A stretch of 41,766 nucleotides of DNA. Source: Candidatus Alcyoniella australis (lineage in GTDB: Bacteria > Lernaellota > Lernaellaia > JAVCCG01 > Alcyoniellaceae). Under the pieces are notes generated by a model, which saw only the letters and a program-made list of their open reading frames with translations, was not told the DNA's origin and made no database searches. Location of the stretch: the NCBI GenBank assembly GCA_030765605.1, contig JAVCCG010000110.1, positions 1 through 41,766 of the forward strand, in the 5' to 3' direction. This document shows, piece by piece, positions 1 to 41,766 of the stretch (within the stretch, counting starts at the first letter, position 1; the number at the start of each line of letters is the position of its first letter). The translations under genes were made by a program, and so were the position numbers.

Positions 1-1
1 C

Positions 2-1447
2 AAGAAGTCGGCTGTTGAGAGCGACGCCCTGCGCAGCGAGGCGCAGATCCTGCGCCAACGGCTGGAGCAGGAGGGAACCAAGCACCAGGACGAGCTCAAG
101 CAGCTGACCAAGGAGCGCGACGAGCGGCTGCGCGCTTTGCAGACGCAGCTCGAGGCCAAAGATCTGCGCCACGAGCAGCTGATGGCCGAGTCGGCCAAGA
201 AGTCGGCGATCGAGACCGACGCCCTGCGTAGCGAGGCGCAAAACCTGCGCCAGCGGTTGGAGCAGGAGGGGACCAAGCTTCAGGACGAGATCAAGCAGCT
301 GAGCTTGGAGCGTGACGAGCGGCTGCGCGCGCTGCAAACGCAGCTTGAGGCCAAGGACCTACGCCACGAGCAGCAGCTGACCGAGGTTTCGCGCAAGGCG
401 GCCGTCGAGGTTGAGCCGTTGCAATCCGAGATCAGCCGACTGCGCGAGCGGCTCGAACAGGGGCAGATCAAGCACCAGGACGAGACCAAACAACTCAGCC
501 GCGAGCGTGACGAGACGTTGCGGCAGATGCAGCAGAAGCTCGAGCGCCAGGCCGAGCGGCACGAGCAGGCGTTGCTCGAGTCCGGCCGCAAGGCCGATAA
601 AGAGATCGAACGCCTCACCGGCCAGCTGGACAAGCTGCGCGAACGTTCCGAGTCGGCCGAGCGCGAGCTCAGCAGCGGCTCGGCCAAGCTGCGCGAGCAG
701 TTCAGCGAGACGTTGGCGCAACGCGAGCAGGCATTGGAGAGCCTGCGTCTGGAGATGGAGCAGGTCGCCGAGCAGGTCGAGCAGCACCGCGGCCGGATCG
801 AGGCCAAGGACGCGTTGCTCAAGCAGCAGACCGAGCACGCGGACCACGAGTCGGAACGCTCACTCGATCTTAGCAAAGAGCTCGATGCTCTGCGCCAGGC
901 CCACCAGACCGTGCAGGCGGCGCACGCCGAGCTGGCCGCGGGCTCGCGCGCCAGGGTCGAGCAGCTCGATCAGCTGATCAACGAGCGCGACGGCCGACTG
1001 CAGGCGGTTGAGGCCCGGATCGGCGACCTGGGCGCGATGATCGAGTCCCAACGCGAGCAGGTGGCGCAACGCCAGGCGCGCATCGACGAGCTGGCGCGCA
1101 CGCTGGGCGAGCGTGATCGCAGCGTAGCCCAGCAGGGCATGGCCCTCGACGTGGCGCGGATCGATCTCGAGCGCCGGGCCGCGGAAGTGAACGACATGAC
1201 GCGCGAGATCAAGGGCCTGCGGCGCGAGTACGACATCTCGAGTCGGCTGGTCGAAGATTTGCGGCAGCGCCCCGGAGGCAGACGTCGACGCAAGCTGCGC
1301 CGCGCCTCGGGCAGGCTGCTGCGCCAGGCCCCGCGCTTTTGGTACCTGTGGATCGTGAACCTGGTCACTAATTTCTACATGGACAAATGGCAGCGCCGCA
1401 CCGGCCGCAAGATCTTCCCGGGCAACCACAAGGGGAAGGGCCAATGA
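2..1447 (+). CDS. Coiled-coil repeat protein with basic/hydrophobic C-terminus (5' end outside window)
   Basis: The frame is open from the first bases of the window, so the N-terminus is missing; the first possible start inside (TTG at 137) falls in the middle of a repeat and is not a real start. Nearly all visible residues are heptad-like, rich in E, Q, R, K and L, and predict a long coiled coil. The first part is built from three 65-residue repeats, then degenerates. The last 60 residues change character: a strongly basic stretch (RRRRK) is followed by an aromatic-hydrophobic segment (FWYLWIVNLVTNFYM) and another basic tail, which could bind a membrane surface. Its stop overlaps the start of the glycosyltransferase gene (ATGA), so it is probably co-translated with it. 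A scaffold or length-ruler role beside glycosyltransferases, as for WbdD in O-antigen synthesis, is inference. No catalytic domain is visible in this part. Confidence 0.85.
   Translation, partial: KKSAVESDALRSEAQILRQRLEQEGTKHQDELKQLTKERDERLRALQTQLEAKDLRHEQLMAESAKKSAIETDALRSEAQNLRQRLEQEGTKLQDEIKQLSLERDERLRALQTQLEAKDLRHEQQLTEVSRKAAVEVEPLQSEISRLRERLEQGQIKHQDETKQLSRERDETLRQMQQKLERQAERHEQALLESGRKADKEIERLTGQLDKLRERSESAERELSSGSAKLREQFSETLAQREQALESLRLEMEQVAEQVEQHRGRIEAKDALLKQQTEHADHESERSLDLSKELDALRQAHQTVQAAHAELAAGSRARVEQLDQLINERDGRLQAVEARIGDLGAMIESQREQVAQRQARIDELARTLGERDRSVAQQGMALDVARIDLERRAAEVNDMTREIKGLRREYDISSRLVEDLRQRPGGRRRRKLRRASGRLLRQAPRFWYLWIVNLVTNFYMDKWQRRTGRKIFPGNHKGKGQ
23..607 (+). repeat. 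Three in-frame 195-bp (65-residue) tandem repeats
   Basis: Units run at about 23-217, 218-412 and 413-607. Each starts near a D/E-x-L-x-SE motif, contains RLEQ, KQL and RDE motifs, and ends with a KKSAxE-like motif. The first two units are almost identical in DNA; the third is more diverged and a fourth, weaker copy starts at 608. The period is exactly 195 bp, so the units are a multiple of both the codon and a coiled-coil repeat length. More copies may lie upstream of the window. Confidence 0.85.
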
Positions 1448-4107
1448 AGATCCTGATGCTCCACCCCCACGACATCTACAGCAACCACGAGCCGTGGACC
1501 GTGCGGATCACCTACATCGCCAGCGAGTTCGTCAAGCGCGGCCACGAGGTGCGGCTGATCTACCATTTGATCGACCCCAAGACGCCGCTGGAGGACGCGA
1601 CCAAGCGCCAGGAGTACCCGTTCGTCACGATCCCGGCCTACCGCTACCAGTTCGCGCTGCTGGCCAAGATGCGCAGCACGGTCGAGTTCGCGCGCTGGGC
1701 CGACGTGATCCATTTCCAGAAGTGCTTTGCCCACGTCTCGGCCCCGGCGATCTGGGCCGGTCGCAAGCTGGGCAAGCCGCTGCACTACGATTGGGACGAC
1801 TGGGAGTACGGCATTTACAACTACAACCCGCCCAACCGGATGGTGGGCTACAACATCGACGTGTTCGAGAAGCTCGTGCCGCGGATGGTGGACACGGTCT
1901 CCTACGCCTCCGATGGGCTGCACCAGATGGCGCTGGATTACGGCGTGCCCGGCCAGCGGCTGTTCGAGGCGCACGTGGGCGCGGACATCGAGCGCTTCCA
2001 CCCGGGGATCGACGGCTCGCGCATCAGACAGATTCACGACATCAGCGGCCCGATCGTGCTCTACCTGGGGCAGCTCCACGGCGCGCAGTACGCCGAGCTG
2101 TTCCTGCAGGCGGCCAAGATCGTGATGCAGCACAACTCGGAGTGCACGTTCCTGGTGGTCGGCGGCGGCGATCGTTTCGGCGAGCTGTACCAACTGGCCG
2201 AGGCGCTGGGCATCAACCACCGCTTCGTGTTCACCGGGCCGGTGGATCACGATCAGGTGCCGCTGTACATCGCCGAGGCCGACGTGGCAGTGGCCGCGTT
2301 CGCCGACACCGCCCAGACCCGCTGCAAGAGCCCGCTGAAGATCGTCGAGTACTTGGCGATGGGCAAGGCGATCGTCGCCTCGCGCATGGGCGAGGTGATC
2401 AACATGGTCGGCGACAGCGGTGTGCTGGTCCAGCCCGGCGACGCCGACGAGATGGCCGACGGCATTCTGCGGCTGTTGGCCGACCCGGACCTGCGGCGGC
2501 GATTGGGCCAGGGTGCGCGGCAACGCGCCGAACAGAAGTACAACTGGGGCGTGACCGCCGAGAACCTGCTCAGCGCCTACCAGCTGGCCCTGGAGGAGCG
2601 GCGCTGGCTGTACTGGAAGCAAAAAAAAAACAAGGAACATAACAAAGCGCTGACGCCTCAGCCAAAGCCGCGGCCCGCTTCTATAAAAAAATCGCCGCCC
2701 CCCAATGCCGCTCCCGCCGTCGAGCAGGCTAGCGCGGCATTCGATCTTGACGACGAGGACCGTCCCGAGACCCAGACCGCCGGGCCGGGGATCAACCCGC
2801 ACCTGGTGATGGAGCGCGGCGATGTGGGCGAGGCGCCCGAACAACGGTCGGGCACAGACGGCCCGGCCATCGCCCTGCCGCTGGACAAAGCCCGCGGACC
2901 GTTGGGCCGGCTGATTCATCACAACCTCGATATCGTCGGCGTGCTCGACGGCGAGTACGCCTACGTCGGACCGCACACATTGCAGCTGGATCCGACCAAC
3001 CGCTGCAACAACGACTGCCTGGCCTGCTGGTGCCGCAGCCCGCTGCTGCTGGACAAGGCGCTGCCCGCGGAGCAGCGCTCCCAAACCCTGCCGATCGAGA
3101 TGATCGAGCAACTGCTCGACGACATCGCGGCGATGGGCAGCAAGGAGGTCTACGTTGCAGGCGGCGGCGAGCCGTACATGCATCCGCAGATCCAGCGCAT
3201 CATCCAGGGCATCAAGAGCCACAACCTGGTGTGCAACATCAACACCAACTTCACGCTGATCGACGAGCAGCGCCTGCAACAGCTGATCGAGGCGCCGGTC
3301 GATTACATGAACATCAGCGTCTGGGCCGGCAGCCCCGAGACCTACTCGCTGCTGCACCCGAACAAGACCGAGGAGACTTTCCACCAGATCCGCAAGACGC
3401 TCACGCGGCTGAACAAAGAGAAACGCGAGGTCCCACGGATCAAGGTCTACCACGTGATCAGCAATTTGAACTTCCACGAGATCGACAAGATGATCGACTT
3501 CGCCCGCGACACGGGCAGCGAGTCGGTGGAGTTCACAGTGGTCGACACGATTCCCGCACGCACCGACGGCCTGCTGCTCAACGAGCAACAGCGCGCGCAG
3601 CTCTACCAGGATGCGCTGGATGCGCGGGAGCGGCTGGCGGCCTCGGGCGATCCGCTGATCCTCTTTCGCTTTGATCAGTTTCTGCGGCGGATCTCAGCCG
3701 ACCACACCACTGTGGGCGAGCACGACCGCACGATCATCGACACCATGCCCTGTACCGTGGGTTGGCAGTTTGCGCGGGTGCTGGCCGACGGCAACGTCAA
3801 CTCCTGCCTCAAGAGCCACCGGATTCCGATCGGCAATTTGCACCAGACCGGGTTCCGCGAGCTGTGGAATGGCTCACGTCAGCGCGAGTTCCGGCTCAAG
3901 GCCAACGTCAAAGAGAAGCGCGATCCGTATTTCCGCTACATCGGCAACGACCCGGACGCGCAGATCGGCTGCTACAAGTCGTGCGACGACCTGGGACGCA
4001 TCGAGCACATGAAGATGCGCATCGACAGTCTCTCACCGCACAAGCGCGCGATCCTCAAGGCCGTGGCGCGGCGCTACCGCCGACGCAACAGGATGATCGG
4101 CGGATGA
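1444..4107 (+). CDS. GT4 glycosyltransferase fused to radical SAM/SPASM domain
   Basis: The 887-residue protein starts at the ATG that overlaps the upstream stop (ATGA); the frame is open further upstream but the MKILMLHPHD start is typical of GT-B glycosyltransferases. Residues 1 to about 395 form a GT4 (group 1) glycosyltransferase, with the sugar-nucleotide binding motif SPLKIVEYLAMGKAIVAS around K299 and E302. A low-complexity linker of about 95 residues rich in K, P and A follows. From about residue 490 there is a radical SAM domain with C521-x3-C525-x2-C528 (CNNDCLAC), a GGGEP motif, and a SPASM-like C-terminal part with further cysteines (CTVGW, CLKS, CYKSC). The radical SAM half is paralogous to that of the gene at 4736. 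Substrates are unknown; the acceptor or product may be a surface saccharide. The linker is encoded by A10, A7 and C6 homopolymers, so the fusion itself should be verified. Confidence 0.88.
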   Translation: MKILMLHPHDIYSNHEPWTVRITYIASEFVKRGHEVRLIYHLIDPKTPLEDATKRQEYPFVTIPAYRYQFALLAKMRSTVEFARWADVIHFQKCFAHVSAPAIWAGRKLGKPLHYDWDDWEYGIYNYNPPNRMVGYNIDVFEKLVPRMVDTVSYASDGLHQMALDYGVPGQRLFEAHVGADIERFHPGIDGSRIRQIHDISGPIVLYLGQLHGAQYAELFLQAAKIVMQHNSECTFLVVGGGDRFGELYQLAEALGINHRFVFTGPVDHDQVPLYIAEADVAVAAFADTAQTRCKSPLKIVEYLAMGKAIVASRMGEVINMVGDSGVLVQPGDADEMADGILRLLADPDLRRRLGQGARQRAEQKYNWGVTAENLLSAYQLALEERRWLYWKQKKNKEHNKALTPQPKPRPASIKKSPPPNAAPAVEQASAAFDLDDEDRPETQTAGPGINPHLVMERGDVGEAPEQRSGTDGPAIALPLDKARGPLGRLIHHNLDIVGVLDGEYAYVGPHTLQLDPTNRCNNDCLACWCRSPLLLDKALPAEQRSQTLPIEMIEQLLDDIAAMGSKEVYVAGGGEPYMHPQIQRIIQGIKSHNLVCNINTNFTLIDEQRLQQLIEAPVDYMNISVWAGSPETYSLLHPNKTEETFHQIRKTLTRLNKEKREVPRIKVYHVISNLNFHEIDKMIDFARDTGSESVEFTVVDTIPARTDGLLLNEQQRAQLYQDALDARERLAASGDPLILFRFDQFLRRISADHTTVGEHDRTIIDTMPCTVGWQFARVLADGNVNSCLKSHRIPIGNLHQTGFRELWNGSRQREFRLKANVKEKRDPYFRYIGNDPDAQIGCYKSCDDLGRIEHMKMRIDSLSPHKRAILKAVARRYRRRNRMIGG
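2621..2630 (+). other. A10 homopolymer at the GT4/radical SAM junction, possible slippage site
   Basis: Ten consecutive A residues lie in otherwise GC-rich coding DNA, exactly where the glycosyltransferase domain ends (codon about 393). Adding one A to the transcript would bring TAA at 2640-2642 into frame; losing one A would bring TGA at 2651-2653 into frame. Either event would release the glycosyltransferase as a free protein. A7 at 2685-2691 and C6 at 2698-2703 follow in the same linker. Runs of nine or more A are known sites of transcriptional slippage; use here is inference, and a sequencing error is the main alternative. Confidence 0.5.
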
Positions 4108-4739
4108 GCGGGCGGCTGGTCTACTCCGATACGCGCGACGGCCGAATGTGGCGGGTCAAGCTGCCATTGGTGGAGCACCGCGTGCTCGATGACCCGACGG
4201 CGCAGGTGGCAAAGCTGCTGGCCGATGACAAAATCGTCGGCTGGTTCTACGGCGCCTCCGAGTTCGGCCCGCGGGCCCTGGGCCAGCGCAGCATCCTGGC
4301 CGACCCGCGTTCGACCACGGTGGTCGCGCGGCTCAACGAACAGATCAAGCATCGCCAGTGGTTCCGGCCTTACGCTCCGGCAGTGCTCGCCGATCAGGTC
4401 TCGCGCTATTTCGAGCTCGACGCGCCCAGCCCGCACATGTTGCTGGTGGCGCCGGTGCGCGAGCAGTGGCGCGAGCGACTGCCGGCGATTACCCACGTCG
4501 ACGGCACAGCCCGAATCCAGACCGTGACCCGCGAGGACAACGCGCCGCTGTTCGCTTTGCTGACGCAGTTTGAAAAGCTCAGCGGCGTGGGCGTGCTGCT
4601 CAACACCAGCTTCAACGATCACGGCGAGCCGATCGTCGAGTCACCGGCCGACGCACTGGCCGAGTTCCTTGCCGTGGAGCTCGACGCGCTGGTGATCCAG
4701 GACGTGCTGGTCACCAAGCATCGGGCGGAGCAGCGTTGA
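4104..4739 (+). CDS. Stand-alone C-terminal half of a NodU/CmcH-type carbamoyltransferase
   Basis: The 211-residue protein starts at an ATG overlapping the previous stop (ATGA). It carries only the C-terminal carbamoyltransferase domain: EFGPRALGQRSILADPR from E53, then WFRPYAPAVL, the HVDGTARIQTV motif and LLNTSFNDHGEPIV, ending with the usual ALVIQDVLV-like strand. The Kae1-like N-terminal half, which is needed for carbamoyladenylate chemistry in this family, is absent here but is encoded by the next gene. Complete family members such as the gene at 10508 are about 570 residues. The two halves probably assemble into one enzyme that transfers a carbamoyl group to a hydroxyl of a sugar or other acceptor. 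The short N-terminal extension (about 25 residues) is unassigned. Confidence 0.88.
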   Translation: MSGRLVYSDTRDGRMWRVKLPLVEHRVLDDPTAQVAKLLADDKIVGWFYGASEFGPRALGQRSILADPRSTTVVARLNEQIKHRQWFRPYAPAVLADQVSRYFELDAPSPHMLLVAPVREQWRERLPAITHVDGTARIQTVTREDNAPLFALLTQFEKLSGVGVLLNTSFNDHGEPIVESPADALAEFLAVELDALVIQDVLVTKHRAEQR

Positions 4740-7426
4740 GCGCGCTGAAGATCGTGGGCAGTGTGGTCTCGGATCACGATTCGAGCGTCTGCCTGCTGGT
4801 CGATGGCCGCGTGGTCTGCTGCGTCAACGAGGAGCGGCTGGCCCGCGTGCGCCGCGGCGACAAGCGCAACTCGATCCGCCGCGCGCTGCACGCTTGCCTG
4901 GACCAAGCTGGCTTGACCTTGGACCAGGTGGACTGGATCTTCTGCGATACGGCGACCTACTATCCGCCGGACCACGACCCGGTGGACGTGTTCCCCGACT
5001 TTGAGCGCAAGGATCGCGTGGTGCAGCTCGCTCATCATCTGGGGCATATCTCGAGCGCATTTTTTCCAAGCGGCTTTAGCGACGCGGCCGTGCTCTCGGT
5101 GGACGCCTCGGGCGGGATCCCGCCGCTGGTCCCCGACCGTTGCCACTGGGGATTACTGCCGCACGAGGTCGAGTTCCGCGACCGCGGTTTTACGGTAAGC
5201 CATTGCAATCCGACCCTCGCGCAACTGCTCGAGCAGGACCGCGGCGGCGAAGCGCGCAACTATCCTTCGGAATCGCTCAGCGCCTGCACGGCGCGACGCG
5301 GCGAGAAGATAGTCGAGCTGTTCGAGCACGGCCCGAACGCGAGCATGGGTTACTTCTACGCCCTGGTCGCGCACTTCCTCGGGATGGAGGAGGGCAGTTT
5401 CATGGGACTTAGCTCCCACGGATCGGACAGCCCGTTCTACGAGACCATGCAGCGCATCATCCGCCTTGAGCCCGAGGGCGTTGTGCGCATTGATGAAGAT
5501 TGGATGTGCTGGTGGCAAGGCGACCGGGTGCTGGACGACCCGGTGAACCTCAAGCGTTTGGGCCGCCGTTTCTTTGAGGCGTTCGGCGATCCCAAGGCGC
5601 CCAGCGACGCGATCGAGCAGCGCCACAAGGACCTGGCCTGGGCCACGCAACGTCGGCTCGAGGACGTGCTGGTGCACGTGGCCGCCGACCTGCAGCGCCG
5701 CAGCGGACTGGAGAACATCTGCGTGGCCGGCGGCGTGGGCCTGAACTCGGTGGCCAACCAGATCATCGTCGACCGCACGCCGTTTAAACGGATCTTCATC
5801 CAACCCGGCGCGGCGGACGACGGCATTGCCCTGGGAAACGCGCTGTTCGGCCATTACGTGCTGTGCGGCTTACCGCGAACCGGCAGCTTCAGCATGGGAT
5901 CGGCCGCACTGGGTCCGCGCTATGAGCAGCGGCAAGTGCTCGATCTGCTCGCGAACTACGATCAACGGCGCTGGCCCGTGCGCTACTATCCCTCGATCCC
6001 GTTCTGCCGTGAGGTGATTTGCCATTACAGCCTCGATGGCAATCCCGAACAGTCGCTGACCCTCGATCCGCCCCAGGGCGCGGGCCCCTTCAGCGGTGCG
6101 CTCGAACTTCACGCGGCGCGTGCGGTGGAATACCGCTTCGAGGTGATCGGCGACCCGCTGCTCTATCTAATTAAAACCGAGCCCGCGACCGACGAGGCCG
6201 CCAGCGAGGATCAGCCGCAGCAATCAGAGCTGCACGGCGGCAAGGCCGATCAGTACCACAAATTCCTGCGCGACAACCTCGACCTGGCCGGCGTGTTCAA
6301 CGGCGAGCAGGCGTACGTCGGCCCGTCGATCGTGACCATCGATCCCACCAACCGTTGCAACAACAACTGCATCGGCTGCTGGACGCGCTCTCCGTTGCTC
6401 GGCGATGAGATGCAGAGCGCCCAGTGGATGAACCTCGAGCTGCCCGGCAAGCTGATCCGCGAGCTGATCGATCAGCTGCACGAGCTTCGCACCAAGCAAG
6501 TGCGCTTCACCGGCGGCGGCGAGCCGTTCATGCACCCCGAGCTGCTCGAGCTGATGGCCCACGTCAAGGATCGGGGAATGGGCTGCGCGGTGACCACCAA
6601 CTTCTCGGTGATGAAACCCGAGTGGGTCAGCCGCATGGCGGCGCTGGAGCTCGACGAGGTGACGGTCAGCCTCTGGGCGGGGACGCCCGAGGTTTACGGC
6701 CGCAGCCATCCGAGCAAAACCGCGCGCACCTTTGAGCGCATCGAGGCCCACCTACGCCAGCTATGCGCGGAGAAGACCGAGCGCACCAAGGTGCTGCTGG
6801 CCAACGTGCTGTTCTCGATGAACTTCATGGAGACGCGCGAGATGCTCGACTTCGCCCTGCGCGTGGGTGCCGACGGCATCTACTTCACCCTGGTCGACTC
6901 GGTGAGCCACAAGACCGACGGGCTGCTGCTCACGCCGCCGCACGTGGAGGTGCTCACCGAACATCTCGAGCAGGTGCGGCAGCGCGTGGCCCAACTACCG
7001 CCCGAGCGCAGCTTTGTACTGGACAACTACGAGGGATTGATGCGTAGGCTTGGGCAAGGCGACGTGCAAAACGGCCGCTACGACCTGCGCACGGTCGATC
7101 AGGTGCCCTGCGCGGTGGGCTGGATTTTCAGCCGGGTATTGGCCGACGGCGATGTGGCGCCGTGCTGCCGCGGCTCGGACAAGCCGATGGGCAACCTCTT
7201 TAAGGAGAGCTTCAAGCAGATCTGGAACGGCGAACGCTACCGCGAGTTTAGGCGCATGGCGCTGAACAAGCGCAAGTCCGATCCGTACTTTCGCGAGATC
7301 GATTGCTACCGCACCTGCGACAACTTGATGCACAACGAACAATTGCAACGCCGGATGGAGGCGTTGAGCGAGACCGAACATAAATATCTTGAACGCGATT
7401 ATCACGAGGTGGTGGACGAGAAATGA
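4736..7426 (+). CDS. N-terminal half of carbamoyltransferase fused to radical SAM/SPASM domain
   Basis: The 896-residue protein starts at TTG overlapping the previous stop (TTGA). Residues 1 to about 400 form the N-terminal (Kae1/YrdC-associated type) carbamoyltransferase domain: DHDSS near residue 14, NEERLAR, the metal-site HHLGH at H100-H104, a VDASGG strand, CVAGGVGLNSVANQ and QPGAADDGIALGNA. The C-terminal carbamoyltransferase domain is missing and is found in the gene just upstream. Residues about 400-505 contain an unassigned, probably beta-rich segment. From about residue 510 a radical SAM cassette follows, with C541-x3-C545-x2-C548 (CNNNCIGC), a GGGEP motif and SPASM-like cysteines (CAVGW, CCRGS, CYRTC). 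This cassette is paralogous to the one in the gene at 1444. A bifunctional carbamoylating and radical-modifying role on one acceptor is inference. Confidence 0.88.
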   Translation: MSALKIVGSVVSDHDSSVCLLVDGRVVCCVNEERLARVRRGDKRNSIRRALHACLDQAGLTLDQVDWIFCDTATYYPPDHDPVDVFPDFERKDRVVQLAHHLGHISSAFFPSGFSDAAVLSVDASGGIPPLVPDRCHWGLLPHEVEFRDRGFTVSHCNPTLAQLLEQDRGGEARNYPSESLSACTARRGEKIVELFEHGPNASMGYFYALVAHFLGMEEGSFMGLSSHGSDSPFYETMQRIIRLEPEGVVRIDEDWMCWWQGDRVLDDPVNLKRLGRRFFEAFGDPKAPSDAIEQRHKDLAWATQRRLEDVLVHVAADLQRRSGLENICVAGGVGLNSVANQIIVDRTPFKRIFIQPGAADDGIALGNALFGHYVLCGLPRTGSFSMGSAALGPRYEQRQVLDLLANYDQRRWPVRYYPSIPFCREVICHYSLDGNPEQSLTLDPPQGAGPFSGALELHAARAVEYRFEVIGDPLLYLIKTEPATDEAASEDQPQQSELHGGKADQYHKFLRDNLDLAGVFNGEQAYVGPSIVTIDPTNRCNNNCIGCWTRSPLLGDEMQSAQWMNLELPGKLIRELIDQLHELRTKQVRFTGGGEPFMHPELLELMAHVKDRGMGCAVTTNFSVMKPEWVSRMAALELDEVTVSLWAGTPEVYGRSHPSKTARTFERIEAHLRQLCAEKTERTKVLLANVLFSMNFMETREMLDFALRVGADGIYFTLVDSVSHKTDGLLLTPPHVEVLTEHLEQVRQRVAQLPPERSFVLDNYEGLMRRLGQGDVQNGRYDLRTVDQVPCAVGWIFSRVLADGDVAPCCRGSDKPMGNLFKESFKQIWNGERYREFRRMALNKRKSDPYFREIDCYRTCDNLMHNEQLQRRMEALSETEHKYLERDYHEVVDEK

Positions 7427-8379
7427 GTAAGGCATTGGTAACAGGCGGAGCGGGATTTATCGGCAGCCACATGGCGCAGCGGCTGCTCGATCTGGACTGG
7501 GACGTGACCGTGATCGACAACGAATCCACGGGCAACCCGGCCAACGTGCCAAAGGGCGTGCGCTACATTAAGGGCGACGTGCGCAATCGCCGTGAGCTGG
7601 CCGCGGCCTTTGACCAACCGCTTGATCTGGTGGTGCACATCGCCGGGCAGGCCTCGACGATCCGCAGTTTTCTCGACCCGGCGGACGACTTGTCGGTCAA
7701 CGTCAACGGCGCGATCGAGGTGATGCAGGCCGTGGTCGAGCATCGCGTGCCGCGCGTACTTTACGCCTCGAGCATGACCGCCTATGGCCTTCCCCAGCGG
7801 CTGCCCGTGACCGAGGACGACCCGACCCTGCCGGTGAGCTACTACGGCATTACCAAGCTCGCGGCCGAACGCTATCTGTTGGCCACGGGCATGCGCAGCG
7901 ATTTGGACGCGCCGCCGAATGTCACGGCGTTTCGCATGTTCAACGTCTACGGTCCGCGACAGAGCCTGTCCAACCCCTACCAGGGTGTGCTGGCGATCTT
8001 TATCAACGCCGCGTTGCGCGGTCTGCCGATCGTGATCCACTCCGATGGCGAGCAGTCGCGCGACTTCATATTTATCGACGACGTGGTCAACGCCTGGATC
8101 GCGGCGATCGACAAGCCCGCGTCCTACGGCCAGGTGTTCAACCTGGGCTCGGGCACGCTGCTGACCGTCAACCGGCTGGTCGACTCGGTGCTCGCGGATT
8201 TGGGCAAGACGCGCGAGGACTACGAGGTGCGCTACGAGCCGGTGCGGCCCGGAGACCAGCGCCACATGCAGGCCAAGATTGCCAAGGCCGCGCAGCTGCT
8301 GGACTGGCAACCGCAGGTGACGTTCGAGCAGGGATTGCAACGAACCATCCAATGGGCCAAGACCGAGGAGGAGAGTTGA
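7423..8379 (+). CDS. NAD-dependent epimerase/dehydratase (extended SDR, UDP-glucose 4-epimerase-like)
   Basis: The 318-residue protein starts at ATG overlapping the previous stop. The N-terminal GGAGFIGSH dinucleotide-binding motif, an ASSMTAYG strand and the catalytic Y141-x3-K145 (YGITK) identify an extended short-chain dehydrogenase/reductase. RMFNVYGPRQ, SRDFIFIDDVV and FNLGSGTLLTV are the usual motifs of nucleotide-sugar epimerases such as GalE and WbpP. It probably epimerises or dehydrates a nucleotide sugar in the cytoplasm to supply the glycosyltransferase in this operon. The exact sugar cannot be read from the sequence. Confidence 0.9.
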   Translation: MSKALVTGGAGFIGSHMAQRLLDLDWDVTVIDNESTGNPANVPKGVRYIKGDVRNRRELAAAFDQPLDLVVHIAGQASTIRSFLDPADDLSVNVNGAIEVMQAVVEHRVPRVLYASSMTAYGLPQRLPVTEDDPTLPVSYYGITKLAAERYLLATGMRSDLDAPPNVTAFRMFNVYGPRQSLSNPYQGVLAIFINAALRGLPIVIHSDGEQSRDFIFIDDVVNAWIAAIDKPASYGQVFNLGSGTLLTVNRLVDSVLADLGKTREDYEVRYEPVRPGDQRHMQAKIAKAAQLLDWQPQVTFEQGLQRTIQWAKTEEES

Positions 8380-9392
8380 GAGTACTGATCACCGGAGGAG
8401 CCGGCTTCGTCGGCTGCAACGCGGCCAACAGGATGATGGCCGACGGCCACCAGGTGGCGCTGCTGGACAACCTGTCGCGCCGCGGCTCGCGCTCGAACCT
8501 CGAGTGGCTCAAGGGGCGCGGCGATTTCGAGTTCTTCGAGTGCGACGTGCGCGACGCCGACGCGGTGAACGCCGCGCTAAGCGAATTCAAGCCGCAGGCG
8601 ATGATCCATCTCGCGGCGCAGGTCGCGGTCACGACCTCGGTTGAGAATCCGCGCGAAGATTTCGAGATCAACGCCCAGGGCACGCTCAACGTGCTCGAGG
8701 CGGCGCGCGCGCTGGACGAGCTGCCGTTCGTGGTCTTCGCCTCGACCAACAAGGTCTACGGCAAGATGGAGGACCTCAAAATCCGGCAAGATGGTCGGCG
8801 CTACGCCTACCAGGACCTGCCCCACGGCGTGGACGCTCAGCGGCCGTTGGATTTCTACTCGCCCTACGGCTGCTCCAAGGGCGCGGCCGACCAGTACGTG
8901 CGCGACTATCAACGGATCTACGGCCTGCCCAGCTGCGTGTTCCGCATGAGCTGCATCTACGGCACGCGGCAGTTCGGCGTCGAGGATCAGGGCTGGGTCG
9001 CCTGGTTCGTAATCGCCGCGGTGCTGGGCAAACAATTAACAATCTATGGCGACGGGATGCAGGTGCGCGACGTGCTGTTCGTTGAGGACCTGGTCGACGC
9101 CTACGCCCGCGCGATCGCGCAGCCGCAGGTCTCGGCGGGTAATATCTTCAACATCGGCGGCGGGCCGCAGCGCCAGCTTTCGCTGCTGGAGCTGATCGAA
9201 ATGCTCGAGCGCCGACTGGATCGCAAGATCGAACCGGCGTTCGCGGACTGGCGTCCCGGCGACCAGTTGATCTACGTCTCGGACATCCGCCGCGTGGAGG
9301 ACGAGCTGGGCTGGAAGCAAAAGGTTGACGTGGAGCAGGGCGTGGAGCGGCTGATCGATTGGGTTTCGCAAAACAAAGGTCTGTTCCAGTGA
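8376..9392 (+). CDS. CDP-paratose 2-epimerase-like NAD-dependent epimerase
   Basis: The frame is open upstream, but the TTG at 8376, overlapping the previous stop (TTGA) and preceded by GAGGAGGAG, gives the canonical start MRVLITGGAGFVG and is chosen; this yields 338 residues. Motifs are NLSRRG after the second strand, ASTNKVYG, LDFYSPYGCSKGAADQY with Y164-x3-K168, and GVEDQGWVAWF. The last two patterns are characteristic of the CDP-paratose 2-epimerase (RfbE/Tyv) subfamily rather than generic GalE. That enzyme makes CDP-tyvelose from CDP-paratose. The CDP-sugar synthesis genes that would feed it (rfbF, rfbG, ddhC, rfbS types) are not in the window, so the true substrate may be another nucleotide sugar. 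Confidence 0.87.
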   Translation: MRVLITGGAGFVGCNAANRMMADGHQVALLDNLSRRGSRSNLEWLKGRGDFEFFECDVRDADAVNAALSEFKPQAMIHLAAQVAVTTSVENPREDFEINAQGTLNVLEAARALDELPFVVFASTNKVYGKMEDLKIRQDGRRYAYQDLPHGVDAQRPLDFYSPYGCSKGAADQYVRDYQRIYGLPSCVFRMSCIYGTRQFGVEDQGWVAWFVIAAVLGKQLTIYGDGMQVRDVLFVEDLVDAYARAIAQPQVSAGNIFNIGGGPQRQLSLLELIEMLERRLDRKIEPAFADWRPGDQLIYVSDIRRVEDELGWKQKVDVEQGVERLIDWVSQNKGLFQ

Positions 9393-9393
9393 C

Positions 9394-9398
9394 GGAGG
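9394..9398 (+). promoter_or_regulatory. Ribosome binding site (GGAGG) supporting a TTG start
   Basis: GGAGG lies four bases before TTG at 9403, just after the upstream stop, and supports this non-ATG start for the radical SAM gene. Confidence 0.65.
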
Positions 9399-9402
9399 AT
9401 CG

Positions 9403-10500
9403 TTGAGCACGCGCAGCAGCCTGAAAAGCCAGCTGGTCAATTTCCAGGTCTTCCGGCCGTTCTTCCCGATCGGTCGGCTGATCGTGGAGACCGTGACCTT
9501 TCCGCTGGACTACTATCTGCGCGGCGGCCGCGGGCGGCGTCTGCCCTCGATCATCAACTTCAACGTCACCACCCGCTGCAATCTCAACTGCGAGTTCTGC
9601 TTCAACGCCGAGAACTCGATACAGCGCGGCGAGGAGCTGGATTTGGCCCAGATCGAACGGCTGTTCAACGAGCTGGGCACCGAGCGCAGCGGGATATTTC
9701 TTTCGGGCGGCGAGCCGTTCGTGCGCAAGGACCTGCCCGATATCGTCCAGCTGGCCAAGCGCCGCGGCTGCGCCACGGGGATCGTAACCAACGGGCTGTT
9801 GCCCGAGCGCGAGACGCTGGCCTCGCTGGTGGCTGCGGGCAACGACGTAATGATCTTCAGCTTCCACGGCATGGCGCAGAACCACGACCGGGCGGTGGGC
9901 TTGCCCGGCGCGTTCGAACGCTCGATGAACAACCTGCGAACCTACGGCGGAGAGCTTGGCGGCAAGGGCTGCATGGTCAACTACATCATCACCGAGCAGT
10001 CGCTGGACGACCTGCCGGCGTTCATCGATTTGGCCCAGGATTTGCCGATCCGCACCGTGCGCATCAGTCACCTGAACTGCCTGACCCACGCTGAGTTCGA
10101 CGCCCAGCGCCGGGTGCTCGACAAGAATTTCCCGGGCGTGGAGTCCGAGGTGCTCGCCTACTGCCATTCGCCGAACCCCGACGACTTCATCGACAAACTG
10201 CTGGACATCCTCGAACGCTACGGCGAAAAGATCGTGCTCAAGCCGATCCTCGACCAGGCTGAGATGCGCTCGTGGTATTCCGAGCGTTTCGAGATCAAAC
10301 GACGTTGCGTATTCATCTGGCGTTCGACGTTCCTCAATGCCGACGGCGAGGTCTACCCCTGCCAGTTCATCTACCTGCCGATGGGCAACGTGCGCGGACA
10401 GAGCATGGAGCAGATTTGGAACAACGAGCGCTACACCGCCTACCGGCGGCTGGTCAAAGGCGGGCTAATGCCCGGCTGCGCCCGCTGTTGCAAGCTGTGA
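9403..10500 (+). CDS. Radical SAM/SPASM domain protein
   Basis: The 365-residue protein starts at TTG with a strong GGAGG just upstream. After about 45 residues with a hydrophobic or aromatic character comes a radical SAM domain with C59-x3-C63-x2-C66 (CNLNCEFC), SGGEPFVRKDL and a VTNG strand. The C-terminal part carries a SPASM-type set of cysteines (CVFIW, YPCQF, and the final PGCARCC), which normally bind auxiliary [4Fe-4S] clusters. Family members modify peptides, proteins or small molecules using the 5'-deoxyadenosyl radical. The SPASM region also carries the MGNVR...EQIWN pattern common in this family. It sits between epimerase and carbamoyltransferase genes, so a saccharide-related substrate is plausible but unproven. 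Confidence 0.88.
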   Translation: MSTRSSLKSQLVNFQVFRPFFPIGRLIVETVTFPLDYYLRGGRGRRLPSIINFNVTTRCNLNCEFCFNAENSIQRGEELDLAQIERLFNELGTERSGIFLSGGEPFVRKDLPDIVQLAKRRGCATGIVTNGLLPERETLASLVAAGNDVMIFSFHGMAQNHDRAVGLPGAFERSMNNLRTYGGELGGKGCMVNYIITEQSLDDLPAFIDLAQDLPIRTVRISHLNCLTHAEFDAQRRVLDKNFPGVESEVLAYCHSPNPDDFIDKLLDILERYGEKIVLKPILDQAEMRSWYSERFEIKRRCVFIWRSTFLNADGEVYPCQFIYLPMGNVRGQSMEQIWNNERYTAYRRLVKGGLMPGCARCCKL

Positions 10501-10507
10501 GCGGACG

Positions 10508-12214
10508 ATGAAGATTTTGGCGCTGTCGGACAACCACGGCTCGGGCGCGACGCTGCTCGATGGCGACCGGGTGCTGTTGGCGGTCAACCAGGAGCGCCTG
10601 GATCGCCGTAAGAACTCGGGCGAGTTCCCCTGGCAGACCATCGATGCGGTGCTCCAGAGCGCGGGCTGGTCGCCGCAGGACGTTGACCTGGTCGCGCTGG
10701 CGAGCAACTTCACGCCATCCTTTCCCTTAAGATTGTTCAACCGCCGACACGAGCGCATGCGGCGCAACGCCGGGCAGTTCAGCTACCTGTTCAACCTCTA
10801 CATCCTCTACCAGGTCGCCGCGCTGAGCCTGCCGCCGACCTGGCAGCTGGACATGCTGCTCTCTAAGCTGCTGATCAGCCGCCGTCTGCGCGCACGCGGT
10901 TTCAAGGCGCCGCTGCGATTCGTCGAGCACCACACGTCTCACGCCGCGGCGGCGTTTCTCACCTCGCCGTTTTCCGAGGCCACGGTGATCACAATGGACG
11001 CGATGGGCGACGGCCTGAGCGTCACGGTCAGCGTCGGCCGCCCTGACGGCAGCCTCGATCGCGTGTTCAGGCAAAAGGGCCTGTGCTCGCTGAGCAGCTA
11101 CTACTCGCGCGCCACCGAGTTCCTGGGGTTTACGCCCAACCGCCACGAGGGCAAGCTCACCGGCCTGGCAGCCTACGGCGACCCGTTCCCGCTGCTCGAT
11201 CAGATGAACCGACTGCTGCACTTCCGCTCGCCGGGCCTCTCAAGGCTCAACTACTGCCTCAAGCAGTCGCCGCGATTGGGTCACTACCGCGAGCTGCGAC
11301 GCCATTCGCGCGAGGACGTGGCAGCCGCACTGCAACTCAACCTCGAGCGCGAGGCGGTCAAGTTCGTGCGGCACTGGGTCGAGATCACCGGCGTGCGCAA
11401 CGTGGCGCTGGCCGGCGGCGTGTTCGAGAACGTCAAACTCAACCAACGGATCCACGAGCTGGACTCGGTGGAGCAAATCTACATCTTCCCCAATATGTCC
11501 GATTCCGGCCTGGCCTACGGCGCGGCGCTGTATGCCGCGGGGCTTGAGCCGCATCCGCTGCCCACGGTCTACACCGGGTTCGAGTTCGATGCCCGGAGCA
11601 TCGAGCGGGCGGCAGCGCAGTGGCCCCACGGGGTCGAGCAGCCCGAGAACATGGAGCACGAGGCGGCCGCGCTGCTGGCAAAAGGTAAAGTCGTGGCGCG
11701 CTTCTGCGATCGGATGGAATATGGGCCGCGGGCCCTGGGCAACCGCTCGATTCTCTACAGCGCGGTCGACCCGGCGGTCAACGACTGGCTCAACCGGCGG
11801 CTGAAGCGCACCGAGTTTATGCCCTTTGCGCCCGCGACCCTGGTCGAGCACGCGGACGAGTGTTTCAACGGCGTGGGCGGCGCGGAGTTCACTGCACGCT
11901 TTATGAACATCTGTTTTAATTGTACGCCGTTCACTAGGGAGCGTACCCCGGGCGTGGTGCATGTGGACAACACGGCGCGGCCGCAGCTGGTGGCCGAGCA
12001 AGACAATCCGAGTTACTACCGGACTCTGCGGCGCTATCACGAGCTGACCGGCCTGCCGACCCTAATCAACACCTCGTTCAACATGCACGAGGAGCCGATC
12101 GTCTGTACGCCCGAAGACGCCATCCGCTCGTTCCACGAGGGACACCTGGACTACCTAGTGCTCGGCCACCTGCTGCTCAAGGGGCCGGAGGCGGACAGGG
12201 AGAAGGGGGCGTGA
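10508..12214 (+). CDS. Full-length carbamoyltransferase (NodU/CmcH family)
   Basis: The 568-residue protein has both domains of the family in the normal order. The N-terminal Kae1-like domain shows the DNHGSGATLLDGD start, NQERLDR, the metal-site HHTSH at H141-H145, a TMDAMGDG strand and ALAGGVFENVKLNQ. The C-terminal domain shows EYGPRALGNRSIL from E404, EFMPFAPATL, HVDNTARPQLV and LINTSFNMHEEPIV. It would use carbamoyl phosphate and ATP to make carbamoyladenylate and transfer the carbamoyl group to a hydroxyl, typically of a sugar or antibiotic. It is a second carbamoylating activity beside the split enzyme at 4104-7426. Seven bases separate it from the previous gene and its stop overlaps the next start (GTGA). 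Confidence 0.93.
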   Translation: MKILALSDNHGSGATLLDGDRVLLAVNQERLDRRKNSGEFPWQTIDAVLQSAGWSPQDVDLVALASNFTPSFPLRLFNRRHERMRRNAGQFSYLFNLYILYQVAALSLPPTWQLDMLLSKLLISRRLRARGFKAPLRFVEHHTSHAAAAFLTSPFSEATVITMDAMGDGLSVTVSVGRPDGSLDRVFRQKGLCSLSSYYSRATEFLGFTPNRHEGKLTGLAAYGDPFPLLDQMNRLLHFRSPGLSRLNYCLKQSPRLGHYRELRRHSREDVAAALQLNLEREAVKFVRHWVEITGVRNVALAGGVFENVKLNQRIHELDSVEQIYIFPNMSDSGLAYGAALYAAGLEPHPLPTVYTGFEFDARSIERAAAQWPHGVEQPENMEHEAAALLAKGKVVARFCDRMEYGPRALGNRSILYSAVDPAVNDWLNRRLKRTEFMPFAPATLVEHADECFNGVGGAEFTARFMNICFNCTPFTRERTPGVVHVDNTARPQLVAEQDNPSYYRTLRRYHELTGLPTLINTSFNMHEEPIVCTPEDAIRSFHEGHLDYLVLGHLLLKGPEADREKGA

Positions 12215-15200
12215 AAGCCCAGCAGATCGTCGAGCAGTACGACCGGCCGCGGATGGTGATGATCCAGACCACCGGCCGCTGCAACTCCAGCTGCGTGATT
12301 TGCCCATATCCCAAACTGCGCCGCGAGCTGCCCCAGGGCGAGATGGACCAAGGTCTGTTCGAGGACCTGCTCGCCCAGTGCGCGCAGATCGGCGGGTTCG
12401 AGCGCGCGATGGTCTACCTGATGAACGAGCCGCTGCTCGATCCGCTGATCGTCGAGCGCATCGACGCGGTCAAGGCGGCGCTGCCCGAGGCCAAGGTGCA
12501 CATCCTGACCAACGGCGCGGCGCTTACCCCGCGGCTGAGCGAGCGGCTGCTCGAATCGGGCCTGGACTGGATCGGTTTCTCGGTGCACGCCAACACCACC
12601 GAGACCTACCGCCAGGTCTGCGGACGCAAAGACTTTGCGATAATCCGCGGCCGGATTGTGAATTTTATCCAGCGTGCGCAGCAGCTCAAGGACCCCAACT
12701 ACTCGATGGTCAACATCTACCACGTGCGGCCCTACGTCAGCGACGCGGAGTTTGACCAGGCCGCGCAATTCTGGCGCGACCAGGGCGTGCAGCGCCTCGA
12801 CCTTTATCAGGGGTACGTCAGCCGCGCGGGCAACGTCGAGGTCTTTGGACACAAACCGCTACGGCACGACGTTCTCGCGGGCTGCCGCACGGTCTGGGCC
12901 TACCGCATGCTGCACGTGCTCCACGACGGCTCGGTGATTCCGTGCTGCATGGACTGGGCTCGCTCCGAAATCTGGGGCGATCTGAACAAACGTAGCGTGC
13001 TCGACATCTGGCGCGGTCCCGAGCGCCTGGAGTTTCTGCGGCGGGCCTGCGGCCAAGATGATGCTGACGAAGATTTCATCTGCCTGCACTGCGAGGACGC
13101 GATCGCGGAGCAATCCGAGCAGGCCGAACAGGCCGAGCAGGCCAAGCAGCCGACGGACGAGGCGGCCCAATATCCTGCTGCTGCCGTGGTCGAGGTTTCG
13201 GCGATTGCAACGGCAGAGGGTTCGCAGGCTCAGGATGAGGGTCAAGCCGCGGACGACAAGCAAGCAACGGACGATGAGCAGGATCCCTGCGTACTGCTGT
13301 TGCAGCTTCCGCCGTGGCTGCCGGCCAACCCGCCGTTGGGCCTGGCCTGCCTCTCGCGCTATTGCGCGGACGCCGGATTCCGCGCCGAGGTCTTTGATCT
13401 CAACATCGAGCTTTACGGCAGTAGCGACGAGCCCACGCGGCAGCTTTGGCAGTGGGAGCGCGGGGTGTTCTGGGAGGACGAGACCCAGATCGAGCAGCGC
13501 TTCGGCGCGCAGTGGGATCGTTGGGCGCAACGTGTGCTCGATCATCCGGCGCAACTGATCGGCATCTCGGCCTACGATCGTCGCGAGAGCGCCATCGTGC
13601 TGCTTGTCAGACGTTTGCGGCAGGCAGGCGAGCAAAGGCCGATCGTGCTCGGAGGCCCCGGCGTGCTCTCGGATAAGCTGCGACAGCTTTATTGCGGGCG
13701 GCTGCCGGGGATGATCGACGGCTTCGTGCTGCGCGAGGGCGAGCAAACGTTGGTCGAGATCTGTCGCGCGCTGGAACAGGGGCGGGATTTTGACGGCCTG
13801 CCCGGCGTGCTGACCGTTGATCCGCAGACCGGCGAGGAGCGCTACACGCCGCGGGCTGCGCTCGCTGCGGACCAGATTCCCTCGCCGACCTTCGATGGCT
13901 TTGACGTGGCGGCCTACACCGACAAGAGCCTGGGGTTGGAGTGGAGCCGCGGCTGCCTCAACGCCTGCGCGTTTTGCCAGGTCAACAAGTTCTGGCGCGG
14001 GTATCGCGCCAAGCCCGCGGCGCAGGCCGTGGCCGAGATCGTCAAGCTACACCGTCGCCACGGCATTGAGTACTTCTCGCTGGCCGACTCGCTGCTCAAC
14101 GGCGACGCGGAAAATCTGGCAAAGATCGCCGATGGCCTGATCGACGCGGGACTGCCAATCCGCTGGTCGGCCGGAATCGCGATCCATCCGCCGCTGCCCG
14201 ACGCGCTGTTTGATAAATTGGCGCGATCCGGCTGCTTCAGATTGGAGTTCGGCCTGGAGAGCGGCTCGGATCGGGTGCTGAAGTTGATGGGCAAACGCAA
14301 CAACGGCGACGACGCGGCGCGAGCCGTGCGCCTGGCCCACGCTACGGGGATCGAGGCCGTGCTCTACCTGATCGTCGGCTATCCGGGCGAGACCGAGGAC
14401 GACGTCGATCAGACAATCGACTGGCTTGAGCGCAACGCCCAACACGTCGATCTGGTACGTAGTCTCAACGGGCTAATCATCCTCGACGACAGCCCGCTTT
14501 TTAAAAAGGCGCGCAGCCTGGACATCGAGATGCCCGATTGTTCCGAGCCGGGCTGGGGCGCGCGTTGGGCCGTGGGCGAGAATACGCCCGAGACTCGCGT
14601 GGCGCGCATCGATCGCGTACGCGCGGCCCTGGAGCGTCTGGGCGTGCCCGTGGAGTTCTCCAATCGCGACGAGGTGCTGCCCACCCCGGCGTTCATCGAC
14701 GAGCGGATCGCCGGAATCAGCACGCGGCTGGATCAGCAGATCGGGCGGCTGAACAACGTTGAGGCGAGCATCGATCGGTTGCTGCAAGCCGGGCCGCGTC
14801 CGATTCGGCCGGGGTACGGCGGGCTGATGCTGGTGCTGCCGCCGGTGTGGGGTACGCAAATGCCGCCGCTGGGACTTGCATACGTAGCGGCCTTTGTGCA
14901 GTCCCAGGGCTACGATCCGCTGATTTGGGACCTCAACGCCTACATGGCGCGCAACGTCGAGGATCGGACCGCCGCGCTGTGGCAGGAGAACAACTTCCGC
15001 AACTGGACCGACGTCGACCGCTTTCCCGAGGTGCTGCGGCTGATCCGGCCGCAGCTTGAGGCCGCGGCCGAGCGGATCGTGGGCACCGGTCGGCGGGTGA
15101 TCGCCTTCTCGGTATACAGCCCCAACCGCGCGGCGGCCATCGAGCTGGCGCGGATGATCCGGCAACGCGCGCCTGATCGGGTGATCATCGCCGGCGGGCG

Positions 15201-18200
15201 CGGGGTGACCACGCACAACGAGCGTCTGCTGTTTCCGCCGGACGTGTTCGACGCGCTGGTTGTGGGCGAGGGCGAGACCGCGATCGTGCCGCTGATCGAG
15301 GCGATCTTCGACAATCGCGACATTGAACCGTTCCCGGGCGTGGTAGTGCCCGGCGGCGAGGCCTGGACCGAGCTTACCCCGCGCGAGCCGTGCGACGATC
15401 TGGCATTGCTGCCGTTCCCGACCTACGAGGGGTTCGACATAGGCCTCTACGGCGAGCCGGAACAGGAGCCGGAATTGCCGCTACTGTTCAGCCGCTCGTG
15501 CATCAAACGCTGCGCTTTTTGCAACGACCACGGGGCCATGGGCCGCTTCCGCGCGCGCCCACCCGAACACATGCTGGCCGAGATCCGCTATCACGTAACG
15601 CACAACGGCAGGCGGCGCTTCCGCTTTAACGACCAGCTGATCAACGGCGACCTGCGCAAGCTCGAGCGCCTCTGCGAGCTGCTGATCGACAGCGGACTGG
15701 GAGTGGAGTGGATCGCGCTGGCAGCCCCGCGCGGCGAGATGAGCGCCGAGCTGTTCGCCAAGATGCGCGCCGCGGGCTGCTACACGCTGAACTTCGGCGT
15801 GGAGTCCGGCTCGGACAAGGTGCTCAAGGCGATGAACAAGGGCTTCAGCACGGACGATGCGGCCCGCAGCATCCAACGCGCACGGCAGGCCGGCATCAAC
15901 ACCATGCTCAACTTCATTGTCGGCTTTCCCGGTGAGACTGAACAGGACTTCGAACTTACCATGCGCTTCATCGAGCAGCACCGCGAGCACATATGCGGCA
16001 TCACCAGCGTTAACTCGCTGATCCTGCTCGAGGGCTCACCGATATTTGATGACGCGGAGCGTCACGGGATCGTGCTGCCCAAGCGCAACGCGGATCTCGA
16101 ATGGTTCATTCCGCAGCTCAACACGCCGCAGATGCGACGCGAGCGCGCCCAGCGACTAGTGCAAAAGATCCGCGAACTCGACCTGCACTTTCTGGTGAGC
16201 AACCTTGAGGAGCGCGTGGACGACCCGACCGCGATCGAGGCCCGACCCGATGCCGATCAGCCCTGCGGGCCCTCGGAACCCGAGGAGCCGTGTGCGGTCT
16301 GTGACGAGCAGCCCGCGTCTCCGGGCATGCGCCCTGGAGAGCAAGACCCGATGCGCGACCAGCGCGGCACGCCGCGGCTGGAACAGATCGACAAGGGGCC
16401 GTTCGACGTGCTGCTGCTGCTGCCGCCGGTATGGGGTGTGGGCGTGGCGCCGTTGGGAATCGCCTACCTCGAGCAGGCGCTGCTCGACGCCGGGATCAAA
16501 GTCGGTTGCCTGGACCTGAACATTAAACTCTACAATCGCACCGACCGTCCCGAGCTGTGGACCATGGAGAGTTACAAGGCCTGGACCGACCCCGAGCAGT
16601 GGCGGCCGACCGTGGAGTCGATGTCAGAGCTGTTCGAGCACTACCTGGATCAGATTCTGGCCGTGGACGCGCCGATCATCGGCTTATCGACCTTCACCAG
16701 CAACATCGAGGTGGCGCTGGAGATCGCGCGGCGCATCAAGCAACGGCAGCCGAAGCGCACGCTGATCTTCGGCGGGCCGGGGATGTCCAACAGCTTTGAG
16801 CCCAATCGTATCGGACCGGAGAACGGCGACTTCGTGATCTTCGGCGAGGCCGAACACAGTTTGGTCCAGCTGGTGCGTGCGCTGCTTGGCGAGGGATTCC
16901 AGAGCGGGATCGAGGGCGTGCGTCGCGCCGGGGACACCGCGGACGTGTTGCAGATCGAACGGTCGATCGTGCTCAAGCCCGGGGAGTTGCAGTTCCCGCG
17001 CTTTCATTCGATACGCCTCGAGGAGTACTCCAGCCGCGCGGCGCCGCTTTTGGCCAGCCGCGGCTGCGTGCGACGCTGTACGTTTTGCAACGACCACCAC
17101 ATCTACCGCAAGTACCGCGGGCGTTCGGCCCAGGACGTGTTCGACGAGATTCGCTTTCACTTTGAGCAGGGGCGCACCGAGTTCACGTTCAACGACGTAC
17201 TGATCAACGGCAACGTGCGCGAGCTGCGAGGGCTGTGCAAGTTGATCGTCGACGCCGGGATGGAGATCCACTGGGGCGGACAGGGCGTGGTCCGCAAGGA
17301 GATGGATTTCGAAACCCTGAGCCTGATGCGCGCCGCGGGCTGCATGAGCATGGTTTACGGCGTGGAGTCGTTCTCGGACAAAGTGCTTAAGTTGATGAAC
17401 AAGCCGTACACCAAGGCGATGTGCATCGACGTGCTGGGCGCCACGCGGCAAGCGGGGATGGAAGCGATCATCAACATCATCGTCGGCTTCCCCGGCGAGA
17501 CTGAGGACGACTTCCGCGAGACCTACGATTTTTTGATCGAGCACCGTGGGCTGATCGACCAGGTGGCGTCGATTTCGCCGTGCCTGGTCAACCTCGGAGC
17601 GCCGCTGCAACGCGACTTTCAAAAGTACGGCATCGTTTTTCCCAAGGACGAGCCGTCGGTCAAGTGGTCCACCGCGGACGGCGAGAACACCTTTGAGGTG
17701 CGCCGCCGCCGACTGTTGCGGATCACCAACCTGGTGGCCGAGTGGGACAAGTCGATCCATACCATCAACCTCTACGACGACGAGCGCGACAATCTGCGCG
17801 AGATCGAGGCCTCCGAGGGAATCAGCAAACAGGCGCCGCGCGAACGTCTGGACGAAAGCAGCGGCCCGCTGCTGCTGCTGAGTATGGCGCCGCCGTGGGG
17901 CGTGGAGTTTCCGCCGCTGGGTCTGGCCGCGCTGGCGACCAGCGCGCGCGAGGCGGGCCACGCGGTAAGCGCCTACGACCTGAACATGGCGATGTACGAT
18001 GCGGCGGACGAGCAGCATCGCAGCTGGTGGCAGCTGGAGCACCTCAAGTTTTGGGAGGAGCCCGAACACCTGCAACAAATCCTTAGACATACCGCCGATG
18101 TGTTCGAGGCGTTTGTGGAGCGCGCGGCCCAGGGAGAGGAGCCGCTGGTCGGGCTGACCGTACACGCGGGCAACTTCCGGCTGAGCATGCGGCTGATCGA

Positions 18201-19287
18201 GCTGATTAAAAAGAGCAACCCGCAAAAGAAGGTGCTGCTAGGCGGCCCGGGGGTGTTCTTCGAGGCCGACCGACGCCTGATTCCGGCCGGGCTGGTCGAT
18301 GGCATAGTCGTTGGCGAGGGCGAGGCCACGCTCAATGAACTGCTCGATGCTTTCAAGGCCCATGGTGAGCTGCGCGAGACTGCGGGCCTGCTGCTCAAGG
18401 ACAAACCCTACAGCGAACGGCAGCCGATCCGGCCGCTGGAGGAACTGCCCACGCCGCTGTTCGAGGACTTCGACCTCGATCTTTATCAGAGCAACAAGCT
18501 GCCGGTGATGTTCGGCCGCGGCTGCATCGGCAAGTGCGCCTTTTGCAACGACCACCAGCTGATCGCGGGTTATCGCATGAAACGGCCCGAGACCATGCTG
18601 CGCGAGATCATGCACTACAGCGAGCGCTATACAGTGGGCGCGTTTGCCTTTAACGATCTGATCCTCAACGCCTCGCGCCCAAGGCTACTCCAGTTTGCGC
18701 GGCTGGTGATCGACGCGGACCTGTCGATCCGCTGGACAGGACAGGCGGTAATCGATCCGCAGATGACGGTCGACGATTTTGCGCTGCTCAAGCGCGCGGG
18801 CTGCGACAGCCTGGTCTTTGGGGTGGAGAGTTTCTCGGACCGCGTGCTTACGCTGATGGGCAAGCGCTTCAGCGGCGAGCAGGCGTTGCAATGCCTGGAG
18901 CGCTGCCGCCAAGGCGGAGTCGAGGCGCACATCAACCTGATCGTCGGCTTCCCCGGCGAGGGGCGGCAGGATTTCGCGCAGACCCTCGAGGCGCTGGTTG
19001 AGCACTCCGGATTGATCGACCGCGTCTCAGCGGTTTCGACCTGCATCATCGTGCCAAGTTGCGACCTGGAACGGAATCCCGAGCGCTATGATATTGTCTT
19101 GCCCGACGAGCACCACTGGCGGCTGTGGCGCACCTCCGACAACCAAAACACTTACGAGATCAGGCGCGAGCGGTTGGTCGAGTTGATCGCGGCTCTCGAT
19201 CGATTGGGGATCGAGCACGGAATGCACAACCTATACCTCGAATCGCTGGACGAGGACGAGCCACAGCGCCCGGATCAGCACGATTGA
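12211..19287 (+). CDS. 2358-residue protein: radical SAM/SPASM plus four tandem B12-binding radical SAM modules
   Basis: The start is GTG overlapping the previous stop. Residues 1 to about 290 are a radical SAM/SPASM module with C24-x3-C28-x2-C31 and auxiliary cysteines (IPCCMDW, CLHC). A Q/E/A-rich linker of about 60 residues follows. Four homologous units start near residues 360, 871, 1397 and 1885. Each has an N-terminal Rossmann-like cobalamin-binding domain (PPxW near the start, PPLGLA or similar, a GGPG or GGRG turn, then a GEGE- or GEAE-type loop) and a radical SAM domain with CxxxCxxC at C582, C1097, C1619 and C2105. Each also has a DxLxNG-like strand, GxESxSDxVLxxM and VGFPGE or VGYPGE. 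This is the class B (cobalamin-dependent) radical SAM layout, whose known members are often methylases but also do ring contraction and other chemistry. Typical members have one unit of about 450-550 residues, so a five-site fusion is exceptional. The substrate is unknown. Confidence 0.9.
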   Translation: MKAQQIVEQYDRPRMVMIQTTGRCNSSCVICPYPKLRRELPQGEMDQGLFEDLLAQCAQIGGFERAMVYLMNEPLLDPLIVERIDAVKAALPEAKVHILTNGAALTPRLSERLLESGLDWIGFSVHANTTETYRQVCGRKDFAIIRGRIVNFIQRAQQLKDPNYSMVNIYHVRPYVSDAEFDQAAQFWRDQGVQRLDLYQGYVSRAGNVEVFGHKPLRHDVLAGCRTVWAYRMLHVLHDGSVIPCCMDWARSEIWGDLNKRSVLDIWRGPERLEFLRRACGQDDADEDFICLHCEDAIAEQSEQAEQAEQAKQPTDEAAQYPAAAVVEVSAIATAEGSQAQDEGQAADDKQATDDEQDPCVLLLQLPPWLPANPPLGLACLSRYCADAGFRAEVFDLNIELYGSSDEPTRQLWQWERGVFWEDETQIEQRFGAQWDRWAQRVLDHPAQLIGISAYDRRESAIVLLVRRLRQAGEQRPIVLGGPGVLSDKLRQLYCGRLPGMIDGFVLREGEQTLVEICRALEQGRDFDGLPGVLTVDPQTGEERYTPRAALAADQIPSPTFDGFDVAAYTDKSLGLEWSRGCLNACAFCQVNKFWRGYRAKPAAQAVAEIVKLHRRHGIEYFSLADSLLNGDAENLAKIADGLIDAGLPIRWSAGIAIHPPLPDALFDKLARSGCFRLEFGLESGSDRVLKLMGKRNNGDDAARAVRLAHATGIEAVLYLIVGYPGETEDDVDQTIDWLERNAQHVDLVRSLNGLIILDDSPLFKKARSLDIEMPDCSEPGWGARWAVGENTPETRVARIDRVRAALERLGVPVEFSNRDEVLPTPAFIDERIAGISTRLDQQIGRLNNVEASIDRLLQAGPRPIRPGYGGLMLVLPPVWGTQMPPLGLAYVAAFVQSQGYDPLIWDLNAYMARNVEDRTAALWQENNFRNWTDVDRFPEVLRLIRPQLEAAAERIVGTGRRVIAFSVYSPNRAAAIELARMIRQRAPDRVIIAGGRGVTTHNERLLFPPDVFDALVVGEGETAIVPLIEAIFDNRDIEPFPGVVVPGGEAWTELTPREPCDDLALLPFPTYEGFDIGLYGEPEQEPELPLLFSRSCIKRCAFCNDHGAMGRFRARPPEHMLAEIRYHVTHNGRRRFRFNDQLINGDLRKLERLCELLIDSGLGVEWIALAAPRGEMSAELFAKMRAAGCYTLNFGVESGSDKVLKAMNKGFSTDDAARSIQRARQAGINTMLNFIVGFPGETEQDFELTMRFIEQHREHICGITSVNSLILLEGSPIFDDAERHGIVLPKRNADLEWFIPQLNTPQMRRERAQRLVQKIRELDLHFLVSNLEERVDDPTAIEARPDADQPCGPSEPEEPCAVCDEQPASPGMRPGEQDPMRDQRGTPRLEQIDKGPFDVLLLLPPVWGVGVAPLGIAYLEQALLDAGIKVGCLDLNIKLYNRTDRPELWTMESYKAWTDPEQWRPTVESMSELFEHYLDQILAVDAPIIGLSTFTSNIEVALEIARRIKQRQPKRTLIFGGPGMSNSFEPNRIGPENGDFVIFGEAEHSLVQLVRALLGEGFQSGIEGVRRAGDTADVLQIERSIVLKPGELQFPRFHSIRLEEYSSRAAPLLASRGCVRRCTFCNDHHIYRKYRGRSAQDVFDEIRFHFEQGRTEFTFNDVLINGNVRELRGLCKLIVDAGMEIHWGGQGVVRKEMDFETLSLMRAAGCMSMVYGVESFSDKVLKLMNKPYTKAMCIDVLGATRQAGMEAIINIIVGFPGETEDDFRETYDFLIEHRGLIDQVASISPCLVNLGAPLQRDFQKYGIVFPKDEPSVKWSTADGENTFEVRRRRLLRITNLVAEWDKSIHTINLYDDERDNLREIEASEGISKQAPRERLDESSGPLLLLSMAPPWGVEFPPLGLAALATSAREAGHAVSAYDLNMAMYDAADEQHRSWWQLEHLKFWEEPEHLQQILRHTADVFEAFVERAAQGEEPLVGLTVHAGNFRLSMRLIELIKKSNPQKKVLLGGPGVFFEADRRLIPAGLVDGIVVGEGEATLNELLDAFKAHGELRETAGLLLKDKPYSERQPIRPLEELPTPLFEDFDLDLYQSNKLPVMFGRGCIGKCAFCNDHQLIAGYRMKRPETMLREIMHYSERYTVGAFAFNDLILNASRPRLLQFARLVIDADLSIRWTGQAVIDPQMTVDDFALLKRAGCDSLVFGVESFSDRVLTLMGKRFSGEQALQCLERCRQGGVEAHINLIVGFPGEGRQDFAQTLEALVEHSGLIDRVSAVSTCIIVPSCDLERNPERYDIVLPDEHHWRLWRTSDNQNTYEIRRERLVELIAALDRLGIEHGMHNLYLESLDEDEPQRPDQHD
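13117..13143 (+). repeat. 9-bp (E-Q-A) tandem repeat in interdomain linker
   Basis: Three tandem units of a GA[G/A]CAGGCC 9-mer encode EQA-EQA-EQA inside the flexible linker between the SPASM-type module and the first B12-binding module of the giant radical SAM protein. Such low-complexity DNA can vary in copy number; here it only lengthens the linker. Confidence 0.7.
13288..19287 (+). repeat. Four diverged tandem B12-radical SAM modules (about 490-525 residues each)
   Basis: Modules begin near 13288, 14818, 16399 and 17863. The distances between their first radical SAM cysteines are 515, 522 and 486 residues. Modules 2-4 of this array share C-x3-C-x-F-C-N-D-H and an F-N-D-x-(L/I)-(I/L)-N motif. 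The first module has CAFCQVN and LADSLLNG instead. The pattern implies successive internal duplications followed by divergence, with the first module the most different. Confidence 0.85.
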
Positions 19288-19317
19288 TCGATCTTTGACC
19301 GAATCTAAGATGACTCA

Positions 19318-20574
19318 ATGAGAAAGCAAACGCGCATCGGCAAGGCGGGAGCAGCTGGCATCGGCCGCAGGCTGCTGTTCTGGTCCGCCTTTGCGCTGAT
19401 CTGCTTCCTGGCTACGTTGATCGGCTTGGTCTGCCTCAACCAGGCGGCGGGCAAACTGCGACCGCAACCGCGGGCCGATGTCTACAAGCCGATCTACGAC
19501 TCGGACCAATGGCTGCCCTTTGTGCTCAAACCCGGAGCGCGGATCGATGCGCCCTACGGCGTCTACGGCCAGTACTCGGAACTGTTCGCCCGCTCGGACG
19601 CAACCTACGAGCTGAGCATCAACAGCCAAGGCTGTCGCGGTCCCGAGTTTGCGCTGCCCAAGCCGCCGGGCGTTTTGCGCGTGGTGCTGCTCGGCGATTC
19701 CTCGACTTTCGGCTGGGACACGCCCCTGGAAAAGACCTATGGCCGTCTACTCGAGGATGCGCTGCAACAGCGGTTCAGCGGTCAGACAATCGAGGTGGTC
19801 AATGCCGGCGAGCCCAACTTCTCATCGTGGTTCGGCCTGATCCACCTGGAACACCGCGTGCTGAGCTTTGAACCGGACTTGCTACTTGTCAGCTTCGGAC
19901 GTAACGACGAACTCGACACGGCGTTCAGCCCCCAGGACCTGAGCCGTAACCTGCCCGACAAGCAGCTTGTGCCGCGCGAGCTGGGATTTACCGCCAACAT
20001 GGAGTGGCTGACCAAGCGTTGCCAAGGCAACCAAGCGCGCGGGCCGCGCAACGTCCTGCGCAGCACTGCGCTCTATAGGCTGCTGGTGCGGCTGATTTAC
20101 GGCGAACAGCAGTACGAGGATCGCGGGATTGAGCTGCCGGAAGACGTGGTCTATCGCGTGAGCGTCCAGGACTACGAGGACAACCTACGCGAGATTGCGC
20201 GTCTGGCCCGCGCGGCGGGCGCCGACGTGCTGTTTATTGAGATCGGCGTGCTCCATCCGCAATACCGCGAGGCCATGGCGCGCGTTGCCGACGAGCTCGG
20301 CGCGCCGTTCCTGGGCACATTCGATCTGCAGATGATCTCGTCGGACTGGATCAAGGCGCAGCCGCGGTTGGCACAGGATCGCGAGCTGTTCCTCTCGATT
20401 CTGGGCGAGCCCGCGATGAACAGCAGCCCCGGCGGCTGGCTATGGTACACCACCGACTTTTGCCATCCCAACGCCATGGGGCACGCGGTGATCCACCGCG
20501 ACCTGGCGCCGCTGGTGATCGAGATTATCCAGCGGCGGCTTGCAGTCGGCCGCAGCCCATCCAGCGTACTCTGA
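19318..20574 (+). CDS. Membrane-anchored SGNH/GDSL-family hydrolase
   Basis: The 418-residue protein has a basic N-terminus followed by one hydrophobic segment at about residues 17-43, so the catalytic domain is probably exported and anchored. SGNH blocks are clear: GDSSTFGW with the nucleophile S128, NAGEPNFSS with the block II glycine, GRND with N196, and DFCHPN with D380 and H383 as the catalytic pair. Family members are esterases or acyltransferases, and related proteins de-acetylate or acetylate exopolysaccharides. It ends the co-directional block, 30 bases after the giant radical SAM gene, with no clear ribosome site. A role in trimming or acyl-modifying the product of this locus is inference from position. 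Confidence 0.85.
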   Translation: MRKQTRIGKAGAAGIGRRLLFWSAFALICFLATLIGLVCLNQAAGKLRPQPRADVYKPIYDSDQWLPFVLKPGARIDAPYGVYGQYSELFARSDATYELSINSQGCRGPEFALPKPPGVLRVVLLGDSSTFGWDTPLEKTYGRLLEDALQQRFSGQTIEVVNAGEPNFSSWFGLIHLEHRVLSFEPDLLLVSFGRNDELDTAFSPQDLSRNLPDKQLVPRELGFTANMEWLTKRCQGNQARGPRNVLRSTALYRLLVRLIYGEQQYEDRGIELPEDVVYRVSVQDYEDNLREIARLARAAGADVLFIEIGVLHPQYREAMARVADELGAPFLGTFDLQMISSDWIKAQPRLAQDRELFLSILGEPAMNSSPGGWLWYTTDFCHPNAMGHAVIHRDLAPLVIEIIQRRLAVGRSPSSVL

Positions 20575-20587
20575 AGATCGATTAATC

Positions 20588-23500
20588 TTAAAGTTTAATG
20601 ATGTCGTCCACGTATTCCAGGGCTTTACCCAGGCGTTGCTTGTAGCGCTCGGAGAGGCTGACGCCGCGTACGGCCCAGACGCGCACCGAGCGTCCTTCCT
20701 GGTTGCGCAGGCGCATGATGATCCGACTGAAGTCGCGGTCGGCCGAGACTAAAATGAAAGTGCCGACGTTGGGCTCCTCCGACGAAACCCGGGAGATTTC
20801 GTCGTAGATCTCGAAGTCGGCCCCGTCCTTATCGGCGTCCGGGGGCATCAGCGTGTCGAAGCCCGTGGAGCGGTAGAGCCGCTGGTGCGCGGAGAATACC
20901 GGATTGTCCCAGTTGGCCACGGCCACGCAACGCGCCATCGGCCCCAGTTGCGACGCCTGCTCGCGCAGGCGCTCGATCACGTGCTGCATGCGCTTGTTGT
21001 CGCGCAAATCGATCCCGCGCTCCTCGAGCTTGGTCTGCAGCGAGAGGAACAGGTTCTCGTGATCCACGAACAGTGCGATGTTGCGTGCAACCGGCGGCTC
21101 AACCGTGCCGTCGGTCTGGTAGGGCAGGTTACCGCGGGTCTCGATCAGCCGGGACAAGTGCTTGCTTAGCATTCCGGCGCTGATCGACAGCTTGCCGTCC
21201 TGCTCGCGGAAGATGCCGTAGCGCATCAGCCGCTCGACCGACTGGCGCCCCTCGAGCTGCTCGGCGGCGGAGACCGACGAGAGCAGTTCATCGCGCCCCG
21301 CCGACCCCAGCTCGGTCAGCCGCCGGGTCACTAGGGCATCGAGCTCGTTGAACATCGAGGCGTCCCACCACGTTGAGAAGTAGACCTCCTCGCGGGCCAG
21401 GGCCTCGGCCGCGTCGAGCACGTCGTCCGGGATCAGCACCGTGCGCATGTCCTCGCCCAGGGCGTGGACCACCAGCCAGTCGCCGAGCAGATGGACGAAG
21501 GCCGGATGCCCGCCGGTCTGCTGATAGGCGGCCTGTAGCAGCTCCTCGGGGAAGACGATCTTTTGCGAGGAGAACGCCGAGCTCAGGAACTGGTCGTGGT
21601 CGCGGCGCGTCAGCAGGTCCAGCTCGACACGCACCACCCGCGAGAACAGGTTGTGCTGCAGACGGTGCAGCAGATCGTCCAGCCGCCGGGCCGAGCTGAA
21701 GGCGGCCGAGAAACGACCGTCGTCGATCGCCGCGGAGAGCAGCGAAAGGAAGCTGCTGTCCACTCCGTTCTTGGCCTTGGCGAGGATCGCCTCGACCGCG
21801 TACTGGAACTCGTCGAACAGCAGTACGCAGTGGCGCTGGTCGTTGGATACGGCGTTGAAGAACTCGCCCAGGGTGCTGTCCGGGTCTTTTTCCAGTGCGC
21901 TGAGGTCGGGCGGATTGGTCAGGCAACCAAGGCTGCCCATCGTCTCCGCAATGCGGTTGCACAGCCCCTTGTAAAAGGCGAACTTCGAGGTCTGCGGATC
22001 GGCGAGCAACCCCTCGAGGTTGAGCCGCACCACGCAGAACTCATCGGGCAGGCTGCCGGCGAGGAAGTTGAACAGGCTGGTCTTGCCCACGCGCTTGATG
22101 CCGTCGAGAAACGGCACGCGGCCTTGTGGGATCTGCGAGAGGCTCTGGGTAAGACTGCGCAGTTGGTTGTCGCGGCCGACGAACAGCTCGCCGCGGTTGG
22201 CCGGGATGTCGCGCAACGGCAGGAACGGCGAGGTGATCGCCGAGACGCCGGCTGCTTTGAAAAAATCGGTCACGGTCACGCGCAGCGGCGCGCTGGGCTC
22301 GACCGTGCAGCGCTGCTTGTTGACCGTCAGTTCGGCCCGTACCTTGAAGGCGGCCTTGCCCTCGGACTGGATCGGCCGCAGCTTAAACTTGACGTAAGCG
22401 CGCCCGCCCGCGGGAATCTCGCCGATCGAGATTTTTTTCGTGACCAGCAGCTCGGCCGCGTCGCCGACCGGATCGAGGGTCACGCTGACCTCGTGCTGGT
22501 CCATCGGCTCGCGGTTCTCTACGACGAGCACTAGGCTGGTCGTCGCGGCATCGGAGCTGAGGAACGGGCTGATCGCCTCGATTGTCAGATCGGGTAGCAG
22601 CCGTACGTCGCGCCCCAGTTCGGTGACCAGCCGCTCGACCATCTGGACCAGCGCGCTGGTCGAACCCGCCCGTTCGCCGACCAGTGCGGACTGGGCTTCG
22701 ACCGCTTTGATGCGCAGTTTGTTCAGCGCGTCCAGATCGCCGTGGCTGGCCTCAAGTTCCTGATCCTCGACAATCCCGCGCGCCAGCTCCAGAGCGTCGC
22801 GTACGGTCGCAGCCACGTTGCCCTCGACCTGGCCCAGTGCCTCGAGACCGGGCACGGCGCGTTCGGCCAAGACGTAGGCCGGAATCAGGTCGTCGAGCTT
22901 GATCAGCTTGGCGCAATCGGCCGCGAGCTGCGCGGCGTCGATCGGCTCCACTGGACGCGGCGGCTCGGGCGGCGGCAGCTGCTCGTAGCGCGGCTGCGGC
23001 TGCGCGCTCTCGTCAATCGAGAACGGCTGCGACCGAATCTCCTCGACCGCAGCCTGGGCGATCAACGGCTCGGCCTGCTCGATCAGCCACTGATCGACCT
23101 CTAGTTCGCGCGCCTCCTCGAGTAGTTCCGGATCGAGGGTCGTCAGTTTGTGCCGCACTACGAACTGCAGCAGCTGGCTGGTCACCTCGCGTTTGGTACT
23201 GACGTGCGCACGCGAGCGATTGGTGATCTGCGCCTTGCGCAAGAACGCGTTCTTGGCCTGCTCGAGTTTGCCCATGTTCTCGTAAAGGCAACCGAGGTAT
23301 TCCAGATCGATATAGCTGTTGGGGAAATTGCGCGTGCGTTGGATGAAGTAAGCCGCGCCCTGTTCCTCGAGGCCCGAGGCGATGAAGTAGCTGAAGGCGC
23401 GCTTGAGTCGCTCGGCGCCGGGCCGCGGATCGGTCAGGCCCGGAACCCGCGCCGGGTCGAAGCTGATTGGGCCCGAGAGCAACTGCAACAGCCGGTCGAG

Positions 23501-24880
23501 GTAGTTCGCCGCCCGCTCCTCGTTGCCGATCTTGTTCGACAGGTAGAGCCCCAGCGCGGCGTATTCGTTGGTCGGGAAATGGTCGATCAGGTGCAGCACA
23601 CGCTCATCCCAGCCCAGGAGGATCGTCAGGCCGAGGATCGACTCGATGAAGTCGGTGTTGCGCATGTTGTTCTGCAGCAGGAAGTCCTGGTCCAGGTACT
23701 TCTGCGCGCTCTCCAGATCCTCGAGCTTGAAGTGGATGCAGGCCAGGTTCCAGAAGGTCAGGTAGTTGCTGCGCTTGACGTTGACAACCTGTTCGAGCAG
23801 ACGCTGGGCGCCGGTGAGGTTGCCCAGCCGGGCCTGGCAATAGGCCAGCCATTCCTTGAGGATCGGGTACTCCGGCTCCTCGGAGAACAGTTGGGAGAAC
23901 GCCTGCTCGGCCCGGGAGATCTCGCCCTCGGAGTCGAGGCGCTCGGCCGCGACCCAGCGGCCGTAGACATCGCGCGGCAGGCTGCGCGGACGGTAGGGCG
24001 GCTTGAACGCCAGCACCTCGCCCAGCCGCTCGCCCAGGGTTCGCAGTTGGGACTCGACAGTGGGCGAAATCAGCTCGACGACCTGTTGTTTGTCGCCGGC
24101 CTTGACCGCTTCGCGGATCTGGTCGTGCAGCTCCGAGGGGATGATCTCCTCGTGGAACGGCCGCAGAGCCCCGGACTCGATCCCCAGGCGCACCTGCTCG
24201 GGGAGCAGGGCGCTGACCTGCTCGCGGAACAGCCGAACGCGCTCCTTGAGCCGGTCGTGGCTCGGGAAGTTCCAGGCGCTTTTAAGCTCGCGTTCGAGCA
24301 CCGCCAGGTATTGCTCGTTGTTTTCCTCGGAGAGCCGCTCCATGTGCTGCGAGAAGGTATTCCACACCGCCTCCTGCGCTCGGCGCAGGGGAAGATCGAA
24401 GCTGCACGCCGGCCGCGGATCGGACTCGTAGCCGCGGTGACGGCAGATTGTCTTGACCTGTTCGGTGATCGTCTGCTGCACCTGGTCCAGGACGAAGTCC
24501 TCGGCCTGCACCGCATTGAGCCTGCAGTACAGATAGGTCATCAGGCTCTCGACCATTTTTTGTTCCCACTTGGCGAGGTTGAAGCACTCGGTCGCCAGGT
24601 TGGCGGCCTGTATCGCCTCGTGGGGCAGGTCGATCGCCTGCAGGGTCTTGGCCATGAACATCGAGGGAAAGGCGATTGATTTGTAGAGATTGTCGGTTTT
24701 AACCGTTAAGGGATTATCCTGGTATTGTTTGTAGGTATCCCAAAGTCTCTCCAGCGCCTCTTCCTGACGTGAACGTTGTTCCTCGGGTATTTTCTCGACC
24801 AGCGCCTTGAGCTCAGAAAAGATGTCGGGGATTGATTGCACCAAACGATTGGGAGTGAAAAATCTCCATTCGAAATCCAT
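20588..24880 (-). CDS. TPR-like / P-loop ATPase / NYN (PIN-like) nuclease multidomain protein
   Basis: The ATG at 24880 is chosen because AAGGAG lies seven bases before it; the frame stays open 108 bases further but without such a site. The protein has 1430 residues. Residues about 1-300 are helical and unassigned; about 300-545 contain TPR-like helical pairs; about 600-750 are a proline-rich linker and further helices; about 763-872 look like a beta-sandwich. A P-loop ATPase starts near FVGRD (about 898), with Walker A GIKRVGKTS (K933), Walker B LLFDEF (D1023) and a GGHPAF motif resembling those of AAA/STAND-type ATPases. A winged-helix-like segment at about 1183-1240 follows. The C-terminal 160 residues are an NYN/LabA-type domain with FVDHEN (D1273) and SADRDF (D1381, D1383), which match the acidic metal-binding residues of PIN-like ribonucleases. 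It is probably an ATP-controlled RNase; a defence or toxin-like role is inference. Confidence 0.85.
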   Translation of the reverse strand: MDFEWRFFTPNRLVQSIPDIFSELKALVEKIPEEQRSRQEEALERLWDTYKQYQDNPLTVKTDNLYKSIAFPSMFMAKTLQAIDLPHEAIQAANLATECFNLAKWEQKMVESLMTYLYCRLNAVQAEDFVLDQVQQTITEQVKTICRHRGYESDPRPACSFDLPLRRAQEAVWNTFSQHMERLSEENNEQYLAVLERELKSAWNFPSHDRLKERVRLFREQVSALLPEQVRLGIESGALRPFHEEIIPSELHDQIREAVKAGDKQQVVELISPTVESQLRTLGERLGEVLAFKPPYRPRSLPRDVYGRWVAAERLDSEGEISRAEQAFSQLFSEEPEYPILKEWLAYCQARLGNLTGAQRLLEQVVNVKRSNYLTFWNLACIHFKLEDLESAQKYLDQDFLLQNNMRNTDFIESILGLTILLGWDERVLHLIDHFPTNEYAALGLYLSNKIGNEERAANYLDRLLQLLSGPISFDPARVPGLTDPRPGAERLKRAFSYFIASGLEEQGAAYFIQRTRNFPNSYIDLEYLGCLYENMGKLEQAKNAFLRKAQITNRSRAHVSTKREVTSQLLQFVVRHKLTTLDPELLEEARELEVDQWLIEQAEPLIAQAAVEEIRSQPFSIDESAQPQPRYEQLPPPEPPRPVEPIDAAQLAADCAKLIKLDDLIPAYVLAERAVPGLEALGQVEGNVAATVRDALELARGIVEDQELEASHGDLDALNKLRIKAVEAQSALVGERAGSTSALVQMVERLVTELGRDVRLLPDLTIEAISPFLSSDAATTSLVLVVENREPMDQHEVSVTLDPVGDAAELLVTKKISIGEIPAGGRAYVKFKLRPIQSEGKAAFKVRAELTVNKQRCTVEPSAPLRVTVTDFFKAAGVSAITSPFLPLRDIPANRGELFVGRDNQLRSLTQSLSQIPQGRVPFLDGIKRVGKTSLFNFLAGSLPDEFCVVRLNLEGLLADPQTSKFAFYKGLCNRIAETMGSLGCLTNPPDLSALEKDPDSTLGEFFNAVSNDQRHCVLLFDEFQYAVEAILAKAKNGVDSSFLSLLSAAIDDGRFSAAFSSARRLDDLLHRLQHNLFSRVVRVELDLLTRRDHDQFLSSAFSSQKIVFPEELLQAAYQQTGGHPAFVHLLGDWLVVHALGEDMRTVLIPDDVLDAAEALAREEVYFSTWWDASMFNELDALVTRRLTELGSAGRDELLSSVSAAEQLEGRQSVERLMRYGIFREQDGKLSISAGMLSKHLSRLIETRGNLPYQTDGTVEPPVARNIALFVDHENLFLSLQTKLEERGIDLRDNKRMQHVIERLREQASQLGPMARCVAVANWDNPVFSAHQRLYRSTGFDTLMPPDADKDGADFEIYDEISRVSSEEPNVGTFILVSADRDFSRIIMRLRNQEGRSVRVWAVRGVSLSERYKQRLGKALEYVDDIIKL

Positions 24881-24887
24881 TGTCAAA

Positions 24888-24893
24888 CTCCTT
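24888..24893 (-). promoter_or_regulatory. Ribosome binding site (AAGGAG) that fixes the start of the ATPase-NYN gene
   Basis: Read on the minus strand, AAGGAG is followed after seven bases by ATG at 24880. The alternative start at 24988 has no comparable site. Confidence 0.65.
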
Positions 24894-25043
24894 GTCTCGA
24901 AAGATTGGCCGGCAAACAGACCAGCCGATGGGTCCGGATTTTTGGCGAAACGAAGCCGTATGCATGATCCGGGCAATAGATATCTCAATTACGAAACGAT
25001 TCATCGGTGATTGAACGAACCGAAGCAGGTTGTCAAAGATCGA

Positions 25044-25062
25044 TCGAACCACCAGGGTTCGA
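25044..25062 (-). terminator. Hairpin after the phosphofructokinase gene, possible weak terminator
   Basis: A perfect 7-bp stem (TCGAACC / GGTTCGA) with a 5-base loop lies about 30 bases past the end of the phosphofructokinase gene, which runs towards it. The following minus-strand bases (TCGATCTTT) lack a proper T run, so intrinsic termination would be weak. A TTGACA hexamer at 25031-25036 (minus strand) could be the -35 of a promoter for the ATPase-NYN gene, but no convincing -10 sits at the right distance. The rest of the 210-base gap 24881-25090 shows nothing I can name. Confidence 0.3.
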
Positions 25063-25090
25063 ACGTGGGCCGATACTCGATTTTAGCAGA

Positions 25091-26125
25091 TTAGCCGAAG
25101 AAGGCCCGTGCCACCTCGTACAACTCGGCCGGAACCTCTTTGATCCCCTCCCTGACAATCGACAGGTCGACGGAGGTGAAGTGGCCGTTGGTGCGCGAGG
25201 CCATCATGCCAAACTGCCCTTGCTTGATCATCTCCACGGCCATCACACCATACTGCGTGGCCAAGTTGCGGTCGTAGGCCGTGGGCGTGCCGCCGCGCTG
25301 GGTGTGTCCCAGGTTGGTGACCCTGGCGTCGAACCCAGTGGCGTCGCGTAGCTTACGCGAGAGCACCTCGCCGATACCGCCGAGGGTGACGTGGCCGAAC
25401 TCGTCGATCGAAGCGCCCTGGGTGATCAGCTTTTCGCCGTCCGCCTCGTCGAACTTGGCCCCCTCGCTGACCGCCACGATCGAGAAGTTTTTACCGCGGT
25501 TGTGGCGGCGGATGATCAGGTTGGCCACCTCGCTGAGTTTGAACGGGAATTCGGGAATCAACGTCACGTCCGCGCCGCCGGCCATCCCGGCGCGCAGGGC
25601 GATCCACCCCGCATGGCGACCCATCACCTCGACGATCATCACGCGGTTGTGACTCTCGGCCGTGGTGTGGATACGGTCGATGGCCTCGGTGGCCACGGTT
25701 ACCGCGGTGTCGAAACCGATGGTGACGTCGGTGCCCATCAGGTCGTTGTCAATGGTTTTGGGTACGCCGACCACCGGGACGTTCATCTCGTGGAGCTTCG
25801 AGGCCACGCCCAGGGTGTCCTCGCCGCCGATGGCCACCAGCGCGTCCAGGTGCAGGTGCTCGATGTTCTTCTGAACGACCTTGGGCCCCTCTTCGTCTTT
25901 AAACGGATTAGTCCGGCTGGTGCCCAGGATCGTGCCGCCCTTGGGCAGAATTCCCGAGACGCTGCGCAGGTCCAGCTCGCGTGCGTTGAGCTGCATTAAT
26001 CCCTTCCAACCGCTGAGGATACCCAGGCAGTCCCAACCATAGATTTTGGACTTGCGTACTACCGCCCGGATCGCTGCATTCAGGCCGGGACAGTCGCCTC
26101 CTCCAGTCAAAATTCCGATTCTCAC
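25091..26125 (-). CDS. 6-phosphofructokinase, predicted pyrophosphate-dependent
   Basis: The 344-residue protein starts at GTG with AAAGGAGG five bases upstream. It has the phosphofructokinase fold signatures TGGGDCPGLNA at the N-terminus, PKTIDND at residues 122-128, GFDTA, and MGRHAGW at 168-174. It converts fructose 6-phosphate to fructose 1,6-bisphosphate. The residues that in E. coli PfkA are Gly104 and Gly124 (GGDGS and PGTIDND) are here D103 in GGEDT and K123 in PKTIDND. An acidic residue at the first position with lysine at the second is the known signature of pyrophosphate-dependent enzymes, such as that of Amycolatopsis; ATP-dependent actinobacterial relatives have GGEGT. The reaction would then be reversible. 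Donor choice is therefore a prediction from two residues. Confidence 0.92.
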   Translation of the reverse strand: MRIGILTGGGDCPGLNAAIRAVVRKSKIYGWDCLGILSGWKGLMQLNARELDLRSVSGILPKGGTILGTSRTNPFKDEEGPKVVQKNIEHLHLDALVAIGGEDTLGVASKLHEMNVPVVGVPKTIDNDLMGTDVTIGFDTAVTVATEAIDRIHTTAESHNRVMIVEVMGRHAGWIALRAGMAGGADVTLIPEFPFKLSEVANLIIRRHNRGKNFSIVAVSEGAKFDEADGEKLITQGASIDEFGHVTLGGIGEVLSRKLRDATGFDARVTNLGHTQRGGTPTAYDRNLATQYGVMAVEMIKQGQFGMMASRTNGHFTSVDLSIVREGIKEVPAELYEVARAFFG

Positions 26126-26171
26126 AGGGTCCTCCTTTTAAATACCTTGACCCGTCCGCACCGAGCTTGCG

Positions 26172-26201
26172 ATATTAGTGCGGCCCTTCCGCTGATGTCA
26201 A
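26172..26201 (-). promoter_or_regulatory. Sigma70-like promoter for the phosphofructokinase gene
   Basis: On the minus strand a perfect TTGACA (26196-26201) is followed after 18 bases by TAATAT (26172-26177, 4 of 6 matches to TATAAT). Transcription would begin near 26165, about 40 bases before the GTG start. It lies in the 107-base gap between the divergent phosphofructokinase and rsmI genes. Confidence 0.55.
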
Positions 26202-26232
26202 CACGGCAAACAAGACGGCAGAGAACTAATAA

Positions 26233-27084
26233 ATGCTTGAATCTAAAGGAACACTGTATATCGTCGCCACGCCTCTGGGCAACCGCGACGACATCACCTT
26301 GCGTGCTGTAGAACTCTTGGCCCAGGCCGATTTGGTCTGCGCCGAGGACACTCGCGAGGCCGCACGACTGTTCGCCCACCACAATATAAAAAACAAGCTC
26401 ATCAGTCTGTACGAACACAACGAGCAGCAGCGAATCGAACCGATTCTGGAGCGGCTGCTGCAGGGGCAGCGGGTGGCGCTGATCAGCGACGCGGGAACTC
26501 CGGGATTGAGCGACCCGGGGTACCGCCTGATCGGCGCGGCCCTCGAGCGCGGGATCGAGGTCCGGCCGCTGCCCGGTCCGGCGGCGCTGATCGCCGCGCT
26601 GTCGGCCTCGGGCCTGCCGATGGAACGTTTTTGCTTCACCAGTTTTTTACCGCGCAAGGGAGCCCGGCGGTTGCAGCGGCTGGCGCAACTGGCAGTCTTT
26701 CCCGGGACAGTTGTGATCTACGAGTCGCCGCGGCGGCTGGCCCAACTCTGCGGCCAGGCCCTGCCGATCTTCGGCGACCGCCGGGCCGTGTTGGCCCGGG
26801 AACTGACCAAGCAACACGAGCAGTTCGTGCGCAGTCGACTCAGCGAACTTGAGCGGCTTTACCACGACGAGCCGCCACGGGGCGAGGTCACGCTATTGAT
26901 CGCACCGCCCGAGGACCATGAGCTCTCGGCCGAGGCATTGCGGCCGCTGCTGCTGCGCGCTCGTCGGCCCGATGAGCCGCCGTCCAAGGCCGCCTCGCGG
27001 ATCGCCCGCGAGTTCGGCCTGCCGCGCTCCGAGGTCTACGCGATTCTCACCGGACAGAGCGATTCAACATCAGAGGAGGAATAG
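26233..27084 (+). CDS. rsmI: 16S rRNA (cytidine(1402)-2'-O)-methyltransferase RsmI
   Basis: The 283-residue protein has the tetrapyrrole-methylase (SAM-dependent) fold with typical RsmI motifs: LYIVATPLGNRDDITLRA near the N-terminus, CAEDTR, LISDAGTPGLSDPG, PLPGPAALIAALSASGLP and the FLPRKG loop, then YESPRRL and ARELTKQHEQ. It 2'-O-methylates C1402 in the decoding centre of 16S rRNA. Length and motif order are normal for the family. It is divergent from the phosphofructokinase gene and directly adjoins the 60-residue gene downstream. Confidence 0.95.
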   Translation: MLESKGTLYIVATPLGNRDDITLRAVELLAQADLVCAEDTREAARLFAHHNIKNKLISLYEHNEQQRIEPILERLLQGQRVALISDAGTPGLSDPGYRLIGAALERGIEVRPLPGPAALIAALSASGLPMERFCFTSFLPRKGARRLQRLAQLAVFPGTVVIYESPRRLAQLCGQALPIFGDRRAVLARELTKQHEQFVRSRLSELERLYHDEPPRGEVTLLIAPPEDHELSAEALRPLLLRARRPDEPPSKAASRIAREFGLPRSEVYAILTGQSDSTSEEE

Positions 27085-27267
27085 ATGACAACCAGTAAAT
27101 CCGAGATCGAGGCTGCGGTCAGGCGCGCCAGCCGTCAGGGAAAACTCTCGTGCAAGACCGCGTTCAAACTCGCCGAAAGTCTGGCCGTCACGCCGCGCAA
27201 AGTCGGGGCCGTGGCCAACGAGCTGAAGATTAAAATCGTCGGCTGTCAGCTCGGACTGTTCAAGTAG
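27085..27267 (+). CDS. Small 60-residue conserved-looking protein, function unknown
   Basis: The ATG follows the rsmI stop immediately and has GAGGAGGA four to five bases upstream, one of the strongest ribosome sites in the window, so this is a real small gene. The protein is basic and helical: an amphipathic N-terminal helix, a central KLSCKTAFKLAESLAVTPRKVG segment resembling a helix-turn-helix, and a C-terminal KIKIVGCQLGLF strand. I recall small proteins ending in a CQLGCF-like motif in other deltaproteobacterial-type genomes; here the second cysteine is leucine. The function is not known to me. Its last 8 bases overlap the end of the convergent nitrilase-family gene. Confidence 0.8.
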   Translation: MTTSKSEIEAAVRRASRQGKLSCKTAFKLAESLAVTPRKVGAVANELKIKIVGCQLGLFK

Positions 27268-28054
27268 TCCGGTACAGCTCGGGCCGCCGCCGCTGGAGTA
27301 AATGATCGCGCGGGGTCAGGTGCTTGTCGTCGGCCTGGCGCGGATCAATATCCACGAGCAACGTGCGGCTCCGTTTGCCGTCGGCGCGCGCCAGCACCCG
27401 GCCGTCCGGGGCCACGATTTGGCTGCGGCCGGTGAAGGTCAGCTCCTGGTCGTCCACGCGCTCGATGCCGATGCGGTTGGCCGTGGCGATGAACAGCCTG
27501 TTCTCCAGCGCGCGGGTGATCGACGCATTCTGGAAATAGGGCAGCACCAGATTGGCCGGGTGGGCGATAAGCTGCGCGCCGGCCAGCACTAGGCTACGCG
27601 CCGATTCGGGGAAGGCCCAGTCGAAACAGATCATTATCCCCAGTCTCAGTCCGGGCAGGTCGAAGACCCTAAAGCCGCTGTCGCCGGGGTCGAACAGGCT
27701 GTGCTCGCGGTCGAACAGGTGGGTCTTGCGATAGACCCCGACCAGCCCCTCGGGGCCCACGAGCATCGCCGAGTTGTAAATCCGGTCTTCACATAGTTCG
27801 GGAAAACCGGCCACAATGTGCATTGAGCTGCGCCGGGCCAGGCGCTTAAGCAGCTCGAAGCTCGGCGCGCCGGGTGCGGCCGGTTCGGCCAGCGGCAGCA
27901 GGCTTGCACGGTCGGCGAATAAATAGCCGCTGGTGACCAGCTCGGGCAGCACCGCCAGCTCGACGTCGATTGTACGCAAACGGCGCTCGATGCGCCGCAG
28001 GTTTTCCTCGCGTTGGCCGTTGAGCACGTCGATTTGCACCACTGCGATCTTCAT
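27260..28054 (-). CDS. Nitrilase-superfamily carbon-nitrogen hydrolase (amidohydrolase)
   Basis: The start ATG at 28054 gives MKIAVVQIDV, the normal beginning of the family; the frame is open 78 bases further but that extension does not look like family sequence. The 264-residue protein has the Glu-Lys-Cys catalytic triad: E38 in LPELVTSGY, K110 in YRKTHLF and C143 in MICFDWAFPE. The ENRLFIATANRIG motif follows. Members hydrolyse amides such as N-carbamoyl compounds, omega-amides or deaminated glutathione, and a few act in the reverse direction. The subfamily cannot be decided from sequence alone; the size fits the N-carbamoylputrescine/omega-amidase branches. It is divergent from the lytic transglycosylase gene. 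Confidence 0.9.
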   Translation of the reverse strand: MKIAVVQIDVLNGQREENLRRIERRLRTIDVELAVLPELVTSGYLFADRASLLPLAEPAAPGAPSFELLKRLARRSSMHIVAGFPELCEDRIYNSAMLVGPEGLVGVYRKTHLFDREHSLFDPGDSGFRVFDLPGLRLGIMICFDWAFPESARSLVLAGAQLIAHPANLVLPYFQNASITRALENRLFIATANRIGIERVDDQELTFTGRSQIVAPDGRVLARADGKRSRTLLVDIDPRQADDKHLTPRDHLLQRRRPELYRTT

Positions 28055-28131
28055 CAATCCGATTTTTAGCCATCTGGCGGCTGTGGGGCAAGCGATTGTG
28101 CTGCGCCGCGCGTTGTGATACCCCCAAGACA

Positions 28132-30333
28132 ATGCTCAGACCCCGTATTTTTCGCGTGCTGTTGGTCGTGCTGCTGGCGCTGTCTTGCACGGCTGCGGCC
28201 GATTCTGATCAATCCCGGATCGAGTTGTGCCGCAGCGAGTTCAACGCGGCCCACTCGGCCTTTGAGCGCGGCCGTTATGATCGGGCCCTGGCCGGGTTCG
28301 AGGGTCTGTGCGGGCGCTACGCGGAAATGGAGGATTACCTGCTGTACTACGCTGCGCTGTGTGCCCAGCGGCTGGACAGTCCAGGGCAGGTGCTCGATTT
28401 CGCCCAGCGGCTGATCGAGCTGGATGGGTACAGCCGACTTGTGGAGCAGGCGCAGGAACTACAGCTCTACGCGCTGATCGATCTGGGGAGCTACTCCCGG
28501 GCCGAGCAGCTCGCCACGCAGCAGCTCGAAGCGCAGGAGCATCCCGGCGACTCACGGCTGCGCTTTATCCGCGCGCGAGCCCTGGAGGGGCGCGGCCAAT
28601 ACGCGGCCGCGGCTCACGAGTACTTGCTGCTCACCGCGATGTTCAAGGGAAATCGTTGGCACGACGAGGCACAGCAGCGGCTGCGGTTGCTGCAAAGTCG
28701 TGAACTCGCGTCCCAACCAAAGCTCTCGTCGCAGGAACTACTCGAGGTGGCGCGCAGCCACTTTGGCCGCGATCATCCGCGGACCGCGGGCTATTACGGT
28801 CAGCAGCTTATCGAGCGTGGGGCGCGTGGGGCCGCGGCGGCCGAGGCCACGGTCTACTACGCCAATCGATTGAGCAAGTCGCGCAACAGGCGCGATCGCG
28901 ACAAGGCGTTGGAGCTGTTCAACAAGGTGCTCGCCGAGTATAAGCAGCACGAGCAGTGGGTGGCCGCGGCGCTCTACCTCTCGACGCCGCTGCTCTCCGA
29001 CTCCGAGGCCGACCAACGCAAGGCCGCGTTGTTGGAGCGCTACCCCCAGAGCCACTGGGCAGCCTGGGCTGCCTACGACTTGGCGGACGCGGCTTGGGAC
29101 GCTCACGATTTCGTTTCAGCGGCAGAGCTGTTTTTGTACTGCGCCGAGAATTTCGAGCAGTTCGAGCGTCGGGGGGATGCCCTGTGGCGCGGCGGCTTTG
29201 CCTCGTACATGACCGGGCAGTACAGCAACGCGGTGCGGGCGCTGGAGGCATCGGCCGATGTGGAAAGCGACTCTGAGGACGTGCAGCGCGCCCTGTTCTG
29301 GGCGGCCCGTGCTTGTGAGGCGCGCGGCGACCGGCCCGGCGCGGCCCTGGGCTACTTCGCGGTGCTCGACCAGGGGCCGCACGAGTACTACGGTCTGCTG
29401 GCGCGTGAACGACTGCGGTCCATGGGCGTGCCGCCGCTGGTCCGCTCCGAGCGATTCGATTTGGGCGGCGCGGCCCCGTCCCTGGGCGCGCTGGCGCCCG
29501 CGGGCATGGCCCTGCCCACGACGGACGATGCAGCGGGGTTGGTCCACACGGCGCAGGCGCAAGAGGAGGGATTCGCGGCCTTCCATTTGCTGCGGCTGCG
29601 CGAGCAGCTGGCCATGGGGTTGATCGATCAGGCCCAGCTCGAGGTGCAGGCGCTGCGCAGCGCGCGGGACTACGGCGGAGTAAGCGCATCGGCTTTGCTC
29701 TCTGAGGCGCTGTGGGACGAGCAGCAGCTGCTGAGCAGTCTGATCGTGGCCAACTACGCGCAGCGCCTGGCCGGGCTCAGCGGGTTGCCCGATCCCCATG
29801 GCGTGCTGTGGAGCCTGCGGCTGCCCAAGCCGTACTTTGAGACGGTCAAGTTGATGGCCGAGGACAACGGCGTGGATCCCTACCTGATGATGGGGTTGAT
29901 GCGCCAGGAGAGCGCGTTCCAAAGCGGGGTCACCAGCCGTTCGGGCGCGCGCGGCCTGATGCAGGTTATGCCCTCCACGGGTAAGTACATCGCGCGCAAG
30001 CTCGGCGTGCTCGAGCGCTACAAGCACGCCTTGCTGTACCAGCCCGATGTGTCGATCGCCCTGGGCTGCTGGTACATCGGGCATTTGCAGGGAATCGCGG
30101 ACAACGACGCGGTGCGCACCGTGGCCTCGTACAACGGCGGTCCGGGCAACGCGGCCAAGTGGTGGCCGCGCTTTTCCGGGATGGAGCAGGCCGCGGCCGT
30201 GGAGCTGATCCCACTGCGCGAGACGCGCAACTACGTCAAATACGTTATGCGCAACTGGAGCCTGTACCGCGAGCGCTATTTAAGCTACGACCCGAATCCG
30301 CCGATCCGGCTGCTGCTGACGACCGTCGATTGA
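28132..30333 (+). CDS. Soluble lytic murein transglycosylase (Slt-type)
   Basis: The ATG at 28132 is chosen because it gives a good signal peptide: basic MLRPR, then a hydrophobic core and a cut near TAAADS. The mature part begins with a long alpha-helical, TPR-like superhelix (about residues 30-530). A C-terminal SLT (GH23) domain follows, with the catalytic glutamate E593 in RQESAFQ, then SRSGARGLMQVMPSTG and ASYNGGPGNA. The layout and 733-residue length match periplasmic Slt70-like enzymes, which cleave peptidoglycan glycan strands to 1,6-anhydromuramyl products. It heads a same-strand run of genes through alaS, although transcription units cannot be separated by eye. Confidence 0.93.
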   Translation: MLRPRIFRVLLVVLLALSCTAAADSDQSRIELCRSEFNAAHSAFERGRYDRALAGFEGLCGRYAEMEDYLLYYAALCAQRLDSPGQVLDFAQRLIELDGYSRLVEQAQELQLYALIDLGSYSRAEQLATQQLEAQEHPGDSRLRFIRARALEGRGQYAAAAHEYLLLTAMFKGNRWHDEAQQRLRLLQSRELASQPKLSSQELLEVARSHFGRDHPRTAGYYGQQLIERGARGAAAAEATVYYANRLSKSRNRRDRDKALELFNKVLAEYKQHEQWVAAALYLSTPLLSDSEADQRKAALLERYPQSHWAAWAAYDLADAAWDAHDFVSAAELFLYCAENFEQFERRGDALWRGGFASYMTGQYSNAVRALEASADVESDSEDVQRALFWAARACEARGDRPGAALGYFAVLDQGPHEYYGLLARERLRSMGVPPLVRSERFDLGGAAPSLGALAPAGMALPTTDDAAGLVHTAQAQEEGFAAFHLLRLREQLAMGLIDQAQLEVQALRSARDYGGVSASALLSEALWDEQQLLSSLIVANYAQRLAGLSGLPDPHGVLWSLRLPKPYFETVKLMAEDNGVDPYLMMGLMRQESAFQSGVTSRSGARGLMQVMPSTGKYIARKLGVLERYKHALLYQPDVSIALGCWYIGHLQGIADNDAVRTVASYNGGPGNAAKWWPRFSGMEQAAAVELIPLRETRNYVKYVMRNWSLYRERYLSYDPNPPIRLLLTTVD

Positions 30334-30365
30334 CAGCCCCTCGGACGGCATCTAAATTGGGCCAA

Positions 30366-31328
30366 ATGCCGATCAACCGCCGCATACCGCTCCCCGGACT
30401 CACCATTGGAAACGCTCAGGACCAATCCGCACTGACGGGCGTCACGGTGATGCTGACCGTTGATGGGGCAGTGGCCGGAATGGACGTGCGCGGGTTTGCC
30501 GCGGGCACGCGCCAGTGCGACTCGTTGGACGTGCTGCACGTGGTCCAGCGCGTGCACGGCCTGTGCTTTGCCGGCGGCAGCGCCTTTGGCACCGGCGCCT
30601 CGACCGGCGTGCTCGACTATCTGGCCGAGCGCGAGATCGGCCAGAACACGGTCTACGCCCAGGTGCCGATCGTGCCCTGCGCCGTGGTCTTCGACCTGGG
30701 GTTGGGCGACGCGCGGGCGCGGCCCACTCCGCAGATGGCGCGTCAAGCGTGCGAGTCCGCGTCCGCGGATTATCAGGTCGGCGCAATCGGCGCGGGGACC
30801 GGCATTGCCGTGGGCAAGTACCTGGGTATCGAGCAGGCGATGAAATCGGGGATCGGCTCGGCGAGCGTGGAATCCGGCGAGCTGATCGTCTTCGCCCTGG
30901 CCGTGGTCAACGCCTTTGGCTGCGTCTACGACCCGACCGGCTGCCGACCCGTTGCCGGCGCGCGCGACCCGCAAAGCCCGGGCGAGATATTCACTCCGGA
31001 CCGACTGGCCTATGACGCGGATTCGCGCCTGGGGCCGGTCGAGAACACGGTGCTGGTCGCGGTGTTCACCAACGCAGCGCTGGACAAGATCGAGGCCAAC
31101 CGCGTGGCGCGCATGGCCCAGGCCGGTATGGCGCGTTGTGTGGTCCCGGCCTGGAGCCCCTACGACGGCGACATCGTTTTTGCCCTGTCCCTGGGCCAGG
31201 TGAGCGCCGACCAGACGCGGGTCGGAGTGCTGGCCGCCGACGCGGTATCCGGGGCGATTATCGACGCGGTGCGCAGCGCGCCCAGCGGCGGCGGGCTGAT
31301 CAGCGCCACTGAATTCGGGAGCGCATAA
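30366..31328 (+). CDS. P1/S58 family peptidase (DmpA-like)
   Basis: The ATG at 30366 gives the family-like start (INRRIPLPGLTIGNAQD); a longer frame upstream would run into the transglycosylase gene. The 320-residue protein has CFAGGSAFGTGASTGVLDYL, VGAIGAGTGIAVGK, SGELIVFALAVVNAFG and YDGDIVFALSLG, the pattern of short P1-family peptidases. These are Ntn-like enzymes that self-cleave and release N-terminal residues from small peptides, as in DmpA and beta-aminopeptidases. The self-cleavage site is probably at or near ENTV (E226-N227-T228), which aligns with the usual processed junction; this is inference. No signal peptide is visible. Confidence 0.85.
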   Translation: MPINRRIPLPGLTIGNAQDQSALTGVTVMLTVDGAVAGMDVRGFAAGTRQCDSLDVLHVVQRVHGLCFAGGSAFGTGASTGVLDYLAEREIGQNTVYAQVPIVPCAVVFDLGLGDARARPTPQMARQACESASADYQVGAIGAGTGIAVGKYLGIEQAMKSGIGSASVESGELIVFALAVVNAFGCVYDPTGCRPVAGARDPQSPGEIFTPDRLAYDADSRLGPVENTVLVAVFTNAALDKIEANRVARMAQAGMARCVVPAWSPYDGDIVFALSLGQVSADQTRVGVLAADAVSGAIIDAVRSAPSGGGLISATEFGSA

Positions 31329-32717
31329 GTGAAGTTCAAATCGGTTTTGGCGCTGATCGCCATCCTGGTGGTGGTCGCAGCGGTGATCCACCTGTCGCAC
31401 AAGCGCGAGCAGCTGCTTGTGCAACAGGATCTGCACGAGCAGCACGCGGCCCTGGCGCGGCTGGTCGAACTGCCCGAACGGCCGCAGCAGATCAAGGGTG
31501 AGACGGTGACGGTCGAGCGCGATCAGACCGTGTACCAGATCCTGCTCGACAGGGGAGTGACCGCGACCGAGATCCACGCTCTGCTCGGCGCCGCATCCGA
31601 GCACTACGATCTGGCTAAAGTCCGCGTGGGCGATAAGCTGCTGCTCGACGTTCAGGGCGAGCCCGCACGGCTGATGAGCCTGGTCTACGAGCCCGACGAC
31701 GAGCGCACGCTGATCGTAAGCCGCAATGACGAGGGATTCGTCGCGCAGATGCGCGAGATGGAACTCGACGTGCTGCTCACCCCCTACAGCTTCAAGGTCG
31801 AGAACAGTTTGTGGTGGGACGCCAAGCAATCGGGGCTGGACGACCGCACCACCGGCAACCTGATCGAGATCTTCGAGTACGACATCGACTTTTTCATGGA
31901 GCAACAACCGGGCGATGACTACACGCTGTTGCTCGAGCACAAGTACGATCACGGACGATTCTACAAGTACGGCGGGATTGTCTCGGCGGTGGCCGTGGTG
32001 CACGACGAGCCGCACTCCGCGGTGTCTTGGACCGACCCCCAGGGCAAGGCCGGCTGGTACAACCTCGCGGGCGAGGGTCTGCGCCGGGCGTTCCTCAAGG
32101 CTCCGCTGAACTATCGCCGGATCAGCTCGGGCTACACCATGCATCGCAAGCATCCGATTTTGGGCATCGTGCGGCCGCATCAGGGGATCGACTACGCCGC
32201 ACCCACCGGCACGCCGGTGCGCGCGGTGGCCGACGGCACCGTGGTCTTTGCCGGGCGCAAGGGCGGCTACGGCAGGTACGTCGAGATCCGGCACATCAAC
32301 AACTACAACACCTGCTATGCCCACCTGAGCAAGTACGGACGCGGGGTCAAGCGCGGCGTGCGCGTCAAACAGGGGCAGGTGATCGGCTACGTGGGCTCCA
32401 GCGGAATGTCCACCGGGCCGCACCTGGACTTCCGCATGAAGAAGAACGGGCACTTCGTCAATCCATTGCGCGAGAAGCTGCCCTCGACCGAGCCGCTCAA
32501 GCCCGAATATTTGACGCAGTTCCAGCAGTACGCGCGCGAGCGCATGGCGCAGATGAACCTCGATCAAAACGCACAGCCCCTGACGCCGCCGTCCGGACGG
32601 AGCGTTGAGGTCGCGGAGCAGCCCGTTGTTGCGAACGAGCCCACGCCGCAGCCCGATGCAGCGGAGCAAGGGCTGCCGACCAACCCCCACGACTCGGGCG
32701 CCACAGGAGGCGAGTGA
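31329..32717 (+). CDS. M23-family peptidoglycan metallopeptidase, membrane-anchored
   Basis: Translation starts at GTG directly after the previous stop. Residues about 5-22 are a hydrophobic signal anchor. A region at about 55-110 resembles an OapA or LysM-like fold (GETVTVERDQTVYQILLDRG). The C-terminal LytM/M23 domain has the zinc ligands H284 and D288 in PHQGIDYAAP, H332 in CYAHLSKYG and H365-L-D367 in HLDFRM. Such enzymes cleave peptide cross-links in peptidoglycan, or regulate amidases when inactive; all ligands are present here, so activity is expected. A tail of about 60 residues rich in P, A, Q and E follows the domain. The stop overlaps the start of pgpA. Confidence 0.92.
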   Translation: MKFKSVLALIAILVVVAAVIHLSHKREQLLVQQDLHEQHAALARLVELPERPQQIKGETVTVERDQTVYQILLDRGVTATEIHALLGAASEHYDLAKVRVGDKLLLDVQGEPARLMSLVYEPDDERTLIVSRNDEGFVAQMREMELDVLLTPYSFKVENSLWWDAKQSGLDDRTTGNLIEIFEYDIDFFMEQQPGDDYTLLLEHKYDHGRFYKYGGIVSAVAVVHDEPHSAVSWTDPQGKAGWYNLAGEGLRRAFLKAPLNYRRISSGYTMHRKHPILGIVRPHQGIDYAAPTGTPVRAVADGTVVFAGRKGGYGRYVEIRHINNYNTCYAHLSKYGRGVKRGVRVKQGQVIGYVGSSGMSTGPHLDFRMKKNGHFVNPLREKLPSTEPLKPEYLTQFQQYARERMAQMNLDQNAQPLTPPSGRSVEVAEQPVVANEPTPQPDAAEQGLPTNPHDSGATGGE

Positions 32718-33181
32718 TGAACGCCAAAGAACGCATGCTGTACTTCATTGCCACCGGCGCGGGCCTGGGCGAGGCGCCGATCATCAGCGGCACTTTCGGC
32801 ACGCTGGCCGGCATCCCGGTTTGGATCATTTTCTATCAGCTGGGATGGCCGCTGTACGCCCTGAGCACGATCGCGCTGCTGTTCATCGGCGTGCTCGCCG
32901 CAGCCTGGGCCGAGGGACATTTCGGCAAGAAGGACGCGGGCCAGATCGTGATCGACGAGGTGGTCGGATTCCTAGTGACGATGCTGCTCGCGCCGTTTAC
33001 TTTGCGCGCGGCGATATACGGTTTTCTGCTGTTCCGCTTTTTCGACATCGTCAAACCGTTTCCAGCACGGCGTATCGACAAACGGCTCGGCGGCGGCTGG
33101 GGCGTGATGCTCGACGACGTGTTCGCCGGGCTCTACGCCGGCATCGCCATGCAGCTGCTGCTCTGCGCCGGATGGATCTAA
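32717..33181 (+). CDS. pgpA: Phosphatidylglycerophosphatase A
   Basis: The ATG at 32717 is chosen over an adjacent GTG three bases upstream because AGGAGG at 32705-32710 is then six bases away. The 154-residue inner-membrane protein has the PgpA signatures ATGAGLGEAPIISGTFGTLAG, the catalytic IVIDEVVG and FRFFDIVKPFPARRID, with a final GWGVMLDDVFAGLYAG. It dephosphorylates phosphatidylglycerol phosphate in glycerophospholipid synthesis. Membrane helices are visible around residues 30-65 and 80-100. Its placement ahead of cinA, thpR and recA is seen in several deltaproteobacterial-type genomes. Confidence 0.94.
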   Translation: MNAKERMLYFIATGAGLGEAPIISGTFGTLAGIPVWIIFYQLGWPLYALSTIALLFIGVLAAAWAEGHFGKKDAGQIVIDEVVGFLVTMLLAPFTLRAAIYGFLLFRFFDIVKPFPARRIDKRLGGGWGVMLDDVFAGLYAGIAMQLLLCAGWI

Positions 33182-34432
33182 GTGGGCCCGCGAGCGGTAC
33201 TGATCGCCACCGGGGCCGAACTGGTCGCGGGTAAGACCCGCGACGCGGACTCGCCGCTTATCGCTCAGGCGCTCTCCAGCCGGGGAGTGGCAATCGAGCG
33301 CGTGGAGCTGGTGGGCGACGATTCCGGGGCGATTACGGCCGCGGTACTGCGCGCGGCGCGCGAGGTCGAGCTGGTGGTGGTCACCGGCGGGCTGGGGCCC
33401 ACCGAGGACGATCTGACCAGCAGCGCAGTGGCCCAGGCCGCGGGTCTCGAACTGGAGCTCGACGAGCAGCTCCTAGCGCAGCTCGAACAACGCTTCTCCG
33501 CGATGGGCTTTGTCATGCCGCGCAGCAACGTCAAGCAGGCCCAGTTGCCGCAGGGCGCGATTGTGCTGCCCAACTCCAAGGGCACGGCCCCGGGATTTAT
33601 CGTTGCGGTCGCCCAAGCGCAGGTGGCGGTGCTGCCCGGGCCGCCGTTCGAGTGCGCAGCGATGCTCGAGAACGAGCTACTGCCGCGGCTATATGAACTG
33701 CTCGATCTCGGGCCGCCGATCGAGCTGCGACTGCTGCGTACCTTCGGTATGACCGAGTCCGGGCTCTCGGATCTGCTGCGTAAAAATCCTTACCAAGGGG
33801 ACGTGGAGCTGGGGTACAAGGCCGGGTTCCCCGAGATCCTGCTGACCCTGCGCGCCGCGGGCCACGGTGCGCTGGACGAGCTCGACGAGTGCGAGCGCCA
33901 CGTGCGCTCGGTGGTCGGCCGCTACGTTTACGCGGCGGGCGAGGCTGCGTTGCCCGAGGTCGTAACCCGGATGCTGATCGAGCGCGGCCAGACCCTGGCG
34001 CTGGCCGAGAGCTGCACCGGCGGGCTGATCGCCAAGCTGATCACCGACCTGCCGGGAAGCTCGGCGGTCTTCATGCGCGGCGCGGTGACCTATACCAACC
34101 GCTCTAAGGTCGAGATGCTCGACGTGCCGCTGGAGTTGATCGAGGAGCACGGCGCGGTGAGCGAGCCGGTGGCTTTGGCCATGGCGCGCGGCATCCGCGA
34201 GCAGGCCGACGCGGACTTCGGCATCGGCGTGACCGGCATCGCCGGACCCGAGGGCGGCAGCGAGGATAAGCCCGTGGGCACGGTCTGGATCAGCCTGTCT
34301 ACGCCGGACCAATCTTGGGCCTGGAAGCAGCGCTTCCCCTGGGATCGCGCGCGGGTGCGAATGGTCAGCGCCTGGTCCGCCCTCGAACGATTGCGCAGGC
34401 AGATGCTCGGAATCCAGGAGAGCGATTCTTGA
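33182..34432 (+). CDS. cinA: CinA: nicotinamide-nucleotide amidohydrolase / competence-damage protein
   Basis: The GTG start follows the pgpA stop directly. The 416-residue protein has the N-terminal MoaB/Mog-like (COG1058) domain, with an IATGAELVAGKTRDADS motif that differs from the usual IGTELLxGxxxDTN form, then VTGGLGPTEDDLTS and the LPGPPFE motif. The C-terminal domain (from about residue 260) carries LAESCTGGLIAKLITDLPGSSA and TGIAGPEGGS, the PncC-type amidase that deamidates nicotinamide mononucleotide to nicotinate mononucleotide. The N-terminal domain is an ADP-ribose pyrophosphatase in some relatives. It overlaps thpR by four bases (TTGA) and is two genes before recA, a common association. 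Confidence 0.93.
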   Translation: MGPRAVLIATGAELVAGKTRDADSPLIAQALSSRGVAIERVELVGDDSGAITAAVLRAAREVELVVVTGGLGPTEDDLTSSAVAQAAGLELELDEQLLAQLEQRFSAMGFVMPRSNVKQAQLPQGAIVLPNSKGTAPGFIVAVAQAQVAVLPGPPFECAAMLENELLPRLYELLDLGPPIELRLLRTFGMTESGLSDLLRKNPYQGDVELGYKAGFPEILLTLRAAGHGALDELDECERHVRSVVGRYVYAAGEAALPEVVTRMLIERGQTLALAESCTGGLIAKLITDLPGSSAVFMRGAVTYTNRSKVEMLDVPLELIEEHGAVSEPVALAMARGIREQADADFGIGVTGIAGPEGGSEDKPVGTVWISLSTPDQSWAWKQRFPWDRARVRMVSAWSALERLRRQMLGIQESDS

Positions 34433-34995
34433 CGCAACGGCGGCTGTTCGTGGCGATCCCCCTTGACGACGATTTGCGCTCACGCCTGGAACAAGCCCAG
34501 AACAACCTGGCCCGGAGCAATGCTGATCTGCGTTGGACCAGGCCCGGGTCGATCCACCTTACTCTCAAGTTTCTCGGCGATACCCACGAGCGGCTGGTTC
34601 CCGATATCAGCGCTGAGCTCGAGCAGTGCGTTGCTGCGCATCGCGGTCGGACCCTGCGGGTCAAGGGATTGGGCGCTTTCCCCGATCTGCGGCGGCCGCG
34701 GGTGATCTGGGCCGGGCTCGAGGGCGACCTAGACGCGCTGTGCGCCGTGCAACGGGACGTGGAGCAGCGCCTGGCGCGCCTGGGGTTTGAACCGGAGCGA
34801 CGCGGGTTCTCGCCGCACCTGACTTTGGGTCGGGTGCGTTCTCCCCGACGACTGGGCGAGCTGATCAAAGCGGTCGAGGCGGGCTCGCAGGCCGATCTGG
34901 GGGTGCTCGAGGCGCGGCGGATCGTGCTCTATCAAAGCCAGCTGCTGCCCGGCGGTGCGCGCTACACTTGTCTTGCCCGCTACAAGATGGCGTGA
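34429..34995 (+). CDS. thpR: RNA 2',3'-cyclic phosphodiesterase (2'-5' RNA ligase family)
   Basis: The TTG at 34429 overlaps the cinA stop and follows a CAGGAG ribosome site by about eight bases; the 188-residue product begins with TQRRLFVAIPLD, normal for the family. The two catalytic HxTx motifs are H43-L-T-L and H130-L-T-L. Between them are the typical GLGAFPDLRRPRVIWAGL and FEPERRGFSPH motifs. The enzyme opens 2',3'-cyclic phosphate ends of RNA and in vitro ligates tRNA halves. Its position just before recA is common in deltaproteobacterial-type genomes. Confidence 0.93.
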   Translation: MTQRRLFVAIPLDDDLRSRLEQAQNNLARSNADLRWTRPGSIHLTLKFLGDTHERLVPDISAELEQCVAAHRGRTLRVKGLGAFPDLRRPRVIWAGLEGDLDALCAVQRDVEQRLARLGFEPERRGFSPHLTLGRVRSPRRLGELIKAVEAGSQADLGVLEARRIVLYQSQLLPGGARYTCLARYKMA

Positions 34996-35003
34996 TATAT
35001 AAA
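34973..35003 (+). promoter_or_regulatory. Possible sigma70-like promoter for recA
   Basis: TTGCCC (34973-34978, 4 of 6 to the -35 consensus) is followed by AT-rich TATATAAA at 34996-35003. Reading TATATA gives a 17-base spacer, reading TATAAA gives 19 bases. The AT-rich patch stands out in this GC-rich DNA and precedes recA by about 40 bases. I could not see a recognisable LexA box, so SOS control is not shown. Confidence 0.4.
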
Positions 35004-35029
35004 CTCGCCTGTTTTATGTGAAAAAAACC

Positions 35030-35034
35030 AGGAG
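35030..35034 (+). promoter_or_regulatory. Ribosome binding site of recA (AGGAG)
   Basis: AGGAG lies seven bases before ATG at 35042 and selects it over an in-frame GTG at 35018 that precedes this site. Confidence 0.75.
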
Positions 35035-35041
35035 TACATCC

Positions 35042-36139
35042 ATGGCTAAGGAATCGAAGCAGTTGGGCGACAAGAAGAATTCCGCTCTGGATACGGCGAT
35101 CACCCAGATCGAACGCCAGTTCGGCAAGGGCTCGATCATGCGTCTGGGGGACAGCCAGGCGGTGGTGCCGATCAAGTCGATCTCTACCGGATCGCTGGGC
35201 CTGGACGTTGCCTTGGGCATCGGCGGGGTGCCACGGGGGCGTGTGGTCGAGATCTACGGCCCCGAGTCCTCGGGCAAGACCACCTTGGCGCTGCACGTGG
35301 TGGCCGAGGCTCAGCGCACCGGCGGCGTGGCGGCGTTCATCGACGCCGAGCACGCCCTGGACGTCTCCTACGCGCGCAGGCTGGGCGTCCACACCCAGGA
35401 TCTGCTGCTCAGCCAGCCGGACAACGGCGAACAGGCGCTGGAGATCGCCGAGGTCTTGGTGCGCTCCAGCGCGGTGGACATCGTGGTCATCGACTCGGTG
35501 GCCGCCCTGACTCCCAAAGCCGAAATCGAAGGCGACATGGGAGACATCCACGTCGGGCTGCAGGCGCGGCTGATGTCCCAGGCCCTGCGCAAACTGACCG
35601 CGGTCATCGCGCGCTCGACCACGACGTTAATGTTCATCAACCAGATCCGGATGAAGATCGGCGTGATGTTCGGCAACCCGGAGACCACGCCGGGCGGCAA
35701 TGCGCTCAAATTTTATTCCTCGGTGCGCCTCGACATCAGACGCATCGGGATGATCAAGTCCGGTCAGGAGGTGCTCGGTTCTCGCGCGCGGGTCAAGGTG
35801 GTTAAAAACAAGCTGGCCCCGCCGTTCCGCGACGCCGAGTTCGACATCATCTACGGCCTGGGGATCAGCAAGACCGGCGAGCTGATCGACCTGGGTGTGG
35901 CCAACGGCCTGGTCGACAAGAGCGGCACCTGGTACTCCTACGGTGAGCACCGCATCGGCCAGGGGCGCGAGAAAGCCCGGGAATTTTTACTGAGCAACCC
36001 GGACATTGCCTTCGAGCTGGAGAACAAGCTGCGCCTGGTCTACGAGATTGAGCCGCTGGGCAAAGAGGCCGTGCGCGAGGCGCCGGCCGAACCCGAGGCG
36101 CCGGCCGAGCCCGAGGCGCCGGCCGAGCCCGAAAAATAA
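35042..36139 (+). CDS. recA: Recombinase RecA
   Basis: The 365-residue protein is a standard Rec[23 protein letters not shown] at the N-terminus, Walker [14 protein letters not shown] with K79, [20 protein letters not shown], Walker [10 protein letters not shown], the L2 region [26 protein letters not shown], and [16 protein letters not shown] near the C-terminus. It forms ATP-dependent filaments on single-stranded DNA, pairs homologous DNA and promotes LexA cleavage. The tail is unusual: three A-P-A-E-P-E repeats give an acidic, proline-rich end. It may be transcribed from its own promoter just upstream. Confidence 0.98.
36080..36133 (+). repeat. 18-bp tandem repeat (three copies) in the recA tail
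   Basis: Three consecutive 18-bp units (GCGCCGGCCGA[A/G]CCCGA[G/A]) encode APAEPE repeats at the end of RecA. The acidic tail modulates DNA binding in RecA proteins. Copy-number change here would lengthen or shorten it without changing the frame. Confidence 0.85.
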
Positions 36140-36152
36140 CGGAGTAGGGACG

Positions 36153-37292
36153 ATGGAGCTCAACGATATCCTCAAAATCGCCGTGGAGAAGGGCGCCAGC
36201 GACGTGCACTTGAAGCCGGGCATGCCGCCGGTGTTCCGCGTCGACGGCAAGCTGGTTCAGCATCCCAAGACGCAGCGGCTGACACCGCAGCAGATCTCGG
36301 CGATGGCCAAGGTGATGATGTCCGAGCGTCAGGTGCAGCGTTTCCGCGAGAACTGCGAGGTCGACCTGGCCTACTCGGTGCCCGGCGTGGGGCGTTTCCG
36401 CACCAACGTTTTCCAACAGCGCGGGACCGTGGCGATCAGTATGCGGCTGATTCCGTTTCAGGTCGCTGCGTTTTCCCAGCTCGGATTGCCCAAGACGTTG
36501 GAGAAGATCTCGATGGAGGGCCGCGGCCTGGTGCTGGTCGCCGGCACTACCGGCTCGGGCAAGAGCACGACCCTGGCGTCGATGGTGCAGCACATCAACG
36601 AGAACCGCACCTGCCACATCATCACCATCGAGGACCCGATCGAGTTCCTGCTGCGCGACAAGAAGAGCATCATCTCCCAGCGCGAGATCGGCTTCGACAC
36701 GCTGAACTTCGTCGACTCGCTACGCAGCGCCCTGCGCCAGGATCCGGACGTGATTCTCGTGGGCGAGATGCGCGACATGGAGACGATCCAGACCGCGCTG
36801 ATGGCCGCCGAGACCGGCCACCTGGTGCTCTCCACCGTGCACACGATGGACGCGATGGAGACGGTCAACCGCATCATCTCGTTCTTTGCGGCGTACCAGC
36901 AGGAGGAGATCCGCTTCCAACTCGCCTCGGTGCTCAAGGCTGTAATCTGCCAGCGGCTGATTCCGCGGATGGACGGCAAGGGGCGCGTTCCGGCGGTTGA
37001 GGTGCTGGTCTCCACCGCGCGCGTGCGCGACTGCATCCGCGACCGGAAGAAGACCCCCGAGCTCAACGACACGATGGCCCAGGGCTACTCGACCTATGGC
37101 ATGCAGACTTTCGACATGGCGCTGATGGACCTGTACATGCGGCGCATGATCACCCGCGAGGAGGCGTTGGCCAACAGCAGCAACCCCGGCGATTTCGAGA
37201 TGCGCGTCTCCGGCGTCACCACCGGCGACGACTCGAACTACGACGAGGTCGCCGAGAAGGGCGACATGGTGATCGAGCGCTTCCAGAAATAG
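36153..37292 (+). CDS. pilT: Type IV pilus twitching motility ATPase PilT
   Basis: The ATG at 36153 gives MELNDILKIAVEKGASDVHL, the expected PilT start; a longer frame runs back into recA. The 379-residue protein has an N-terminal PAS-like domain and a RecA-like ATPase with Walker A GTTGSGKST (K137), an Asp box TIEDPIEFL, Walker B DPDVILVGEMRD and a His box GHLVLSTVHTMDA. The VRDCIRDRKKTPEL segment corresponds to the PilT AIRNLIREGK region that is needed for retraction. It hydrolyses ATP at the pilus base to retract the filament. No other pilus genes are in the window. It lies between recA and alaS. Confidence 0.93.
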   Translation: MELNDILKIAVEKGASDVHLKPGMPPVFRVDGKLVQHPKTQRLTPQQISAMAKVMMSERQVQRFRENCEVDLAYSVPGVGRFRTNVFQQRGTVAISMRLIPFQVAAFSQLGLPKTLEKISMEGRGLVLVAGTTGSGKSTTLASMVQHINENRTCHIITIEDPIEFLLRDKKSIISQREIGFDTLNFVDSLRSALRQDPDVILVGEMRDMETIQTALMAAETGHLVLSTVHTMDAMETVNRIISFFAAYQQEEIRFQLASVLKAVICQRLIPRMDGKGRVPAVEVLVSTARVRDCIRDRKKTPELNDTMAQGYSTYGMQTFDMALMDLYMRRMITREEALANSSNPGDFEMRVSGVTTGDDSNYDEVAEKGDMVIERFQK

Positions 37293-37305
37293 GGTTCAAC
37301 AGCCG

Positions 37306-39924
37306 ATGAACGGTCACGAGATTCGCAGCAGGTTCCTCGAGTACTTCAAACAGCACGGCCACGCGGTGCTCCCCTCAAGCCCGTTGGTGCCCGCGGGGGA
37401 TCCGACCCTGCTGTTCACCAACGCGGGGATGGTGCAGTTCAAGGACGTGTTCGTCGGGCGTTCGCGCATCGGCTCCACGCGCGCGACCACCAGCCAGAAG
37501 TGCCTGCGCGTCTCGGGCAAGCACAACGACTTTGAGAACGTCGGCCGCACTCCGCGGCACCACACGTTTTTCGAAATGCTGGGCAACTTCAGCTTCGGCG
37601 ACTACTTCAAACGCGAGGCGATCGGCTTTGCCTGGGAACTGCTGACCCGCGAATACGGCCTGGACCCCGACCGGCTGTACCCCACGGTCTTTGAGCAGGA
37701 CGACGAGGCCGCGCAACTGTGGGTCGAAGTAACCGGCGTTGCGGCCGATCGCGTACTGCGGATGGGCGAGAAGGACAACTTCTGGGCGATGGGCGAGACC
37801 GGCCCCTGTGGCCCGTGCTCCGAGATCCTCTTCGACCAGGGGCCCGAGTTCGGCCCGGACGACCCCTACGTCGAGGGCGACCGCTTCCTTGAGCTGTGGA
37901 ACCTGGTGTTTATGCAGTACCAGCGCGATCAGCCCGGCGGCGAGCTGCTGCCGCTGCCCGCGCCGAGCATCGACACCGGCGCCGGCCTGGAGCGGATCGC
38001 CGCGGTGCTGCAGGGCAAGCCCTCAAACTACGACTCGGATTTGTTTCTGCCGATCATCGAGCAGATCGGTCGCGTCAGCGGCAAGGGATACCGTAGCGGC
38101 GAGGACGAGGCCGACGTCAGCCAGCGCGTGATCGCCGATCACGCCCGCGCCACGACCTTCTTAATCGGCGACGGCGTGTTGCCCAGCAACGAGGGGCGCG
38201 GCTATGTGCTTCGTCGGATCATGCGCCGCGCCGCGCGTCACGGCGTGCTGATCGGGCTCAACGAGCCGTTTCTCTACCAGATCTGTGGCGCGGTGGTCGA
38301 CGTGATGCAGCCGGCGTATCCCGAGCTGGTCGAGCGCACCAGCTACATCGCGCGCGTGGTCAAGCACGAGGAACAACGCTTCCTGTGCACGTTGGAGAAC
38401 GGACTGAAGCTGCTCAACGAGCAGATCGAGCGGCTGGGATCCGAGCGCGTACTCGACGGCGAACTGGCGTTCAAGCTCTACGACACTTTCGGTTTCCCGC
38501 TGGACCTGGTCGAGGACATCGGCCGCGATAAAAGTTTCAGCGTGGACAAGCCGGGCTTTGAACAGGCGATGGCCAAACAACGCCAATCCAGCGCCAAGGC
38601 TTGGAGCGGTTCGGGCGAGCAGCAGGTGTCGTCGGCCTACGCCGAGCTCGCGGCCGAAGCGGGGCCGACCCAGTTCGTGGGCTACGACAACCTCGTGCTC
38701 GAAGCGCGGGTGGTCGGACTGATCCGCGACGGACAGCGCGTCGAATCGGCGCGGCAGGGCGAAGAGATCGAGATCGTCTGCGACCGCACGCCGTTCTACG
38801 CCGAGATGGGCGGCCAGGTCGGCGACGCGGGTAAGATCGTGGGCAGCGGCTTTCTGGCCGAGGTGCGCGACGCGGTCTATGCGGCCCAGGGGTTGGTGGC
38901 CCACCGCGCCAAGCTGCTGCGCGGTGAGGTCAAGCTCGGCGACAGCGCGAGCCTCGAGGTCGACCGCGAACGGCGCGCGGCGATCCAGCGCAACCACACG
39001 GCCACGCATTTACTGCACCACGCGTTGCAGACCGTACTCGGACCCGACGCCAAGCAGGCGGGCAGCCTGGTTACGCCCGAGCGGCTGCGCTTCGACTTCA
39101 CGCACTACGCGGCAATCGAGCCGCGCGAACTGGAACGCATCGAGATCATCGCCAACGAGCTGATCCTCGATGATCGACTGGTGAGCTGGGAGACGATGCC
39201 CCTCGACGCGGCGCTCGAGGCGGGCGTGACCGCGCTGTTCGGCGAAAAGTACGGCCAGAGCGTGCGCGTACTCAGCGTTGAGGGCGTGTCGCAAGAACTG
39301 TGCGGCGGAACCCACGCGCGCAGCACCGGCGAGATCGGTTCGCTGCTGATCACATCGGAGTCCAGCGTGGCCGCGGGCGTGCGGCGCATCGAGGCCCGCA
39401 CCGGGCTCGGAGCGTTGGAGCTGTCCCGCCGCTACCGTGAGCGCGTGCGCGAGGCCGCGACGCTGCTCAAGGCCAACGAGGACGAACTGGTGGAACGCAC
39501 CGAGCGCGCCCTGGGACGCATCAAGGGCCTGGAGCGCGAGATCGAGAAAATCCAGGCCCAAATGGCATCGGCTGGCGGCTCGGACATCTACGACAACGTC
39601 AAGGACGTCAACGGGATCAAGCTGCTTGCCGTGAAGATCGACCTTGACGACCCCAAGGGACTGCGCAACTTCGGCACACAGGTCCGCGACCGACTCAAGT
39701 CTGGAGTGGTGGTGATCGGCGCCGAGTCCGGGGGCAGGGCGCTGCTGCTGGCGATGGTCACCGACGATCTGACCGACCGCTTTAACGCCAACGATATTAT
39801 CCGCGCCATCGCACCGGCGATCGACGGATCGGGCGGCGGCAGGGCCGACATGGCCCAGGCCGGCGGCAAGGATCCCGGCGGCATCGAGCAAGCCCTGGCC
39901 GCGGTGGAGGGGTTGCTGCGCTGA
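37306..39924 (+). CDS. alaS: Alanyl-tRNA synthetase
   Basis: The 872-residue length is normal. The N-terminal class II core has EIRSRFLEYFKQHGHAVLPSS, TLLFTNAGMVQFKDVF and the ETGPCGPCSEI motif. The editing domain has HNHTATHLLHHAL (zinc-binding histidines) and the final CGGTHARSTGEIG motif. The C-terminal C-Ala domain ends with GGGRADMAQAGGKDPGGIEQAL. It charges tRNA-Ala and clears Ser- or Gly-mischarged tRNA. Its stop overlaps the CTG start proposed for the next gene. Confidence 0.98.
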   Translation: MNGHEIRSRFLEYFKQHGHAVLPSSPLVPAGDPTLLFTNAGMVQFKDVFVGRSRIGSTRATTSQKCLRVSGKHNDFENVGRTPRHHTFFEMLGNFSFGDYFKREAIGFAWELLTREYGLDPDRLYPTVFEQDDEAAQLWVEVTGVAADRVLRMGEKDNFWAMGETGPCGPCSEILFDQGPEFGPDDPYVEGDRFLELWNLVFMQYQRDQPGGELLPLPAPSIDTGAGLERIAAVLQGKPSNYDSDLFLPIIEQIGRVSGKGYRSGEDEADVSQRVIADHARATTFLIGDGVLPSNEGRGYVLRRIMRRAARHGVLIGLNEPFLYQICGAVVDVMQPAYPELVERTSYIARVVKHEEQRFLCTLENGLKLLNEQIERLGSERVLDGELAFKLYDTFGFPLDLVEDIGRDKSFSVDKPGFEQAMAKQRQSSAKAWSGSGEQQVSSAYAELAAEAGPTQFVGYDNLVLEARVVGLIRDGQRVESARQGEEIEIVCDRTPFYAEMGGQVGDAGKIVGSGFLAEVRDAVYAAQGLVAHRAKLLRGEVKLGDSASLEVDRERRAAIQRNHTATHLLHHALQTVLGPDAKQAGSLVTPERLRFDFTHYAAIEPRELERIEIIANELILDDRLVSWETMPLDAALEAGVTALFGEKYGQSVRVLSVEGVSQELCGGTHARSTGEIGSLLITSESSVAAGVRRIEARTGLGALELSRRYRERVREAATLLKANEDELVERTERALGRIKGLEREIEKIQAQMASAGGSDIYDNVKDVNGIKLLAVKIDLDDPKGLRNFGTQVRDRLKSGVVVIGAESGGRALLLAMVTDDLTDRFNANDIIRAIAPAIDGSGGGRADMAQAGGKDPGGIEQALAAVEGLLR
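39906..39910 (+). promoter_or_regulatory. Ribosome binding site (GGAGG) before a CTG start
   Basis: GGAGG, followed by GG, lies ten bases before the CTG at 39921 and inside alaS. No ATG, GTG or TTG in the right frame lies between it and the signal-peptide coding region. Confidence 0.5.
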
Positions 39925-40679
39925 GGCGCGCACTGCTTGTTCTCGTTGCGCTCTGCGCGCTGATCGCGTCGAGCGCCTTTGCCGACAGCACGGACGAAAT
40001 CGCAATACAGGTCGACGAGCTGTGGAGCACCCGCGACGGCGGTCGGCGCAATGCTTTGCGCTCGCTGGAGTTGCTCGACGCCACCCTGAAAAACGATCCC
40101 CTAAACTATGGCCTGCTGTGGCGCGCGGCGCGCGCCTGCTATTGGATCTGCGACCGCTCAGATGATCCGCAGGTCGACGGACGCTTTGGCGCGCGCGGCA
40201 TGGACTACGCGAGTAAGGCGTTGCTGCTCGCGCCCGATGCGATTGAGGGGCACTACTACAACGCGCTGTGTATGGCCGAATACGCCGACAGCATCAGCGT
40301 GGTCAAGGCGCTGGCCCAGGGGGTCGGCAACCGGTTGCGCGACGAGCTCGAGTACTGCTATCAACAACAGCCGCTGTTCGACTACGCCGGGCCGTGCATC
40401 GGACTGGGCCGCTTCTACCAGCTCGTGCCCTGGCCGCTACGCGACCGACAGCGCGCGCAGCAGGCGTACCAGCGTGCGCTGCAGGCCTTTCCCTGGGTCT
40501 ACCGCAACCGCGTGTATTTGGCCGAGCTGTACATTGAAATGGACAAGCCCGACCAAGCCAACAAACTGCTCGACGTCGACATCGCCTGCCCGCAGGGGAT
40601 CACCGACGGCTGGGAGTGCGGATACTTCCGGCAACAGGCCGCAGAACTGCGGCAATCGTTGGTCGTCGATCAACCCTGA
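39921..40679 (+). CDS. Secreted TPR-like protein, start probably CTG
   Basis: From CTG at 39921, overlapping the alaS stop (CTGA), the frame encodes 252 residues beginning (M)RRALLVLVALCALIASSAFADS, a clear signal peptide with a likely cut after AFA. The first conventional start in frame (TTG at 40056) would remove this signal and about 45 residues. The mature protein has TPR-like helical pairs, including ASKALLLAPDAIEGHYYNAL, GLGRFYQLVPWPLRDR and AYQRALQAFPWVYRNRVYLAELYIE. The pattern recalls TRAP-associated TatT-type periplasmic TPR proteins, but I am not certain. A periplasmic binding or assembly role is inference. It converges on the minus-strand gene at 40680 with no gap. Confidence 0.75.
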   Translation: MRRALLVLVALCALIASSAFADSTDEIAIQVDELWSTRDGGRRNALRSLELLDATLKNDPLNYGLLWRAARACYWICDRSDDPQVDGRFGARGMDYASKALLLAPDAIEGHYYNALCMAEYADSISVVKALAQGVGNRLRDELEYCYQQQPLFDYAGPCIGLGRFYQLVPWPLRDRQRAQQAYQRALQAFPWVYRNRVYLAELYIEMDKPDQANKLLDVDIACPQGITDGWECGYFRQQAAELRQSLVVDQP

Positions 40680-41765
40680 TCAGAAATAGAACCGCGGCTC
40701 GTTAAAGCGGAAGCGCATTCCCGTAGGAACGTCCCCGTCCCAGCAAAGCTCAAAAACATCTACACGCAACACGGTTGAGTCGGCGTGGTTGATGATCCAG
40801 TTACGCACTATCAGCGGGCAACCGGCCCGCACCCGCAGCAGCAGCCGTCCATCGGAGAAGTCGGCCGGGATATAGCGGCGCGGCGAGATCGACGGCAAAC
40901 CCGGACCCGGCGCGCCCTGTGGATCGTCGGGATCTACGTTGTCCATTGTTTCGGGATGATGGGGTAGGCTCAACTGGCCTGCGGATGTCGAGTAGAGGTT
41001 GAGGTCGATAACCGTACTCGTGCGGTCCGACCAGCTAAACGGCGCACGTTCCAGGTCAACGTTGATCGAGACCGGCTGATCCTGCCAGGCGAGCAGGACA
41101 CGGTCGAAGTGCGGCAGCATTTTTATTCGCTGGACGCTGAGGTCAACGGCCATGCGCTCCCCGTCCGCGGAATCGACCAGTTGCACCGCTGGGCCGGATG
41201 GGTCGCCGATGGTGTTCAGATCGATGCTCAGCAGCATTGGCTCGCCATCGCAACTACGCGGCTTCACGCTGTAGTCGTCTGGAAACAGCAGGCCCCAGTC
41301 GCGGTAGAGAAACAGGTGTTCCGATATCTCGGGAGCAGTGAAGAACAGCATGTGCTCGTTGAGCTTGAGCAGCCCGCGTTTGAGTCCGCTGTCGATCTCG
41401 CGGTCGATGCGGCCGTAGTCGGGCAGCAGGCCCACGCTGGTGGTGGCGCGTGCGACCACCTGGTGATACTGCTCGGACTCCTGGGCGTAGAGCATGTTCC
41501 AGTGCTGGTAGAAATCGGTGGTCTCAAAATCGAGCCTGGCCGCTGCCCGCGGTAAAAATATCAGCAGCGGCGTGAGCGCCACCAGCGCCAGGGGCGCGGC
41601 GAGCTTCTTGGCCAGCAGCGAGCGCACCACGAACGCCAGTCCGCAGGCGAGCATCACCACCAGCGGGAAGAGCAGGGTCATGCTGATGCGGGTCTTGTCG
41701 CTCTGGAGCCAGTTGGCCTGCATCGAGAGCACAACGTAGACCGGGATGATGAAGCTTAAGAAGAT
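40680..41765 (-). CDS. Polytopic membrane protein, C-terminal part (5' end outside window)
   Basis: The minus-strand frame is open to the window edge and enters in the middle of a hydrophobic segment (IFLSFIIPVYVVLSM), so at least 362 residues are seen and the N-terminus is missing. Three membrane segments are visible near the start of the visible part: the cut one, TLLFPLVVMLACGLAFVV, and LAAPLALVALTPLLIFLP. About 285 residues of probably periplasmic sequence follow, with an LYAQESEQYHQVVARAT helix and a beta-rich end. The order of several membrane helices then a soluble C-terminal domain fits GT-C type glycosyltransferases, but no diagnostic motif is in the visible part, so the function stays open. 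Confidence 0.75.
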   Translation of the reverse strand: MFLSFIIPVYVVLSMQANWLQSDKTRISMTLLFPLVVMLACGLAFVVRSLLAKKLAAPLALVALTPLLIFLPRAAARLDFETTDFYQHWNMLYAQESEQYHQVVARATTSVGLLPDYGRIDREIDSGLKRGLLKLNEHMLFFTAPEISEHLFLYRDWGLLFPDDYSVKPRSCDGEPMLLSIDLNTIGDPSGPAVQLVDSADGERMAVDLSVQRIKMLPHFDRVLLAWQDQPVSINVDLERAPFSWSDRTSTVIDLNLYSTSAGQLSLPHHPETMDNVDPDDPQGAPGPGLPSISPRRYIPADFSDGRLLLRVRAGCPLIVRNWIINHADSTVLRVDVFELCWDGDVPTGMRFRFNEPRFYF

Positions 41766-41766
41766 C

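What the first reader, a model, noticed from the sequence alone, without database searches (positions are those of the whole stretch)
2..20574. Candidate undescribed biosynthetic system: coiled coil, GT4-radical SAM, split and complete carbamoyltransferases, epimerases, and B12-radical SAM array
Ten co-directional genes, most linked by four-base overlaps, combine eight radical SAM sites, two carbamoyltransferases, two sugar-nucleotide epimerases, a glycosyltransferase and an exported SGNH hydrolase. Carbamoyltransferases and epimerases commonly act on saccharides. The radical SAM load is far higher than in ordinary O-antigen or capsule loci. The simplest model is a heavily modified, possibly C-methylated and carbamoylated surface glycan or glycoconjugate.
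Basis: inference. Interest (0 to 1): 0.75.

Follow-up and report, generated by a model that had tools for sequence, protein, structure and literature searches.

The report
Radical-enzyme gene cluster for surface glycans
An uncultured bacterium of the phylum Lernaellota carries a conserved gene cluster, including one giant protein with five radical-enzyme units in a row, that most likely builds and chemically decorates a sugar chain of its outer surface; related clusters lie in several other uncultured phyla and no paper found here describes them.

Summary
In detail: ten co-directional genes (2-20574), five 4-base overlaps, eight radical SAM domains, one split and one complete carbamoyltransferase, two SDR sugar-nucleotide enzymes, a GT4 and a membrane-anchored SGNH. 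The coiled-coil ORF is the tail of a glycosyltransferase-coiled-coil-tail protein continuing on contig C112 (exact 95-bp overlap). The genome belongs to FEN-1099/Ca. Lernaellota. All 7 genomes of the class keep the GT-coiled-coil gene, GT4-rSAM, CarbN-rSAM and the giant rSAM protein. In f2 genomes the cluster follows the lipid A/LPS operon. Homologous GT4 + paired rSAM + B12-rSAM arrays, without carbamoyltransferases, occur in Omnitrophota, Wallbacteria, Calescamantes and others, in two loci with ABC-2 exporters and in one with an O-antigen ligase. The four B12-rSAM modules of the giant are position-specific clades, probably older than the phylum, all with CxxxCxxC. Best reading: assembly and radical tailoring (C-methylation or deoxygenation, plus carbamoylation) of an LPS or O-polysaccharide-type glycan, the GT-coiled-coil protein perhaps a WbdD-like terminator/ruler. 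New variant of a known kind.

The parts
2..1447 (+). 3' part of a glycosyltransferase - coiled coil - hydrophobic C-tail protein (ends ...KIFPGNHKGKGQ); 5' part on contig C112 (reverse strand, bases 1-2302)
   Evidence: Exact 95-bp overlap of C112(-) with the window start; GT domain Pfam hits on the C112 part; 195-bp tandem repeats at 1-514; GT part found in 7/7 class genomes, similar tail in L067, L068, L079, L086, L078, L112, L113
1444..4107 (+). GT4 glycosyltransferase fused to a radical SAM/SPASM domain (GT_rSAM)
   Evidence: PF00534/PF13692, PF04055, PF13186; orthologues 53-65% identical in G001-G005 and in G006
4104..4739 (+). Carbamoyltransferase C-terminal (YrdC-like) half as a separate gene
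   Evidence: PF16861 full length; 1.5e-48 to NovN structure 9s2t, GPRALGxRSIL motif kept
4736..7426 (+). Carbamoyltransferase N-terminal (Kae1-like) half fused to a radical SAM/SPASM domain (CN_rSAM)
   Evidence: PF02543, PF04055, PF13186; TobZ-like HHxxH and Asp-Gly motifs, invariant in the 5-sequence class alignment
7423..8379 (+). SDR1, UDP-glucose 4-epimerase-like sugar-nucleotide epimerase
   Evidence: PF01370; TIGR01179 below cut-off; 5.9e-49 to 4zrm UDP-glucose 4-epimerase
8352..9392 (+). SDR2, CDP-tyvelose 2-epimerase-like enzyme (not seen at the other class loci read)
   Evidence: 1.1e-101 to 9rl0 and 5.6e-95 to 1orr, far above other SDRs
9403..10500 (+). Stand-alone radical SAM/SPASM protein
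   Evidence: PF04055, PF13186; 44-46% identical homologues at the class loci except G003
10508..12214 (+). Complete O-carbamoyltransferase (N + C domains)
   Evidence: PF02543 + PF16861; 2.5e-64 to NovN, 5.5e-59 to TobZ
12211..19287 (+). GIANT, 2358 aa: rSAM/SPASM (about 1-310) + four B12-binding/radical SAM modules (351-846, 858-1370, 1381-1876, 1878-2356)
   Evidence: PF04055 x5, PF02310 x4; module limits and motifs; orthologues in all 6 other class genomes, in pieces in G005; position-specific clades
19318..20574 (+). Membrane-anchored SGNH/GDSL hydrolase, candidate glycan O-acyl enzyme
   Evidence: PF13472; hydrophobic segment from residue 20; next to GIANT in G004 and G006 too

Best explanation
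The locus is a polymerisation/tailoring operon for an outer-membrane glycan of the LPS or ABC-exported O-polysaccharide type in Ca. Lernaellota. Proposed mechanism (inferred): the GT4 and the GT-coiled-coil protein build a lipid-linked glycan at the inner face of the cytoplasmic membrane, the coiled coil possibly acting as a chain-length ruler or terminator as in WbdD. SPASM-type rSAM domains tethered to the glycosyltransferase and to a carbamoyltransferase half, plus the giant five-domain rSAM protein, perform successive radical reactions on the sugars (most likely C-methylation, or deoxygenation/epimerisation); the split and the complete carbamoyltransferase add O-carbamoyl groups; the SDRs supply nucleotide sugars; SGNH/MBOAT enzymes acylate after export. 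Shown: gene content, conservation, intact core motifs, LPS and glycan context. Inferred: substrate, product, order of steps.
For: Class-wide conservation in 7 genomes. In G003 the cluster follows lysS-lolC-lolD-bamA-(ORF)-lpxD-lpxA-Gfo/Idh-lpxI-(ORF)-lpxB/PAP2-ABC exporter-PMT-kdtA-DUF885, and G001 has the same layout by size and, for kdtA, by Pfam; KdtA and LpxD are in 7/7. GT + coiled coil + membrane-type tail matches the terminator/ruler architecture described for ABC-dependent O-polysaccharides (PMC11231755); methyltransferase-Wzt_C proteins lie near it in G002, G003 and G005. Outside the class the same GT4/rSAM set lies with ABC-2 exporters (L088, L096), an O-antigen ligase (L088) and further GTs. 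LPS-core carbamoylation is known (WapO, PMC8005017). Fold neighbours of the rSAM/SPASM part are headed by the sugar enzymes BlsE and DesII; a B12 module resembles TsrM, CysS, TokK, OxsB, MgmA and AprD4. All 28 B12-rSAM modules of GIANT in the class keep CxxxCxxC.
Against: In the window's own genome neither KdtA nor LpxD is on this contig, and no Wzm/Wzt pair was seen at this locus; one lies on C119. rSAM/SPASM folds are also close to peptide maturases SkfB and SuiB. In f2 the GT-coiled-coil gene lies on another contig or about 250 kb away. No biochemistry exists for any gene here.
Confidence: 0.75

Rival explanations
1. The cluster makes a secreted glycolipid or aminoglycoside-like secondary metabolite, as moenomycin or tobramycin clusters do, with rSAM C-methylation and O-carbamoylation of sugars.
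For: The complete carbamoyltransferase is closest in the PDB to NovN and TobZ; GenK/GenD1 show cobalamin rSAM methylation of aminoglycoside sugars (PMC12689558); one SDR relative is MoeE5 of moenomycin.
Against: Present in every genome of the class and next to the LPS operon in f2; no PKS/NRPS or scaffold gene among the genes scanned; related loci pair with ABC-2 exporters and, in one, an O-antigen ligase.
Confidence: 0.12
2. The cluster matures a ribosomal peptide; SPASM and B12-rSAM enzymes act on a precursor peptide.
For: GIANT modules give their best NCBIfam scores to RiPP C-methyltransferase models (rSAM_ocin_1 passes its cut-off only summed over four modules); rSAM folds close to SkfB and SuiB.
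Against: Gaps between the ten genes are 30 bases or less, so no precursor gene fits between them; carbamoyltransferases, GTs and NDP-sugar SDRs are not typical peptide enzymes; context is LPS/glycan.
Confidence: 0.05
3. The enzymes act on the lipid part (lipid A acyl chains, polyprenol or another membrane lipid) rather than on sugars.
For: B12-rSAM relatives include HpnJ, HpnR and ladderane-type lipid models; lipid A operon adjacent in f2.
Against: Direct domain fusion of rSAM to a GT4 and to a carbamoyltransferase half; sugar epimerases in the operon.
Confidence: 0.06

Closest known systems
ABC-transporter-dependent O-polysaccharide systems with coiled-coil terminator (WbdD, K. pneumoniae O4 ORF7, O12 WbbB; PMC11231755)
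   Same: Catalytic head, long coiled coil, membrane-type C-tail; glycan genes; Wzt_C proteins or ABC-2 exporters near related loci
   Different: Eight rSAM domains and carbamoyltransferases; no ABC pair at the window locus; head is a GT of unknown role; terminator activity not tested
O-carbamoyltransferases TobZ/NovN/GdmN and LPS-core WapO
   Same: Both domains and catalytic-region motifs kept; LPS carbamoylation precedent in Pseudomonas
   Different: One of the two enzymes is split into C-half and N-half genes in reversed order, the N-half fused to a radical SAM/SPASM domain
Cobalamin-dependent rSAM methylases (TsrM, CysS, TokK, OxsB, MgmA) and AprD4
   Same: Fold of one module by AlphaFold2 and Foldseek, CxxxCxxC, B12-binding domain in sequence
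   Different: Four such modules plus an rSAM/SPASM domain in one 2358-aa chain; substrate unknown; B12 binding not tested
CDP-tyvelose 2-epimerase (1orr, 9rl0)
   Same: SDR2 is a close sequence relative
   Different: No CDP-glucose 4,6-dehydratase above the family cut-off in the class, so the substrate is probably another NDP-sugar

Membership tests
ABC-dependent O-polysaccharide with coiled-coil ruler/terminator | Catalytic domain + long coiled coil + membrane-associated C-terminus in one protein | tested here: met
   GT domain on C112, long charged stretch, conserved hydrophobic tail; GT part in 7/7 genomes; coil judged from composition and SMC-type profile hits, not by a dedicated predictor
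ABC-dependent O-polysaccharide with coiled-coil ruler/terminator | Wzm/Wzt exporter encoded in the same cluster | tested here: not met
   None among the genes scanned in the window or on C112; a Wzm/Wzt pair on C119 of the same genome; ABC-2 exporters in related loci of other phyla
ABC-dependent O-polysaccharide with coiled-coil ruler/terminator | Coiled-coil length sets glycan chain length | not testable with these tools
   Protein lengths 618 to about 1217 aa in the class, some affected by contig ends or gene calls; no glycan data
TobZ/NodU-type O-carbamoyltransferase | N (Kae1-like) and C (YrdC-like) domains with metal-site His/Asp and GPRALGxRSIL motif | tested here: met
   P0008 complete; P0003 + P0004 complementary halves
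TobZ/NodU-type O-carbamoyltransferase | Carbamoyl transfer from carbamoyl phosphate to an acceptor hydroxyl | not testable with these tools
   Needs an enzyme assay
Cobalamin-dependent radical SAM enzymes | B12-binding domain + CxxxCxxC radical SAM core | tested here: met
   PF02310 x4 and PF04055 in GIANT, motif in every module, fold
Cobalamin-dependent radical SAM enzymes | Binds cobalamin and uses it in catalysis | not testable with these tools
   AprD4 has a similar fold but, from general knowledge, does not use B12
LPS-core/lipid A locus | Linkage to lipid A/LPS genes | tested here: inconclusive
   Met in G001 and G003; G005 has kdtA and lpxD pieces on the same contig within about 20 kb; on other contigs in G000 and f3

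The most novel reading that the evidence does not exclude
A single polypeptide of five radical SAM domains works as an ordered array that performs successive, distinct radical reactions on a lipid-linked glycan, together with rSAM domains tethered to a glycosyltransferase and to a split carbamoyltransferase, in a glycan system old enough to be shared by several uncultured phyla.
Probability: 0.3. Interest if true: 0.82.

Novelty: new variant of a known kind. Interest (0 to 1): 0.66.

Why it matters
Radical SAM chemistry on bacterial surface polysaccharides is barely described: the paper searches made here (radical SAM with O-antigen, with LPS and carbamoyltransferase, with Omnitrophota, and for tandem or fused radical SAM proteins) found no account of such a locus. 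If right, uncultured Lernaellota, Omnitrophota and relatives make glycans with radical-installed modifications, and the giant protein gives a testable case of a multi-site radical enzyme whose modules have been kept distinct since, probably, before the phylum arose.

Tried and rejected
A first genome-contig scan with P0004 alone found nothing; an alignment query worked. A first reading of the Wzt_C hit next to the G002 GT-coiled-coil gene as an ABC exporter was wrong: it is a methyltransferase-Wzt_C protein followed by a thiolase. A canonical CDP-tyvelose pathway was rejected for lack of a 4,6-dehydratase above cut-off. The split GIANT and CarbN-rSAM of G005 were set aside as probable frameshifts, because its kdtA and lpxD are split too. 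The AlphaFold model of P0004 is good only for the rSAM half; the CarbN half is mostly below pLDDT 50, probably because the permitted alignment was thin there. An alignment call failed on a wrong frame and was redone. RiPP maturation was rated low for lack of room for a precursor. The plasmid search gave only matches covering up to half of the query, on the carbamoyltransferase side for the rows listed.

Full report
OBSERVATION. Ten co-directional genes fill 2-20574: coiled-coil tail, GT4-rSAM/SPASM, CarbC, CarbN-rSAM/SPASM, SDR1, SDR2, rSAM/SPASM, complete carbamoyltransferase (CarbNC), a 2358-aa protein (rSAM/SPASM + four B12-rSAM modules; called GIANT) and SGNH. With SDR1 at ATG 7423, five of nine junctions are 4-base overlaps and no gap exceeds 30 bases (which listed SDR1 from 7471). 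All eight rSAM cores keep CxxxCxxC. The genome has 114 rSAM domains in 4.29 Mb; the locus has 8 where 0.55 would be expected by uniform spread (five are in one gene, so this is only a guide).

THE COILED-COIL GENE. The last 95 bases of reverse-complemented contig C112 equal the first 95 of the window, inside a 195-bp tandem repeat. The gene therefore very probably begins on C112 with a GT domain, continues as a long charged coil and ends in a hydrophobic tail. As assembled it is about 1217 aa (767 + 481 - 31), with the repeat number unsure. The GT part occurs in all 7 class genomes. Called proteins are 807 aa (G002), 1009 (G003), 1187 (G001) and 618 (G004); the G005 and G006 calls lack the tail. 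GT, coil and membrane-type tail is the architecture that PMC11231755 describes for O-polysaccharide terminators with a coiled-coil ruler. That is a resemblance in architecture; activity is untested. A PF01663 phosphodiesterase gene lies directly upstream on C112 and an MBOAT gene lies beyond it in the other direction.

WHOSE GENOME. PMC11382960 equates FEN-1099 with Ca. Lernaellota, also called Podoxiota. The class has 7 genomes here: G000 (f1), G001/G003/G005 (f2), G002/G004/G006 (f3).

CONSERVATION IN THE CLASS. GIANT orthologues are in all six relatives, 42-48% identical for the best match of each. f2 loci keep GT4-rSAM, CarbC, CarbN-rSAM, SDR1, (stand-alone rSAM, absent in G003), CarbNC, (extra B12-rSAM in G001 and G003), GIANT in one row. 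f3 genomes keep two blocks: GT4-rSAM, CarbC, CarbN-rSAM, rSAM, preceded in G002 by the full GT-coiled-coil gene and in G004 by a short coiled-coil ORF; and a CarbNC-GIANT block, with SGNH in G004 and G006 (in G006 the call fused a CarbNC end to GIANT). SDR2 was seen only in the window. In G003 the genes upstream are lysS, lolC, lolD, bamA, a 183-aa ORF without a match, lpxD, lpxA, a Gfo/Idh dehydrogenase (UDP-GlcNAc 3-dehydrogenase model, below cut-off), lpxI (below cut-off), a 536-aa ORF without a match, LpxB-PAP2, an ABC exporter, PMT, KdtA and DUF885. G001 has the same layout by size, and KdtA by Pfam. KdtA and LpxD occur in 7/7 genomes but are on other contigs in G000 and f3.

BEYOND THE CLASS. 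A profile scan found 21 loci besides the two Lernaellota records. Gene calls there were made by ORF length only, and GC-rich loci may be misread. Where both are present, the two rSAM/SPASM domains come in the order GT_rSAM then CN_rSAM, often fused; GT4 homologues next to them are 44-61% identical; G_A and B12-rSAM arrays lie alongside in Omnitrophota, Wallbacteria (L079), Calescamantes (L096, without G_A) and L086; no carbamoyltransferase matched. Among 379 genomes outside the class, picked by the tool without regard to this trait, 2 carried the GT_rSAM orthologue at E <= 1e-60 and both had CN_rSAM directly after it. One (L118) also has a coiled-coil ORF directly before the GT4-rSAM gene; the other looks like the same locus as L082. 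L088 (Omnitrophota) adds ABC2_membrane, a 686-aa ABC ATPase, an O-antigen ligase, GT4 and GT2 genes. L096 (Calescamantes) adds ABC2_membrane and an 854-aa ABC ATPase. L092 has an ABC ATPase. L118 has a DegT aminotransferase gene.

THE GIANT. Its four B12-rSAM modules are only 29-34% identical to each other but 39-51% identical to the same position in five relatives. In an ML tree modules 2, 3 and 4 are each one clade over all seven genomes (100/99-100). Module 1 is one clade once the adjacent extra gene of f2 is included (100/100). Omnitrophota and Calescamantes modules branch between these clades; some of those deeper joints are weakly supported, so 'older than the phylum' is the likely reading and not a certainty. 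All 28 GIANT modules of the class, and all other modules listed, keep CxxxCxxC. AlphaFold2 of module 2 (pLDDT 89) is closest to TsrM by E-value and to AprD4 by TM-score, with CysS, TokK, OxsB and MgmA also close. This fits cobalamin methylases, or deoxygenases of the AprD4 kind; the data do not choose. A second tandem protein (B12-rSAM modules + rSAM/SPASM, about 2000 aa) lies elsewhere in six class genomes, shorter in G004; G005 has pieces.

CARBAMOYLTRANSFERASES. The complete enzyme is closest in the PDB to NovN and TobZ. The separate C-half keeps the YrdC-like motifs. The N-half fused to rSAM keeps HHxxH and the later Asp-Gly region, invariant across the class alignment. They are complementary halves and probably one enzyme in trans (inference). 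LPS-core carbamoylation by the putative carbamoyltransferase WapO is reported in PMC8005017.

MECHANISM. Best reading, 0.75 for an LPS/O-polysaccharide-type surface glycan: GTs build a lipid-linked chain, rSAM/SPASM and B12-rSAM domains modify its sugars, carbamoyltransferases add carbamoyl groups, SGNH/MBOAT may acylate. The rSAM/SPASM fold is nearest to BlsE and DesII, both sugar-acting, but peptide maturases SkfB and SuiB follow closely. Against a RiPP: no gap between the ten genes can hold a precursor gene.

NOVELTY. Paper searches for radical SAM with O-antigen, with LPS and carbamoyltransferase, for tandem or fused radical SAM proteins, and for radical SAM in Omnitrophota found no description of such a locus by title and abstract. 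The library holds open-licence papers only, so an earlier account elsewhere is possible. Filed as a new variant of glycan tailoring, not as a new kind.

Noticed in passing
L048, L049, L050, L051, L052, L053 (G000 C119 and relatives): A second tandem protein with B12-rSAM modules and a C-terminal rSAM/SPASM domain, 1498-2064 aa, at a separate locus in six class genomes, in pieces in G005 (L054).
   Followed up: partly
L071 8297-14324 (G000:C119): A Wzm/Wzt exporter (ABC2_membrane; ABC_tran-Wzt_C) interleaved with three radical SAM genes; a similar set of ORFs in G002 (L075).
   Followed up: partly
4736-7426, residues about 410-500 of the CarbN-rSAM protein: The stretch between the CarbN and rSAM domains has no Pfam match and reads like a small beta-rich domain (strands predicted at 465-481, low confidence).
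   Followed up: no
L004 2305-3945 and 4201-6452: PF01663 phosphodiesterase directly upstream of the GT-coiled-coil gene, with an MBOAT gene and a partner gene in the other direction.
   Followed up: no
20588-24880 (-): A 1430-aa protein with a C-terminal NYN domain, convergent with the SGNH gene with 13 bases between them; otherwise without Pfam match at 1e-6.
   Followed up: no
25091-41765: Among the genes scanned to the right: PFK, TP_methylase, CN_hydrolase, SLT transglycosylase, M23 peptidase, CinA, T2SSE and alanyl-tRNA synthetase, all apparently ordinary; 40680-41765 has no match.
   Followed up: no

What the first reader, a model, noticed from the sequence alone, without database searches (positions are those of the whole stretch)
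12211..19287. A single 2358-residue protein with five radical SAM sites, four of them in tandem B12-binding modules
The sequence shows one open frame with five CxxxCxxC radical SAM motifs (C24, C582, C1097, C1619, C2105). The last four are each preceded by a cobalamin-binding-type Rossmann domain. Known class B radical SAM enzymes carry one such module. Tandem modules on one chain suggest successive radical modifications (for example methylations) of one long or repeated substrate, similar in spirit to assembly-line enzymes. I know of no described enzyme with this architecture.
Basis: partly seen in the sequence, partly recalled or inferred. Interest (0 to 1): 0.8.

Follow-up and report, generated by a model that had tools for sequence, protein, structure and literature searches.

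The report
Five-site radical enzyme for surface glycans
One giant bacterial protein really does carry five radical-forming active sites in a row, four of them with a vitamin-B12-binding domain; it is kept intact across a whole candidate phylum, has partial look-alikes in other bacteria and archaea, and most likely decorates sugars of the cell surface in a way nobody has described.

Summary
Window 12211-19287 (+) is one open frame of 2358 aa: an N-terminal radical SAM/SPASM module, then four B12-binding + radical SAM modules. It is not an assembly artefact: all six other genomes held of the class have the same chain at 41-47% identity (one copy with frame shifts), with all five CxxxCxxC motifs invariant in the six intact chains. 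A module tree shows that each position is its own ancient clade, so the order is older than the class and the positions are not interchangeable. A second chain (3 x B12-rSAM + rSAM-SPASM) occurs in the class; related chains or split versions occur patchily in Wallbacteria, a RIFOXY 'Deltaproteobacteria' MAG and Woesearchaeota-type archaea. The gene ends a tight operon: GT4-rSAM fusion, carbamoyltransferase pieces (one fused to rSAM), two sugar-nucleotide epimerases, rSAM/SPASM, NodU-type carbamoyltransferase; a GDSL hydrolase follows. Relatives sit with LpxB/MsbA/KdtA, Wzm/Wzt, O-antigen ligase, GT2, MBOAT. Best reading: a multi-site tailoring enzyme that oxidises and then modifies (probably C-methylates) a carbamoylated surface sugar or its precursor. 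Chemistry and substrate are inferred. Each module is of a known kind; the tandem architecture is, as far as the tools show, undescribed.

The parts
12211..19287 (+). 2358-aa tandem radical SAM chain (chain A): one SPASM-type and four B12-binding radical SAM modules
   Evidence: orthologues in six further genomes
12223..13110 (+). module m0, residues 5-300: radical SAM (C24/C28/C31) + SPASM (C225, C245, C246, C291, C294 invariant in six orthologues); nearest solved relative BtrN
13282..14724 (+). module m1, residues 358-838: B12-binding + radical SAM (C582/C586/C589)
14812..16230 (+). module m2, residues 868-1340: B12-binding + radical SAM (C1097/C1101/C1104)
16396..17784 (+). module m3, residues 1396-1858: B12-binding + radical SAM (C1619/C1623/C1626)
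17866..19248 (+). module m4, residues 1886-2346: B12-binding + radical SAM (C2105/C2109/C2112)
10508..12214 (+). NodU-type carbamoyltransferase (Carbam_trans_N + C), overlaps the chain start by GTGA; upstream of the chain in all seven genomes of the class
9403..10500 (+). radical SAM/SPASM protein
   Evidence: also found in G001 and G005
8352..9392 (+). NDP-sugar epimerase/dehydratase family (SDR)
7423..8379 (+). NDP-sugar epimerase family (SDR), overlaps previous gene by ATGA
4736..7426 (+). Carbamoyltransferase N-domain fused to radical SAM/SPASM
4104..4739 (+). separate Carbam_trans_C domain gene (ATG at 4104, overlaps both neighbours by 4 nt); fused ahead of the N-domain in G001 and G003
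1387..4107 (+). GT4 glycosyltransferase fused to radical SAM/SPASM
   Evidence: homologues in G001, G003, G005 and Wallbacteria
19318..20574 (+). GDSL/SGNH hydrolase family protein directly downstream (kept in G004 and G006)

Best explanation
The protein is a multi-site tailoring enzyme of a surface-glycan pathway (an O-antigen, core or exopolysaccharide-like sugar). The neighbouring glycosyltransferase, epimerases and carbamoyltransferases make and carbamoylate a glycosyl unit. The N-terminal SPASM-type radical SAM module (m0) abstracts hydrogen from a sugar carbon and oxidises it, as BtrN does to an aminocyclitol. Four cobalamin-dependent radical SAM modules (m1-m4) then each make a different radical modification, most probably C-methylation of unactivated carbons, on the same or neighbouring sugars. 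Holding the five sites on one chain keeps labile intermediates and the anaerobic cofactors together and fixes the ratio of activities. Shown: the frame, the five modules, conservation of all motifs, fixed positional identity, and glycan-gene neighbours in several lineages. Inferred: cobalamin and cluster binding, methylation, the sugar substrate, and the order of steps.
For: Intact frame and domains. Six orthologous chains with invariant catalytic Cys in all five modules and SPASM Cys in m0; module identity 0.47-0.56 against linkers 0.19-0.34, so every module is under constraint. Modules align to OxsB, MgmA, CysS and TokK through the cobalamin domain, including the GGP and GEGE region, whereas AprD4 aligns in the core only. 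The AF2 model of m3-m4 (mean pLDDT 85.7) matches TsrM, MgmA, AprD4, CysS, OxsB, TokK; m0-m1 (73.2) matches OxsB, TsrM, MgmA and, for a 270-column stretch, BtrN with target TM 0.65-0.70; m0 by sequence: BtrN 1.3e-14. Operon with GT4, epimerases, carbamoyltransferases and ATGA/GTGA/TTGA overlaps; NodU-type gene upstream of the chain in 7/7 genomes. Independent glycan neighbours: LpxB, MsbA-type ABC, PMT_2 and KdtA upstream in G001; MBOAT + GDSL in G006; GT4-rSAM and O-antigen ligase in Wallbacteria; GT2 and GT4 in an archaeon; Wzm/Wzt (Wzt_C), GT2 and GDSL beside unfused modules in another. The host uses cobalamin (methylmalonyl-CoA mutase x2, BtuR). B12-rSAM C-methylation in the gentamicin and moenomycin pathways is on record (GenK, GenD1, MoeK5; PMC8992657).
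Against: No product, substrate or activity is known. A B12-type Rossmann domain does not prove cobalamin use (AprD4 and MiaB, without cobalamin, match the fold). Cobalamin-dependent radical SAM enzymes also do ring contraction, ring formation and P-methylation (PMC13331322). No module meets an NCBIfam cut-off for a named function. The host lacks CobS and must import or salvage cobalamin. The genome is rich in radical SAM genes generally (72 matching places), and I did not measure how often its other B12-rSAM genes lie beside glycan genes. Inter-module arrangement is not resolved (pTM 0.53).
Confidence: 0.55

Rival explanations
1. RiPP maturase: the chain modifies a ribosomal peptide at several residues, like the TIGR03975 or PoyB/PoyC-type C-methyltransferases.
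For: The best NCBIfam name for modules m2-m4 is TIGR03975 (RiPP maturation radical SAM C-methyltransferase), and m0 has a SPASM domain as many RiPP maturases do.
Against: Per module the score is 123-145 bits against a cut-off of 281.85; the full-chain 503.8 bits is a sum over four modules. Genes are packed with overlaps or gaps of at most about 30 nt, and the only extra small frames found in the operon overlap annotated domains, so there is no room for a precursor gene. Neighbours are sugar genes.
Confidence: 0.1
2. Glycolipid natural product: the operon makes a small secreted or membrane glycolipid (moenomycin-like, carbamoylated, C-methylated) rather than the main surface polysaccharide.
For: GT, carbamoyltransferase and B12-rSAM together recall the moenomycin kit (MoeK5 on record in PMC8992657); the neighbours would fit.
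Against: Class-wide conservation, and polysaccharide genes (LpxB, KdtA, Wzm/Wzt, O-antigen ligase) near relatives look like a housekeeping surface structure. No resistance or dedicated export gene was seen in the operon.
Confidence: 0.15
3. Lipid modification: the chain acts on acyl or isoprenoid chains (hopanoid or ladderane-type B12-rSAM chemistry).
For: TIGR04072 (lipid biosynthesis B12-rSAM) and HpnJ are among the weaker profile matches.
Against: All below cut-off; no acyl or isoprenoid gene in the operon; m0 resembles sugar enzymes.
Confidence: 0.08
4. Mostly structural fusion: some B12 modules are inactive scaffolds and only one or two sites work.
For: AprD4 and MiaB have the same fold without cobalamin chemistry and are close structural matches; m1 is the least conserved module (0.47).
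Against: Cluster Cys are invariant in every module across six species, module cores are strongly conserved, and each position evolves as a separate clade.
Confidence: 0.12

Closest known systems
Cobalamin-dependent radical SAM enzymes with N-terminal Rossmann domain (OxsB, TsrM, TokK, CysS, MgmA)
   Same: B12-binding domain followed by radical SAM core; GGP and GEGE region; fold match for the modelled modules.
   Different: The described enzymes carry one such module (PMC13331322 reviews four full structures, with a single Cbl domain in each); CysS and TokK get multiple methylations by iteration on one site (PMC12846815). Here four diverged modules follow one another on one chain.
BtrN (aminocyclitol dehydrogenase, SPASM/twitch radical SAM)
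   Same: Nearest solved relative of m0 by sequence and among the top SPASM/twitch-type fold matches.
   Different: BtrN stands alone; m0 is fused ahead of four B12 modules. Aligned sequence covers only about residues 15-137.
FbiC, two-domain FO synthase
   Same: Two radical SAM sites on one chain, acting in one reaction sequence; split as CofG/CofH in archaea (PMC11917521).
   Different: No cobalamin domains, two sites instead of five, unrelated pathway.
MoeK5 / GenK / GenD1 (C-methyltransferases of moenomycin and gentamicin pathways)
   Same: Precedent for B12-rSAM methylation in carbohydrate-containing natural products (PMC8992657).
   Different: Single modules; antibiotics, not a surface-glycan operon; not compared by sequence here.
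Modular assembly lines (PKS/NRPS)
   Same: Several related catalytic modules in fixed order on one chain.
   Different: No carrier, thioesterase or condensation domain was found.

Membership tests
Radical SAM superfamily | CxxxCxxC cluster motif in a PF04055 domain | tested here: met
   five stretches, 361.9 bits against cut-off 29.5; motifs at 24, 582, 1097, 1619, 2105, invariant in orthologues
Cobalamin-dependent radical SAM enzymes (Rossmann class) | B12-binding Rossmann domain directly N-terminal to the radical SAM core | tested here: met
   PF02310 four stretches; fold and profile match to OxsB, CysS, TokK, MgmA across both domains
Cobalamin-dependent radical SAM enzymes (Rossmann class) | bound cobalamin used in turnover | not testable with these tools
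   needs purified protein; models carry no cofactor
SPASM / BtrN-like dehydrogenases | C-terminal SPASM/twitch auxiliary-cluster domain | tested here: met
   PF13186 at 229-294, 36.5 bits against cut-off 21.5; C225, C245, C246, C291, C294 invariant
SPASM / BtrN-like dehydrogenases | oxidation of a sugar or aminocyclitol alcohol | not testable with these tools
   BtrN is the best solved relative, but substrate is unknown
TIGR03975 RiPP maturation C-methyltransferase | score above curated cut-off for a single module | tested here: not met
   123-145 bits per module against 281.85
TIGR03975 RiPP maturation C-methyltransferase | precursor peptide gene nearby | tested here: not met
   no room for one in the operon; one elsewhere in the genome was not looked for
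PKS/NRPS-type assembly line | carrier domains that tether the intermediate | tested here: not met
   none in the Pfam scan
Surface polysaccharide biosynthesis locus | glycosyltransferase, nucleotide-sugar and export or ligation genes together | tested here: inconclusive
   GT4, epimerases and carbamoyltransferases in the window; export or ligation genes only near relatives; the window is a whole contig of 41766 bases, so what lies upstream of base 1 is not known

The most novel reading that the evidence does not exclude
A radical assembly line: five different radical SAM sites act in their order along the chain on one tethered or channelled glycosyl substrate, giving a densely C-modified surface sugar unknown in any glycan, with the kit spread between bacteria and DPANN archaea.
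Probability: 0.22. Interest if true: 0.88.

Novelty: new variant of a known kind. Interest (0 to 1): 0.72.

Why it matters
If the five sites work, this is, as far as I know, the most radical SAM active sites described on one polypeptide, and it would show that radical chemistry, like PKS/NRPS chemistry, can be organised in modular chains. It would also point to an unknown class of heavily C-modified surface sugars in uncultured anaerobes and in DPANN archaea, whose surfaces are poorly known. The positional orthology makes the idea testable module by module.

Tried and rejected
Assembly chimera or missed stops: rejected, intact orthologues in five other genomes. Recent repeat expansion: rejected, positions m1-m4 are separate well-supported clades across the class; only the stand-alone module in G001 and G003 derives from m1. 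Filing under TIGR03975 or TIGR04013 because the whole-protein score passes the cut-off: rejected, the score is a sum over four modules. RiPP precursor search in the operon: nothing. RNA families or riboswitches in the window: none. Sampling the Wallbacteria phylum failed twice on the server, so the spread there is unknown. Literature searches for tandem or fused radical SAM chains gave only FbiC-type two-domain proteins as relevant; searches for radical SAM with polysaccharide or O-antigen and carbamoyltransferase gave nothing relevant. The literature library is open-access only.

Full report
What is there. The frame 12211-19287 (+) is real and uninterrupted, 2358 aa from a GTG start. Pfam gives five Radical_SAM stretches, four B12-binding stretches and one SPASM domain. 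Modules by alignment: m0 (5-300, radical SAM + SPASM), m1 (358-838), m2 (868-1340), m3 (1396-1858), m4 (1886-2346), each of m1-m4 being a B12-binding domain, a radical SAM core and a C-terminal tail.

It is not an artefact. All six other genomes held of the class carry the chain. Five intact orthologues are 41-47% identical to it over the full length; the catalytic Cys of all five modules and the SPASM Cys of m0 are invariant. Modules are conserved (mean pairwise identity 0.47-0.56) while linkers drift (0.19-0.34, length 19-101 aa). G005 shows frame shifts at the m0/m1 and m2/m3 junctions and inside m4; whether these are sequencing errors or real splits is open. A database scan for the orthologue alignment named two of these MAGs fen_1099 and FR-FEN-1099; FEN-1099 is the candidate phylum proposed as Ca. 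Lernaellota or Podoxiota (PMC13248872). The placement of the window's own genome in it is inferred from kinship.

The architecture is old and has a history. A profile of the modules covers this family end to end (positions about 3-464), while ordinary B12-rSAM proteins match only about 80-385. In a maximum-likelihood tree of 67 modules each position m1, m2, m3, m4 is a clade with 99-100% support across the class. The tandem order therefore predates the class, and positions are not exchanged. The class has a second chain (B; in G000 2014 aa at C119, with copies in six relatives, one shorter and one broken up in the assembly) made of three B12-rSAM modules plus a C-terminal rSAM-SPASM. Its third module groups with modules from Woesearchaeota, Wallbacteria and a RIFOXY Deltaproteobacteria MAG (96/95), so position-specific orthology crosses domains. 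In Woesearchaeota m0 is a separate gene just before a 1960-aa chain (3 B12-rSAM + rSAM-SPASM); in Wallbacteria m0 heads a 2191-aa chain. The chain is patchy: 5 of 279 sampled genomes of the archaeal phylum had a strong match. Patchiness with cross-domain orthology suggests lateral transfer; this is an inference.

What it is next to. The window operon is GT4-rSAM/SPASM fusion (1387-4107), a Carbam_trans_C gene (4104-4739), Carbam_trans_N-rSAM/SPASM fusion (4736-7426), two SDR sugar-nucleotide enzymes (7423-8379, 8352-9392), rSAM/SPASM (9403-10500), NodU-type carbamoyltransferase (10508-12214), the chain, and a GDSL hydrolase (19318-20574). Neighbours overlap by 4 nt at four junctions. The NodU-type gene lies upstream of the chain in all seven genomes, with a stand-alone m1-like module between them in G001 and G003. 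Elsewhere relatives lie with LpxB, an MsbA-type ABC, PMT_2 and KdtA (G001), MBOAT and GDSL (G006), GT4-rSAM and O-antigen ligase (Wallbacteria), GT2 and GT4 (archaeon), GT2 and PMT (archaeon G141), and Wzm/Wzt with Wzt_C, GT2 and GDSL beside two unfused modules (archaeon G191). These are independent pointers to a surface glycan; a background rate for other B12-rSAM genes was not measured.

What the modules look like. m0's best solved relative is BtrN by sequence (1.3e-14), and BtrN is the best SPASM/twitch-type match in the fold search of m0-m1. A profile of m1-m4 finds OxsB, MgmA, CysS, TokK and, in the core only, AprD4. The AF2 model of m3-m4 (pLDDT 85.7) matches TsrM, MgmA, AprD4, CysS, OxsB, TokK. 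pTM is 0.53 in both models, so module packing is not known; cofactor pockets were not modelled. The host keeps two methylmalonyl-CoA mutases and BtuR but no CobS and no MetH activation domain: a cobalamin user that probably scavenges.

Mechanism proposed. Shown: architecture, conservation, context. Inferred: the GT4 fusion and epimerases build a glycosyl unit, carbamoyltransferases carbamoylate it, m0 oxidises a sugar carbon, and m1-m4 each carry out a distinct cobalamin-dependent radical modification, most likely C-methylation. Known cobalamin radical SAM enzymes reach up to three methylations by iteration at one site (CysS, TokK; PMC12846815), so four separate, diverged sites suggest four different positions or reactions rather than repeated identical steps. 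Whether sites act in chain order is untested.

Novelty. Domain types are known; two radical SAM sites on one chain are known (FbiC; PMC11917521). I found no description of three or more radical SAM sites, or of tandem B12-rSAM modules, on one chain, within an open-access library only. I therefore call it a new variant of a known kind.

Noticed in passing
4104-7426: Carbamoyltransferase with domains in reversed order: the C-domain gene precedes the N-domain, which is fused to radical SAM/SPASM; in G001 and G003 all three are one frame (C-N-rSAM), a circular permutation relative to NodU.
   Followed up: partly
1387-4107: GT4 glycosyltransferase fused to a radical SAM/SPASM domain, also in Wallbacteria with 57-59% identity in the GT part (L051, L052), a close match between phyla.
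   Followed up: partly
L011:4953-10997 (G000 contig C119): Second tandem chain in the same genome, 2014 aa: three B12-rSAM modules then rSAM-SPASM, beside PMT_2-type transferases.
   Followed up: yes
L047:9986-17214: G005 copy of the chain is broken by frame shifts, at the m0/m1 and m2/m3 junctions and inside m4; error or real split unknown.
   Followed up: partly
12211-19287: Annotation trap: whole-protein NCBIfam scores (TIGR03975, TIGR04013) exceed cut-offs only because four modules are summed.
   Followed up: yes
L071:2176-17390: Archaeal genome G141 has a 1433-aa three-module chain, a 702-aa one-module protein and two asparagine-synthase-like amidotransferases within about 15 kb.
   Followed up: no
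20588-24988: 1466-aa minus-strand protein joining TPR repeats, an AAA-type ATPase and a NYN nuclease domain.
   Followed up: no
L013:3795-6827 (G000 contig C132): 1010-aa protein with one module of this family and a C-terminal half without a Pfam match.
   Followed up: no
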